A stretch of 64,000 nt of DNA from Limnomonas spitsbergensis. Lineage: Eukaryota; Chlorophyta; Chlorophyceae; Chlamydomonadales. The position numbers and the translations under genes were made by a program. This document shows positions 1 to 64,000 of this stretch, in pieces. Within the stretch, counting starts at the first letter, position 1, and each line of letters begins with the position of its first letter. The notes under the pieces were generated by a model. It was not told where the DNA came from, made no database searches, and saw only the letters and a program-made list of their open reading frames with translations. Where the stretch lies: contig JAYJMM010000111.1 in assembly GCA_037349105.1 (NCBI GenBank), forward strand, positions 2,642,001 to 2,706,000, read 5' to 3'.

Positions 1-50
1 GCGCCCACGCGGCCGAGCTTTGAGCGGGCCCAGAGGTGTAACGTCATTGA
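1..50 (+). mobile_element. R1 retroposon, conserved 3' end (cut by window start)
   Basis: The sequence carries the R1 3' signature: GGCGCC, then CGGCCGAGC, then GGGCCCAGAGGTGTAACGTC ending in ATTGA. R1 is defined from copies in this window that are bounded by target-site duplications (see 44281-44504). Only the 3' part is visible here. Confidence 0.7.
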
Positions 51-196
51 CTTTCCTCAAGTGGGGTGCTGTCTCTCTAGCACTTTCAGCATTGCAGAAA
101 TCTCCCTTGGTTTCGGACTGTTCTTGCTCTCGCTCCTCGGATATTGACGTGACCTGAGCTGAACCAGCTCTCTACGTTTTTTGGTTTGTCTTACAT

Positions 197-274
197 GGAT
201 CTGGGATCTGGGATCTGGGATCTGGGATCTGGGATCTGGGATCTGGGATCTGGGATCTGGGATCTGGGATCTGG
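197..274. repeat. 7-bp microsatellite GGGATCT, about 11 copies
   Basis: Nearly perfect tandem GGGATCT units. The R1 copy that follows has inserted inside this array, because an array fragment reappears on its far side. Confidence 0.95.
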
Positions 275-459
275 AAAAGGCTTGAGAGGGGCAAAGATAC
301 TTCGGGCTGTCCTTTCCTTTGGGGGGGGGGGGGTATTTTTTGTGTGTGTTCTTCTCCTTCTTTCCCTCTTACCTCAAGTTTATTTTCTTCCAACGGGACA
401 GTTGGGCGCCTACGCGGCCTAGTCTTCTTGAGCAGGGCCCAGAGGTGTAATGTCATTGA
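275..459 (+). mobile_element. R1 retroposon copy, 185 bp
   Basis: This copy is flanked by the 11-bp direct repeat CTGGGATCTGG at 264-274 and 460-470, which is a piece of the adjacent microsatellite. It ends with the conserved R1 3' end. It contains the internal R1 body: ACTTCGGGCTG, a G-run, and CCAACGGGACAGTTGGGCGCC. Confidence 0.85.
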
Positions 460-470
460 CTGGGATCTGG

Positions 471-2507
471 CTCTCCAGATCTAGCAGTAGGGACCACGGC
501 TGCTAAGTGGTCGGCCCCCGTCGTCATCAAAATCAAATCAAATTAATCAAAATCATAAGTAGAAGGAAAAGGCGAGTACAAATGACAGGAATGATTACCA
601 GTAGCATGGATCAATTTAAACTCTACATCCTGCCGGCTAAAAGAGCTGCTCGACGGCCAGGCTCCTGTGTTAATAACGTTACACCTCTGGGCCATGCTGG
701 AATGAAGCTCAGCCACGTTGACATACAAAAAATCCAGGCAGGGAACTCGAGGGAGAAGGCACAAGAGGAGAAAGAAAGCGTAGCAAGTTCACCCACCAAA
801 CAACAAGAACACAAAGGTCTGGCAAACCCTAACCCCTGCCTCTGAAGTGACTAGCCTTCCGGCCATGCTCCTGTCAATGACGTTACACCTCTGCCCTGCG
901 GCCCCCTCGGCCATGCTCCTGTGTAATGCTTCTGTGTAAACGGGGAAACTTGTCATCAAAATCAATATCACAAATTTTGTTCCCAGGTTCTCATCACAGC
1001 CTCCCTCTCCCCTTTTTCTCTGCCAGTTTCTCTGACTTAACTTTTCCCCTGCGTGAGCACGCCAATATTTGCGCCGCGCCTCCCATCGGGCTGTAGTGCA
1101 ATTTTTGTATATTCTGCACGACTTTGTGTCTCAGGCCTTTGGTGGCAGAAGGCGCCTCCACCCCACCCCTTCATTGGTATCCAGAGAGGGTGAGCAGGTA
1201 GCCTTGCAGCTGAACTCGCCTCTCCAGCCTTTTGTCTGCCCCTTCACTTTGTACCCATTTCCTTTTTTGTCTGCCTCTTTTACTTAGGCGCCCACGCGGC
1301 CGAGCCTTTTTTGAGCAGGGCCCAGAGGTGTAACGTCATTGACAGGGCTTTCGGGATGGGCCGCAGCCAGCCTCGACGGTCAATGACATTTCCGTACAAC
1401 TCTGGGCCATGCTGAAAAGGCTCGGCTGCATAGTGGGCGCCTGACTGTTTGGTCTGGAGGAAAAGAAACGAAAAGCTACAGAAGGGCAGGGAGCAAACGA
1501 AAAAAATGAGAAGGAACATACCACCCCACAAATTATAGGAAGTCGGAGGAAATAAACAAAGGAAGTGCCCCCACCCTCCCGGTCATCGCGGGCGGCGGTA
1601 CTACACCCCTCCAGAAAACGGCAAGGTAGACCGAAAGATCCCTGCCTCTGAGAGCAAGAGTGACAAAAAGGGAAAGAGCCAGTCCCCAGGGAGGAAGAAA
1701 CAAGACAGCAAACTAGCACTCAACAAAGCCTACCCCATCCTCAACAAACGCCAGAGCCTCCCTCCCATGCCTGCCCTGGTACAGCTGCTTAAAGTCCGTG
1801 GCGCCCTCTTGGGGGGGGGCCTGCCCAACCTCCCGCCCTCAGCCTCTTTTTCACGCAGGGCCCAGGTGTGTGACGTCATCAACTCGTTACGGAGGTCAAG
1901 GACATTTCACCTTCGGGCCCTGCTTAGCCTCGTGGGCGCCCAACTGCCTGGTCGGTAGAATGGAAACTAAAAGCATGGGGGGAGAACGGACTGAGGACAG
2001 GCGAGGAGGGTAGTAGGGGACTTGTGTTGATTCACATCATTCATTTTACTTTCAGACAGACCAATGCCGGCCCGGCTCAATTCTGGACACTGGACAAGCC
2101 TTTTGGTTCTAGGGGTTATCTTGTTCCATCTAGGTGCTAGTGTGGTTATCTAGTTCCACCATGAGGTACTAGTGGAGTGAGCTGTCAGTGTTCTACTGCC
2201 GTAAGGATATGTAATGTTAGTGAGCTGTGCATTTTGGTTGCTGTGATTCTCATAAGGGGTGTGGCTACCATTTGTCATGGCTGCATTGGTTACATCAACA
2301 ACATAGCAGCACCCACTTCGCCAAGTTTCAGGTTCCAGACTGTTTTTACAAAATATACAAAGTAGGACGTATCTCTCAAGATAAAAAAGAATCACTCACT
2401 CTTGCACATGATAGGGAAAACTCTCACTGTTTGATTCAAACTGCAGCACTTGGAGCCTGAATCAGCAGCCTACTAGCAAAATGGAAAATCGAAAAAAAGA
2501 GGGGGAT
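471..2507. other. Intergenic, R1 fragments, no gene seen
   Basis: R1 pieces are recognisable at about 665-725 (-), 870-900 (-), 1285-1342 (+) and 1375-1445 (-). The segment 1680-1912 is duplicated in intron 2 of the neighbouring LHCII gene (3313-3541). Short open frames here run through R1 sequence and have no recognisable protein features. Confidence 0.6.
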
Positions 2508-4311
2508 CTATGCGCTGGGGGTGAACTTGGTGGCGTAGATGAAGGCGTTGTTGGCAACAGGGTCAGCCAGGTGGGTGGTCAGGTTCTCCAGAGGTCCCTT
2601 TCCGGTCACAATGGCCTGCACGTAGAAGCCCAGCATGGAGAACATGGCGAGACGTCCGTTCTTGATCTCCTTCACCTTGAGCTCAGCGAAGGTGTCGGGG
2701 TCGTCAGCCAAGCCCAAGGGGTCGAAGGGGCCGCCGGGGTACAGAGTGTCCAGGTCTTCGAGACCGACAGACTCGGCGGCGCCACCGGCACGGAAGGCCT
2801 CAGCCTGTCCCATCAGGATGACTTGGCAGGCCACGATGGCGACGATGGACTGTGCGTGGATCAGGCTTGACTGGCCCAGGTAGTCGAGGCCACCGTCGGC
2901 GAAGATTTGGGCACCGGCCTTGAACCAGACGGGCTGGGCGTTGGGGGACTGGTCAAGCTCGGGGACGAGGCAGCCCAGGGCGCCAAGCATGGCCCAGCGG
3001 GCATGGATGACCTCAGTGGTGCGGTACCTGGAGAAGGTCTCAGGGTCGGCGGACAGACCAGCAGTGTCCTACAGTCAAGGGGACAGGGGGTCAGAAAAGT
3101 GTGTTTCAGAGGCACATGGGTTGAGAAAGTGTACATAAAGGCTGAGGAAACATATTGGTGCTTGACTGTGATATCACAATGATTAGCATGTAATATTTTG
3201 TGCGCAATTATCAAATCATGACTCGCTACAAAGACTAGCTGAAGTACGGTAATGTGTCGCAGTGTTGTGTGATCATGTAGTTACACATTTGTGATAGGCT
3301 GGGGCAAACATGCCAGTCCCCAGGAAGGAAGAAACAAGACAACAAACTAGCACTCAACAAAGTCAAGCACATCCTCAACAAAATCCACAGCCTCCCACCC
3401 ATGCCTGCCCTGGTATAACTGCTTAAAGTCCGTTACACCCTCTTGGGGGGGCCTGCCCAACCTCCCGCCCTCAGCCTCTTTTTCATGCAGGGCCCAGGTG
3501 TGTAACGTCATCAACTCTTACTGAGATCAAGGACATTTCACCTGGCCTGACCATGATCCCATGTATGAAGGCCCAGCTTTTATCAGAGTCCATTGATATG
3601 CAAAATCAATTAGTATCAGGACAGGTTGAGTTCGGTTCACGGCAGAAGATATCTCACCCAGCCGTAGTCGCCGGGGAACTCTCCGGTCAAGTATGAGGGG
3701 GAGGCGGTGAAAGGTCCCAGGAACAGGGATCGCTCGGGGCCGTACCACTGCAGGGAAAGAAGAAGGGAACTTCGTTGAACGGGAGGCAGTGCAATTAAGT
3801 GGCGCGTGTGACCATTCACTCAATTCAATTAGGGCTGTGATGCATGCTCAGATGCTTCAGGGTGTAGGCATAATTGACGTAATGTCTCGACATAATGGCG
3901 TTTGGCATGATCGACAACGGTGAGGAGATCAATCGAGGAGAAACACGGCAGGTGCTTGTCATGTAGCGTGATCAGAAAGGAATGGACAGGCAGATGCGTT
4001 GGAATGAGCATTCGCCGTAGAACGCATCTTTACAATGATACGAACTGGCAGCTACCATTGGAAAGGACCCAACCAAATAAGCTCATGTGGCACTAAATTA
4101 TCAATATCTTGGCGTAGAAAACGTAGTAATTGAGAAGGTCAATGTGAAGGAAAGACACAAGCCGGCGTGGCGTCGACAGGGGACTTCGAATCCTCACCTG
4201 GGAGTCGGAGGAGACGACCTTCTTCGAGACGGTCTTCTTGGCAGCCTGCACCACGACGGTGGAGCGCCTGGACATCACGGACATAGACTGCTTCTTCATG
4301 AGGGCGGCCAT
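2508..4311 (-). CDS. LHCB: Light-harvesting chlorophyll a/b-binding protein of LHCII (Lhcb type)
   Basis: Three exons on the minus strand: 4311-4198, 3747-3658 and 3068-2508, all with GT-AG introns in phase 0, giving 254 residues, a normal LHCII length. Exon 1 encodes a Ser/Lys/Val-rich plastid transit peptide. Residues 39-44 read WYGPER, the LHCII trimerisation motif. Exon 2 ends in [10 protein letters not shown] and exon 3 continues [12 protein letters not shown], so the splice restores the family sequence. Chlorophyll-ligand positions are present: helix A EVIHARW (Glu87, His90, Arg92), helix B Gln150/Glu158/Arg161, helix [14 protein letters not shown] (Glu202, Asn205, Arg207), Gln219 and His234. 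From family knowledge the product is a three-helix thylakoid antenna protein of photosystem II. Introns are 450 and 589 bp and lack tandem arrays, unlike the other genes here. Intron 2 holds a duplicated repeat segment. Confidence 0.96.
3313..3541. repeat. R1-related segment inside LHCB intron 2, duplicate of 1680-1912
   Basis: The two segments are co-linear from CCAGTCCCCAGG through CTCAGCCTCTTTTTCA and GGGCCCAGGTGTGT to AAGGACATTTCACCT, with scattered mismatches. Similarity continues past the R1-type end, so this looks like segment copying rather than two independent insertions. Confidence 0.8.
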
Positions 4312-4384
4312 ATTTACGAGTTGGTGTACAGAGGTTGAGTGTAGAGGGGGGAGGTGAGATGCTGAAGCCAGGTAATCCAGCTAT

Positions 4385-4391
4385 CTTTATA
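4385..4391 (-). promoter_or_regulatory. TATA box of the LHCB gene
   Basis: On the minus strand the sequence reads GGCG-TATAAAG-ATAG about 75 bases upstream of the start codon at 4311. That is a normal position for a short algal 5' leader. Confidence 0.7.
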
Positions 4392-4399
4392 CGCCCCAA

Positions 4400-4997
4400 G
4401 TGTGATTAAGTGTGAGGTTAAAGTCTAATGGGGATTCGGAGATCCCGACAACCCTAGATGATCGTCTCAACCGTCACTGCTCACGCGCACGCACGTTTGA
4501 CACGAGCGGTCGGCACACGCCAGAAGTGGAGACGGTTCGAACGAATGGTCGACAGACGCCAGCATAGGAAGCGGTCCTTTTTAGAGCTCTCCATTTGGTC
4601 AAAGCGATCGTTCTGACGACGTGACGATTGCGAGGAGAGGTCAGCAGTCGACAGAAGGGGAAGCGACATTTCCCGACATTTGAACATGAGCTTCCGTGGA
4701 TGCGCTTCTGATAAGATAGGATCCTGGCATCCGCTTAACACGTTACGCATCTCTGATTGAATCAAGGACAGGCTAAGCATCCCGAGGGGTCCCAAGATCC
4801 TGCCTCGCCGTACCATTCATCAATTTTAGAGATGCTTGGGATCAGCACTCCCATTTATCTATGATTGAACCAGTGGGGGGGGGGCGTTTCATCACGCTAC
4901 CATATTCTGCATTTCAGCTTCGCATTCAGGTAACGCGACGCTTGCGGCGCAGCATTGATGTGCAAAAACATGTATTTTTTATAATTCCAAATTCAAG
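4400..4997. other. LHCB upstream region, no gene seen
   Basis: Unique-looking sequence with no convincing reading frame. It presumably holds the LHCB promoter, but I recognise no further motif. Confidence 0.5.
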
Positions 4998-5296
4998 TCA
5001 ATGACATTAGTACACCTTTGGGCCCTGCTCAAAAAGGCTCGGCCGCGTGGGCGCCCAACTGTCCCGTTGGAAGAAAGAAACTGAAGGTAAGAGCCAACTA
5101 AAGAAGGAGAAGGACACAAAGGAGTAATATATGCCCCCCCCCGAAAAGGAAAATGGCAGCCCGAAGTAGCATTGCCCCTCTCAAGCTTTTTCCCCAAGAA
5201 GGCAAAGAAAGACAACAAATCTATGCATCAATAATGCGTACAACGTCCTCAGCAAAAGTCATAGCCTCCCATCCAAGCATGTCCCGGTACAAGTGT
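4998..5296 (-). mobile_element. R1 retroposon copy, 299 bp (long form)
   Basis: The R1 3' end lies at 4998 and reads inward on the minus strand. Flanks are CAAATTCAAG on the left and CAAATTCCAAG (5297-5307) on the right, a target duplication with one indel. The copy includes the deeper 5' body (ACGTCCTCAGCAAAAG, then CATGTCCCGGTAC) that most copies lack. Confidence 0.75.
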
Positions 5297-5307
5297 CAAA
5301 TTCCAAG

Positions 5308-8300
5308 TATCGGTAACAAGGATTTCAGCGCTCCACTCAGTGGCTATGCATGCCTACTGGGGGGCACATGCAGCCAACGCGGCCGACCCTTTTTGAGCTG
5401 GGCCCAGAGGTCAATGCCATTACACCGCTGGGCCCGCTCAAAGCTCGGCCGCGAGGGCGCCCAACTGTTTAGAAGGGAGTAAAGGAGGAACTAAAAGGAA
5501 GGAAGCTGGGCCCAGAGGTGTAACGTCATTGACATGCAGCCAAAGCCGTTAGTCAAGAGGGCTTGGGGGGGGACATCAGCAACGTACATGGTATGGACCT
5601 CATGTCAATGACGATACACCTCAAGGGCCCGCTCAAAGCTCGGCCGCGTGGGCGCCCAACTGTTTAGAAGGAACTAAGGGAGTAAAGGAGGAAGTAAAAG
5701 GAAGAAAGGGGGGAAGGAACTAAAGGAGAGGCTGGGAAGGCAAAGAAGACCAAGTCCAACACCTGAGTTCCACTAGAGACCAGCCCTCAACAAAGCCTCT
5801 AAGAAAAGAAAAGTCCACAAAAGCAAGCGTATCCCACCCTTGCTTGGCCGCGAGGGCGCCCCACTGATGATCAGAAGGGAGAACAGAAGAAACGAAAAAG
5901 GGGGCAAACAACAACAACAACAACATGTATGGACCTCATGTCATGCTGAACTAGTGCACCGTGCGTATTATTGGTTTATCTTTTCTTGAACTAAGGATCT
6001 CTGCTGTTGAACTCTGTGTGTGAAACTGTTGTCACAGTCACACTTCTGTGCTTGCTCTGATTGTCTGTGAAGTGTGTTGTTCACACTTATATTGCCTCCT
6101 AAAGTGGCTGTTTTGTCTCTCGCAGCCACTATTTATTTCTTACTTGAAGCCCTGATTTCTTAATCACCCTTTAATCTGAAGTTACATTGTCACTCCTCAT
6201 CGAGCAAGCACAACACTGCTCACTTTATTCCAGCAAGCACAAACACTGCTCGAATATCGATCCATCATCCAGAACAAGCACCAAAACTGTTCGACCCTTC
6301 CAGTCTAAGCAAGCACAAACACTGCTTAGCCTTGAAGGTCTTCTCTTGATATTTCGGCCTTTATCAGGCATTCTCCAGCCTTCCACCTGGTATACCACCA
6401 CCAACTTCATCAACACTTCATCAACAGCCAGTCCAGAGGCTCCAAATCGACTCCTTGATAGATAGATCATCAAACGAGTCCTCCCATCTGAAGATCGCCT
6501 AGCTACAAGCGACTTCCCACTGAAGATCATCGTACACTGTCACCAGTGTACTACATCTTCAACTGCTGCTACAGTCACCTTCGGAAGGGTCGACCCATCA
6601 GGCAATCTTGTCAACAGTAGAGAATAGTCAGGTAAGTAGTCCAGGGGATACTTATCTCAAATATATCGACTGATTCCCAGGTTTACAGCTGGGAATTCGA
6701 GTCTCAATAGCAGTGATCAGGAATCTGTCATATTCCGGAAGTCACAGCACTTTTCTAAGGGGGTTACTCCTATTTTAGTTCTTTTCACTGAAGCTGTTGC
6801 GCAGTCATTTGCTTGCGCAGCCATTAGCCCCGACACTCATGTGCATATGTGTCACGTATTTGTACTCGCCGAGATTTCCGGCCCGGAACCCCGCCTTCGC
6901 GGGGTCACCGTAGCCACAGTCAGTTGTGTTCAGTTATAGCCTGCGAATCATCCTATGCCTTGTCATGGGAAATCTCCTGTACATAGCAATGGGCCTACCG
7001 GGGACGTTACTCCCAGTCACTTTCCTCTTGACCTCACTTTATTCCCCAAGAGGACAACTAGGACAACCCAGACTTCGTAACAAGCCTAGCATTTTCCTCT
7101 TTGAGCACCTCACGTGCTCCAAATACTGTGGCCCTTACTGGCTTACTTAGCTCGTACCTCTCTAATCTCTATTAGGTCACTAGTAGTCCACCACGCAGCC
7201 TAGACAGCCGCCTCCCTAGCTCACTAGCTGCCAGCAGCACCACAACGCCGTCTTCAGCTTCAGCCGAGCAGCCTAGGCAGCCGCCTCCCTACTCCCTAGC
7301 TACAAGCAACACCACAGGGCGACGCCTTCAACTTCAGCCGAGCAGCCTACCCTAGCCGTTCTAGCTACCCAAGTCCAACGAGACACGGAGCTCCCGCCAA
7401 TCCCCACTCTTCGTGGTACAATGCGACTGCGGCAAATCCGGCCAGCCCATGTCCTAGTCGGACCGTTCGCCAAAATTAGTCCCATGCCCTAAACGGGGTC
7501 GCGGAAGCTCGGTGACCTAAGAAGCATTAAACTAAACCAAGGAAAACCGGGCTAAATAAACCACCCCACGCGAGTTCTGTGGGCCCTTCTGCGCCTCCCT
7601 CACCCGGATGTCAACGCGGTCGGTTTCCCCAAACTACGAGAGTGAAGTTAGGGTAGGGGACACTTCCTAGCAAGAGCCCCCTAGCGGCCTCTGAGTAGGG
7701 CTAGCCGCAGATGGCCTCGCTCTCAGTATCAACAGAGTCAGTCGTTGCAACCAGTCAAGCGGTCCATACCGCCTTGCAGTACATCGTGCTGCTGCCGTAC
7801 ACGTGAAGTACGGACAGCACCCGTTGTGAGTAGCTTGGCCTCTCTAAGGCCCTTTCCTTCAAGTGCGAGTAGCTTCAGCCTCTCTGGGGCCCTTTATCCC
7901 CTTAATCCCGTTTACGGTTTAGAGGCATGACATATGGGACATGCCGATCGTTGCGTAAGCAACACACATGCCTGACAGCCATGTGGACCCTAGGGAACCC
8001 GCCATAAAACACAGGTATGCGGCCGCCAACCGACTAACCGAGCCTGCCTTGTGCTTTCGGGCGGACGCACGATATGAGCCACACCAACAACATGGCGTAT
8101 GCATACGTTTGTGCACAAACTAAAGGCTGCGCATGGTAGATGGAATGGGGCCTAGTCATTCCTTACCAGCCCCACGTGGCCGAGTGTTCAGCGGGAACCA
8201 GCGGGTGTGCACCGTCTTAAACTGAAGGCTGCGACTCAACGCGGTCAGCACAACGGAGTCTAGAGGACAGCAGAGCGGTCACCAGCGTTAGACACACTGC

Positions 8301-8345
8301 TGCCAAGGGGGGGCAGTGAGTGTGGATGACGTGCTACATGCTTGC
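5308..8345. other. Intergenic: R1 fragments and unresolved possible retroelement remains
   Basis: R1 ends occur at about 5411-5470 (-), 5510-5533 (+) and 5604-5665 (-). From 5930 to 7500 the sequence differs in character. It has several AAGCACAAACACTGCT repeats (6205-6330) and a stretch near 6346-6372 that matches 19907-19936 in the opposite orientation. A degraded LTR or other retroelement is possible, but I found no reverse transcriptase or integrase motif. No gene is called. Confidence 0.4.
7190..7340. repeat. Two-copy tandem duplication, about 75 bp
   Basis: The motifs CAGCCGCCTCCCTA and TTCAGCCGAGCAGCCTA occur twice in the same order. Confidence 0.75.
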
Positions 8346-8469
8346 TTCCCGGCCTCTCCTTTTGTTCCGTCCCCCCCCTCTCTCTTTTAGTTTCTTCGTT
8401 TCTCCCTTCTGAACAGTTGGGCGCCCACGCGGCCGAGCTTTGAGCGGGCCCAGAGGTGTAACGTTATTG
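8346..8469 (+). mobile_element. R1 retroposon copy, 124 bp, 5'-truncated
   Basis: Flanked by the 10-bp direct repeat ACATGCTTGC (8336-8345 and 8470-8479). It ends in the conserved R1 3' sequence GTGTAACGTTATTG. Confidence 0.85.
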
Positions 8470-8905
8470 ACATGCTTGCGTTCAATGCCCTACCGTCAAG
8501 GAGAGAATCCAAGGGAACGGGGGGAGGCAGGCAGCTGCTTAGTCAATGACATGACAATTCTCGTGCCTGATTACCAACATGCTCCCTCATTACCACCCAG
8601 CTGGCTGCAGACGGGCCACGGGGGCAAACCCTGGACTGATGTTGTAATGCGGGTCATTGACGTTACACCTCTGGGCCCTGCTCAAAAGGCTCGGCCACGT
8701 GGGCGCCAAATATTGAATGACGTAACATCTGGGGCGTTACACATGATACTTCGGGCTGCCATTTCCTTTTGGGGGTTAATTCTCTCTCCTTCGTGTTCCT
8801 ATCCTTTTTTTGCTCTTACCTTCAGTTTATTTTCTTTTCTTCCAACGGGACAGTTGGGCGCCCACGAGGCCAATGAGGGCGGAGTTTTGCTGTTGATACA
8901 CGGGC

Positions 8906-9049
8906 ATGGTCGTCTTTGCTTTCCCGACCTCCTTTTGTTCCTTTCCCTCCCTCTTCCTTTGGTTTTCTTCTTTTCTCCCTTCTGAACAGTTGGGCGCCCA
9001 CGCGGCCGAGCTTTGAGCGGGCCCAGAGGTGTAATTGTGTAACGTTATT
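8906..9049 (+). mobile_element. R1 retroposon copy, 144 bp, 5'-truncated
   Basis: Flanked by the 8-bp direct repeat ACACGGGC (8898-8905 and 9050-9057). It ends in a conserved R1 3' end that carries a small internal insertion (GTGTAATTGTGTAACG). Confidence 0.8.
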
Positions 9050-9569
9050 GACACGGGCCTGGCATGCAGGGAGGGCACTATTTGCGCGCCCCTCAGCTAT
9101 ACACGCAACCCTATGAATGGGAACGGAAGGCGAGCTTGAATCAAGAGGTGGTGCCCCCCGTGAAACACGCCTGCCAGGATATCCTCTATCCGTAGGGCCC
9201 TCTCCCCTGCCTTGCTGCCCCCCCCACACTCGACCCCATGCTACCATGCCCTTACCCCAAGTCCTACCCTCTACTCCCCATCCGTCCTGCTTCCCAACAT
9301 CTCCCATGCCCTGCCCTCCCTCCCCTGCTCCCATGCTCCCACGCCCCTGCCTTGCATTCCTGCTCCCCAGCTCACTTGCAAGTTGCAACATCTCTTCTGC
9401 ACCCCTGCTCCCCAGACCCTGCCCCTGCCCCCCCTCTCATGCTCCCCATGCCCAGCCTTTCTGCTCCCTGCTTCCCTGCCCACTGAAGGAGTGGGTTTAT
9501 TTGCCTGAATACATGGCTCGCTCATCATCAGACATTGGCCTTAATAGCCACCTCCCCTTTGCAAGAGTA

Positions 9570-10138
9570 ACAGCACGTTTCCGACTGGGACCTGGGAACT
9601 TTCCGGGTTGTTTCCGGGCCATTTTGAACTGAAACGCCTGACCTGGGAAAGTTCCCAGTCCCGTAAGACCACCAAGAGTCGTACAGTACGTCTCTTGTTT
9701 TTCCGGGGACCCCCCACCCCTCCCCGGAAAGACCAAGGGACTGGGAGAAGTTTTAGGCCTTCGAATGGCTTTTATTTACAAATAAGAATCGCCGCATTTT
9801 TTCCCCATGAACTTATCGGGCGGTAGTGATGGGGGCGGCCCTGCAGAAAGGCCGCGGGCCGCCTCGGCCTTGCTCACTACGCGAGCGAGTCATCCCTATC
9901 ATCATCATTATCATCAGCAGCAGAAGCAGAAGCAGAAGCAGAAGCAACAGCGCAGATAACTTGTAGGCACACATTCGGCAATATCGCAGTAAACCCTGAA
10001 CCAGGCAAGATTACGCGGCCTCACTTTCCGGTGTCTTGGCTCCGGGTTGTTTGCAGAAACACCCACCTGGGAACTGTCCCGAAGACCATAAGACCGCCGT
10101 ACACGATTTTTCCCAGGTCCCAGTCGGAAACGTGCTGT
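9570..10138. mobile_element. 569-bp non-autonomous element with perfect 29-bp terminal inverted repeats
   Basis: The left end starts ACAGCACGTTTCCGACTGGG. The right end is its exact reverse complement over 29 bases (9570-9598 and 10110-10138). Inside each end there is also a direct repeat of CCGGGTTGTTT, and ACCTGGGAA with TAAGACC. The centre holds short GAA/GCA microsatellites and GC-rich hairpins. There is no transposase frame, and I could not identify a clear target duplication. A MITE-like element is the simplest reading. Confidence 0.75.
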
Positions 10139-11976
10139 AATGCAATGTTTTAGGAATAGTACGGGTTTAGGGTCTACCCTCATTCCCAAAATCTAAAGCG
10201 CAAGCGAGAAGCCCTGCTGCCCCCACACGTGATGAGCGTCACGCACCTTGGCATTCCCGACAGTTAGATCTGGTAACGCACAGACATCTGTAGTGTGAAG
10301 TATTCCAGCAGTTATATTTCGTTCCGATGACTGGCAACCCAGGTTGACGAGTGGCGACACATGTGCGCTGTATCAGCGCAGCGCAGCGTCAAAAAACTGC
10401 GGAACTGCCCCCCTCGCAAATTCTCGTCGTGTGCCTAGCATAAACGCCCACGACGTGTAGTACACAGTACATCGACATCATGTATGTGGCCAGAATTGCC
10501 AGATGCTAATCAACCGAAATCCTCGGCCCACACCAAAAGTCCCATGGCATATCCTCAGTGGCAAATATGCGATTTCCCACAAGTTCTACATACATGACAT
10601 GCTTCTTCAGGAGTCAGCCTTGCCTTTGCCCCTCTAATATGCACGGAGGTGACCAGGAACTTTAGGGTGGGTGCCACAAAAAGCGCGCTGTTACTTCTTC
10701 CCTCTATCTACAGCTGTGTTCGATACAAGACGCCACCCCTCGCGCAAACGTCGGTGCCAAGTTGGCATGAGTGCCCTACCTGGCGTGACCGATGATGCTC
10801 ATGTTGACAGCTTGCAACACGGGCCGTGCCCGTCTCCCCTGGTACGTACACTCAATCTACCACGTGTTCCCTGCGGTCTTTGGACAGGTCACTTGCTGCG
10901 TCATATAGACCCCTGGCCGGTCTCATAAAGAGATAAGTTGCCGTGTTTGCCCTGTCTGATTGTGGTGAGAGTTTGCTTGTTTGGATCGAAGTTCAAACTC
11001 AAGCCACTGCTGTGTGACTATCATCGGCTTGAAAATCCACCTGAGCAATGAAGTCCTCACCCTAGCTGCAAGATCCGGAATGCATCCTCTCCCCTGCCTG
11101 ATGCGCGAACCCCATACGAGCACTGCGAGCGCGCACTACAAAGAATTCTGGCGGTGCCTGAACCTGTGTGGCCGTAACGAGTCGTGCGTATTTGCGTTCT
11201 CTTTGATTCTCTGCCGCGTGGAAAGCAATACATATGGGACTGATGGCAAGTAGCGTCTCGCGTGAGTGCCAGGCGTGTCGCTGGCGTCACTGCAATGAAC
11301 GACACTTGCATTGGGCTGCTGCATGACATCGCGTCCTCGGCGACCAAGCACACATAAACCGCCCCCACTCTTTATGAAGATAGCAGCTTCATCAATCTTT
11401 CCCGCAGCTGGCAGTTCTTGGGCAGCTTTGAGCCTCAGCTCCTCACGCACGCACGTCAGCACATTGCCCTAGGTCTTGCAGGCTGACATTAAAAAAATAT
11501 TGGATAGATGCGAAGTCGCTGGTGACAGCAACGAATTGCCCATGGGCCTCAACCCATCCTCACCTATCTCACACTTTGGCTTCCGCAACATGCGCAGGCT
11601 GCAATCGCGTTGGTTGCACAGCAGCTTGTTTCTGCAGCTGGCGGCTGCTTTCGCCTGGCAAAGGAGACGCCCAGCATTAGGCTGTGCGCCACTGCCGCTG
11701 GCCCAGCAGCATCAGGTGTCCCCACTGCCGGGTTGGAAACAGCAAGCGCCGCCACTGCTGGCGCGGAAACAGCTGGCCCCGCAACAGGGCACAACAGCGA
11801 AGAACCGCCACCCATGAGATGCAAGGCACCTGCTCTACAAGGTCATCGCCCCCAAGACGATGTTCTCTGCGCAGCAGAAGCAGCAGTTGTCTCAAGTGTG
11901 ACGCCCTGTGCGACCCAGGGTGTGTGCGAGCCAGGGCAAGAGCAGGTCATCAGCTGGGGCACCCTAACTGTCATGC
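10139..11976. other. No gene seen
   Basis: Mixed unique sequence. The GC-rich part after 11500 has open frames in several phases with low-complexity Ala/Gly/Pro products. It may include 5' sequence of the uncertain gene that follows, but I cannot support an exon. Confidence 0.4.
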
Positions 11977-14157
11977 ATGCGTTGGCTAGCCCTGCTGCTG
12001 CCCCTGCCGCTGCCGCTACTGCTACTGCAACTGCTGCCGCTGCTGCTGCTGCTACTGTTGCTGCTGCTGCAACTGTTGCCGCTGCTGCTGCAACTGCTTC
12101 TGCTGCAACTGCTGCTACTGTTGCTGTTACTGTTGTTGCTGCTGCTGAAAGGGCAAACAAGGGTTCAGATTGGGACTGTGGGTGACGCATCAAAAGCTGA
12201 GGGGCCCGAGTCACTTACGTCAATCAGCATTGGCCTGCCGTCTGAAGTCGCTGCCGCCGCCATCGCCAGTCAGGCCGCAAGCCGCGATTCATGCGTCGTC
12301 CGCAGCCGCAGCTTTGGCGCCTTGCTGAGGGCAGCCTACCTGGGGCCGGAGCACAGCGGGGAGAAAGCGGGCGAAGAGGTCTCGAGCAGCGACGGCTCGT
12401 CGCCCTGGCTGGTGCTCAGCCCTCTCCTGCCCTGCCATGATTCCGGAGAAGGCTCTGCCGCTCCCGAGCAGGGCACGTGTGGCGGATGGCCTGCTGGTGA
12501 GTCCTGGGATGCATGGAGAAAGAAATAAAGCTGCGCCCTATTAGGGCGTGGCGGTCAAGGAAACAGTGCAACTTGGGGTCGTGGTCACATCCGCGCTGTT
12601 GCCAGGGGATGGAGAGGGTTTTCTTTCTTGCCCGTCTGGCATCCCTTTTCGAGGCAGCCTCGTGGCGGCCGATTGGGAGAACACATTTGAGTTTGACTGA
12701 CCTAGTGGCCTGCGGCCGGTGGCACAAGCCGAGGGGCCTGTTGCATCGGCCCTCTGCGACCGAAGCGTTGGATATTGCTGAATTGTTGCTCAAATTACCT
12801 GCGTGGCGCCAGGGAGCTGTGTGCGCACATCGCAGTGCTTTGAAGTGTCTTGACTTGAACCCTAAACCCTCATATTCAAAATAGTAGCAGGCAGCTGTTT
12901 ATTATATCTGCAGTTCCGTCTGGTGGGAACGTGGTCTGGCTTGTGCCAGTTGTGTCTGGGGCAAAGGGCGGAGAGATGGGACTGTACATTACCATCAGCC
13001 ACTTCAGCTTATTTTGTTATGTTCTTTAGCATGTCTATCTGCCCCTGATCTCCTCACTCATCTCCTCACTCCTCCCTGATCTCCCCCCCCCCCCCCCACT
13101 CCTGTTCCCGATCTCCTCACGTTCCTCACTCCTCCTCACGCCTGTCCCTTATCTCCTCACTCTTGTCCCTGATCTCCTCACTCCTGTCCCTGATCTCCTC
13201 ACTCTTGTCCCTGATCTCCTCACTCCTGTCCCTGATCTCCTCACTCCTCCTCACTCCTGTCCCTGATCTCCTCACTCCTCCTCACTCCTGTCCCTGATCT
13301 CCTCACTCCTCCTCACACCTGTCCCTGATCTCCTCACTCCTCCTCACTCCTGTCCCTGATCTCCTCACTCCTCCTCACTCCTGTCCCTGATCTCCTCACT
13401 CCTCCTCACTCCTGTCCCTGATCTCCTCACTCCTCCTCACTCCTGTCCCTGATCTCCTCACTCCTCCTCACACCTCCTCACTCCTCCTCACTCCTCCGTC
13501 ATTGTGGACCGCACAACTGAGTTTTCCTTCTTTTCCGGGACTCACACGCCTCCCTAAACTGCCCTGCCTCTCCGCACCTGTACTGCCTCAGGCCGCCCGC
13601 ACTTCACCGAGTCCCGTCTCAGGCTGCTGGCCCCCGTAGACAGCAGCACTGGTGCGACTGGACACGAAGACTGCCCCCTGGCTGCTTCCGACCCACTGTT
13701 GCTGAGATCCACCGACCTCCACAGCCGCTATGAAAATCTCCACCTCACTGCCGCCCCGGGTCTGAATTCCACTGCCCTTCAACGATGCTTAAACGTCTAC
13801 GCCCGGCCAGCCCGACGCGCCGAGGATGGCAGCGGCGACCGGTGCCCCCCCGAGGCCTTGTTTGCGCCGCGATTGAATGGCCGCCACCCGCGGGTGCTGT
13901 TGCAGAATGGCCACAGCATGTTGCTGCCCGCAGATGCTGCCGCCCAGGCTGATATGGTACTGATGCTTCAGGGCAGCAGCAGGCCCTGCTCCACTGCTGC
14001 CACGCTGATGCGCAGCATCACGGCTGACACGCTGCTGGATTCGTCCTCGTCGTTGTGGTCTTGCAAGGATGCCGCCGAGGCTGCCGCACACTGTGCGGCG
14101 GCGGCCCGCCGGACGGAGATTGACGGGAGCGATTTGTTTCTCACTTATGGGAGCTGA
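11977..14157 (+). CDS. Uncertain two-exon gene, function unknown
   Basis: I do not recognise the product. The model joins 11977-12496 to 13592-14157 through a GTGAGT donor and a GCCTCAG acceptor. The donor leaves phase 1 and the acceptor exon restores it, giving 361 residues. The best-supported part is the last exon (188 codons open, Leu/Ala/Ser-rich, rich in Arg and Asp, ending DGSDLFLTYGS) and the 3' half of the first exon from about 12190. The ATG at 11977 leads straight into a leucine run encoded by a CTG repeat (11985-12150), so the true start or an additional upstream splice is doubtful. No domain, membrane segment or catalytic motif can be named. The intron contains a pyrimidine-rich minisatellite close to the acceptor. 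Confidence 0.4.
11985..12150. repeat. CTG-type trinucleotide repeat, interrupted
   Basis: Runs of CTG mixed with CCG, ACT and GTT triplets. They read as poly-Leu or poly-Ala depending on the frame. Confidence 0.9.
13025..13497. repeat. Pyrimidine-rich minisatellite in the intron of the uncertain gene
   Basis: Units of the type CTGATCTCCTCACTCC with TCCTCACTCCTGTCC, 25-35 bp, repeated about 14 times. The array ends about 95 bases upstream of the proposed acceptor at 13591. Confidence 0.9.
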
Positions 14158-14272
14158 CCAGTTTGCGCTGGCCAGTTCGCAGACCAATTTCCGCTGGCCA
14201 GTTTGCGCTGACCAGTTTGCGCTGACTAGTTTGCGCTGACTAGTTTGCGCTGGCCAGTTCGCTGGCCAGTGT
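14155..14272. repeat. 14-16-bp tandem repeat starting at the stop codon
   Basis: CCAGTTTGCGCTGA-type units, about seven. They begin at the TGA that ends the uncertain gene, so they would form the start of its 3' UTR. Confidence 0.85.
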
Positions 14273-17200
14273 CACCTGCGTAGGGTGTTAGCGCCTGGAA
14301 GCCCACGGCCACCGCTCGTAAGTCGGCGGGAGCTATGCCTTTCTTGTGTTGGGGGGTCTGACGTCTGGGATGTGCGATGCCGGTAAATGCCGACCTGCCG
14401 CTATGCGTGGCACGTGTGTCGGAGAAAAATAAATCATGCAGTACAAATGGCGGCAAAAGCATGGCTTTGAAAGAAAGGTAGGAAGGATATACCTGGCACA
14501 TACCGACTGTGGGAGCCGCAGGCATCGGCCACCAGGGGCGGGTACTAAGGAACTCGCTAGGTCACAACATGGGTGTGTGAAGGGGGGTCCTGGACAGCCA
14601 GATCCGCGCTGGAGCATTTGGGTGTGACGGAGATGTTTCTGATGCTTATGATGGCTTTTGGTCGATTTCTGGTACTGGATTGGCCTTGCTTATCTAGCCT
14701 GTCGCGCCCCATGTGGATGTGCTGGAGGTGTGATCTGTTGTATTATTATCCAACCGATTTATAGATGCGGTTAAAAACGCTGGTTTGGTTTCGTTCATAG
14801 TCAATGGCCACGGTGCAGTGTCTCTGAATTTCTATGTTCTGCCATTCTTGAAAGAGGCTTCCAGTGATCATCCTTTTCTTTCTGTCAGCTAAGGGTGTGA
14901 AGTCTGTGCATTTTAAGAGGATTAAGGAGGAATGAGTAGATATGACTCACTCGCCCAGCCAATTTGTGTTAGAGAGTGAGATATTTGCGTGAGACTGTCA
15001 GATATTTGCGAGACTGTCTGATATTTGTGTGCGAGCGGCACGTGATGTATGGCCAGCGGTGCATTCAATTGTGACTTCTTGAGTGCGGTTCTGTCTGTTT
15101 CAATTTGGTGAGTGATTATGGGAAGTGTGATGGAAAAATGGGTGAATGAATTGGGCCGGAGTGGTGGGGAAAAGATGAAAGTGCAAGTGGGAGTGAATGG
15201 AAGTGATGACAAGCAAAAGTGATAGGTAACTAATTGAAGGAATGATGACAGCGTTACTCTCCTGCACAGGTGCCATCATTGTGGCATTTTCACACTTATG
15301 CATTGTTGCAGTATGTAGCACTTGTTGTACACATCCACACAAGTGTACTTGTACTTGTACTTGTAGTGCCTGTCAACCAGGGAATTTTCACCCCTGAAAC
15401 TGTTCAGTTGTTGTAGTGCCTGCCGGTACATCATATTCAGTTGAGGACCTTTACTGTTGTTGTATTGCCTGCTGGAGTAAACCAAGGATCTCAGGACCTA
15501 GTACGTTGATGTAAAACCTGTTGGTACAGATCCACCCCAGAACCTGTTGGTACAGATCCACCCCAGAACCTTCTCCTCATTCATTATTGTCGTAGAGTCT
15601 TCGTGCCTGCCAGTTTAAAACTGTCCTAGGACTTCATTGTTGTAGTGCCTGTCCAAACGAGTTCACCCTAGTGTGTTCATCGCTGTATTGCCTGCCGGTA
15701 CAAAACTACCCTAGGAATTGCATTGTTGTAGTGCCTCTAGCTGTCAAGTTTTCACCCAATTGGCCAATTGTGTTCATTGTTGTTGTGGTGCCTACCTGTC
15801 CGTGTGCAGACCAAATAATGCCTGAATGGGTTGTTGTATAGGTTTCCTGCCAACTAAGAAATACATCACCACACTAGGACCTTCAAGTTTTTAATTGTTT
15901 AGCCTGCTAGTTGGTATCCACCAAAGTGTCTTCTGTAGACGTAAAGCCTGCCGGTTGCCCACCTAGTGCTTCGGCAGAACGGGTGGCTTCCTTAATCCAC
16001 GCCCGAGGGCTTATTGATACGGGACCAAATACGGCAAGGACCAAATACGGCAGCCGTGAACCCACTGATTGTACTGATTGCCGTACTGTTGGATTTTTCT
16101 GTTGCTGGATTACGGAGGATTATAGAGCCTGCCAGGACTCATCCACCCCCGTGCCTTCTTTGCTGCAGGTGTAGTGCGTGCAACCACGCAACTTGAATGG
16201 GTTGACGATCCACCTCGTGCCTTCTTTGAGGAAATGCAGTTGTAGGGCATGCAATTTGAGTGTGTTGATACCAGTAGCACCTTTCGTCGTTGTGGTTGTA
16301 ACTGCTGTATGGTCTCTTGGTTGTTGATGTTGCTGTATCTGCTGACGGTGCATATCCATGTGAGGGCCTAAATATTGTTGTTGGAGCGTCGGGTGCCTGG
16401 TCTGTACCCACCTCACGGCATTCACTGTTGTATTTGTGTGAACGTGTGTAAGCCTGCACAAGTGTGCCCTTAGGATGCAATTATTCTATAGCATTTTCTC
16501 GGCTAACGACGAGGGCCACATGCGCACCCTGGCTGTTTTTAGTGTTCGCGTCTCAGGCTTTTAGGGTTGGGCACTCAGCCGGTCTCACACCTTGTGAAGT
16601 CCTCGAAAAAATAAAAAGCATGTTGTTCGTGAGTGCTCAGTGTGGTCAGGGACCTCGGTTAGGATAAAGGGTTTACTGATTGAAATGGGCCAACAACTTC
16701 TCGTGTTAGGGATCTGTTAGTAGAGTTTTAGACTCACACACGATGTTTCAGGGTGGCTCTGCTCAGAAAGTAGTGGTTCATCACTCACCTGCTCAGTTTT
16801 TGCAGTGGTAATTCTGGTTTGATAGTGCCTGCTGCAGTGTGCTAACTAACCCTCTTTGCTGGGGAAAACAGTGGTCCTTGTACTTCAGTGCCAAGCCTTT
16901 TCTGTCGCGAACAAGGTGCTTAATTGGGAAGAGTGTGTGTCTGATGACGCCTAATGTATGATGCCGTTGATGCTGTTCATCAAGTAAGTGTTTAAGCTTG
17001 TAATTGTTACATGGGCTTGACGGTTAATGATGTAACACCTCTGGGCCATACATGTTGAAAAGAAGCTCGGCCACGTAGGCAGAGAAAAATCAGTTAGGAC
17101 TGTCAAGGGAGAAGGCACAAGAGGAAAGAAAGGATAGCAAGTTCACCCAACAAACAACACGAACAAAAAGGTTTGGCAAACCGTATCCCCTGCCCCTTAA

Positions 17201-18277
17201 GAGACTAGCCTTCAAACATTTGTACTTCAAGTCAGTGACGTTACACCTCTGGTCACTGCTAAAAAGGCTCGAAATTTGTGTAACTGAATGAGCTTTGAAG
17301 TAGTTCCAGATAAATTCCATTCCAAAGGGGCTGGACGGTGTTACGTACTGAAGTACTTGAAAAAACGTTTTGGCCATGGGTGCAGGCGGAAGTGGCATGG
17401 ACCGACGCCACGATGTCGGCTTCAGAAAGCTGCCGATTTTGAAAAGAAAGCCACAAGCCGGACACGGAATGCAGGCCCAGATAGGCTCGAATAGTCCCAC
17501 TGGTCTTCATAATCGACCACGGTTTGAGCCCCTTCGTTCCTCAGACCCTATAGTGCATGGCCTGCTTGCACTGCCAAAGATGTGGGGGCACGAACCAGAA
17601 CTGTAAGCTAATGGGGATAGGCTTGGCTCTCTTCTTTTCTCTCGTTCCTTCTCTCTGAAGCTCTCTAACAGACTTTTTGTTTGCCGAGTTTTAGTGTAGG
17701 GCCCAGAGGTGAAACGACACCGACAAACTGGAAATGGGGAAACGCTTGGTCAATGGAGCATATCAATGACGTTGCATCTCTAGGCCCTGCTCAAAATAGG
17801 CTCGGCCGCGTGGGCGCCTAAGTAAAAGGGGCAGAATTTTATGGAAAAGGGGTAAAATAAAGTGAAGGGACAGAAAAAAGGCTGGACAGGAAAGACACAT
17901 ATGGTCCATGAGGTTGCAGTTTTCACACTTAGCTCATAGCTGAGGGTAACAACTTTGGCACCTCAGGACTGCAGAAAGACAAAGAACACTTAGAAACACG
18001 TTGTTGTGTGCTCTCTTCCTTTTGATTTTTTTATCTGTTCTCCCATCTGAACAGAAAAAAACCTTCGTGTGCAAGGCCCATAGAGGTGTAATGTCATTGG
18101 CTGAAAGGGTCCCGCCCAGGATTAACAGTTAGTTGGGCGGGGTGGGACACATCTGAAACCCGTTAAAATCTGGCGCCAGATATGTCAGTAGCTTCGCGTC
18201 GTTACATCAACAAACAGTAAGGGTTGTTAAAGGGTCCCTTAGCCTTGCAGTGATCGGGCTGTGTTTTGGTGCACCAG
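14273..18277. other. Intergenic: degenerate minisatellite and R1 fragments
   Basis: From 15330 to 16250 a degenerate repeat recurs: TTGTTGTAGTGCCTGCCGG followed by a variable stretch with CCCTAGGA, about 40-60 bp per unit. R1 3' ends appear at about 17027-17090 (-), 17233-17275 (-), 17765-17830 (-) and 18070-18100 (+). No coding region is supported. Confidence 0.5.
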
Positions 18278-18511
18278 TCAATGACGTAACACCTCAGGGC
18301 CCTGCTCAAAAAAGGCTCGGCCGCACGGGCGCCGTAGTAAAAGGGGCAGACAAAAAGAGGAAAAGGGGTAAAATAAAGTGAAGGGACAGACAAATGGCGG
18401 GAAAGGAAAGGAAAAGGAAGTTCCAGTCTCTGAGAACGTCTACGCCTCAACGATTTCTACCACGTCTTCCACAAAAGCCAGGGCATCCCACCCAAGCTTG
18501 CCCTGGTACAC
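18278..18511 (-). mobile_element. R1 retroposon copy, 234 bp
   Basis: Flanked by the 8-bp direct repeat TGCACCAG (18270-18277 and 18512-18519). The conserved R1 end is at 18278. The body includes CTACCACGTCTTCCACAAAA and ends with CCCTGGTACAC. Confidence 0.85.
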
Positions 18512-18519
18512 TGCACCAG

Positions 18520-20700
18520 TGAAATGCAAAAAGCAACCCTCTCTGTACGGTTGGGTCGGTTTGCCTGTGTGTCATGAGGGCCCATTTAACCAACACAACT
18601 GACTATTCAGTCAAACACACAGTGTGATCATACGTCGTGACATGTTTCTTTCCTCCGGAATCTGCCTATTTTTTCTTTTACAAGGCTGGATGTGGGACCT
18701 ACCTCCTGGATCATGAAAGGGGGAATCCTGAGTATCCTGCCCCCCCAACACAAATTGTGGAGCTAGCCCCTTGCTGACTGGACCCCAAATCCCCCTCAAC
18801 ATAAATCTACACCCACATCCCCCCCCACACAAATTGTGTAGCTAGCTCCTGGCTGACCGGACTCCAACACAGACGCTGGCGCACGACCACACATGATAGC
18901 ATGGTGCGGGGGTGAAATTCCCAACTGTCTCTGCTGATCCACATGCTGCTGCTGCTGCTCTTGCTTCTGATTGCAACATCGGAAACGTCCATGCTGCTGC
19001 TAAGTCGAGTGCTACAATTTTTACTTGCCAGATTGCTGGCTAGGTTGAAGGAAGGTTCCAGTAGCCAGACTCATGCTTTAGGATGAAAGCGCCTATTCAC
19101 TGACCACATGTCATCATCCCGTAACGATGGCCACTCTTTTATGCTATTGGGCACCCACCCATGCAACAAACCCATCCATGCAACGAAATCCTGCCCAGTG
19201 CCAACCTCTGTTGTCCTTGTCACGAGGCAGGAGTGAACGTGAAGTTTCACTGCGCAATGAAGACACTCCCCCCCAATCCGAAATTCAGAAGGCGGAGCAA
19301 TTCTTCTCTTCTTATTGGAGTGCTAAGTGCCCTTTATAGGGGTTAACTAGCGTGTGCAGGAGCGATAAACTGCTGGCAGCCAGTTTATCCTCGACTAATC
19401 CTCGGGTTACTGCACTAACCTTTGATGATTCCTCTCTTACTGTTGACAAAAGTTGCGAAGTGAACTCGATCCTGCTGGGGCTAGTTGTACTGAAGCCGAC
19501 TGTTGACAGTAGGAAATGGTGTGGAACGGACTTGAGAGTCGATCCAGCCGAAGTGATGAGAAAGGAGGAGCCGAAGAGGCGACTCTTTGATGAGGAGGAT
19601 CGGCTGCTGGTGCAGTAAATCGACTTGGTAGCCAGAAAAGGCCTGGGTAGCAGCTCACAGTGTCGAATTATAGCCTAGAGATAGAACTGTTGAAGCTCGC
19701 AGTGTAGGGTATAATCGAGTAAATCGAGAGATAGAGCTGAGATGGATGAAGTAGAGAAGCTGATGCTAGAGATCACGAATAAGTGTAGTGGTTAACTAGA
19801 GATAATCGATCAGTGTAACGATCAGGGCCTGTTACTGAATGATGTGGTCTTGGAGAAATATGATCAGTGTAGTGTAAACTAGAGATCTCCTATTAGTGCA
19901 GTGTCCTGGCCTTGATAAGAGGCCGAAATATCACAAGTGGACACTAATCCCAGAACAGTTTACAGATAGCGGGGTGATTCAACTTCGGTATATTACTTGA
20001 GTAAGAAGAGAAGAATGCCTAGGGTTAGCCAGGCATCTTCTAAGTACCACAATCAGCCAAAATCCGAAACCAAAAAGCGGTACAAGCCACCCATACGTGC
20101 GGTGCACCCATACGTCGTGACATCCTCGCGTAAGAGTCCACGTCTGTTGCCTAGCCCTCCTGCATGGCTATTCTTACTATTGGACCCTGGCAGGAAGCAC
20201 TGTTATCAAGATCACCGTAGGCTCGACTGTTGCCTTTCAAGATTCGGGGTTTGGCCGAACATCGCTCATCCTACCGGTCACTTCGAGTATTTCCTCGGCC
20301 AATCGCAGCACTTGACAGTCACGCAATTGAAAAGGTGATCCCGTCCTCACCCCGAACTGCATTGGACTGCAGTCCGTACTGGTGCGTGTAGGACGTGGGG
20401 CAGGTTCTCTCTGGGCGGGTCGGTGACATTCTTTTTGTAAGCAGGCCCACCCACACGACCGCGACCTTTTCTAGCCCCTTGTTTCCAACCCTAATTCTTT
20501 CGTGCGCATTCCCTCGGCTCGTGAAAACTCGATGCCTCTGCCCCCCGTAGCGCACTCCTCAGACATAGGAAGCATAATCCAGCGTCAGGACTGACTCGCT
20601 AGCTTCGCACTTGGTGGGCATCATAACGCTATACCTGCACTTGTGCGTGGTCGCCCAAGGCCCCACTGCCATTTCAACGCAATTCAAAAGTGTAGTCGAA
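18520..20700. other. Intergenic upstream of the MATE gene, no gene seen
   Basis: A tandem duplication of an ACACAAATTGTG-containing segment lies at 18740-18870. The stretch 19700-19940 is AT-rich and shares a short inverted match with 6346-6372. The last few hundred bases are GC-rich and presumably hold the MATE promoter. No TATA box is obvious. Confidence 0.4.
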
Positions 20701-23700
20701 ATGCTTCGGCTGCGCTCCTCTGTGTCCATGTCCTCACGCGGTAGCCTGCAGCAGGGCCTGCAGCCATCCGTTGTAGGAGTCGCAAACCCACATAGAGCTG
20801 TCACCACACCATGTTCAGCCTCGACCTACGCCCCTTCCCCCTCGTCCACCCCCTCGTCACCTGCTTCTCCAGTGCTAGGGAGAGGTAGGCGCTTCAAGGA
20901 CCGGCACATCGCCTCGGCCTCGCGTCCGCCTCTCAGCGGCAACACCTGTCGATTTGCCTGTCAGCCTTCTCGTCCATCTCAAAACGCGGCTCCACAACCA
21001 TCGCCCCTTATACGACGCCTCTCGGCCTGCCGGCCAGTCAATCAGATCCAATCAACATCGCCCTCCCCGTCGCATCCAGCGACTCGGCGGGTTCTGGTCG
21101 GAGCTGCCGCCGGCAGCCTACCTTTCCCCTCCGATGACTCGGAAGGGACCACAAGCGGCAGCGACGGAGCAGTCTCAGGCTCTGCAGCCGCCTTGGATGT
21201 CAAAGAAGCTTACAGGCACGACTCGAAAAAGTAGGTTGTTGCATGGGACTGATGGGCGAGTTGGCAGGGTGCGCAGGACCATGCTCCCATGTATGATGCA
21301 GCGTCGTGTCATGCACCCATGCTTTGCAGCCCCATGACGAGAGTGTATTAAGAGCTATGCGTTGTCAAATAAGGGTTGTGGCTGCATGGGATCACTGAGC
21401 TTGATGCTGCCTTGGATGAGCATGCATGCAGTGGAAGTAGCTGACGAACACGCAGTCGTAATATGTGCGCGCTTCAGCCACAATTCAGCTACATCACGGC
21501 TTTCGGCAAGGAGGGGCCTCGAGTAGCAAGCCCTGCTGCTGCTTGGGCATTTCAGGTTCCATATTTCAGGTTCTCCCATCGACACATTCTTATTTTCTGC
21601 TACTGCTGCTGCTGAATTCATTGTTTCAGATTTTTCTGCTGCTGACCTACTTGACATTTGTTGATGCTGCTGCTGCTCCTGCTGCTCCTGATGATTTTGT
21701 GTCATTCCCTGCTGCTGCCCGCCATGTTGGTATTTGTTGCTGTTGCTGTTGCTGCTGTTGCTGCTCGCCAAAATGTTCTTGTTGTTGCTGCTGCTGCTGT
21801 TGCTTCCTTAATTTCATCTGCTGCTCCCCCCCCACCGCCATCAGGTTGTTCGCGCTGGCTGGACCTCTCATGTTGCAAAACGTCTTCGGGTGCGTAAGAC
21901 CTGGCGGGGGTACTGGAGACATGGCCCTAGTTCTGAGTTTAGGGATAAGATCAAATATCGGATCAATATATAATATAATTAGAGCGGTGGTGGTGGTGGT
22001 GGTGGTGGTGGTGGGCTCAGAGCGGTGGTGGTGGTGGGCTTAGATTTGGTCCTCATCGGCCCAGTAGTATCTGCCAAACAGCTTGTCTAAAGTGGCCGGG
22101 TAGAAGTGTAAGGCCTGTCGTGTTGTTGGTGAAAGGATGAGGGGTTGTTCCTGCGAGTAACATTTATATAATATACAGACCTGTTGCTGCCTGTCCTCCG
22201 CCCTCGGCAGGTACTTGTTCCTTCGATCGTTTTCGAATATTCAACCCTGTCACTGCCTTTCCTTCCCTGTCGGCAGGTACTTGTCCCCTCGATCGTTTTC
22301 GAATATTAAAAGATGTCGCTGCCTCTCCTCCCCTGCTGGCAGGTACTTTTTCCCTCGATCGTTTTTCGAATATTCAAACCTGTCGCTGCTTGTCCTCCCC
22401 TGTTGGCAGGTACCTGCTCTCCATAGTTTGCACAGTGGCGATTGGGAGGCTCGGCGCGCCTGAGCTAGCCGCGAGTGCTCTCGCAAACTCAATTTACGTC
22501 GTGACGGGGCTGTCCATGGTGCTGGGGCTTTCAACGGCAATGGAGACTCTGTGCGGACAGGTGTGAAATTGTGTGGACACGTGTGGATCCCTCCTGGAAC
22601 CTCCTTCTTTCCCTCCCAGCTCCTGATGTCTTGGACTCTCCCTTCCCACTCTCCCCCCGCGCTAATGCAGCCTTTGGCCCTCCCTCCTAGCCTTCAACCC
22701 TCCCCTCCTGGCTCCCCGCCTTCCGCCCCTGGATCGTTCTCCCCCCACCTCTTGCTGAGGTCCCTCCTCCCCTCCCCCCTCCCCCACTCTCCCCTGTGCA
22801 AGCGTATGGCGCTCGTGACTACAAGGCCCTGGGGGCCATACTGCAGCAGGCGGTGTTGGTGTGCTGGACTGCTTGCATCCCTACCTGTGACCCTCCCCTG
22901 CCCCACTCCCCCCCTGTGCAGGCATATGGCGCTCGTGACTACAAGGCCCTGGGGGCCGTACTGCAGCGGGCGGTGTTGGTGTGCTGGACTGCTTGCATCC
23001 CTGTGGGCATTCTCTGGGGCAAGAGCACGGACCTCATGGTGGCGTTTGGACAGGACCCAACCATTGCTGCAATGGCAGGCGGGTGAGACAAAGGGGTGGG
23101 GCCAAGCGGTGAGGTGGACCAATCGGGGTGAGGCGAAGGGCGAGGGGAAGGGGTGAGGTGGATCAATTGGAGGTGAATGTCATGGTGGCGTTCGGGCAGG
23201 ATTCAACCATTGCTGCAATGGCAGGCGGGTGAGACAAAGGGGTGAGGCCAAGCGATGAGGTGGGCCAATCGGGGTGAGGCAAAGGGTGAAAGGGGTGAGG
23301 TGGATCAATCTGGGTGAGAGGAAGGGGTGAGGCTCCTTTTCTTCACCCTGCGCGCTTTGTTTCTCCGCGCGGTTAACGCCCCATACACTTCCCGAAAGGG
23401 AGCTAGCCCGCGCGGCCAACTTCCCATATAATTCCGAGAGGAAGCTATAGCCCACGCTAGTTTTTGAAGGGCCTCAGCGTCAACAGCGGCATACCTTCAA
23501 AGTCCCCCTCTCCGCTCCCTTGCTTGTTAACAAAATGTGCATGCTCATAATTGGTTTGTGGAATCCAGGAGTGGCCCCCCTTATTCATGACTGCCCCCCC
23601 TCCCAATGCTTGCAGCTACCTAGTGCTCTGCATACCTTGCCTCTTCCTCAACATCGTTCAAGACGTGAGTGTGGCTGTGGCCTGCCTGGGCTCAGGAGTT

Positions 23701-26700
23701 GGAGGAGGGGGGGAGAGGGGGCTCTCAGGAGGTGGAGGGGGGGAGAGGGCACTCAGGAGGTGGAGGGGGGGAGAGGGCACTCAGGAGGTGGAGGGGGGAG
23801 AGGGCACTCAGGAGGTGGAGGGGGGGAGAGGGCACTCAGGAGGTGGAGGGGGGAGAGGGCACTCAGGAGGTGGAGGGGGGGAGAGGGGGCACTCAGGAGG
23901 TGGAGGGGGGGAGAGGGCACTCAGGAGGTGGAGGGGGGAGAGGGCACTCAGGAGGGGGAGGGGGAGATGGTGGAGGGGGGGTGGGTGGAGGGGGGAAGAG
24001 GGTGAGGGGGGGGAGAGGCTGGAGGGGGGGAGAGGGTGGAAGGGGGGAGAGTATGGAGGGGGGGAGATGATGGAGGGGGGGGTGGAGGGGGGGGGGTGGA
24101 GGGGGGGAGAGGGTGGAGGGGGGGAAAGGGGGTGGAGGGGGGAAGAGGAGGTGGAGGGGGGGGAGGGCGTGGAGAGGGGGAGGGGGGGGAGGGGGAGAGG
24201 AGGTGGAGAGGGGGTGGAGAGGGGGAGAGGAGGTGGAGAGGTGGAGAGGGGGGGAGTGGGTGGAGTGGGTGGAGGGGGGATGGGGGGAGAGGGGGGTGGG
24301 GGGGAGAGGGGGGAGGGGGGGAAAGGGTGGAGGGGCGGAAAGGGTGGATGGGGGGAGAGGGTGGAGGGGGTGGAGAGGGGGAGAGGGGGTGGAGAGGAAG
24401 AGAGTGGGTGGAAAGGGGGAGATGGGGTGGAGGGGGGAGGGGGTGGAGGGGGGGAGAGGGTGGAGGGGGGGAGAGGGTGGAGGGGGGGAAAGGGTGGAGG
24501 GGGGGGGGAGGGGGGGACAGGGTGGAGGGGGGGACAGGGTGGAGGGGCGGAAAGGGTGGATGGGGGGAGAGGGTGGATGGGGGGAGAGGGTGGAGGGGGG
24601 GAGAGGGTGGAGGGGGGGAGAGGGTGGAGGGGGGGGGAGGGTGGAGGGGGGGGGGGGTGGAAGGGGGGAGAGATTTAAACAGGCGGCTGAGCATGCGCTG
24701 CTTGCACTCCTACTCGATGCATGACAGGCCAGAGTATGCACTGCCTGTGATGCTGCTCGATGTAGTTGGGGAGGGGGGGGGGTGAATAAGCGTCCCAGCA
24801 GAATTCACGCGGAGAAGATGTGCAAGATGTGCTTTCCCAAAGCCTAAACCCTCAAACCCTTGTACCGTGCAGTGCATGAAGCGGTACCTTCAGATATCTG
24901 ACCCCCAAACCCTTCCCCCCCAAACCCTTGTACCGTGCAGTGCATGAAACGGTACCTTCAGATATCTGACCCCCAAACCCTACCCTCCTAACCCTTGTAC
25001 CGTGCAGTGCATGAAGCGGTATCTTCAGATATCTGACCCCCAAACCCTTCCCCTCCTAACCCTTGTACCGTGCAGTGCATGAAGCGGTACCTTCAGATAT
25101 CTGACCCCCAAACCCTACCCTCCAAACTTTGTACTGTGCAGTGCATGAAACGGTACCTTCAGATATCTGACCCCCAAACCCTACCCTCCAAACCCTTGTA
25201 CCGTGCAGTGCATGAAGCGGTACCTTCAGATATCTGACCCCCAAACCCTACCTCCCCAAACCCTTGTACCGTGCAGTACATGAAACGGTACCTTCAGATA
25301 TCTGACCCCCAAACCCTTCCCTCCAAACTTTGTACCGTGCAGTGCATGAAACGGTACCTTCAGATATCTGACCCCCAAACCCTTCCTCCCCAAACCCTTG
25401 TACCGTGCAGTGCATGAAACGGTACCTTCAGATATCTGACCCCCAAACCTTACCCTCCTAACCCTTGTACCGTGCAGTGCATGAAACGGTACCTTCAGAT
25501 ATCTGACCCCCAAACCCTACCCTCCTAACCCTTGTACCGTGCAGTGCATGAAACGGTACCTTCAGATATCTGACCCCCAAACCCTGCCCTCCAAACCCTT
25601 GTACCGTGCAGTGCATGAAACGGTACCTTCAGATATCTGACCCCCAAACCCTACCCTCCAAACCCTTGTACCGTGCAGTGCATGAAACGGTACCTTCAGA
25701 TATCTGACCCCCAAACCCAACCCTCCTAACCCTTGTACCGTGCAGTGCATGAAACGGTACCTTCAGATATCTGACCCCCAAACCCTACCCTCCAAACCCT
25801 TGTACCGTGCAGTGCATGAAACGGTACCTTCAGATATCTGACCCCCAAACCCTTCCTCCCCAAACCCTTGTACCGTGCAGTGCATGAAACGGTACCTTCA
25901 GATATCTGACCCCCAAACCCTACCCTCCTAACCCTTGTACCGTGCAGTGCATGAAGCGGTACCTTCAGATATCTGACCCCCAAACCCTTCCTCCCCAAAC
26001 CCTTGTACCGTGCAGTGCATGAAACGGTACCTTCAGATATCTGACCCCCAAACCCTACCCTCCAAACCCTTGTACCGTGCAGTGCATGAAGCGGTACCTT
26101 CAGATATCTGACCCCCAAACCCTTCCCCCCCAAACCCTTGTACCGTGCAGTGCATGAAACGGTACCTTCAGATATCTGACCCCCAAACCCTACCCTCCTA
26201 ACCCTTGTACCGTGCAGTGCATGAAGCGGTACCTTCAGATATCTGACCCCCAAACCCTACCCTCCAAACCCTTGTACCGTGCAGTGCATGAAGCGGTACC
26301 TTCAGATATCTGACCCCCAAACCCTACCCTCCAAACCCTTGTACTGCGCAGTGCATGAAGCGGTACCTCCAGGCACAGAGCATTGTGGCCCCAGCTGTTT
26401 ACTCGGCAGTCGTGGCCACGCTGCTGGCGCCCGTGTACTTTTATACCTGCGTGTATGCGTTGGGGCTCGGGCTCAACGGTGCGGCGTATGCATTCATCCT
26501 CAGCCAGGCCACGGGCTGCGTGGGTCTCCTGGGCTACATCATTTGGTGAGCAGGTCTTCAAAAATGTCGAGGATTCAGGGTTTAAACTCTGAAATGTGAA
26601 GGACTCAGGGTGTAAGATCTGAAAATGTGAAGGTTTCAGGGGTAAAACGTTGAAAATGAGGAGGTTTCAGGGTTAAACGCTGAAATGTGAAGGTTTTAGG

Positions 26701-29700
26701 GTTAAGGAGGTTTCAGGTTTCAGGTTTCAAACGTTGAAATTAAGGAGGTTTCAGGTTTCAAACGTTGAAAATGAGGAGGTTTCAGGGTTGAAAGGCTGAA
26801 ATGTGAAGGTTTCAGGGTTGAAACGTTGAAATGTGAAGGTTTCAGGGTTCAGGCAGGTTTCAGGGTTGAAAAGCTGAAAGGCGCGCAGACAATGCCGGCC
26901 CTCTATTTTTCGAGCGTGGCACCTTCCCCCCCCCCTCATCTATTGAAGCAGCCTGCTGCGAAAGAGATGAAAAATAGTACCGGCAGTCAGCGCTCACTAT
27001 TCCCCCCAAAGACAGTCTCGCTGTTACGATGTCCAGAAGCCGTTGCCCCCAAAGACAGTCTCGCTGTTACGATGTCCAGAAGCCGTTGCCCCCAAAGACA
27101 TTCTCGCTGTCACGATGTCCAGAAGCCGTTGCAGAGGCAGAAAATAAACCGCCAGTTTTTATTATTCCCGCACGACTGGATGGATAAATATTGTCTAAAA
27201 ATTGTGTAAACGCTCAGCCCTGGCGTAAGAACTCCTCTCATTATGTAAAGAATAAATACTGTTCACTGCATGCCCTCAGCAAGTAGGTTGTAGCTGAAGC
27301 AATCTAAATCAAAAGGGTTGGGTTGTAGCTGAAGTGTAGCCTAAGTGTATCGGGTTGTAGCTGAAGTGTAGCCTAAGTGTATCGGGTTGTAGCTGAAGTG
27401 TAGCCTAAGTGTATCGGGTTGTAGCTGAAGTGAATCTGAAGTGCATCGGGCTGTAGCTGAAGTGTAGCTGAAGCAACCTATATCAACCGTTGCCACATGC
27501 AGTGCAAGCACACAAAGAAGAATGCGGGGACCCCCCAGGCATTATGGGGCGGCTTCAGCCCGACTGCTGCATTCAGCTACTGGGGTTTTAGCTGAAGTGT
27601 AGCTGAAGCACCCTAAATCAAATTGCGGTTGCTGCATGCGGTGCAGGCACACGAAGAATAATGCGGGGACCCCTAAGGCCACATGGGGCGGCTTCAACCT
27701 GACCGCTGCGTCCAGCAACTGGGGGGAGTACCTCAAGTACGGCATCCCGGCCATGCTCATGATTAGCTTGGAGTGGTGGTGAGTCGTTGCTAGCTCTGTG
27801 GCGTTGACGGGGGGCTGGCTTTTGTGTCTAGGGGGGGGGGGGTCGGATCAGACAACTGATGGAACAAACGTTTTGAATTCAGCAGCTTGTGTGTCCCTGG
27901 TACACTCTTTTTAAATTCAGCAGCTTTTGAATTCAAGTGCTTGTGTGTCCCTGATACACTCTTTTTGAATTCAACAGCTTTTAAATTCAGCAGCCGTGGC
28001 GGATCCTGCTTGGCGCTTAAGAGAATCATCGGGATCCTGCCGATGCCTTCCGGCCAATGCCCCCCTGCCGATGCACCCCTGCCGATGCACCCCTGCCGAT
28101 GCACCCCTGCCGATGCACCCCTGCCGATGCACCCCTGCCGATGCACCCCTGCCGATGCACCCCTGCCGATGCACCCCTGCCGATGCACCCCTGCCGATGC
28201 ACCCCTGCCGATGCACCCCTGCCGATGCACCCCTGCCGATGCACCCCTGCCGATGCACCCCTGCCGATGCACCCCTGCCGATGCACCCCTGCCGATGCAC
28301 CCCTGCCGATGCACCCCTGCCGATGCCCCCCTGCCGATGCACCCCTGCCGATGCACCCCTGCCGATGCCCCCCTGCCGATGCACCCCTGCCGATGCACCC
28401 CTGCCGATGCACCCCTGCCGATGCACCCCTGCCGATGCCCCCCTGCCGATGCAACCCTGCCGATGCACCCCTGCCGATGCACCCCTGCCGATGCACCCCT
28501 GCCGATGCACCCCTGCCGATGCACCCCTGCCGATGCACCCCTGCCGATGCACCCCTGCCGATGCACCCCTGCCGATGCACCCCTGCCGATGCACCCCTGC
28601 CGATGCCCCCCTGCCGATGCAACCCTGCCGATGCACCCCTGCCGATGCACCCCTGCCGATGCACCCCTGCCGATGCACCCCTGCCGATGCACCCCTGCCG
28701 ATGCCCCCCTGCCGATGCCCCCCTGCCGATGCCCCCCTGCCATTGCCCCCCTGCCGATGCCCCCTTACCAATGCCCCCCTGCCTATGTAAACCCTGCCGA
28801 TGCCCCCCTACCGATGCCTCCCTGCCGATGCCCCCCTGCCGATGCCCCCTTACCGATGCCCCCCTGCTGATGCCCCCTTGCCGATGCCCCCCTGCCGATA
28901 CCCCCCTGCAGATGCCCCCTTACCAATGCCCCCCTGCTGATGCCCCCTTGCCGATGCCCCCCTGCCGATACCCCCCTGCCGATGCCACCCTGCCGATGCC
29001 CCCGTGCCGTTGCCCCCCTGCCGATGCCCCCCTGCCGATGCCCCCCTGCCGTTGCCCCCTTGCCGATGCCCCCCTGCCGATGCCCCCCTGCCATTGCCCC
29101 CCTGCCGATGCCCCCTTACCAATGCCCCCCTGCCTATGTAAACCCTGCCGATGCCCCCCTACCGATGCCTCCCTGCCGATGCCCCCCTGCCGATGCCCCC
29201 TTACCGATGCCCCCCTGCTGATGCCCCCTTGCCGATGCCCCCCTGCCGATACCCCCCTGCAGATGCCCCCTTACCAATGCCCCCCTGCTGATGCCCCCTT
29301 GCCGATGCCCCCCTGCCGATACCCCCCTGCCGATGCCACCCTGCCGATGCCCCCGTGCCGTTGCCCCCCTGCCGATGCCCCCCTGCCGATGCCCCCCTGC
29401 CGTTGCCCCCTTGCCGATGCCCCCCCGCTGATGCCCCCCTGCCATTGCCCCCCTGCCGATGCCCCCTTACCAATGCCCCCCTGCCTATGTAAACCCTGCC
29501 GATGCCCCCCTACCGATGCCTCCCTGCCGATGCCCCCCTGCCGATGCCCCCTTACCGATGCCCCCCTGCTGATGCCCCCTTGCCGATGCCCCCCTGCCAA
29601 TACCCCCCTGCAGATGCCCCCTTACCAATTCCCCCCTGCTGATGCCCCCTTGCCGATGCCCCCCTGCCGATACCCCCCTGCCGATGCCACCCTGCCGATG

Positions 29701-32700
29701 CCCCCCCTGCCGTTGCCCCCCTGCCGATGCCCCCCCTGCCGATGCCCCCCTGCCGATGCCCCCCTGCCGTTGCCCCCTTGCCGATGCCCCCCTGCCGATG
29801 CCCCCCAGTGTCGCCCCCTTACGGATGCCCCCCTGCCGATGCCCCCTTACCGATGCACCCTGCCGATGCCCCCTTACCGATGCCCCCCTGCCTATGCAAC
29901 CCCTGCCGATGCCCCCTTGCCGATGCCCCCCTGCCGATGCCCCCATTGCTGCCCTTGCAGGGTGTTCGAAATCGCGGTTTTGATGAACGGATGGCTGCCC
30001 AACGCGGCGGCCGCACTCAGCGTCGGAGGAATAATCATCACCCTCAACACATGGTGAGCACGGTGTTCTAGTGGTTACTAACTAACTAATTAACTAATCA
30101 ATAGCTGTTACAACATTGGGAACCCAAGGGTAAATTGAGCAAAGCCCAGGTTCGGGTATGTGGGAAGGAAAGAGATGAAATCATTTCGGGTGGGGAAAGT
30201 TCGGATGCCTGCGGCGAGCTCTTGGCCAGAGAGCTGACTACCACTGTCGACCAACATTGAACTTCATGAAAGGATAGATGTAATAGATGGTGTACACGTA
30301 CCCGCCGACCCCTGGGAGGGCCGGAACATGTAAAACGGCACAATATCACTATATTAGTAATCAACTCTCAGCGTCAGTGCCTGTGCTTGTTTCAACGTGC
30401 TTCAGCTACGTTTCAGCTACCGTAGTCAAGGACGTGTTTCGTTGTTTTCGAACTTCGTTATTGCTTAAAAGGCGCTGTTTTGGCGCTGTTTTGGCGCTGT
30501 TTTTGGCGCTGTTTTTTGTTTTTTTTTATTCGTTGCCCTCTTATATGAAAAATCCCAGTCAAAAACATTCTCACAGTTGATTTCGTTGCTCCCTGAACAA
30601 CGATCGAAACAACAAAATGCGTCCGTGACGACGGTACCTCCCTCACTGAAGTAGCTGAAGCGGTAGAGGCCCATAGCGGGCTTGTGCAACAGGACCCACT
30701 GCCCAGGCTACCGGCCCTGGGCACATAAAGGTTTGGTCCCCATTGGCCCAGTGGTAGGTACCCCCCCCTCTCACAGCCCCCCCCCCCCCCCCCTTGTACC
30801 CCCCTCTCACACACACACACACACCTCACACACATCTCCCCCTGCCCCCCCCCCCCCCCACATCCCTCACAGGTGCTACATGGTCCCCATGGGCCTAGGT
30901 TCCGCCATCAACACTTGTGTGGGGAATGCGTTGGGCGCCGGTGACGGCCAGGCCGCGCGCCGGTTTGCCATCGTGGGGCTGCTCTGCGGGCTGGTGGTGG
31001 AAGGCATCATGGTGTACGGAGTTGCAACCTTCGGGGGACACCTGGTGCGCGCTAAGGTTTAGGGTCTCGGGGGGTTTGAACGCATTCGTGTTTGACTTGA
31101 TATGAGTCCTGGTGATTGCTAGGGTTTGGGGTCGGGTTGTATTTTGTGTACGACCAACTGTTATATCTGGTGTGTGCTAGGGTGGACATTTATGTACCAC
31201 ATGCAGTTACTATCTGGTGTGTGCTAGGGTTAGGGATTCTGGATTGCAACACATTGTTTTGCGTCCAACTGTTACCAAGAGGGTGCAAGGGTGAAGGGTC
31301 CAGGGTCCAAACGCAATGTTGCATGACCCGCTGTTACCTGGTTTGCGTTAGGGTTAGGGTTTAGGGTTAAAACGCATCTGTGTACGACCCACGTTTACCC
31401 GTGGCTTGATAAGGTCAGGGTTCAGGTTTAAAACACATTTGCAGGGTTCAGGGTTCATACACATGTACGTACGACCTACACGTTGCGCCGGATCTGGAAG
31501 GTCGATGTCGGATATCTATTTTGTTCACAGTAACATTTATTTGCGGGATTCCGTGAGGATACCAGGCGCCTGCTCCTCGCCATGCAGGCATGCACCCTAG
31601 TGTTTTTTTTAGAGGGTGGTATACCACTATCAGCTACAGCTCAGCTACACTGTGCCTTCCAGCCACAAGCCCCTGGTGCGGCCTTCCCTGCTGCTTGGGC
31701 CACCAGCCGGAGGCCAGTCCAGGTTTTTTGGTGTGAATCGGCCCAGGGGTGGCCGCGTGGCGGCCCAGGAAAGGTGGTTCGGTACCCACTAAAATAAACA
31801 CTGACGCACCCCTGCCTCCTCCCTGGGTTGTGCTCAAGGCGGAAAAACCCTTAACCCTGAACCCTAAACCCTAAGCTAAGTCTCATGGCATGGTGTGTTG
31901 CTTGAAAATGATGCATGGGAAGGCTTGGCCGCGTCTGGTTTGTTTGATTAAAACACACTGCCACCAATGTCTATTTTTTCGCCTCTAAACCTTTTGTGAG
32001 ACAAAACCTGTTGTCCTCAGACGTTTCTTCTCACGCCCCCCCCCCCCCCTACCCCGTTGCCTCATCCCGATTTCTGCCCGCGCCCCCCCCCTTCCCATCA
32101 TCCCCCCTCCCACCACATCCCCCTTCGCGCCTCCCCCCCTCCTACCTCATCCCCCCTCCTCACGTTGTCACCCTGCTCTTGCCTTGGGATTCCTGAATGA
32201 TTGTCCTACCACAGGCCCCCCCCGAATATATCCCCATTATCCTCCTGAATCCTCGTCCTTATAGGCCCCCCTCCCCTCTCCCTTCCAGAACTCTCGACCT
32301 ATGATAAGGGGCCTGTCACTAAGGGGGTCGGACGAGTCCTCCCAAACATAGGGTTTTCCGGCCGCGGGACGATGCCTTTCTCCCCCGAAAGTTCCACAGG
32401 AAGAAAATAACTTTCCTTCCGTATTAAAAAATTGAAGTCCTGGACGCCAGTAAACTTTTCACGGGGAAAGACCCCATCCCAACGGTCCACTGCGGTTGTC
32501 GGTGGACTCGTCCGACCCCCCTCCTGCCAGGCCCCTTCCTATGACCCCCCCCTGAACCCATCACCCCTCTCCCTCCTGCCAGGCCCGTTCCTATGACCCC
32601 CCCCTGAATCCATCCCCCCTCTCCCTCCTGCCAGGCCTCTTCCTATGACCCCCCCCTGTACCCATCCCCCCTCTCCCTCCTGCCAGGCCCCTTCCTATGA

Positions 32701-35198
32701 TCCCCCCCTGAATCCATCCCCCCTTTCCCTCCTGCCAGGCCCCTTCCTATGACCCCCCCCTGAACCCATCCCCCCTCTCCCTCCTGCCAGGTGCGCATCA
32801 TCGCCACTGACCCCAGTGTGATCGAGCTGGCCAAGCAGGCGATGCCCGTGCTGGGCTTCTTGATGTTCTGGTAAGATTAGGGGCTTGAGGTAGGGTTTGG
32901 GTCACGAGTTATTGCTAGGGTATTGAGGTTCTTGATGTTCTGGTAAGATTAGGGGCTTGAGGTAGGGTTTGGATTCCAAGTAATTGCTAGGGTATTGAGG
33001 TTCTTGATGTTCTGGCGAGATTAGGGGCTTGAGGTAGGGTTTGGATTCCAAGTAATTGCTAGGGTATTGAGGTTCTTGATGTTCTGGCGAGATTAGGGGC
33101 TTGAGGTAGGGTTTGGATTCCAAGTAATTGCTAGGGTATTGAGGTTCTTGATGTTCTGGCGAGATTAGGGGCTTGAGGTAGGGTTTGGATTCCAAGTAAT
33201 TGCTAGGGTATTGAGGTTCTTGATGTTCTGGCGAGATTAGGGGCTTGAGGTAGGGTTTGGATTCCAAGTAATTGCTAGGGTATTGAGGTTCTTGATGTTC
33301 TGGCGAGATTAGGGGCTTGAGGTAGGGTTTGGATTCCAAGTAATTGCTAGGGTATTGAGGTTCTTGATGTTCTGGCGAGATTAGGGGCTTGAGGTAGGGT
33401 TTGGATTCCAAGTAATTGCTAGGGTATTGAGGTTCTTGATGTTCTGGCGAGATTAGGGGCTTGAGGTAGGGTTTGGATTCCAAGTAATTGCTAGGGTATT
33501 GAGGTTCTTGATGTTCTGGCGAGATTAGGGGCTTGAGGTAGGGTTTGGATTCCAAGTAATTGCTAGGGTATTGAGGTTCTTGATGTTCTGGCGAGATTAG
33601 GGGCTTGAGGTAGGGTTTGGATTCCAAGTAATTGCTAGGGTATTGAGGTTCTTGATGTTCTGGCGAGATTAGGGGCTTGAGGTAGGGTTTGGATTCCAAG
33701 TAATTGCTAGGGTATTGAGGTTCTTGATGTTCTGGCGAGATTAGGGGCTTGAGGTAGGGTTTGGATTCCAAGTAATTGCTAGGGTATTGAGGTTCTTGAT
33801 GTTCTGGCGAGATTAGGGGCTTGAGGTAGGGTTTGGATTCCAAGTAATTGCCAGGGTATTGAGGTTCTTGATGTTCTGGCGAGATTAGGGGCTTGAGGTA
33901 GGGTTTGGATTCCAAGTAATTGCTAGGGTATTGAGGTTCTTGATGTTCTGGCGAGATTAGGGGCTTGAGGTAGGGTTTGGATTCCAAGTAATTGCTAGGG
34001 TATTGAGGTTCTTGATGTTCTGGCAAGATTAGGGGCTTGAGGTAGGGTTTGGATTCCAAGTAATTGCTAGGGTATTGAGGTTCTTGATGTTCTGGCGAGA
34101 TTAGGGGCTTGAGGTAGGGTTTAGATTCCAAGTAATTGCTAGGGTATTGAGGTTCTTGATGTTCTGGCGAGATTAGGGGCTTGAGGTAGGGTTTGGATTC
34201 CAAGTAATTGCTAGGGTATTGAGGTTCTTGATGTTCTGGCGAGATTAGGGGCTTGAGGTAGGGTTTGGATTCCAAGTAATTGCTAGGGTATTGAGGTTCT
34301 TGATGTTCTGGCGAGATTAGGGGCTTGAGGTAGGGTTTGGATTCCAAGTAATTGCTAGGGTATTGAGGTTCTTGATGTTCTGGCGAGATTAGGGGCTTGA
34401 GGTAGGGTTTGGATTCCAAGTAATTGCTAGGGTATTGAGGTTCTTGATGTTCTGGCGAGATTAGGGGCTTGAGGTAGGGTTTGGATTCCAAGTAATTGCT
34501 AGGGTATTGAGGTTCTTAATGTTATGGTGAGGTTAGGATAGGTGCTTGGGTAACCAACTAACCCTGAAGGGTTTCTAAGCCGTCTGATGCCCTGGGGATC
34601 TCGCGCAGGCAGAAAGAGTCAGGGTTCAGGGACTAGGGAAATGTGGCTCCAATAATTCCTATTCTTTTGGCCTCGTTGGCGATGAAGGCTTGTGGTCAGG
34701 GTCCAACCGTGTACCGGTGAGGGTTTAGGGGCAGGTGTTGCAAGCCCATTGCGCCGCTTCGTCCAATGGGTCAGTGGATGTGTCTGCATCCCCCCCCCTT
34801 GTGCATGTCTCCTACTGCACCGCACCCTGCTGTACGGTACTGCTGTCCTATGTTGTACCGCCCCGAACGGTACTGCCCACAGGGACGGCATGAATGCGGT
34901 ACAGTCAGGCATCCTGCGCGGAAGCGGGCAGCAGAAGATCGGCGCTGTCGTTAACGCCGGGTGCTTTATGGTGGCCATCCCGGCGTCGTACTACCTGGCC
35001 TTCATGGCCGACTGGAGCATGTTTGCGGGCCTGCCCCTGCTGGCCGACATGGCGCCTGTCGCGCGCGTTTGGCTGGGCGTGTCGACGGGTGCGTTCATGC
35101 AATTCCTGACGCTGCTTGCGATTATCTCGCGGTGGAACTGGGACGAGCAGGCCGACAGGGTGGTCAAGGGCATCGTCTTGTCAGAGCCTCGGAAATGA
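20701..35198 (+). CDS. MATE-family multidrug/toxin extrusion-type transporter
   Basis: Eleven exons: 20701-21230, 21845-21889, 22410-22560, 22922-23082, 23616-23664, 26352-26545, 27647-27778, 29961-30053, 30873-31044, 32791-32870, 34883-35198. All introns are GT-AG, all phases match, and the product is 640 residues. Residues 1-177 form a Ser/Arg/Pro-rich leader that resembles a plastid transit peptide. The MATE core then begins LFALAGPLMLQN and continues through ALANSIYVVTGLSM, ETLCGQ|AYGARDY (the family signature, split by an intron), a second half starting WGEYLKYGIPAMLMISLEWW and MVPMGLGSAINTCVGNALGA. From family knowledge this is a 12-helix cation-coupled antiporter; the substrate cannot be told. 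The leader suggests a plastid-membrane location (inference). The first in-frame ATG was chosen. About 87% of the span is intron, mostly tandem arrays related to the exon edges. Confidence 0.9.
21597..21830. repeat. CTG-type trinucleotide repeat in MATE intron 1
   Basis: Interrupted TGC/CTG runs. They end in a C-run just before the acceptor CGCCATCAG of the 45-bp exon 2. Confidence 0.9.
21983..22040. repeat. GGT trinucleotide repeat in MATE intron 2
   Basis: Two blocks of GGTGGT units separated by CTCAGAGC. Confidence 0.95.
22145..22409 (+). repeat. Acceptor echo array before MATE exon 3
   Basis: Three tandem units of about 66 bp precede the real acceptor. Each ends in a pyrimidine tract plus GGCAG followed by GTACTT, copying the real GGCAG|GTACCT. 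Decoy AGs end at 22210, 22275 and 22342; the real one ends at 22409. Confidence 0.9.
22774..22890 (+). repeat. Partial echo of MATE exon 4 with its acceptor
   Basis: About 90 bases of exon 4, from the acceptor through GCTTGCATCCCT, are duplicated upstream of the real exon with a few mismatches. The decoy acceptor reads GTGCAAGC where the real one reads GTGCAGGC. Confidence 0.92.
23180..23330 (+). repeat. Echo of MATE exon 4 3' end and donor
   Basis: The last about 50 bases of exon 4 (CATTGCTGCAATGGCAGGCG), its GTGAGA donor and about 90 bases of intron are repeated 145 bp downstream. The donor sequence is intact in the copy. Confidence 0.92.
23698..24676 (+). repeat. G-rich minisatellites in MATE intron 5
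   Basis: About nine units of 26-28 bp (GGAGGTGG, G7, AGAGGGCACTCA) are followed by about 700 bp of GGAGGGGGGGAGAGGGT-type units of 17-20 bp. The sense strand is almost pure purine with many G-runs. The array begins about 35 bases after the donor GTGAGT at 23665. It leaves long open frames on both strands that I regard as non-coding. Confidence 0.9.
24855..26351 (+). repeat. Acceptor echo array before MATE exon 6, 22 decoy copies
   Basis: Tandem units of 66-68 bp each contain CCTTGTACCGTGCAG followed by TGCATGAARCGGTACCTTCA. This reproduces the real acceptor and the first 21 bases of exon 6 with one silent difference. Decoy AGs end at 24872, 24940, 25006 and so on to 26283; the real acceptor ends at 26351. 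Nearly all decoys keep an intact CAG acceptor. Confidence 0.95.
26550..26880 (+). repeat. Degenerate repeat in MATE intron 6, 5' part
   Basis: Units of 30-40 bp with GGTTTCAGGGTT and AAACGTTGAAATG repeated about ten times. No similarity to the neighbouring exon edge was seen. Confidence 0.85.
27290..27480 (+). repeat. Tandem GTAGCTGAAGTG repeat in MATE intron 6
   Basis: Four to five units of about 36 bp with GTAGCTGAAGTGTAGCCTAA and GTGTATCGGGTT. The core motif is the same as the terminal motif of the dispersed R2 family. Confidence 0.85.
27495..27580 (+). repeat. Partial echo of MATE exon 7 with its acceptor
   Basis: About 75 bases matching the start of exon 7 (AAGAATGCGGGGACCC, then GGGGCGGCTTCA) lie about 135 bp upstream of the real exon. 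The decoy acceptor is GTGCAAGC versus the real GTGCAGGC, the same change as in the exon 4 echo. Confidence 0.92.
28050..29950 (+). repeat. 14-bp array (CCGATGCACCCCTG) with a 351-bp higher-order repeat, MATE intron 7
   Basis: From 28060 to 28720 the 14-bp unit is nearly perfect. After that it diverges to CCGATGCCCCCCTG and is organised in three blocks of 351 bp, marked by TGCCTATGTAAACCCTG at about 28780, 29131 and 29482. A 14-bp unit without stop codons leaves all six frames open, which explains the very long frames here. The array runs up to the exon 8 acceptor CCCTTGCAG at 29960. Confidence 0.95.
31041..31400 (+). repeat. Degenerate donor echoes after MATE exon 9
   Basis: The real donor context is CACCTG|GTGCGCGCTAAGG. 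Related starts follow at about 31108 (CCTGGTGATTGCTAGGG), 31168 and 31212 (TCTGGTGTGTGCTAGGG), and 31337 (CCTGGTTTGCGTTAGGG). Each is followed by a similar GTACGACC-type stretch. Confidence 0.7.
31629..31800 (-). mobile_element. R2 dispersed repeat copy in MATE intron 9
   Basis: Reverse-orientation copy of the family seen at 54880-56490. It carries CAGCTACAGCTCAGCTAC, CCTGCTGCTTGGGCCACC and a GGCCCAGGGGTGGCCGC segment, and ends ACTAAAATAAACACTG. Confidence 0.7.
32515..32790 (+). repeat. Acceptor echo array before MATE exon 10
   Basis: Five units of about 60 bp each contain CTCCCTCCTGCCAGG, identical to the real acceptor CTCCCTCCTGCCAG|G ending at 32790. They are spaced by CCCTTCCTATGACC and a C-run. 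Confidence 0.92.
32859..34520 (+). repeat. Donor echo array after MATE exon 10, about 23 units of 72 bp
   Basis: The real junction is TTCTTGATGTTCTG|GTAAGATT. The same exon end and intron start repeat every 72 bp. The first echo (donor at 32943) keeps GTAAGA. Nearly all later units read GCGAGA, one near 34021 reads GCAAGA, and the last one near 34515 reads GGTGAGG. Because 72 is a multiple of three, one minus-strand frame stays open across the array; I treat it as non-coding. Confidence 0.96.
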
Positions 35199-36901
35199 GA
35201 GAGCGGAGCGGATGATTCTAGCGCCTGATGAGAGTAGCATGTGGAGCGGATGGTTGCAAATGCAAGGGTGCCGTCTTGTCGAAGCCTCGGAAATAGGCGG
35301 GTAGAGCGGCTGGTTTTGTATGAGCAGCCGGAGTCAGCAGGCGGAGCGACGTTGCGCTCGTCCCTGACGCGTCTGCCCTGCATATAGAGGGCACACACGT
35401 ACGGAGCTCGGGGCGGCATTGAGTGTGGGTTTTGGAGCGTGGGCTGAGTGCTAGTAGCAGGGGGGGTGGACGGAGTGAGGGTTGAAACGTTTCTTAGAGG
35501 GAGGAGGGGGCGGGGGCATTGAGTCTGCTTCCATAAGTGGAATTGTATTTTACAAACCGGTATCTCTATCTGGCACATTTGTTACAAACTGTCTGATGGC
35601 CGAGGGATGGCGAAGCTTTGCAAATTGGGTGCTCTGCGAATTAGGTCAATAACGTTACACTTCTGGGCCCACTCAAAGCTCGGCCGCGTGGGCGCCGAAC
35701 TGTTCAGAAGGGAGAAAAGAAGAAACTAGTTAGGTGCTTTGCCGAGAGAGTGTGTGCAGGGGCCCCGCCCGGTTTCATTTTTCAAAGTTGTGTACCGACC
35801 GTATCGCGGCGCTTGGTAGTTTCCAGGCCTAGAAGGTTCAAAGGACCTGTTTCCAAGCCACATAAGGCATGGGACCCATTTGCTGCGTTTGCGGGATGTG
35901 ACCTCGCCATGTATTCCTCCGAAACGAAGATATAGATCCAATTCAGTAGATCCGATTTCAGTTTTGAGCAGTCGACGGATCCAGGGTGAATTGTGTTTAG
36001 CCGGCAAATCGTGTGGTTTTTCCCCGGCAGATCCGGGCTAGGAGCGGGCTGTAAACATTGTAGATAAACATCGTTGGTGATTTTGTTGTCCTGCTTCTGT
36101 TGAATGGCTCATGTTCGCGAGTGAGCATTGTAATCAAATATTCACTTTGTGTTCATGCGTAATGCTTATGATCAGCAGAAGGGCCAAAAGGGCGGAAGTG
36201 CGGATGGTTCACATTCTTTATTTGAATTCAAGTAGCTGGAAGGTGATGTCTACCACGTCCTCAACAAAAGCCAAAGCCTCCCACCCATGCCTGGCTAAAC
36301 TACTAAAAAATCGAAGCACTCCCCGGGCCTGCCCAACCTCTCGCCCTCAGCAGAATCTGAAGGGCGCAAAAATAAACCAAGGAGGCGTGCCTTGGAGGGG
36401 GGAGGTCAGAACCTCAGCCGGATGTCGAATTTGTTAATGCTAGGACAACAACGCTTAACCTCTGGGCTGTACTCAACCAAAAGGCTTCGTCGCGATGGCG
36501 ACCAATTGCCCTGTCGGAATCTAAAAGGGAAAGAGGGCGAGGGGGAGCAAAAGATAAACTGTTGATATACCCTAGGTCAAAGGTGTGCAACTTGATACGT
36601 CAATGACGATACCCCTCATGGCCTTGCTCAAGAAGAACAGCTTGATAAGTGCTTTTTAAGCATGGTCTTCAAAATACGTGTTGGGCCTAGGGTGTGGGGT
36701 CGATATGGGATAGATTTAGGATTGACAATGAAATCTAGGTTGATGGTAATGGTGGCAGGGGGTGGTTGGGTGGGTGTTTGCCAGGGCTCGATAAATATTC
36801 ATTGTGGTTATGGGGGGGCTGATATTTCTAGTTGCCGCGCTTGAATGTCAAGTGTTCATTCGAGTTAGTTCCAGATCATTACAGGCAGGCTGTTTGGCAG
36901 C
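35199..36901. other. MATE 3' region and intergenic sequence
   Basis: The terminal coding edge TCTTGTCAGAGCCTCGGAAA is echoed at about 35271-35290 with a small deletion. An R1 copy (-) starts at 35646 and runs to about 35730. R1-related body sequence (TCTACCACGTCCTCAACAAA) lies at 36245-36300, and an R1 end at about 36595. No gene is seen. Confidence 0.5.
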
Positions 36902-37273
36902 AGTGATGCACATATGCTCACGTACGGACGATTTTCATGGATACGGTCGCACGTATGGACGAAAGCGTATGGATACGTAGATACGCTCTTAGCTAAAACC
37001 GTGGATCTGTCTGGGCAGATTTTTCTTATTTTCTCACGTTTCCTACGCTTGAAGTAGGCTTTCCTCTTCCACATCGCTATCATGTGTAATGCAACTAATT
37101 TCATGCAGGCGTTTGCATGCGATTAACGCCTTTTCGCTGGACTACGGGGGCTCTGCCCCCAAGCCCCCATCGCCAAGTTGAGCGTATGGACAGCGGTATG
37201 GATATTGAAAGACGTATGGACGCGTAAATTATCCATACGTTTATGGATACGTCATACGCGTACGTGCATCACT
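36902..37273. mobile_element. 372-bp MITE-like element with 10-bp target duplication
   Basis: Terminal inverted repeats AGTGATGCAC and GTGCATCACT are flanked by the perfect direct repeat GTTTGGCAGC (36892-36901 and 37274-37283). Subterminal regions hold several CGTATGGATACG-type inverted motifs. There is no coding capacity. A 9-11-bp target duplication with short inverted ends is typical of Mutator-like elements, so a MULE-derived MITE is the likely class. Confidence 0.85.
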
Positions 37274-37756
37274 GTTTGGCAGCGTCCACCAGCAGGATTA
37301 GGGCCAAACCCTACTTGCCTAGTAGCAGCCGGTGGCCAGCACAATGGGTCTTACTCCGCCTTGTGGTGGCTGACCAACGGCGTACCAAAGATGATGATGT
37401 GCATATGTGGTACGCGTTAAGGAAACATTTGTGGGTCACAAGAGCGTGATGGGCTACACTTATTTACAACAAAGCCATCGCCAGGGCATTGCCAACGAAG
37501 GCATATATGTCATAGTATATTGCATCATACCGGTACGTGCCTGACAGAACCGTATTGCCGCTGATTGCGGTCACGGAGACTCCGCAGACTTCTCTGCGGA
37601 GCCCCTAATTCTAGATTTTAAGCCCAGCGTCCTAATTTCAAGACAGATTGAGGCAGTATTTCCCGTACTCAATAATTAGGGCATGCCAGGGTCTTTGTCT
37701 CCCGGCACCCGCCAAGGTTTCTACTTTGTCCCTTTTAAAGGACAAACCTCTTCATG

Positions 37757-37813
37757 TCAATAACGTTCACTTACACCTCTGGGCCCGCTCAAAGCTCGGC
37801 CGCTTGGGCGCCT
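37757..37813 (-). mobile_element. R1 retroposon copy, 57 bp, extreme 5' truncation
   Basis: Only the R1 3' end remains. It is bounded by AAACCTCTTCATG (37744-37756) and AAACCTCTCCATG (37814-37826), a 13-bp duplication with one mismatch. Confidence 0.85.
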
Positions 37814-37973
37814 AAACCTCTCCATGTAATCAGCACCGGCTAGAATCCCAGGATACTAGCATGCGAGAGCATGTAAGTTAGTACCTTACGCTGCAGTCAA
37901 GCCAAGCACCACGAAAGTGGAGGCAGCCAAAGCAAGTGGCAGCGAGCCCCATTTAGATCACAAGTCATCCCAG

Positions 37974-38690
37974 CCGACGAGTGAAGGATCCAGTGAAGGA
38001 TCGCTGTGTATGTCGCTGTTCATGGTCGCTGTGAAGGATCCAGTGAAGGATCACTAATCAGGACTGTTGTGAAGGATCGTTGTCCATGATCCAGTGAAGG
38101 ATCGCTATGAAGGATCGCTGTCCAGGATCGCTGTCCGGTGTCGCTTTGAAGGACCCAATGAAGGACCCAGTGAAGGATCGCTGTGCATGTCGCTGTGCAT
38201 GATCGCTATGAAGGATCCAATGAAGGATCACTAATCATGATCGTTGCGAAGGGAGGCTTGAAGCTGAGTGCCTGGGAGCTTGAAGAGTTGAATATGAGAG
38301 GCTTGAAGCTGGGAGACTTAAAGCTTGACTGAGGCCCGACGCTTGAGGATACATGTGACTCAGATATATCTTGAGGCTTAGTTGAGGAGACTTGAAGCTT
38401 GAGGCCTGACGCTTGAGGATATTACGAAGCGCATGGATTTAAAACAGAGGGAACAAAGTAGGAGTGATATTGGATCCAAGGTGCATAAGTATTAAGTACC
38501 AATTGAGGAAGTACCAATAGATGAAATGCCAATTGAGGAAGTGCCAATTAATAAAATGCCAATTGAGGAAGTGCCAATTGAGGAAGTGCCAATTGAGGAA
38601 GTACCAATTGAGGAAGTGCCAATTGAGAAAGTACCAATTAAGGAAGTGCCAATTGAGGAAGTGACAATTGAAGACCAAAAGGGTGGAGAA
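37974..38690. repeat. Three adjacent short tandem repeats
   Basis: 37974-38260 has GTGAAGGATCGCTGT-type units. 38260-38420 has GAGGCTTGAAGCT units. 38494-38690 has 15-bp units GCCAATTGAGGAAGT. The last reads as a Pro-Ile-Glu-Glu-Val repeat in one frame, with no sign of a surrounding gene. Confidence 0.85.
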
Positions 38691-40224
38691 GGAGAAGTAT
38701 CAGAAGGCACCAAAAGGTGAACTACGATCCAACAAGTGTGTGGGAAAGAGATCGTTGCAGAATGTATAAATCTCATTTCAAAATGAACCACCCAGATCCG
38801 CACCTTCACCCTAGCACAACGGGGAACAGTGGTCGTGTGAGGGGGCTAGATCCAGGAGAGAATCCTGGTGATGCCTGGGATGCAACGGTTGAGGAGAAGG
38901 CGCTGCATATTGCTATCGGTCTGGCTTGAAATGAGGACCCAACCACATGGGTCAGCAATGTCGCTAGGGTCGATCTCGCGCTGCCTGAGAAGGAGGCGGG
39001 TCCATCTGATGGTGCATGGTGCGTGACAATGCCTCACAAAGGGATCGGTTGGGGCGGGCCAGTGCCCCAATCAACCCTCGGAATATTGGGACAAGGCATG
39101 GAGTATGAACATGGGTGGAAACTAGGTGGAGGCGCATGTGAGTCAGCTCCAGATCCAAACACGGCTGTGTCGCAACCAGATGGTGCGGATCTATGCAGTG
39201 GGCCAGAATAAGCGACGCAGAAGAGGCCACTGGGAGTGGCAAGTGCTGCGCAATGCGTTAAAGAGGAGAGCGGGACGAGGCCTTGTGGTGGAAATCATCA
39301 AATCATGTGATCAGGAAACCTGCAGATCTGCAGGCGGTGGGTGGAGCACAAGCCGCCAACACGGAATGGCCCCCATTAAAAAGGAAGGAGAATATGGCCC
39401 TACCGGTAGGGTGGAACAAGCTAGGGCAGTGGGCCACTGGAGTGTGGAAAGTTGTGTGTGACGCATAGCATGCGGGGTTGAGCAATATGGCTTTGTCCCA
39501 ACAGCACGCGCACCCTTGGAGGCACTGACATGGCGTGTGGAGCAGCCAAGAGGTCAGGTATCCCCCCACGGCTGGTCCATGTTTGATATCCTCACCATTG
39601 ACATTGAGCTAAGTCCCAGTTAAGTGGTTGGGGCAGTACCCACGAGTCAGGGGCGCCTAGGCAGGCCGAACCGGTGAGGTTTTTCCACTAGGGTTGTCTC
39701 GCTACCAACATTTCACACAATTCCCTTTACAACCCTTGTATCTCAACAGTGTAGTACAAGGTGCCTTTGTGTACGGCAATGTTCCGTAGTTATGAGTAGA
39801 GGGCGCCTCTCTAAGACGCCATGTTCGGAGTTTACCATAGTATTGCATTTACTGCTTCTTGGTGCGACATATGAAATGCAATATGTCATCAGTTACCTCA
39901 AAAAGGCTCGGCCGCGTGGGCGCCTAACAAATAGGGGCATAATACAAAAGGAAAAGGGGGGGATAAAGTGTATCCCTTCACATGTCATATGTGAGCCTTA
40001 GGGTTTATGCACCACACATGGTTCTGCATAATTGCACATTTTCATGCAAGTGTGGGTGGGAGGGCTAATGGTCGCATTGGTTGACGGCATGTGGTTTTGA
40101 CTGACGTACAAGCACGTAAGCAACATGCATGGCACTTTCCCATGGGTAAACAACCCCATCCATTAACATATCCCCCTCATCATGCATAGCACTATCCCGT
40201 TTTGTATGGACAACGCTCCTCCTC
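38691..40224. other. No gene seen; one R1 fragment
   Basis: Several frames are open for 60-110 codons but none resembles a known domain. An R1 fragment lies at about 39900-39930 (-). Degraded retroelement coding sequence is possible but not supported by a motif I can name. Confidence 0.4.
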
Positions 40225-40662
40225 TTGGCACATCTTGCCTTATATAAACCACCTTCCTCCCTGCCATGCCCATTCTGTATACAGCCGGGCACCGAAGCCC
40301 TGCTAGAGCTTAAGGTGGTCACGGTATGTCAGGCGCCCGGTGCAGGGGCGCAAGTGGTGCCCGTGTGGGGAGCAGTCATCGATGACGGCCTTGGCCATGC
40401 CACGTGCGGGACGAACATTGGGTAGTACTTGATGCCAATGATGGATGGGGCACTGAGCAACTTGATGGTGATGAACAACTCGAGCGACGACCCGCTTATG
40501 TTGATGAGCCTCATGCTCAAGTGTGCCAAAACGGCACAAGACACTCCTCTTCAACGGTTATTTCCAATCGGACGTGAAGCTGGCGAATTTCCTGGTGTAC
40601 AAGGACGCGTCACAAGAGTCCCATGTGGTGGTGAGTGACGGAGAGAAGCAAGGTGACGGACA
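40225..40662 (+). pseudogene. Broken protein-kinase-like fragment, left arm of an inverted repeat
   Basis: The translation gives EALLELKVVTV, then VVPVWGAVIDDG and, after a TAG stop at 40423-40425, YLMPMMDGALSNL. After a frameshift near 40530 it gives LLFNGYFQSDVKLANFLVYK, then HVVVSD. That order fits a kinase hinge followed by a catalytic loop of the HxDxKxxN type, although the His-Arg-Asp position reads QSD. The stop and frameshift show it is not an intact gene. The kinase assignment rests on motif resemblance only. Confidence 0.5.
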
Positions 40663-40707
40663 TGATAAGTGCATGACATGTTTCCTTGGGGCGCGGTCAT
40701 GCTTTCT

Positions 40708-41062
40708 CATGTCCGCCCCCTGCTTCTCTCCGTCCATCGCCACATGGTACTATTGCATCGCATCCTTGCAGACCAGAAAGTTGGCCTGATACACGTCCGA
40801 ATGCAAACAACCGTTGATGTGGAACGTCTTGAGAGTTGTAGCGCACTTCAGCATGAGGCTCACTAACATGAGCGGGTCGTCGCTCTACTTGTTCATCACC
40901 AGCATGTTGCTATGTGCCCCATCCATCCATCATGGGCATCATGTACCCGATGCACGTCCCGCACGTGGTATGGCCAAGGCCGTCATCGATGACTGCTCCC
41001 CACACGGGCACCACTTGCGCCCTTGTACCAGGCCCCTGACCGACACAGCGTGACCACCTTAA
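40708..41062 (-). pseudogene. Second kinase-like fragment, right arm of the inverted repeat
   Basis: This is the reverse complement of about 40310-40662 with many point differences and small indels, separated from it by about 45 bp. On the minus strand it carries AQVVPVWGAVIDDGLGHTT and GYMMPMMDG, then runs into its own frame disruption. Further minus-strand sequence up to about 41300 may be the preceding N-lobe region, also disrupted. Confidence 0.5.
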
Positions 41063-42204
41063 TGGTATGCATGTCGGGTTCACGTGCATGGTCGGTGTTG
41101 GCCTTGGCCTCCTTTACGCAAGGAAGCCAATATTACTAGAAACTCGACCACGGGGAGGGCAACATTGTTCTTGCTTGAATTTGCCGGACTCGGTTGTCGC
41201 ACAAGATCTTATCGGCCATGTCATTACATTTCCCGTCCACCGCCCGCCACATCATGATCGTGTTTTGTTGCGACACCGACTTTGAAAACGACCCCATCGA
41301 TCCGCCTCTCCTACGCTAGTGTCGGTCCGGCCATGGTAAGCCCCTTATGCACACACCAGCCGGGACCTACGGACCTAGGCTATTTTCAACTTGGCTATAA
41401 GGCCCTTGCCTCTCACATCTACCGAGTGCTCCAACGCCGACGTCGGTTTGACTAGTTTGACTCAACGTTCCCGAGTCAACAACACTTCACATCGCCTCTG
41501 AGACGGTCTCGTGTTCCACGCTTTATATTTTAAAGATGTGATACACTGATGGGCATGTCCCGTTGGAACGGGGATACTTGCGCGGGAATGTGGTGTCCGC
41601 ATGGGTGGGCGTTGCAAGGGGTCACTGATGGTGGGGTTGGGGTGGGGCGGGGGCATGAGCGACGAGATGTCAAAAAACAGCGTGGCTTCGGTGGGCTTAC
41701 TTGCAAGTGGCCGTGCGCTGGTTGGATGCATGATGCGATATCCACTCATTTCCTGCGTGTAGAAGAGAAAACGGCAAGTTTAAGGCTGAAAGCAAGCGTT
41801 GGTAGTCCGCAATCGCTCGTCATGAAACGTTGCTTTCCTATTAATAGTACTACATGCATGCTACAAGCATGCTACAAGCATGCTTGCGAAGGACAACCGG
41901 GCTGTTTACCAAGTTCGGCATGGGTTCCTTGTGTACGGGCGCGCCGATGCATTATGATGTGTTCGTGTTCCGCAACTTTCGCCTACGCCGGGTTTCATTT
42001 CGGATGCACTGAGTGGCACAGAGGAAACGGTGTGTCCAACGATAGGAAGAATACAATCTGCATGCGCTTGCGTAGACTACCGTATCTATGAACTGTTATG
42101 AAACAATGCAGACTCTCCCCAGTTTGTCGGGGAAACTGTGCGTGGGTATACCCACGGCCACCCAGTGGGGATGCCACCCGACAACTGTGGGTTCCCCCAC
42201 GTGG
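41063..42204. other. No gene seen
   Basis: Mostly unique sequence. The frames are short and carry no recognised motif. Confidence 0.4.
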
Positions 42205-42800
42205 GTCCACCCCCCTCCCGCGTGGGTGTACGCGTGGGGTACACCATTGGGTGAACACGCGTGGGTGTCGCCACGGTGGGCGGACCCGCGTGGTGTAACC
42301 CAGATGTGTGACCCCGCATGGGTGACCGCGACGATGGAACCCCGCGTGGGCAGACTCACGCGCACCCCCGCGTGGGTATACCCAAGGGGTACACCATTGG
42401 GAGAACACGCGTGGGTGTCGCCACGGTGGGCGGACCCGCGTGGTGTAACCCAGATGTGTGACCCCACATGGGTGACCGCGACGATGACACCCCGCGTGGG
42501 CATACCCACGCGCACCCCCGCGTGGGTATACCCAAGGGGTACACCATTGGGTGAACACGCGTGGGTGTCGCCACGGTGGGCGGACCCGCGTGGTGTAACC
42601 CAGATGTGTGACCCCGCATGGGTGATCGCGACGATGGGACTCCGCGTGGGTAGACCCACGCGCACCCCCGCGTGGGTGTACGCGTGGGGTACACCACTGG
42701 GTGAACACGCGTGGGTGTCGCCACGGTGGGCGGACCCGCGTGGTGTAACCCAGATGTGTGACCCCGCATGGGTGATCGCGGTGATCGCGGAAGGAGTGCC
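42205..42800. repeat. 150-bp tandem repeat, four units
   Basis: Each unit contains ACACGCGTGGGTGTCGCCAC, CGTGGTGTAACCCAGATG and several internal inverted GTGGGTATACCC-type motifs. The unit length is a multiple of three, so both strands keep long open frames rich in Trp, Pro and His. I treat these as non-coding. Confidence 0.9.
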
Positions 42801-44004
42801 TATCCATGCGTCGGCCGAGAACATCTGCCACCGGCGAGTCTAACCGTCCACCTAATCTTTCATTGCAAACATGATTGACACATGAGATAACGCATGGTCA
42901 CACACGAAGCTAACCTGAAGGTCATCAAATGTTGGCCGCGCTGGTGCCAACAACCGGCCAGCATTGGCCAGCATGTTTCGGTACGACGGCACATTAAAAT
43001 GCCTTTACGAATATGTTCAGAACGTAAGAATATGCTAGCGCGGATCTAATATATTTGTGGTGTCTAGTCTTTTAGAACAGCTTTGAGACGGCAGCTACTA
43101 GCTACTCGATATACTTATCTGGAAGTGTGGAAGAGATCGGCAGAACTCTGGCCAGATAGAGTCTGCTAGATCTGCAGCCAGGTGTCCAGCTCATGCAAAC
43201 GGGATCAGTTGTACAGTATTTGTCCTATCTACAATCCTTCTCAACCTCATTCCCAACAAAAACCACGTGCACATCCCCTCCATACTCCATGCAGCTTCCA
43301 ACTTGGGGCAGTGTGCAAGGAAAGCTGTCGTGATCATGGCAGGGGGGCTCATGGAGCAGGGCCCAGAGGTTGTGATTATAGATTTTGGATTTTCAAGTTA
43401 TTTACATCAAAAGCCAATACCGGGACTACGTTACCAGCATCTTCCTTCTAGACCACATCAGAAGGCAGCAGGCACACTTCCATCCTCGGACCACGAGTCA
43501 GGGTACCCACCTATCCCCAACAGCGCTCGACATAGGGCTAGCGCAATCACATAATAATATATTCAAACTTAACGAACCGCAAGCTAGCCGGCGAAAGCCC
43601 TCGTTGTGCTACGTAAAATGGAGACAAAATTTGGGGAACTGACTTCTTCATGTTCACTCATTCAGCAAGGCTCAACAACCCGATCAAATCGCCAGCAGGC
43701 GGCGATTATAGGCATAGGCAGAGTGAATGCCCAATGATCATCTGCTGGGCTGACTGATCCATCGTCCGTACAAAGGCTAATCACACTGGTCACAAACTGC
43801 CCATGCATGCGGCAGAGCATGTGTGTACATGGCCCAAAGGTGTAACGCCGTTCACACACTGCTGAAGAAGGCGCCCCCTTACTGCTCAGCTAATCAATGT
43901 GAAGAGTGACCATCCTGCCATCCAGACCCCCCCCCTCCACCAGAGAAGGAGTAACATATGATAGGGGTACATACATTTATGAAGTGACCATTCTGGCCTC
44001 ACGC
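42801..44004. other. No gene seen
   Basis: AT-richer intergenic sequence 3' of the lumen-protein gene, with an isolated R1-like GGGCCCAGAGG at about 43358. No polyadenylation signal stands out. Confidence 0.4.
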
Positions 44005-47000
44005 CTACTTGGCGCCCGCCAACAGCCCCCTGGCATCGGCCAGAGCCGCCATGGTGGACACGTTCTTCCCCTTCGGATACTGCGAAAAGCCGTTTGCGGC
44101 AAGGAAGCCTACCACGCCATCAACTGCAGTGTACAACCTGTACAGCAACAGGGATGGGTGGGGGGGGGGAGTCAGTTAATGCGGCTGATAAGACAGAGTG
44201 AAAGATGCTGTGAATGTAACTGTAACAAGCTGTTTGCGACAAGGAAGCCCACCACGCCATTAACTGCGATATACAACATGTCAATGACGTCACACCTCTG
44301 GGCCCTGCTCAAACAAGGCTCCGCCGCATGGGCCCCTTACCAAAGAGTTGGGAGGAAAGATGGGAAGAAACACAGAAGGGGGCAGGACAAAATAAAGGGG
44401 GGGAAAGTGGGAAATAAAGGGACAAAACAAAAGGCTGGATAACACAAAATTACAAAGGAAGTTCCAACCTCTGACAATATCTAGGCCTCAACAATATCTA
44501 CCACGATATACAACATGTACAGCACCAGGGGGGGGTAGGGGCATCTGGCCAGCCTGCCAGCCTGTCTCAAGACCCTACCCAGTTGCCTGTCTGCCCGCTA
44601 GCTGATCTGGCCAGCCTGCCAGCCTGTATAAAGATCCTGCCCAGTGAGCATGGGCCTGCCTGCCTGCTGGCTGATCTGGTCAGCCTGACTGCCGGCTTGG
44701 TCTCACCTTCGCGCGCTCTGCGACCGTGCGCTGCCCCCGCGTGCGTACTTGCTGACCCAGGCCACGCCCTCTGTCTTGATGCGCTTCACGAGAGCCACGC
44801 GGGCCAGGTCTGAAGGGGGCTGCGCACAAGAATGACAAGAGTAACAAATTTAAGTATTCAGTTGAAGTTTCAGTACTGACTCTAAACCCTGATCTGCGTC
44901 CTCACCAGAGCTAAGGGTTTAGGTGTCAGTTATCACCCTAGACCCTATGACCTGGGTTATCTCAAGGGCATAGGAAAGAGGCCTTCCACATTTCAATGAC
45001 CAGAACCCCCATGCTTACCATACCACAGGGGTCACATCAATTCTGTGCCACTATGCCGTAATGCATACATCATGCGAGTGATTCCAGTCCTTCACCTGGT
45101 AAAAGTAGCTGAATAGTAGCCTCGAAATTACGGTGACTGGGAATCCTCTACGTCGATACGCCACCGTAAGGACCGTAATCGACACAGCCCAGGTTCAGAT
45201 GTCACAACAAATCGCATGCCCTTCCCTCAATCCTCACCAGACCTAAGGCTGAAGGTGTCAGCAGTAACTCCTAGCCACGTGTCAGCAGTAACTCCAAGCC
45301 ATGTGTCAGCAGTAACTCCTAGCCACGTGTCAGCAGTAACTCCTACCCATGTGTCAGCAGTAACTCCTAGCCACGTGTGAGCAGTAACTCCTAGCCATAT
45401 GTCAGCAGTAACTCCTAGCCATGTGCCAGCAGTAACTCCTAGCCCTGTGTCAGCAGTAACTCCTAGCCCTGTGTCAGCAGTAACTCCTAGCCATGCATCA
45501 GCAGTAACTCCTAGCCATGCGTCAGCAGTAACTCCTAGCCATGTGGCAACAGTAACTCCTAGCCATATGTCAGCAGTAACTCCTAGCCCTGTGTCAGCAG
45601 TAACTCCTAGCCATGTGTCAGCAGTAACTCCTAGCCATGTGTCAGCAGTAACTCCTAGCCATGTGTCAGCAGTAACTCCTAGCCATGTGTCAGCAGTAAC
45701 TCCTAGCCATGAGTCAGCAGCAACTCCTAGCCCTGTGTCAGCAGTAACTCCTAGCCATGTGTCAGCAGTAACTCCTACCCATGTGTCAGCAGTAACTCCT
45801 ACCCATGTGTCAGCAGTAACTCCTAGCCATGTGTCAGCAGTTACTCCTAGCCCTGTGTCAGCAGTAACTCCTACCCATGTGTCAGCAGTAACTCCTAGCC
45901 ATGTGTCAGCAGTAACTCCTAGCCATGTGTCAGCAGTAACTCCTAGCCATGTGTCAGCAGTAACTCCTAGCCATGTGTCAGCAGTAACTCCTAGCCATGT
46001 GTCAGCAGTAACTCCTAGCCATGTGTCAGCAGTAACTCCTAGCCATGTGTCAGCAGTAACTCCTAGCCATGTGTCAGCAGTAACTCCTAGCCATGTGTCA
46101 GCAGTAACTCCTAGCCCTGCCATTCCGACCTCTTCAGAGGTCAGGGTTAAGGCGTGAGGTCATGGAGGTCAGGGTTTAGAGGTAAGCCAGGTCAGGGTTT
46201 AGACAAAATGTCAGGGTTCATAAATAAGGTCAGGGTTTAGACGGAAGGTCGGGGCTAAGACGAAAGGACAGGGTTAAGGGTTTAGGCATGAGCAATACGC
46301 GTCAACCCAGCCCTCAGCAACACCAGAGTGCAGTATGCCTCCAGGTCGTCAATGTGTTTCCTGTGTAACCCTAAACCCTAGGACCCGTAACAATAAACCC
46401 TCACCAGAGTGCAGTATGCCTCCAGGTCGTCAATGAGTTGCATGCTTAACCCTCAACCCTAAAATCCTTCACCCTCACCAGAGTGCAGTACGCCTCTAGG
46501 TCGTCAATGAGCTTCATGCTGGACTGCACGTACGCATCGTCCAGCACTGCCACGGGCACGCCAGAGACAGGCACTGCACAGCAACAGCACGGAGGGGAGT
46601 GCACCGTGTGAGGGGGTCAGAAGCAGTACAGAGGGGGGACACCACAGGGTGAGGGGGGTCAGAAGCAGTACAGAGGGGGAACACCCCTGGGTGAGGGGGG
46701 TTCAGCATCAGCACACAAGGGACAACAGCGGATGAGGGGGGTCAGAAGCAGTACAGAGGGTGAAACCACTGGGTGAGGGGAGTCAGAAGCAGTACAAAGG
46801 GGGGACACCACTGGGTGAGGGGGGTTCAGCTTCAGCACACAAGGGACAACAGTGGGTGAGGGGGGGTCAGCATTAGCACACAAGGGACAACAGCGGATGA
46901 GGGGGGTCAGAAGCAGTACAAAGGGGACAACGAGGGGGGCGGGGGGGGGGCAGGTTCTGAGATAAATTTGATTGATCGGCAAATCTGGGCAACCATCACC

Positions 47001-49041
47001 AGGCTGATGGGGACCGGACCTGGACCGACACACAGCCACGGTGGCCGTTCACCTAGCGCTCACCTAGCTCTGTAGCTACTTAAGGCAGCGTCTTTAGGCT
47101 GGTCAAGGTTTGGTCCCAGTGGGTCCAAAGGTCGACTTGTTGCGCTAACAGCTTGCAGCGCTCACCTAGCTTTTCCCGCTCCGAAGCTGCTCCGTAACCA
47201 GCAACCTTGAGGTCCTTGCCAACATCCTTCCTGCAGGTGTGTGGACAGTGCTATCAGGTGTCCACACATGGGATCTAGATCTGGATCTGATCCACACAAG
47301 TCAACATCCTTCTTGCTTGTGTGAGGGCAGTGCTGTCAGGTGTAATCACACAGGATCTAGATTTGAATATGATCCAGAAAAGTCAACATCCTTCCTGCAG
47401 GTGTGGTGAAAATGCGATCAGGTGTCAACACATGAGATCTAGATCTAGATCTGGTCCAGAAAGGTCAACATCCTTCCTGCAAGTTTGGGGATAATGCTAT
47501 CAGGATTTCAACACAAGGGATCTAGATCTAAATCTGATCCAGAAAAGCCAGCATCCTTCCCGTAGGTGTGAGGGCAGTACCATCAGGTGTCAACACATAG
47601 GATCTAGGTCTAGGTCTGGTTCAGAAAGGTCAGCATCCTTCCTGTAGTTGCGGGGGCAGTGCCTTCAGGTGTCAACACATGGGATCTAGATCTGGATCCA
47701 AGAAAGAGGATAACAGATCCCCGTGCCAGGACACCGTGTTCGAACCAGGATAAAAGAGCCCTGGACCAGCACACCATGTTTCACCCAGGTTAAACAGCCA
47801 TGTGCCTGGCACACTGTGTTCGACCCAGATTAGACAGCCCTGGACCAGCACACCATGTTTCACCGAGGCTAAAGAGCCCCATGCCTGGCACACTGTGTTC
47901 GAACCAGGATAAAAGAGCCCTGAACCAGCACACCATGTTTCACCCAGGTTAAACAGCCCTGTGCCTGGCACACCGTGTTCGACCCAGATTAAACAGCCCT
48001 GTGCCTGGCACACTGTGTTCGACCCAGATTAAACAGCCCTGGACCAGCACACCATGTTTCACCGAGGCTAAAGAGCCCCATGCCTGGCACACTGTGTTCG
48101 AACCAGGATAAAAGAGCCCTGAACCAGCACACCATGTTTCACCCAGGTTAAACAGCCCTGTGCCTGGCACACTGTGTTCGACCCAGATTAAACAGCCCTG
48201 TGCCTGGCACACTGTGTTCGACCCAGATTAAACAGCCCTGGACCAGCACACCATGTTTCACACAGGTTAAAAAGCCATGTGCCAGCACACTGTGTTCGAC
48301 CCAGATTAAACAGCCCTGGGGAGCATACCCACTCTATGGCCCTCCGGCGGCAGGCGTCTGCACTCTCTTCCGTATCTTTATTCACGCACAGCTGGCTCTC
48401 ATCTGTAAAGTAACGAAGGAAAGGGATGAAGGGAGGGAGGGCACAGGGGTCAGGTGACAGAGGGGGGGAGGTAGTCAACATGGACAGTGGGGGGCGGCCA
48501 CACCGGCGGGGCGATGTGCGGCACAAGCGCCGGGGAAGTCTTGCAAAGAGTGCATGAATGGAGGATCCGCGGGCGGGATATCTGGTGACATGGAAGGTCT
48601 GGCTGTGCGGTTGAGAGGGAAGTGCCGGACTAGATTTCAAGTGCCCACCACTCACCCGCACAGGCTGAAGAGTGAAGACTAGGGCAGTGCGTCTGAGGTG
48701 GTGTCAGGTGCACACCCCGCCCCAGTCTTTAATGGGCCCCTGGTCAGGTAGGTGCACTCCTGAGTGAGCTCCAGGGTACGAGGATACTCACAGGCCATGG
48801 CCGAGGGTGTCGTTGGGAGCATGGTGAGAAGGGCGATGCCGGCGAGGGCTAAGTGGCGTCGGGAGAGGTCAAGCTTTGTCTCGGAACCGGATGAGGCAGA
48901 GGCGGATGTGATCGGCGAGGTGCGAGAGGCTGGTGCCGTGACAGGTGCGGTTTTGCAGGAGGTGAAGGGCCGGGCAGAGCGCGATGAAGCCTGTGCGGAG
49001 CGCGTAGAGCCAGATCGGAGAGACTTGGAGAACGACATCAT
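44005..49041 (-). CDS. Thylakoid-lumen protein, Psb27-like (tentative family)
   Basis: Six exons on the minus strand: 49041-48792, 48402-48333, 47230-47166, 46573-46479, 44819-44707, 44137-44005. All GT-AG phases agree and the product is 241 residues. Exon 1 encodes a Ser/Thr/Arg-rich plastid transit region followed by SRRHLALAGIALLTMLP and AMA, a twin-arginine lumen-targeting signal with an A-x-A cleavage site at residue 83. The mature part (about 158 residues) is helical, with VAVLDDAYVQSSMKLIDDLE, VKRIKTEGVAWVSKYARGG and LYTAVDGVVGFLAANGFS. The WVSKYARG and following helix resemble Psb27-type photosystem II assembly factors. That naming is from memory and uncertain; another conserved lumen protein is possible. 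Introns carry echo arrays of the exon edges. It is head to head with the CFAP210-like gene. Confidence 0.75.
44222..44530 (-). repeat. Echo of the last lumen-gene exon and acceptor, split by an R1 insertion
   Basis: On the plus strand, 44222-44280 plus 44505-44530 matches the real exon start and acceptor at about 44090-44152: GCCAT(C/T)AACTGC, then TACAAC(C/A)TGTACAGCA, then a G-run. An R1 copy lies between the two parts, flanked by GATATACAACATG. Confidence 0.88.
44281..44504 (-). mobile_element. R1 retroposon copy, 224 bp, with 13-bp target duplication
   Basis: Perfect direct repeats GATATACAACATG flank it at 44268-44280 and 44505-44517. The R1 3' end is at 44281 (TCAATGACGTCACACC on the plus strand). 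The 5' limit is variable compared with other copies, as expected for 5' truncation. Confidence 0.92.
45250..46122. repeat. 24-bp tandem array, about 36 units, lumen-gene intron 4
   Basis: The unit is GTCAGCAGTAACTCCTAGCC plus ATGT, with CATGT/CCTGT variants. The unit is a multiple of three and lacks stops on either strand, so both strands carry roughly 250-300-codon frames (Val-Thr-Pro-Ser-His-Val-Ser-Ala type) that I regard as non-coding intron. Confidence 0.95.
46325..46478 (-). repeat. Donor echoes after lumen-gene exon 4
   Basis: The real exon end and donor, on the plus strand CCTCACC|AGAGTGCAGTACGCC, recur at about 46322 and 46404 with CTCCAGGTCGTCAATGAG intact. Each echo holds about 35 bases of exon plus GTGAGG. 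Confidence 0.92.
46590..46935 (-). repeat. Array before the acceptor of lumen-gene exon 4
   Basis: About eight units of 40 bp (plus strand CAGAAGCAGTACAGAGGGG and GGTGAGGGGGG). They resemble the sequence immediately upstream of the real acceptor (CAGCAACAGCACGGAGGGG, then GTGTGAGGGGG). In the sense strand the array is pyrimidine-rich. Confidence 0.85.
47040..47072 (-). repeat. Donor echoes after lumen-gene exon 3
   Basis: The real donor in sense is AAGCTAG|GTGAGCGCTG. The same GCTAGGTGAGCGCTAGGTGA motif recurs twice about 100 bp into the intron. Confidence 0.7.
47237..47700 (-). repeat. Acceptor echo array before lumen-gene exon 3
   Basis: About six units of 75-90 bp. In sense each has a CACACCTGCAGGAAGGATGT-type core, copying the real acceptor CACCTGCAG and the first 11 bases of the exon (GAAGGATGTTG). 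The spacer contains GATCTAGATC palindromes. Confidence 0.9.
47700..48320 (-). repeat. Tandem array in lumen-gene intron 2, about 45-bp units in a higher-order pattern
   Basis: GACCCAGATTAAACAGCCCT and ACCATGTTTCACC units alternate, with a larger block of about 175-245 bp repeated. The array starts within about 15 bases of the exon 2 donor. A weak match of the donor flank (CCCAGGGCTG) to the unit suggests it too may have begun at the junction. Confidence 0.85.
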
Positions 49042-49321
49042 GGTTGCGAGATATAGGATTGTGTGATATTCGTTTCAAGTAGGAAGATGGGAAGATGTGA
49101 AAGGTTTATGGCTGCAATTTCTGTGGCCCCTGTTTGTTTTCGGAGGCTCAAACGTCCAACCGATTGTTCGTGGCTCCATTCCTGGTTTCGGACGACGCGT
49201 GATGCGCAGGCGCGGTCTCACTCCTAATCGAAGCACCGTCGTCAGCGTTGAATTGATTATTTACTGAGCAACATTTTTACACGTCGAACAATTCCTTCAT
49301 CATTTTTTCTAACTTCTAAGG
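49042..49321. promoter_or_regulatory. 280-bp head-to-head intergenic region, probable bidirectional promoter
   Basis: The start codons of the lumen protein (-, 49041) and the CFAP210-like protein (+, 49322) are only 280 bp apart. No clear TATA box is seen in either direction. An in-frame TAA at 49310-49312 supports the 49322 start. Confidence 0.6.
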
Positions 49322-52300
49322 ATGACCGCCCATGTATCCACAAATACCATCACCAGAGCACAGCTCGACAGAATTAAACAATCGGTGTGTTGAAAGTTCT
49401 GGCGTGCGCTAGGCTTGTGAGTCACCGCAGCCTCTCTTTTACCCGTGGGGAGTACCTCGTGCAGGTGGCCGGGGACAATGTCGATTCCATAAACGCGGAG
49501 GCGAGGCGATTGAAACAGCTGAGCGACGAGCGGGCGGCAAAATGGCCCAATACTTTAGAGGCAAGCATTACAATTGCGGCATTGCGCTGCTGTCCTCTCC
49601 TCCTAACTCGTCAACTCACCAGGCATGTTTCGTGAGTGCAGGCACAGCGGGCGAGAAAAGAGCGAGCGAGGCAAGAAAGAGATGCAGCGGCAGAAGTCGA
49701 GCGACTAGAGGTCAGGCGCATTCGTGAATGTTGCTCTGGCAAGATGTTGCGCACAATAAAATAAATCATCTTCCTCGGGACCCGCTCAGTTCGTTCCCAC
49801 ACCAGAGCCGAGCACGTCTGATCACTTACGGTCTGGCTGGTTCAAATCACAGGTCGACCGGTTGGAGTGCCAACTAAACGCGAAGCAACGTAGGCTGCAG
49901 ATAGAGCGCGCCAACAAAATCCTTTTCGACGAGACGGACCGTGTCAAAGGCTTCCACAGCACCATGCAACGGTCCGACGTTATCCAGGAGAACGACATGC
50001 TCATGGGGTACAAAAAGCAGATCTCAGTGCTGAGGAAGGCGCAGGAGTCTGCCTTCGTAGAGCAGCATCGGCAAGCTCTGGAGGTAAGGCAGATGGCAGC
50101 ATGGCGCCAGCAAGGGTTCCCGGTGCATGCATGGCCTCTGAGGGTGCTGGGAGCACGGCGCATGGCGCATGGCGCAAGGTAAACAGGAGCTCCTCGCAAG
50201 GCCGTCCACCACTCAGCTTCTACTCATGCATCGCATGGCAGTAGTTGCCATGCCAGCTGCCATGATTTTCATGGCATGCATGATGCATTGATGTACCATG
50301 CTCATATGCATGCCATGCACGCACATGAGCATGGTACAATAATGCTTCATGCATGCCATGCCATGCCATGCAATCAAGCTCGCGCCCACATCGCCAGTGA
50401 ATTAAGTATCAGTCATTCACGTATCTGAACAACAGTAATTTCTATACTGTTAACAGTTAAGCCATGCCAACAGCTTGTTTCCCCCAGGTTCGCTCTGCCT
50501 GGCCCTTTCGCAAAGGGCTGTGGGTGGTTGCGTCAACTTTGTAGCAACAACAGCTGGTCACTCGTACACGCTTTCTGGTCTTCATAATTCCTTGCCTCCA
50601 TAATTACTACCCTCCTCATTCCTGTTTCAATTAGTCCTGCATCTATGAAGCCTGCCCCACTCCCAGCTAATGCCCTGAACCCTAAATCCCCGCCCTGCTT
50701 CCAACAGCTCGCCGAGGCGGCCGAGCTCAAGAAGTTTGCCGGGGAGAAGGCGCGTGCCTTGGCACAGAAGGACGTGCAACTGCGGCAGCTGGACGGCATG
50801 CGCACGCGGATCATCTCGGAACGCATGGAGAATAAGCGCGAGGGGATGCTGCTCAAGAAGCAGGCACTGGAGGAGGAGGAGGAGATGCGGCAGAAAGATG
50901 CCACAAGGTAAGCGCAGTAGGGGGAGGGATGCAGCAGGGGAGGGGGAAGGGGGGAGGGGCAGGGGGGGTGGGGCAGAAAGACCCCACGAGGTAAGCGCAG
51001 TAGGAGGAGGGGGGGAGGGGCAAAGGGTGGGGTGGGGGGCAGGAGGGGAGGGGAAGGAACAGAGTCAGGTGGGCGCAGCTGGGGGAGGGGTGCAGCAGGG
51101 CAGGGGGAGGGGGGGCAGGGCAAAGGGGTGGGGTGGGGGGCAGGAGGGGAGGGGAAGGAACAGAGTCAGGTGGGCGCAGCAGGGGGAGGGGTGCAGCAGG
51201 GCAGGGGGAGGGGGGAGGGGCAAAGGGGTGGGGTGGGGGGCAGGAGGGGAGGGGAAGGAACAGAGTCAGGTGGGCGCAGCTGGGGGAGGGGTGCAGCAGG
51301 GCAGGGGGAGGGGGGAGGGGCAAAGGGGTGGGGTGGGGGGCAGGAGGGGAGGGGAAGGAACAGAGTCAGGTGGGCGCAGCAGGGGGAGGGGTGTAGCAGG
51401 GCAGGGGGAGGGGGGAGGGGCAAAGGGGTGGGGTGGGGGGCAGGAGGGGAGGGGAAGGAACAGAGTCAGGTGGGCGCAGCAGGGGGAGGGGTGCAGCAGG
51501 GCAGGGGGAGGGGGGGCAGGGTAGGGGGGGGGGGAGGGGTGCAGCAGGGGGGAGGGGTGCAGCAGGGTAGGGGGAGGGGGGGAGGGGCGAAGGGGTGGGG
51601 TGGGGGGCAGGGGGGGAGGGGAAGGAACAGAGTCAGGTGGGTGCAGCAGGGGGAGGGGTGCAGCAGGGTAGGGGGAGGGGTGTAGCCGGATAGGGGGAGG
51701 GGGGAGGGGTGCAGCAGGGGGGAGGGGTGCAGCAGGGTAGGGGGAGGGGGGGAGGGGCGAAGGGGTGGGGTGGGGGGCAGGGGGGGAGGGGAAGGAACAG
51801 AGTCAGGTGGGCGCAGCAGGGGGCGGGGGGGGGGTGCAGCAGGGTAGGGGGAGGGGTGTGGCAGGGTAGGGGGAGGGGGGAGGGGTGCAGCAGGGCAGGG
51901 GGAGGGGGGGAGGGGTAGGGGTGACGTTGCAGTTTCCTAAACCCTAAACCTCAACCTTAACCCCAACCTCAAGTCTTTTATTTGGCTGCTGCAGGCAGGA
52001 GAAGGATTTGCAGCTCACGAGAGACAAGACCGCGGCCAATCCAACGTTGCAGCTTCCTTAACCCTAAACCCTTAACCTAAACCCCAAACCTGAAGTCTTT
52101 GATTTGGCTGTTGCAGGCGTGAGAAGGCTATGCAGCTCACGAGAGACATGACCGCGACCAATCAGACATTGAAGGCGTTCAAGCTCAAAGACATGGAGAG
52201 AGCGCAGGAAGCAGAGGTGGCCATGGAAGGTGTGCAGGGGAAGGGGCTGATAGACAAGCCAGATAGGGGGGGAAGGAGGAGGAGGGTCGGTGGAAGGTGT

Positions 52301-54446
52301 GTAGCTTTTAGAGTCAGGTGGAGGAGCCGGAAGGGGGGAAAGGGGCGAAGAGGGGAAGCAGAGGTGGCCATGGAAGGTGCGGTGGGGAAGGATTTTGATG
52401 GACAAGCCAGAGAGAGGGGAGGAGATGGGCGAGAAGGGGGAGGGGGGGGGATGTGGAAGATGCTGAGGACATGGAGAGGGGGCAGAAAGCTGAGGTGGCC
52501 ATGGAATGTGTGAAGCGGATAGGGCTGACGGACGAGCCAGACAGGGGGGGAGAGGGATGGAGGAAGTGAGGAACGGTGCGCAGCATATGGAGTTAGACGA
52601 ACGAGATCGGCGGGGCAGGGGGGGAGGGGAAAGAGAGGAGAAGAGGGGGAAAGTGCGTGGGGGATGGGAACGGGGGGGGACAGGGGGGAGGTGGGGGGGA
52701 GAGGGAGGGAGATGTAAGGTGCAGCTTGGGAGGAAGAAATGGGGGGGGGGGGGGGACAGGAAGGAGATGGGTTTGAAGGAAGGGAGGTGAACGGTGCAGG
52801 GAGGACGGGGGACAGGGGGGGGGGGGGGGGGGCATTCTGCGGGGTGTGCGAACGCAGCATTGGACATCGGGCATTCAACTTCAAATTCAAATGCATGCTG
52901 GAAGCTGCGACTCTTCACATTTTCGTCGTTTTGTGTGAGCAAGAAAAGGTTGCATCGTTCATGAATCATGAGGGCAGGAGTGCGCCGCTCTGCATGTCGT
53001 TTGGGGACAACTGTCTGTCACCCGAAACCCTGAACCCTTACCCTAAATCCTGACCCTACAGCCTGAACCTTGGTGTGTGTCGAATTCCCGGTGTTTGTAT
53101 GTCACATGAATTCCCAATGCGGTGCATATTCTCAATGCGGTGCATATTCCCAATGCGGTGCATATTCCCAATGCGGTGCATATTCCAGCACAGTACAGCA
53201 CAATGCAGTGCTGAGCAACACAGTATGATGTACACCAGAGTGAAGTACAAAACAGTGCAGCCTATACCAAGAAGAAGAAGGCGGAGATTATCCGCAAGCT
53301 ACCACCATGTTCTTGAACCCACTTTCCGTACCGTCCCTTCCGAACACAGTCTATGCCAAGAGTTGAGCCCCCTCAATTACATATCGGTAATAAACGCAAA
53401 CCAATGAACCAATGAACCTTACTGCCGCTCCCTTCCATGCGCAGCCTACGCCAAGAAAAAGGCGGAGATGATCCATGAACGTGAGCTGCGCGAGGCCGAA
53501 AAACGCGCCAAGAAGGACGCTGAGCGTGAGCGCGTCGCCGACATGATCGAGCGCAACTACAACGCGTGGATGTCCAAGGAGAAGGCGCGACTGGACCGCG
53601 ACGTCGCGGCGAGCGACGCGGCCAGCGCCGCGGACGATGCCGCGCGGCGGCAGCGCGTGAAGGACAAGGCGGCGGCGATGCACGCGTTCAATGCGGCGCA
53701 GCTGCGGGCAAAGGTGGAGAACAAGGCGCGGACGAAGGCGGAGGAGGCTCAGTATACCGAGGAGTGGGCGCAACGTCTCAAGGAACTGCAGCAGGAGGTA
53801 AGCCGCTGTGTTATTTTCAGAATGTCAATGACATGACACCTCTTGGCCCTGCTCAAAAAGGCTCGGCCGCGTGGGCGTCCAACTGTCCCGTTGGAAGAAA
53901 AGAAACTGAAGGTAAGAGGGAAAGAAGGACAAGAACACTAAGGAGAAGGAAATACCCCCCCCCAAAAGAAAAAGGCAGCCCGAAGTATCTTTGCCCCTCT
54001 CAAGCCTATAACACAAGAAGGCAAAGGAAAGCAATACATTTTCAGCATGCATGCACCGGAGTGACTCAAGGGAACACAGTCGTCCGTGAATTTCGAAAAC
54101 AGCAAAACAAAGATTTTTACAAAATGTACAATTTTCACGTTGTTGTCGGCCTGCTTACATTGTGCCCCCGTAGGAGGCTGATGAAGCCCAAGCGACGGTG
54201 CAGCGCAACAAGCAGGTCCAGTCATTCCAGCTTCGCCAGGCGGAGATCAAGGCGCGACGCAAGGTTGCAGCCAAGATCGAGGAGATGCAGGATGCGGCTC
54301 AAATCCAGCTGACCGTGCGCGAGCAGGAGGACGTGTTTCGGCAGTACGCCAACGAGTGGGTGCAGGAGTACCGTCGACAGGGCAAGTCAACGGTGCCGAT
54401 GGAGCTCGGCCTGAATCGCAAGGAGAAGGTCGACACTATGCAATGA
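49322..54446 (+). CDS. CFAP210: CFAP210/CCDC173-like flagellar microtubule inner protein
   Basis: Eight exons: 49322-49384, 49465-49560, 49642-49710, 49853-50083, 50708-50907, 52117-52229, 53445-53797, 54174-54446. Phases agree and the product is 465 residues. Intron 2 (49561-49641) has a GC donor (GCAAGC). The exon 2 acceptor could instead be at 49452, adding four residues. The protein is an almost continuous Glu/Arg/Lys-rich coiled coil of the trichohyalin-plectin homology type. N-terminal TITRAQLDRIKQS, AAKWPNTLEAQRARKER and especially FDETDRVKGFHS (101-112) fit my recollection of CFAP210 (CCDC173), a protein inside axonemal doublet microtubules. CFAP45 and CFAP53 are related alternatives. 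Four junctions have echoes in the introns, and intron 7 holds an R1 insertion. Confidence 0.8.
50494..50551. repeat. Two-hairpin dispersed sequence, copy 1 (CFAP210 intron 4)
   Basis: Nearly identical to 63229-63286 over 58 bases. It contains the stem GCCCTTT-CGC-AAAGGGC and then GTTGC...GCAAC. Confidence 0.75.
50908..51930 (+). repeat. Donor echo and G-rich array after CFAP210 exon 5
   Basis: The real junction GCCACAAG|GTAAGCGCAG is echoed at 50991 as CCCACGAG|GTAAGCGCAG with GGCAGAAAGA before it. About nine further units of 80-115 bp follow, with AGGTGGGCGCAGCAGGGGGA replacing AGGTAAGCGCAGTAGGGGGA. The sense strand is very G-rich. Confidence 0.9.
51937..52060 (+). repeat. Partial pseudo-exon: echo of CFAP210 exon 6 and acceptor
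   Basis: GGCTGCTGCAG followed by about 43 bases (GAGAAGGATTTGCAGCTCAC, then GACCGCGGCCAATCCAAC) copies the acceptor and first half of exon 6 at 52117. It has no donor, and the frame ends at TAA shortly after. Confidence 0.9.
52340..52560 (+). repeat. Two donor echoes after CFAP210 exon 6
   Basis: The real exon end GCAGAGGTGGCCATGGAAG|GT recurs with donors at 52377 (GTGCGG) and 52508 (GTGTGA, after TGGAAT), each followed by the same GGACAAGCCAGA-type intron start. Confidence 0.92.
53255..53300 (+). repeat. Echo of CFAP210 exon 7 acceptor and start
   Basis: GTGCAG|CCTATACCAAGAAG, then AAGGCGGAGATTATCC, matches the real GCGCAG|CCTACGCCAAGAAA, then AAGGCGGAGATGATCC at 53445. A shorter third copy (TCTATGCCAAGAG) lies at about 53348. 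Confidence 0.9.
53825..54037 (-). mobile_element. R1 retroposon copy in CFAP210 intron 7, 213 bp
   Basis: Flanks ATTTTCAGAATG (53813-53824) and ATTTTCAGCATG (54038-54049) form a 12-bp target duplication with one mismatch. The insertion starts 27 bases after the exon 7 donor, and the intron remains a proper GT-AG intron. Confidence 0.9.
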
Positions 54447-56642
54447 GGAAGAGCACAGACAGGCAGGGGGGGTCCCTTGTCACGAAGCCTACCCTCTTGC
54501 TGCCTTGATATGAAGAATTGAAGACTGTTGTTGTTTCCTGCATATGTCAATGACGTTACACCTCTGGGCTCCAGCGCTCTGCTCAAAAGGATCGGCCGTG
54601 TCGGTGGCCGCCCCACTGTTGGGTTGCGGACTTGAGGTGCCTGGGGAGTCGGATGAGGAGGCAATTCCAGCATTTAGATATTTTGTTGCGTGATAGCATG
54701 GAGGCAGGGTGAGGGGGATAATATACATACCCTCTATCAGTTGGAGTTTTGACACATGTCATAAACTTGTCTCGTTAAAGGCATACTTATTTCATTGTTC
54801 ATACGATTTTCATTTTCCTTCTCAAGGGACTCGGCATTTGAGGGACAAATCGAAATATCTGGACCATGCGGCATCTTTGGAGGGCTGCCATGCAGGCACC
54901 ACTGGGCCCTTTGGGACCAAACCTTGACTTGCCTGCGGCCGATGGCCCGACCTGTAGGCCTTGCTGCACCAGGCCCCCCGGCCACAGGCCGTGATGTAGC
55001 TGAACTGAGGCTAAAATGTGCTGGAATAAACATGTCATCCCTCTTGTAAGCCGGATGGTGCCCGGGAGATGCCGCTCATTGGACGTCGTTCTTTGTCCAG
55101 ACTCATTGGGTTAGCTTCCAAGAGGTAAATTGGCTATTCACCCAATTGGGGTACCTGACAGTGAGCGCGCTTTGCCACAGCACGCTTTAGAGAACCATCG
55201 GGATTGCTCAGGTTCCTAATACAGGGGCACCCCCACCCGATACAAGGGCACATCAGCTTCTCGACAGCTTCTTCAGTTTCAAATTCAAAGCACTGAGGTT
55301 TCTTGACAGCTTAATTTTCAGTTTCAAATTCAAAGTCACTGTGGCACCTGCAAGTTTTTTGTTCAGTTTCTCGATGGCTTCGTACGCGTGCTTAAGCTAG
55401 GTTTAAGCTATCGGGGGGGCTGATGCAGCAGGCCCTACTCCAAGAGCCACCGGTCGTAGGTCTTTCAAGGTTTGGTCCCAATCCTTGGATACCTTGTAAC
55501 GGCCGCCCGGCCATATGTGCTTTGGCACGCACTAAAATAAACACTGTTGTGAAGTCAAATCTGGACGACGTGTTACGTATGCCACAGCTTGGTCCCAAAA
55601 GTGCCACAAGATGCAGTTAATCCAAGACATGGTCGCGCAAATCTTCATATATATGTAGTGAGAGCCCTCCGTGTCTTAAAGGTTAAGTTATAACGGGTCA
55701 CGTTTTAAATGTTCTACGTTCTACCACCCACTGGAACATCTAAAACGTGTCTCGTTATGGTATGAGGCGAGAGTCCGTACAGTATGTTACTGATTTGGCA
55801 GGCTCAGTCACCAGACCGCCACGCCTCCCTCGTCAGGGTGTACGGAGCCAGGCTGCGCTCTCCTTAACTCTCACGCCCCTCACGGGGCGTAGCTTTCTTT
55901 CTTACGGGGCCACAGGGCCGACCGGGACCAAATCTTAACCGGCGGACGGCAGGTGGCCCAAGCAGCAGGGCTTGCTGCACCAGGCCGACTCGGTATTAGG
56001 CTTTGAGGTAGCTGAACTGTAGCTGAAACACAATAAAAGAACGAAAGGTGAGAACCTGTGTTAAAGGCCGTCGGGCAACCATTCGGCCAAACCTTGACCG
56101 GCATGCAGCCGATGACCCAAGCAGCGGGGCATGTTGCACCATGCCACTTTGTCACCGCCCGTTACATAGCTTAACTGCAATAAAAGCACCTTGCGTCCAT
56201 ATAATACAGAAAGGTAATAACAGGTGTTTCGTTGCGCAACAGGCGACCTTTGGAGCATGGGGAGGGGGAAGTATCGGGTATGTTTTGTCCAGACCCTGGG
56301 GGTATGGGCCCGAAGCTGAATTTCATAGTCGAAAGCAGGGGGCCTCCGCCTGCTTTGGAGGGCTGCCGGGCAGCCATGACTGGGCCAATGGGGACCCAAA
56401 CTTCACCGGCCTTACGCTGATCACCCACCAGGCTCTATTGGCCGCCAGGCGTGATGTAGCTGAATTGTGGCTGAGCCGTGATTATTAATTTAAACAGTGA
56501 TGACGATAGCTAGCGGTCCACATGAGATAGCTACACAGGCTGCAACTCTGATGGCTCGTACACGAGATACCCCACCTGCGACATATAATAATAATGACGT
56601 TGTTAAACTCAAAATGATATTAATGACGTTGTTAAACTCAAT
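54447..56642. other. Intergenic: cluster of R2 dispersed repeats and one R1 end
   Basis: An R1 end lies at about 54546-54620 (-). R2 copies lie at about 54880-55035 (+), 55420-55550 (-), 55907-56040 (+), 56068-56190 (+) and 56345-56485 (+). The R2 consensus includes GGGACCAAACCTTGACCGGC, then GATGGCCCAAGCAGC, GGGCTTGCTGCACCAGGCC, GTGATGTAGCTGAACTG and an AATAAA-type end. No gene is seen. Confidence 0.65.
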
Positions 56643-57950
56643 AGAATCGCAGTAGCAGATGCATCCCTGAAATGAACTCAAGAATCGCAGTAGCAGATGC
56701 ATCCTGAAATGAACTCAAGAATCGCAGTAGCAGATGCATCCCTGAAATGAACTCAAGAATCGCAGTAGCAGATGCATCCCTGAAATGAACTCAAGAATCG
56801 CAGTAGCAGATGCATCCCTGAAATGAACTCAAGAATCGCAGTAGCAGATGCATCCCGAAATGAACTCAAGAATCGCAGTAGCAGATGCATCCCTGAAATG
56901 AACTCAAGAATCGCAGTAGCAGATGCATCCCTGAAATGAACTCAAGAATCGCAGTAGCAGATGCATCCCTGAAAATGAACTCAAGAATCGCAGTAGCAGA
57001 TGCATCCATGAAATGAACTCAAGAATCGCAGTAGCAGATGCATCCATGAAATGAACTCAAGAATCGCAGTAGCAGATGCATCCCGAAATGAACTCAAGAA
57101 TCGCAGTAGCAGATGCATCCCTGAAATGAACTCAAGAATCGCAGTAGCAGATGCATCCCTGAAATGAACTCAAGAATCGCAGTAGCAGATGCATCCCTGA
57201 AATGAACTCAAGAATCGCAGTAGCAGATGCATCCCTGAAATGAACTCAAGAATCGCAGTAGCAGATGCATCCCGAAATGAACTCAAGAATCGCAGTAGCA
57301 GATGCATCCCTGAAATGAACTCAAGAATCGCAGTAGCAGATGCATCCCTGAAATGAACTCAAGAATCGCAGTAGCAGATGCATCCCTGAAATGAACTCAA
57401 GAATCGCAGTAGCAGATGCATCCCTGAAATGAACTCAAGAATCGCAGTAGCAGATGCATCCCTGAAATGAACTCAAGAATCGCAGTAGCAGATGCATCCC
57501 GAAATGAACTCAAGAATCGCAGTAGCAGATGCATCCCTGAAATGAACTCAAGAATCGCAGTAGCAGATGCATCCCTGAAATGAACTCAAGAATCGCAGTA
57601 GCAGATGCATCCCTGAAATGAACTCAAGAATCGCAGTAGCAGATGCATCCCTGAAATGAACTCAAGAATCGCAGTAGCAGATGCATCCCTGAAATGAACT
57701 CAAGAATCGCAGTAGCAGATGCATCCCGAAATGAACTCAAGAATCGCAGTAGCAGATGCATCCCTGAAATGAACTCAAGAATCGCAGTAGCAGATGCATC
57801 CCTGAAATGAACTCAAGAATCGCAGTAGCAGATGCATCCCTGAAATGAACTCAAGAATCGCAGTAGCAGATGCATCCCTGAAATGAACTCAAGAATCGCA
57901 GTAGCAGATGCATCCCTGAAATGAACTCAAGAATCGCAGTGGCAGATGAC
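56643..57950. repeat. 38-bp tandem array, about 34 units
   Basis: The unit is ATCGCAGTAGCAGATGCATC followed by CCTGAAATGAACTCAAGA, nearly perfect. Every sixth or so unit lacks CT, giving CATCCCGAAATG, which hints at a higher-order period. There are no unique spacers. Confidence 0.97.
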
Positions 57951-59279
57951 AGACGAGGGCCACAAGCAAGCGCACCCGGGCTATTTTTCTGTGCTTGCGT
58001 CTCAGGTTTTCTAGGGTAGGGCGGCCAGCCTTATACTTAATCAAGTCCAAGCAGAAGTAAGATGCATCCCGAAACAACGCATGGCGACACATGGCGACAC
58101 ATGGCGACACATGGCGAGTTGGCGACACATGGCATCGTTTTGCATTAATAATTAATCATGGGCATGCTAATTTAAAAAATCACGGTTAGTTTTGTAGCAT
58201 TCATGGACCCCCTCTGCACACCTCTTGCAAGCACCGCACGACTGACGGCATTAATTTGCCAATCTCCAAGCAACTAATCAACGTGAGGGGTCACTCACAT
58301 TATCGCGGTTAGTGTTGTAGCATTCGTGGTCCCCCTCCGCACACTCCTTGCACGCATCGCACGTCTTGCGACACTTGCCCAGCCCAACAGCAGATACCAC
58401 CAACGCGTCCTGTCCAGAGAACAGCAAGAGGTCAGCAAGTGGTCAGCAAGTGGTCAGCACCAACAGCAACAACACAGCAAGCGGTTAGCAAGTAGTCAGC
58501 AACTGGTCAACAAGTAGTCAGCAACTGGTCAGCAACAAAAGCAACAACACAGCAAGCGGTCAGCAAGTGGTCAGCAAGCGGTCAGCTACAACACAGCCTC
58601 CTCCAAGGAGGTTTGATGGCAGCAACACAGCGGCCGGCAGCAGCTGACAGCAGCAACAACGCAGCTAAGGTCAGCATCAAGTGGTCAGCAACAACACGGC
58701 CGACTCCAAGGAGCCTAGACAACACAGCGGCCGGCAGCGGCCGACAGCAGCTTATACAATAAAGCAAAGGTCAGCAAGTGGTCAGCAAGTGGTCAGCAGC
58801 AACACAGCCGTCTCCAGGGAGTAGGCTTGACAGCAGCAACATAACGTCAGCGGCCGCCAGGAGCAACAACAATACATCCAAGATCAGCAAGTAATCAGCA
58901 GCGACACAGCCAACTTTAAGGAGGCTTGACAGAACAACCTGTTTAATGCCTTATTACTCCTGAAAGCGGATACCACCAACGTGTCTTGTGCAGAGGTCAG
59001 CAGGTGGTAAGCTACAACACGGCTTATTTTAAAAAGGCTTGAGAGCATGAACACAGCGGCCGACAGCACCAACACAGCAAAGGTCAGCAGGTGTTCCTAA
59101 GCAGCACCACAGCCAACCTCAAGGAGGCTCGAGGGCAGCAGCACAGCGGCAGACAGCAGGTTTTACCAACGCATCCCGTGCAAAGGTCAGCAAGTGGTCA
59201 GCAGCAGCACAGCCTACTCCAATGAGCCTCGAATGCAGCAACACCACGGTAGACAACGGCCAACAGCAAAGGTCAGCAA
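57951..59279. repeat. Degenerate CAGCAAGTGGT/CAGCAACA repeats
   Basis: AAGTGGTCAGCA and AGCAACAACACAGC recur in irregular order, with CTCCAAGGAGNCTNGA segments. This looks like an older, diverged form of the 97-bp array that follows. A GGCGACACAT repeat lies at 58080-58130. Confidence 0.8.
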
Positions 59280-61330
59280 GTAGCCAGCAAGTGGTCTGTG
59301 GCAGCACAGCCTACTCCAAGGAGTCTCGACTGCAGCAACACCACGGTAGACAACGGCCAACAGCAAAAGTCAGAAAGTGGCCAGCAAGTGGTCTGTAGCA
59401 GCACAGCCTACTCCAAGGAGTCTCGACTGCAGCAACACCACGGTAGACAACAGCCGGCAGCAAAGGTCAGCAAGTGGCCAGCAAGTGGTCTGTAGCAGCA
59501 CAGCCTACTCCAAGGAGCCTCGACTGCAGCAACACCACGGTAGACAACGGCCAACAGCAAAGGTCAGCAAGTGGCCAGCAAGTGGTCTGTAGCAGCACAG
59601 CCTACTCCAAGGAGCCTCGACTGCAGCAACACCACGGTAGACAACGGCCAACAGCAAAGGTCAGAAAATGGCCAGCAAGTGGTCTGTAGCAGCACAGCCT
59701 ACTCCAAGGAGTCTCGACTGCAGCAACACCACGGTAGACAACGGCCGGCAGCAAAGGTCAGAAAGTGGCCAGCAAGTGGTCTGTAGCAGCACAGCCTACT
59801 CCAAGGAGTCTCGACTGCAGCAACACCACGGTAGACAACGGCCGGCAGCAAAGGTCAGAAAGTGGCCAGCAAGTGGTCTGTAGCAGCACAGCCTACTCCA
59901 AGGAGCCTCGACTGCAGCAACACCACGGTAGACAACGGCCAACAGCAAAGGTCAGCAAGTGGCCAGCAAGTGGTCTGTGGCAGCACAGCTTACTCCAAGG
60001 AGTCTCGACTGCAGCAACACCACGGTAGACAACGGCCGGCAGCAAAGGTCAGAAAGTGGCCAGCAAGTGGTCTGTAGCAGCACAGCCTACTCCAAGGAGC
60101 CTCGACTGCAGCAACACCACGGTAGACAACGGCCGGCAGCAAAGGTCAGAAAGTGGCCAGCAAGTGGTCTGTAGCAGCACAGCCTACTTCAAGGAGCCTC
60201 GACTGCAGCAACACCACGGTAGACAACAGCCGGCAGCAAAGGTCAGAAAGTGGCCAGCAAGTGGTCTGTAGCAGCACAGCCTACTCTAAGGAGTCTCGAC
60301 TGCAGCAACACCACGGTAGACAACAGCCGGCAGCAAAGGTCAGAAAGTGGCCAGCAAGTGGTCTGTAGCAGCACAGCCTACTCCAAGGAGTCTCGACTGC
60401 AGCAACACCACGGTAGACAACGGCCGGCAGCAAAGGTCAGAAAGTGGCCAGCAAGTGGTCTGTAGCAGCACAGCCTACTCCAAGGAGTCTCGACTGCAGC
60501 AACACCACGGTAGACAACGGCCGGCAGCAAAGGTCAGAAAGTGGCCAGCAAGTGGTCTGTAGCAGCACAGCCTACTCCAAGGAGCCTCGACTGCAGCAAC
60601 ACCACGGTAGACAACGGCCAACAGCAAAGGTCAGCAAGTGGCCAGCAAGTGGTCTGTGGCAGCACAGCTTACTCCAAGGAGTCTCGACTGCAGCAACACC
60701 ACGGTAGACAACGGCCGGCAGCAAAGGTCAGAAAGTGGCCAGCAAGTGGTCTGTAGCAGCACAGCCTACTCCAAGGAGCCTCGACTGCAGCAACACCACG
60801 GTAGACAACGGCCGGCAGCAAAGGTCAGAAAGTGGCCAGCAAGTGGTCTGTAGCAGCACAGCCTACTCCAAGGAGCCTCGACTGCAGCAACACCACGGTA
60901 GACAACGGCCGGCAGCAAAGGTCAGAAAGTGGCCAGCAAGTGGTCTGTAGCAGCACAGCCTACTTCAAGGAGCCTCGACTGCAGCAACACCACGGTAGAC
61001 AACGGCCGGCAGCAAAGGTCAGAAAGTGGCCAGCAAGTGGTCTGTAGCAGCACAGCCTACTCTAAGGAGTCTCGACTGCAGCAACACCACGGTTGACAAC
61101 GGCCGGCAGCAAAGGTCAGAAAGTGGCCAGCAAGTGGTCTGTAGCAGCACAGCCTACTCCAAGGAGTCTCGACTGCAGCAACACCACGGTAGACAACGGC
61201 CGGCAGCAAAGGTCAGAAAGTGGCCAGCAAGTGGTCTGTAGCAGCACAGCCTACTCCAAGGAGTCTCGACTGCAGCAACACCACGGTAGACAACGGCCGG
61301 CAGCAAAGGTCAGAAAGTGACCAGCAAAAA
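59280..61330. repeat. 97-bp tandem array, about 21 units, with a 679-bp higher-order period
   Basis: The unit contains AGTGGCCAGCAAGTGGTCTG, AGCACAGCCTACTCCAAGG, CTGCAGCAACACCACGGTAG and ACAACGGCCGGCAGCAAAGG. Unit variants (CTTACTCC, CTACTTC, GCCAACAGC) recur seven units apart, for example the GGCAGCACAGCTTAC variant at about 59980 and 60659. Confidence 0.95.
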
Positions 61331-63139
61331 CCATACAGCCAACGTCAGCAAGTGGTCAGCAGGAGCGCAGCCAACTCCAAGGAGCAGCATCACGGCCCAC
61401 TCAAAGGTGGCTCGGCAGAAGGAACGGCTTGCTCATGACTGACTCACGACTTACTTCAGGAGACTTTGACAGAAGAAGCTACCAGCCTGGCCTGCACTTC
61501 AGCTACAGTTGTTGTTACAAAGCTACAGTTCAGCTACAGTTCAGCTACAGTTCAGCTACAGTTCAGCTACAGTTCAGCTACATCATGCGGCCAACGACTC
61601 ATAGCCCGAGCAGCAGGACTTGCAGCACCAAGCCGACATGGCAGCAAGCCGTGATGTAGCTGAAGTGTGGCTGATTCGAGCTGGGATCTTAAGTGTGGAT
61701 TTTGAGTGTGGCTCTTAAGTGTGGCTCTTAAGTGTGGCTCTGCGCACCTTCTTTGTTTCACACTCATTGTTGCGAGTCATCGAGGTGCACCTGGAGGAAC
61801 GAGAGGTGAGGGGATTAGTATCTGTTTCTTGTGTGGCTCAGTTACACAGGTCATCTTCATTTCATCTATTGCACTTCATCTTTCTCGTTGCGAGAGGCAC
61901 CTGGAGGAACGAGAGCTGTGGGTATGAGTGTGTGTTTTTCTTTCTTTCTGTGTTTTTCAAAACGACGACGTTTTGTTAAACTAAATATATATTTATTATA
62001 GCACATTATAGCCATAGGGAATACCGGTAGTGCGCGCTTCTTCGTGTGTGGCTCAGTAGTCTCAGTGTGCCTCAGTTACACAGGGTTTAGGTGTAAAGTT
62101 TTAGGATTTGGGGTTTAGTGCGTGCTTCTTCGTGTGCGGCTCATCATTTACACAGGTCATCTTCATTTCAGCTAGAACACCTCATCTTCATTCATATCCA
62201 TTTATCTAAATTTTAGCAACAGCACGCAAGCAGCAGTTCAGCTACTTGATTTATCTTTATCTACCAGCACCGGTATCTACTGTACATTGTTTGATCTAGC
62301 CAAATTCACCACTGGAACAAAACACCGCTTACAAATCAGGCCTGCTGCTGGAGGATGAACCCCGGTCAATTGTCTCTTAACATGTTTATTGATTCATCTA
62401 CCACCGGTATTCTTTATTTATTCAGTTATTTACAATAAAGAACTTACCCGGTCAGTTGTCTCTTTACATGTTTATTGATTCATCTATCACCGGTATTCTT
62501 TATTAATTTATTTATTTACAATAAAGAACTTACCCGGTCAGTTGTCTCTTAACATGTTTATTGATTCATCTACGTTATTACCGGTATTATTTTTTCATTC
62601 ATTCATTTATGACGTAGAATTTACCCGGTTGCCATGTCCATGCAGAAGCCAGGGTCGATGTACCGCTTGTCGATTTTAAAGCCCACCCTAGGGGGTCCAG
62701 CAAGCAGAAAAAACAGGGCTGTGTTAATATGCAGGGTTCAGGGTTCAGGGTTCAGAGTTCAGGGTTCAGGGTTCAAGGTTCAGAGTTCGGGCGATGTACG
62801 TAAAAATATATTACGCCCTGCGGCGCGAATGATAGCAGATATTGCCGCCCAATGTATGTGAACCCACCAATTCAGCCGCAGCACCCAGCAGGTTGCAATT
62901 GTTCTGCAAGATCTTGCCATCACACAATTCCACACCATATCACACAAAACAACACTCAAATCACCCCCCCCCTCCCATTGGAGAGCAAGTGAATTCCTCT
63001 CACAGCCAGTCCCTTACGTGTGAATGGAGGGCTAGCAGGCCCCTAGGGTCCCTTGCACCCTGCCGACACATTGATGCAGAAACACAGCAAAGGTAGCGCA
63101 GCCGCGGCAGCGCTACGCCGCCTCAGGTACGCAAACAAG
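61331..63139. other. Intergenic, several short tandem duplications
   Basis: 61500-61580 has TTCAGCTACAG units followed by R2-like sequence to 61680. 61770-61925 has a two-copy CACCTGGAGGAACGAGAG repeat. 62362-62631 has three units of 87 bp (GGTCAGTTGTCTCT, then TGTTTATTGATTCATCTA). 62729-62790 has GGGTTCA units. No gene is seen. Confidence 0.6.
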
Positions 63140-63186
63140 GTGGCGCCCCCTGCAGGGCTGAGGGATAAACCCTGCGGGGGCGCCAC
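63140..63186. other. Strong stem-loop, 17-bp GC-rich stem
   Basis: GTGGCGCCCCC-TGCAGGG pairs with CCCTGC-GGGGGCGCCAC around a 12-base loop with a single bulged base. The function is unknown. Confidence 0.8.
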
Positions 63187-63228
63187 GCCAACTCCGATGA
63201 TCATGACGACCACTAGGACCCGGTTTGA

Positions 63229-63286
63229 TCTGCCTGGCCCTTTCGCAAAAGGCTGAGGTTGGTTGCGTCAACTTCGTAACAACAAC
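63229..63286. repeat. Two-hairpin dispersed sequence, copy 2
   Basis: Matches 50494-50551 with about seven differences. The shared core is GGTTGCGTCAACTT. Confidence 0.75.
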
Positions 63287-63439
63287 TAGAACCCGTTAGG
63301 ATCCATCGTATCAGGCCATTCGTCATTCATCATGACAAAATCTTGCCTGGTGGCACCTGGTCTGCGGGGGCGCCATACTCGCCATCACCCCCCCACCCCA
63401 CACGAGTGCCGTACGTCGTTCACGTTCAGGAAGGGAGAA

Positions 63440-64000
63440 AGAAAGCTACGCACCGCACCCTTAACCCTTAACCCTAAACCCCCATTGGGGCCTCAAGGTT
63501 CAATAACAACGCAGCTTGGGGCCGTAGCCACATCTGCGTCGTTATCATTGAACTTGCCATCACCACCTACCTGGTCGCCAAGCCTGATTGGGAGGCTTTG
63601 ACCCTAAACCCTAAACCACGTGTGCATCCACTACCGGTAGCAGTGTGGTCTGTAATCCGAATTTTGTTCACGAGCCTGAAAAATGTGATGGGCACAACCC
63701 TAAATATGAACCCCGTATCCTTAACCCCTGAACTCTCAAGCCCTAAACCCTAAACCACGTGCATCCACTAGGAAGGTGGGAATAGTATGGGTTCGTAATC
63801 CGTATTTTGTTCATGAGCCTAAACCGTACAGATGAATCTCTGAATCCCTAACCTCTGGATCCCTGAACCCTTCATCTTAACCCCTACACCCCTCACAACT
63901 TAACCCCCTGAAGCCTCACCCCTATAACTGAAACCCTAACTGCTAACCCCTGAAGCTGAAACCCTTAGATATAACACATGAAGCCAAAACCCTAACCCTT
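63440..64000. repeat. Degenerate CCCTAAA/CCCTGAA telomere-type repeats
   Basis: Many CCCTAAACCC, CCCTAACC and CCCTGAAC motifs lie in non-uniform spacing, with a two-copy duplication of the CACGTG..CATCCACTA segment (63617 and 63757). It is not a clean telomere tract. Confidence 0.7.

Follow-up and report, generated by a model that had tools for sequence, protein, structure and literature searches.

A first-pass annotation of a 64,000-nucleotide stretch of the genome of the green alga Limnomonas spitsbergensis (the window, below) noticed that splice junctions of three unrelated genes recur, exon edge and splice signal together, in the adjacent intron. Such copies, called echoes here, raise the question of whether duplication is drawn to splice junctions in this alga, or whether ordinary tandem repeats, wherever they arise in introns, happen to catch an exon-intron border.

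Gene models

Four genes with clear homology were found in the window (GC 53.9%). They contain 22 introns and 44 splice junctions in total: 40 junctions in three echo-bearing genes, and four in an LHCII gene that served for comparison.

20701-35198, + strand: MATE transporter gene, 11 exons and 10 introns of 361-2687 bp, open frame, Pfam MatE E=9.6e-56
44005-49041, - strand: gene for Psb27, a thylakoid lumen photosystem II protein, 5 exons and 4 introns, open frame, Pfam match
49465-54446, + strand: CFAP210 gene, 7 exons found and 6 introns, match to Chlamydomonas FAP210
2508-4311, - strand: LHCII gene, 3 exons, Pfam Chloroa_b-bind E=4.1e-51

Exon edges were set by reading frames, GT/GC-AG borders and the openness of the joined exons; the splice sites treated as used are those implied by the open frames, and the joined exons of every model were open when the outermost splice sites were used. 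Psb27 is the gene that had been called a lumen protein. Its first four exons matched Pfam PSII_Pbs27 (E=3.2e-10), and the fifth was placed by reading the sequence. A preliminary exon join of CFAP210 matched Chlamydomonas FAP210 (6u42) with E=1.2e-101; the first coding exon and 5' end of this gene were not found. In the model that keeps its frame, CFAP210 intron 1 (81 bp, 49560-49642) has a GC donor, with the exon ending in GAG and the intron beginning with GCAAGC.

Raw reading frames were scanned with Pfam at 5-20 kb on both strands, at 20-55 kb on the + strand minus one frame of 35-40 kb, and at 35.3-44.7 kb on the - strand. The scan of 5-20 kb gave no Pfam match on either strand. Some unassigned stretches scored like true exons in a codon-bias scan (for example 13561-14124). 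Exon-like stretches of this kind without homology were left out of the junction set, and the remaining 37.7 kb of the window may hold unrecognised genes.

Copies of splice junctions in the adjacent introns

An echo was scored when self-alignment gave a same-strand copy of a junction, exon edge and splice signal together, in the adjacent intron. The alignment had to reach 40 bits, to extend 10 or more bases to either side of the junction and to have its partner wholly within the intron; alignments below the bit limit were discarded. Echoes were found at 12 of the 44 junctions of the four genes. Both border types were affected (5 donors and 7 acceptors), and the echoes included 11-89 exon bases at 72-99% identity. 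A second method, in which each junction was aligned in register, gave echoes at 13/44 junctions. It added the MATE intron 9 acceptor (one exon base) and the Psb27 intron 4 acceptor, which adjoins an interspersed repeat, and it missed the Psb27 intron 2 acceptor, the least identical of the 12 (72%). The two methods united gave 14/44 junctions, or 14/40 within MATE, CFAP210 and Psb27. The echoes reported by the first-pass annotation were thereby confirmed, and their number, given as about 17 in the three genes, came down to 12, or to 14 by the two methods. The sites are as follows.

22170-22413, + strand: 66-bp array of 3.7 copies (TRF) at the MATE exon 3 acceptor (junction 22409/22410), three acceptor echoes
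22776-23002, + strand: duplication of about 120 bp at the MATE exon 4 acceptor (junction 22921/22922), 81 exon bases
23034-23309, + strand: 146-bp duplication at the MATE exon 4 donor (junction 23082/23083), 49 exon bases, GTGAGA retained in the echo
24848-26372, + strand: 67-bp array of 22.7 copies in MATE intron 5, at the exon 6 acceptor (junction 26351/26352), up to 21 exon bases
27454-27724, + strand: 139-bp duplication at the MATE exon 7 acceptor (junction 27646/27647), 78 exon bases
32519-32791, + strand: 52-bp array of 5.2 copies with the MATE exon 10 acceptor (junction 32790/32791) at its end, one exon base in common
32857-34537, + strand: 72-bp array of 23.3 copies at the MATE exon 10 donor (junction 32870/32871), starting 14 bases inside exon 10
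50869-51133, + strand: duplication at the CFAP210 exon 4 donor (junction 50907/50908), 39 exon bases
51924-52163, + strand: 122-bp duplication at the CFAP210 exon 5 acceptor (junction 52116/52117), 58 exon bases
52190-52596, + strand: CFAP210 exon 5 donor edge (junction 52229/52230) and two intronic copies, 40 exon bases
47220-47698, - strand: 82-bp array at the Psb27 exon 2 acceptor (junction 47231/47230), 11-13 exon bases, AG in 3/5 intronic copies
46485-46946, - strand: diverged repeat at the Psb27 exon 3 acceptor (junction 46574/46573), 89 exon bases, 72% identity, found by the first method alone
46302-46520, - strand: Psb27 exon 3 donor edge (junction 46479/46478) and two intronic copies, 42 exon bases
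44079-44281, - strand: Psb27 exon 5 start (junction 44138/44137) and a copy in intron 4, AG lost

MATE intron 10, with its 72-bp unit, and MATE intron 5, with its 67-bp unit, stand out most. Each holds 22-23 copies, which upholds the view that border duplications lengthen introns. In CFAP210 intron 4, a G-rich array reaching to 51895 carries seven more donor copies (of eight), with just 2-4 exon bases each; the G-rich arrays of this intron were retained in the counts. At the Psb27 exon 3 donor, one intronic copy was detected by the in-register method and both by reading the sequence. The echo repeats were local and on the same strand; their TRF periods ran from 52 to 247 bp, in two to 23 copies. 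The position of the border within the repeat unit varied, and was compatible with a uniform distribution (KS p=0.23, 12 values).

Markov-shuffled versions of the 22 introns gave no repeat pairs at 40 bits in one set and one at 45 bits in another. Junction probes matched their own intron at 11/44 junctions. Over 20 shuffles among the four genes, the same probes never matched another gene's introns; they had no match on the inverted strand either (0/44), and exon-centre probes had none in the adjacent introns (0/12). Since own-intron matches stand against none in the strand, shuffle and exon-centre controls, the echoes are not chance similarity. Among the four genes compared, an introner-like spread of the echoes was rejected on the same absence of matches in other genes' introns. 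The copies had also been described as lying on the same strand and on the correct side, following a donor and preceding an acceptor. The strand was confirmed by the lack of inverted matches; the side rule carries no information, because no other side is available to a copy that lies in the adjacent intron.

None of the four LHCII junctions had an echo, and the LHCII introns contained no tandem repeats (0% TRF coverage). The absence that the first-pass annotation had set against the probably high expression of this gene was correct, but it is uninformative on expression, because 0/4 is unremarkable at a rate of 12/40 (0.7^4 = 0.24) and the introns are without tandem repeats.

Position of repeats relative to splice junctions

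If splice junctions were preferred sites of tandem duplication, for example with transcription, R-loops or nicks at exon-intron borders leading to slippage or break repair, introns would grow from their ends. One point in favour of such a hot spot is that introns were richer in tandem repeats than the sequence beyond the gene models: TRF covered 55% of intron bases, 7% of exons and 18% of the sequence outside the four models. Direct repeats in the self-alignment spanned about 50% of intron positions.

We compared the echo count with a base-level expectation, in which the repeat coverage of each intron sets the probability that a repeat spans a given position there. The 12/44 echoed junctions stood against 13.7 expected (P(>=12)=0.86), a comparison in which observed and expected are not fully independent, as junction duplications raise interior coverage. 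The outcome changed little when the limit was lowered to 30 bits (12/44 against 14.0 expected). A 30-bit run without the last Psb27 exon gave 12/42 against 13.5, and two shuffled sets yielded 130 repeat pairs.

Mean repeat coverage by distance into the intron was 0.34 at 150-300 bases, 0.29 at 100-150 and 0.33 at 60-100; nearer the junction it was 0.38 at 40-60 (the highest value), 0.37 at 20-40 and 0.33 at 0-20. It then fell smoothly into the exon (0.28, 0.20, 0.13, 0.05, 0.00). This profile had no peak of repeat coverage at junctions, and the smooth fall is as expected of randomly placed segments of about 100 bases from which wholly exonic ones have been removed by selection. Among TRF arrays, which are blind to the annotation, 8/32 straddled a junction; the expected numbers were 13.5, 10.1 and 7.3 for base introns of 229, 343 and 520 bp. 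The TRF count scores the MATE exon 3 array as non-straddling, its TRF end being four bases into the exon.

Grouping of the alignments into repeat families, with families wholly in exons dropped, gave a count that speaks for a hot spot: 12/23 families straddled a junction, against 5.4 or 7.2 expected from placement in present or contracted introns (P 0.0014 or 0.02). This count hinges on the assumed ancestral intron length and on the merging of nested arrays. With a fixed base intron, the expected number was 17.5 at 150 bp, 14.6 at 200, 13.3 at 229, 9.7 at 343, 7.1 at 500 (P 0.02) and 3.8 at 1000, and between 200 and 343 bp the excess of the observed 12 was not significant. In a growth simulation, in which introns lengthen as repeats accrue and for which the input was the 23 family units with rough copy numbers, the expected number was 10.0 for base introns of 150 bp, 8.3 for 229 bp (P 0.08), 6.7 for 343 bp (P 0.014), 5.6 for 450 bp (P 0.003) and 4.6 for 600 bp (P <0.001); the values from 229 to 600 bp favour the hot spot. 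PMC8226300 gives median intron lengths of 198-343 bp for Chlamydomonas relatives. The median of the eight repeat-free introns in the window was 520 bp, which favours the low expectations. The eight introns that lack a repeat family, the two of LHCII among them, had no echo, which is partly so by construction. A further point for the hot spot is that the interior coverage of MATE introns 3 and 4 was just 0.02 and 0.13, yet each has one junction duplication.

By merging nested interior arrays, the family count may undercount interior events, and the TRF count would do so less. We also considered whether slow decay of exon copies could inflate the junction counts. This was rejected, as the exon and intron parts of the repeat pairs were equally diverged (10.3%, 33/319, and 9.8%, 82/839).

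Taken together, the evidence for a junction preference is weak. A junction-specific process was rejected as the main reading because the base-level and TRF tests showed no excess and coverage did not peak at the border; it was kept as a rival because of the family count, and we consider it unlikely. The argument of the first-pass annotation that exon edges recur too regularly for random minisatellites was not supported by the base-level, coverage and TRF comparisons; counter to that outcome stands the family excess for longer assumed introns.

Fate of the copied splice signals

The first-pass annotation had offered selection for redundant splice signals as one option: spare copies of a splice site would be kept, so that junction duplications persist. 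The figure that speaks for this is that GT or AG was kept in 44/70 of all in-register copies. The losses, however, match drift. Among the best echo copies, GT or AG was gone at the matching place in 3/13, against 2.6 expected from the divergence of the units. All three are copies of acceptors (MATE intron 3, MATE intron 6 and Psb27 intron 4); in the two MATE echoes (of the exon 4 and exon 7 acceptors) the sequence reads CAAG, with AG one base further on. Of the 26 losses among all in-register copies, 21 are a single variant, GC in place of GT, which is spread through the MATE intron 10 array and occurs in 21 of its 22 intronic copies. An inner site, if used, would moreover add intron sequence to the message. 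Differences in the exon part numbered 13/143, 14/139 and 23/141 at the three codon positions, which is what drift in the copy of a constrained sequence would produce. Because the echo signals have decayed in step with the unit around them, selection for redundant splice sites was rejected, and we regard it as very improbable.

The human gene 6-16 (IFI6) reportedly has a border minisatellite that repeats a donor, like MATE intron 10, and its extra donors are said, in the title of a report, to be used. The extra donors of MATE intron 10 are mostly without GT.

Origin of the echoes

We concluded that the echoes are, with a probability of about 0.8, 'mirages', in which the segment copied by an ordinary local tandem duplication or minisatellite array included an exon-intron border by chance. 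Tandem copies would arise throughout introns, made by slippage, by unequal exchange or by break repair. Where one caught a border it would be tolerated, as splicing at the outermost donor or acceptor could still keep the reading frame and would leave the inner copy as intron, while duplications lying wholly in exons, or altering the message, would be removed by selection. The inner splice signals would subsequently drift. Introns would lengthen in this way, with decoy sites as a by-product and no special process at splice junctions. A border-duplicating process had been put forward as the explanation of the very long introns and the decoy sites; duplications that span borders and have lengthened introns were indeed found in the three genes, and the excess specific to junctions was absent from the base-level and TRF tests.

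Errors of assembly could in principle create such repeats. Long arrays are difficult to assemble, and an amphioxus mirage was misassembled in a genome draft, as PMC3087553 records. In the window, the copies differ mutually and carry array-specific variants, such as GC for GT in MATE intron 10; several echoes consist of two copies that have diverged by about 7-18%, and the frames are intact over all exon joins. We find an assembly origin scarcely credible.

Other repeats in the window

An interspersed repeat at 53820-54030 recurs at about 20 other places on both strands, in longer and in short partial copies (for example 4997-5210, 278-460 on the minus strand, 8745-8871 on the minus strand, 44278-44333 and 17757-17816); BLAST gave 22 rows, the query itself included. 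One copy begins about 26 bases past the CFAP210 intron 6 donor, and another lies in Psb27 intron 4, directly against the echo. The repeat is perhaps a short mobile element or an introner-like element.

At 40150-41110, fragments of the form HSDV..ANFLV, which we take to be kinase-like, were read on the + strand near 40540 and on the - strand near 40880. Their position on opposite strands suggests an inverted duplication or a mobile element. A 15-bp tandem array at 38494-38671 encodes a five-residue repeat on the + strand; its match to Pentapeptide_4 reached 32.4 bits, short of the curated cut-off of 38, and the array is probably a minisatellite. A 150-bp tandem array at 42217-42780 has several open frames, one of which, on the - strand near 42746, matched the GETHR pentapeptide just over the cut-off (26.2 against 22.4 bits); the array may be a gene or a minisatellite.

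Relation to known systems

The pattern, for which the first-pass annotation knew of no named description, has one. It is described as 'mirages' in amphioxus, where PMC3087553 and PMC3902484 place it in Adh3, the globins BflGb6 and BflGb9, troponin C and PGBD5; PMC3902484 cites troponin C and adds PGBD5. According to the same papers, mirages are, like the algal echoes, minisatellite-like tandem duplications over exon-intron borders, at donors or acceptors, with intronic inner copies. Their units are 10-160 bp long, unit identity in BflGb6 is 81-100%, and AG or GT occurs in many, not all, copies. Length instability is reported for mirages as well. In the alga, tandem copies of exon edge and splice signal were found in the adjacent intron at 12/44 junctions (14/44 with the second method), at donor and acceptor borders (5 and 7), with GT or AG in many but not all copies (44/70).

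The algal case differs in its host, a green alga, in which three neighbouring genes have echoes at 12-14/40 of their junctions and a single array holds as many as 23 copies. For amphioxus, RT-PCR of a globin mirage and data on Adh3 suggest that regular splicing is undisturbed (PMC3087553); for the alga, one genomic sequence shows open frames over the outermost sites. Our literature searches, which did not pair mirages with algae and lay mostly outside subscription journals, found no title on mirages in a green alga. The algal echoes are a dense example of an already known kind, of which the taxon and the density within the window would be new. That junctions in this alga are duplication hot spots and its introns grow largely from their ends, far more commonly than in the few amphioxus mirage genes, is doubtful.

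Three other systems resemble the echoes in part. In a potato RdRp gene (PMC4974935), a tandem duplication over an intron-exon border likewise inherited its splice signals from the parent junction; there a new intron was created, whereas in the alga existing introns seem to have been lengthened. In human segmental-duplication genes (PMC2812944), internal tandem repeats at borders likewise change the structure of introns and can be a source of splice sites, in paralogues and often with alternative transcripts; the algal repeats lie in single genes. Direct repeats near intron splice sites (PMC11782384) lie, like the echoes, at or near exon-intron borders; they are short (4-30 bp) and common to the 5' and 3' borders of one intron, whereas in the alga one border is copied inside the intron. 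Intronic minisatellites of C. elegans (PMC4039745) were considered and set aside, as they had no bearing on the question.

Meaning for intron evolution and gene prediction

Gene prediction calls for caution at such loci, where the inner copies are close false exon edges. If the density found here (12-14/40 junctions in three genes) held genome-wide, the alga would offer abundant natural material for studying how introns lengthen, how the spliceosome passes over many decoy sites that are nearly identical, and how often border duplications become new introns or alternative exons.
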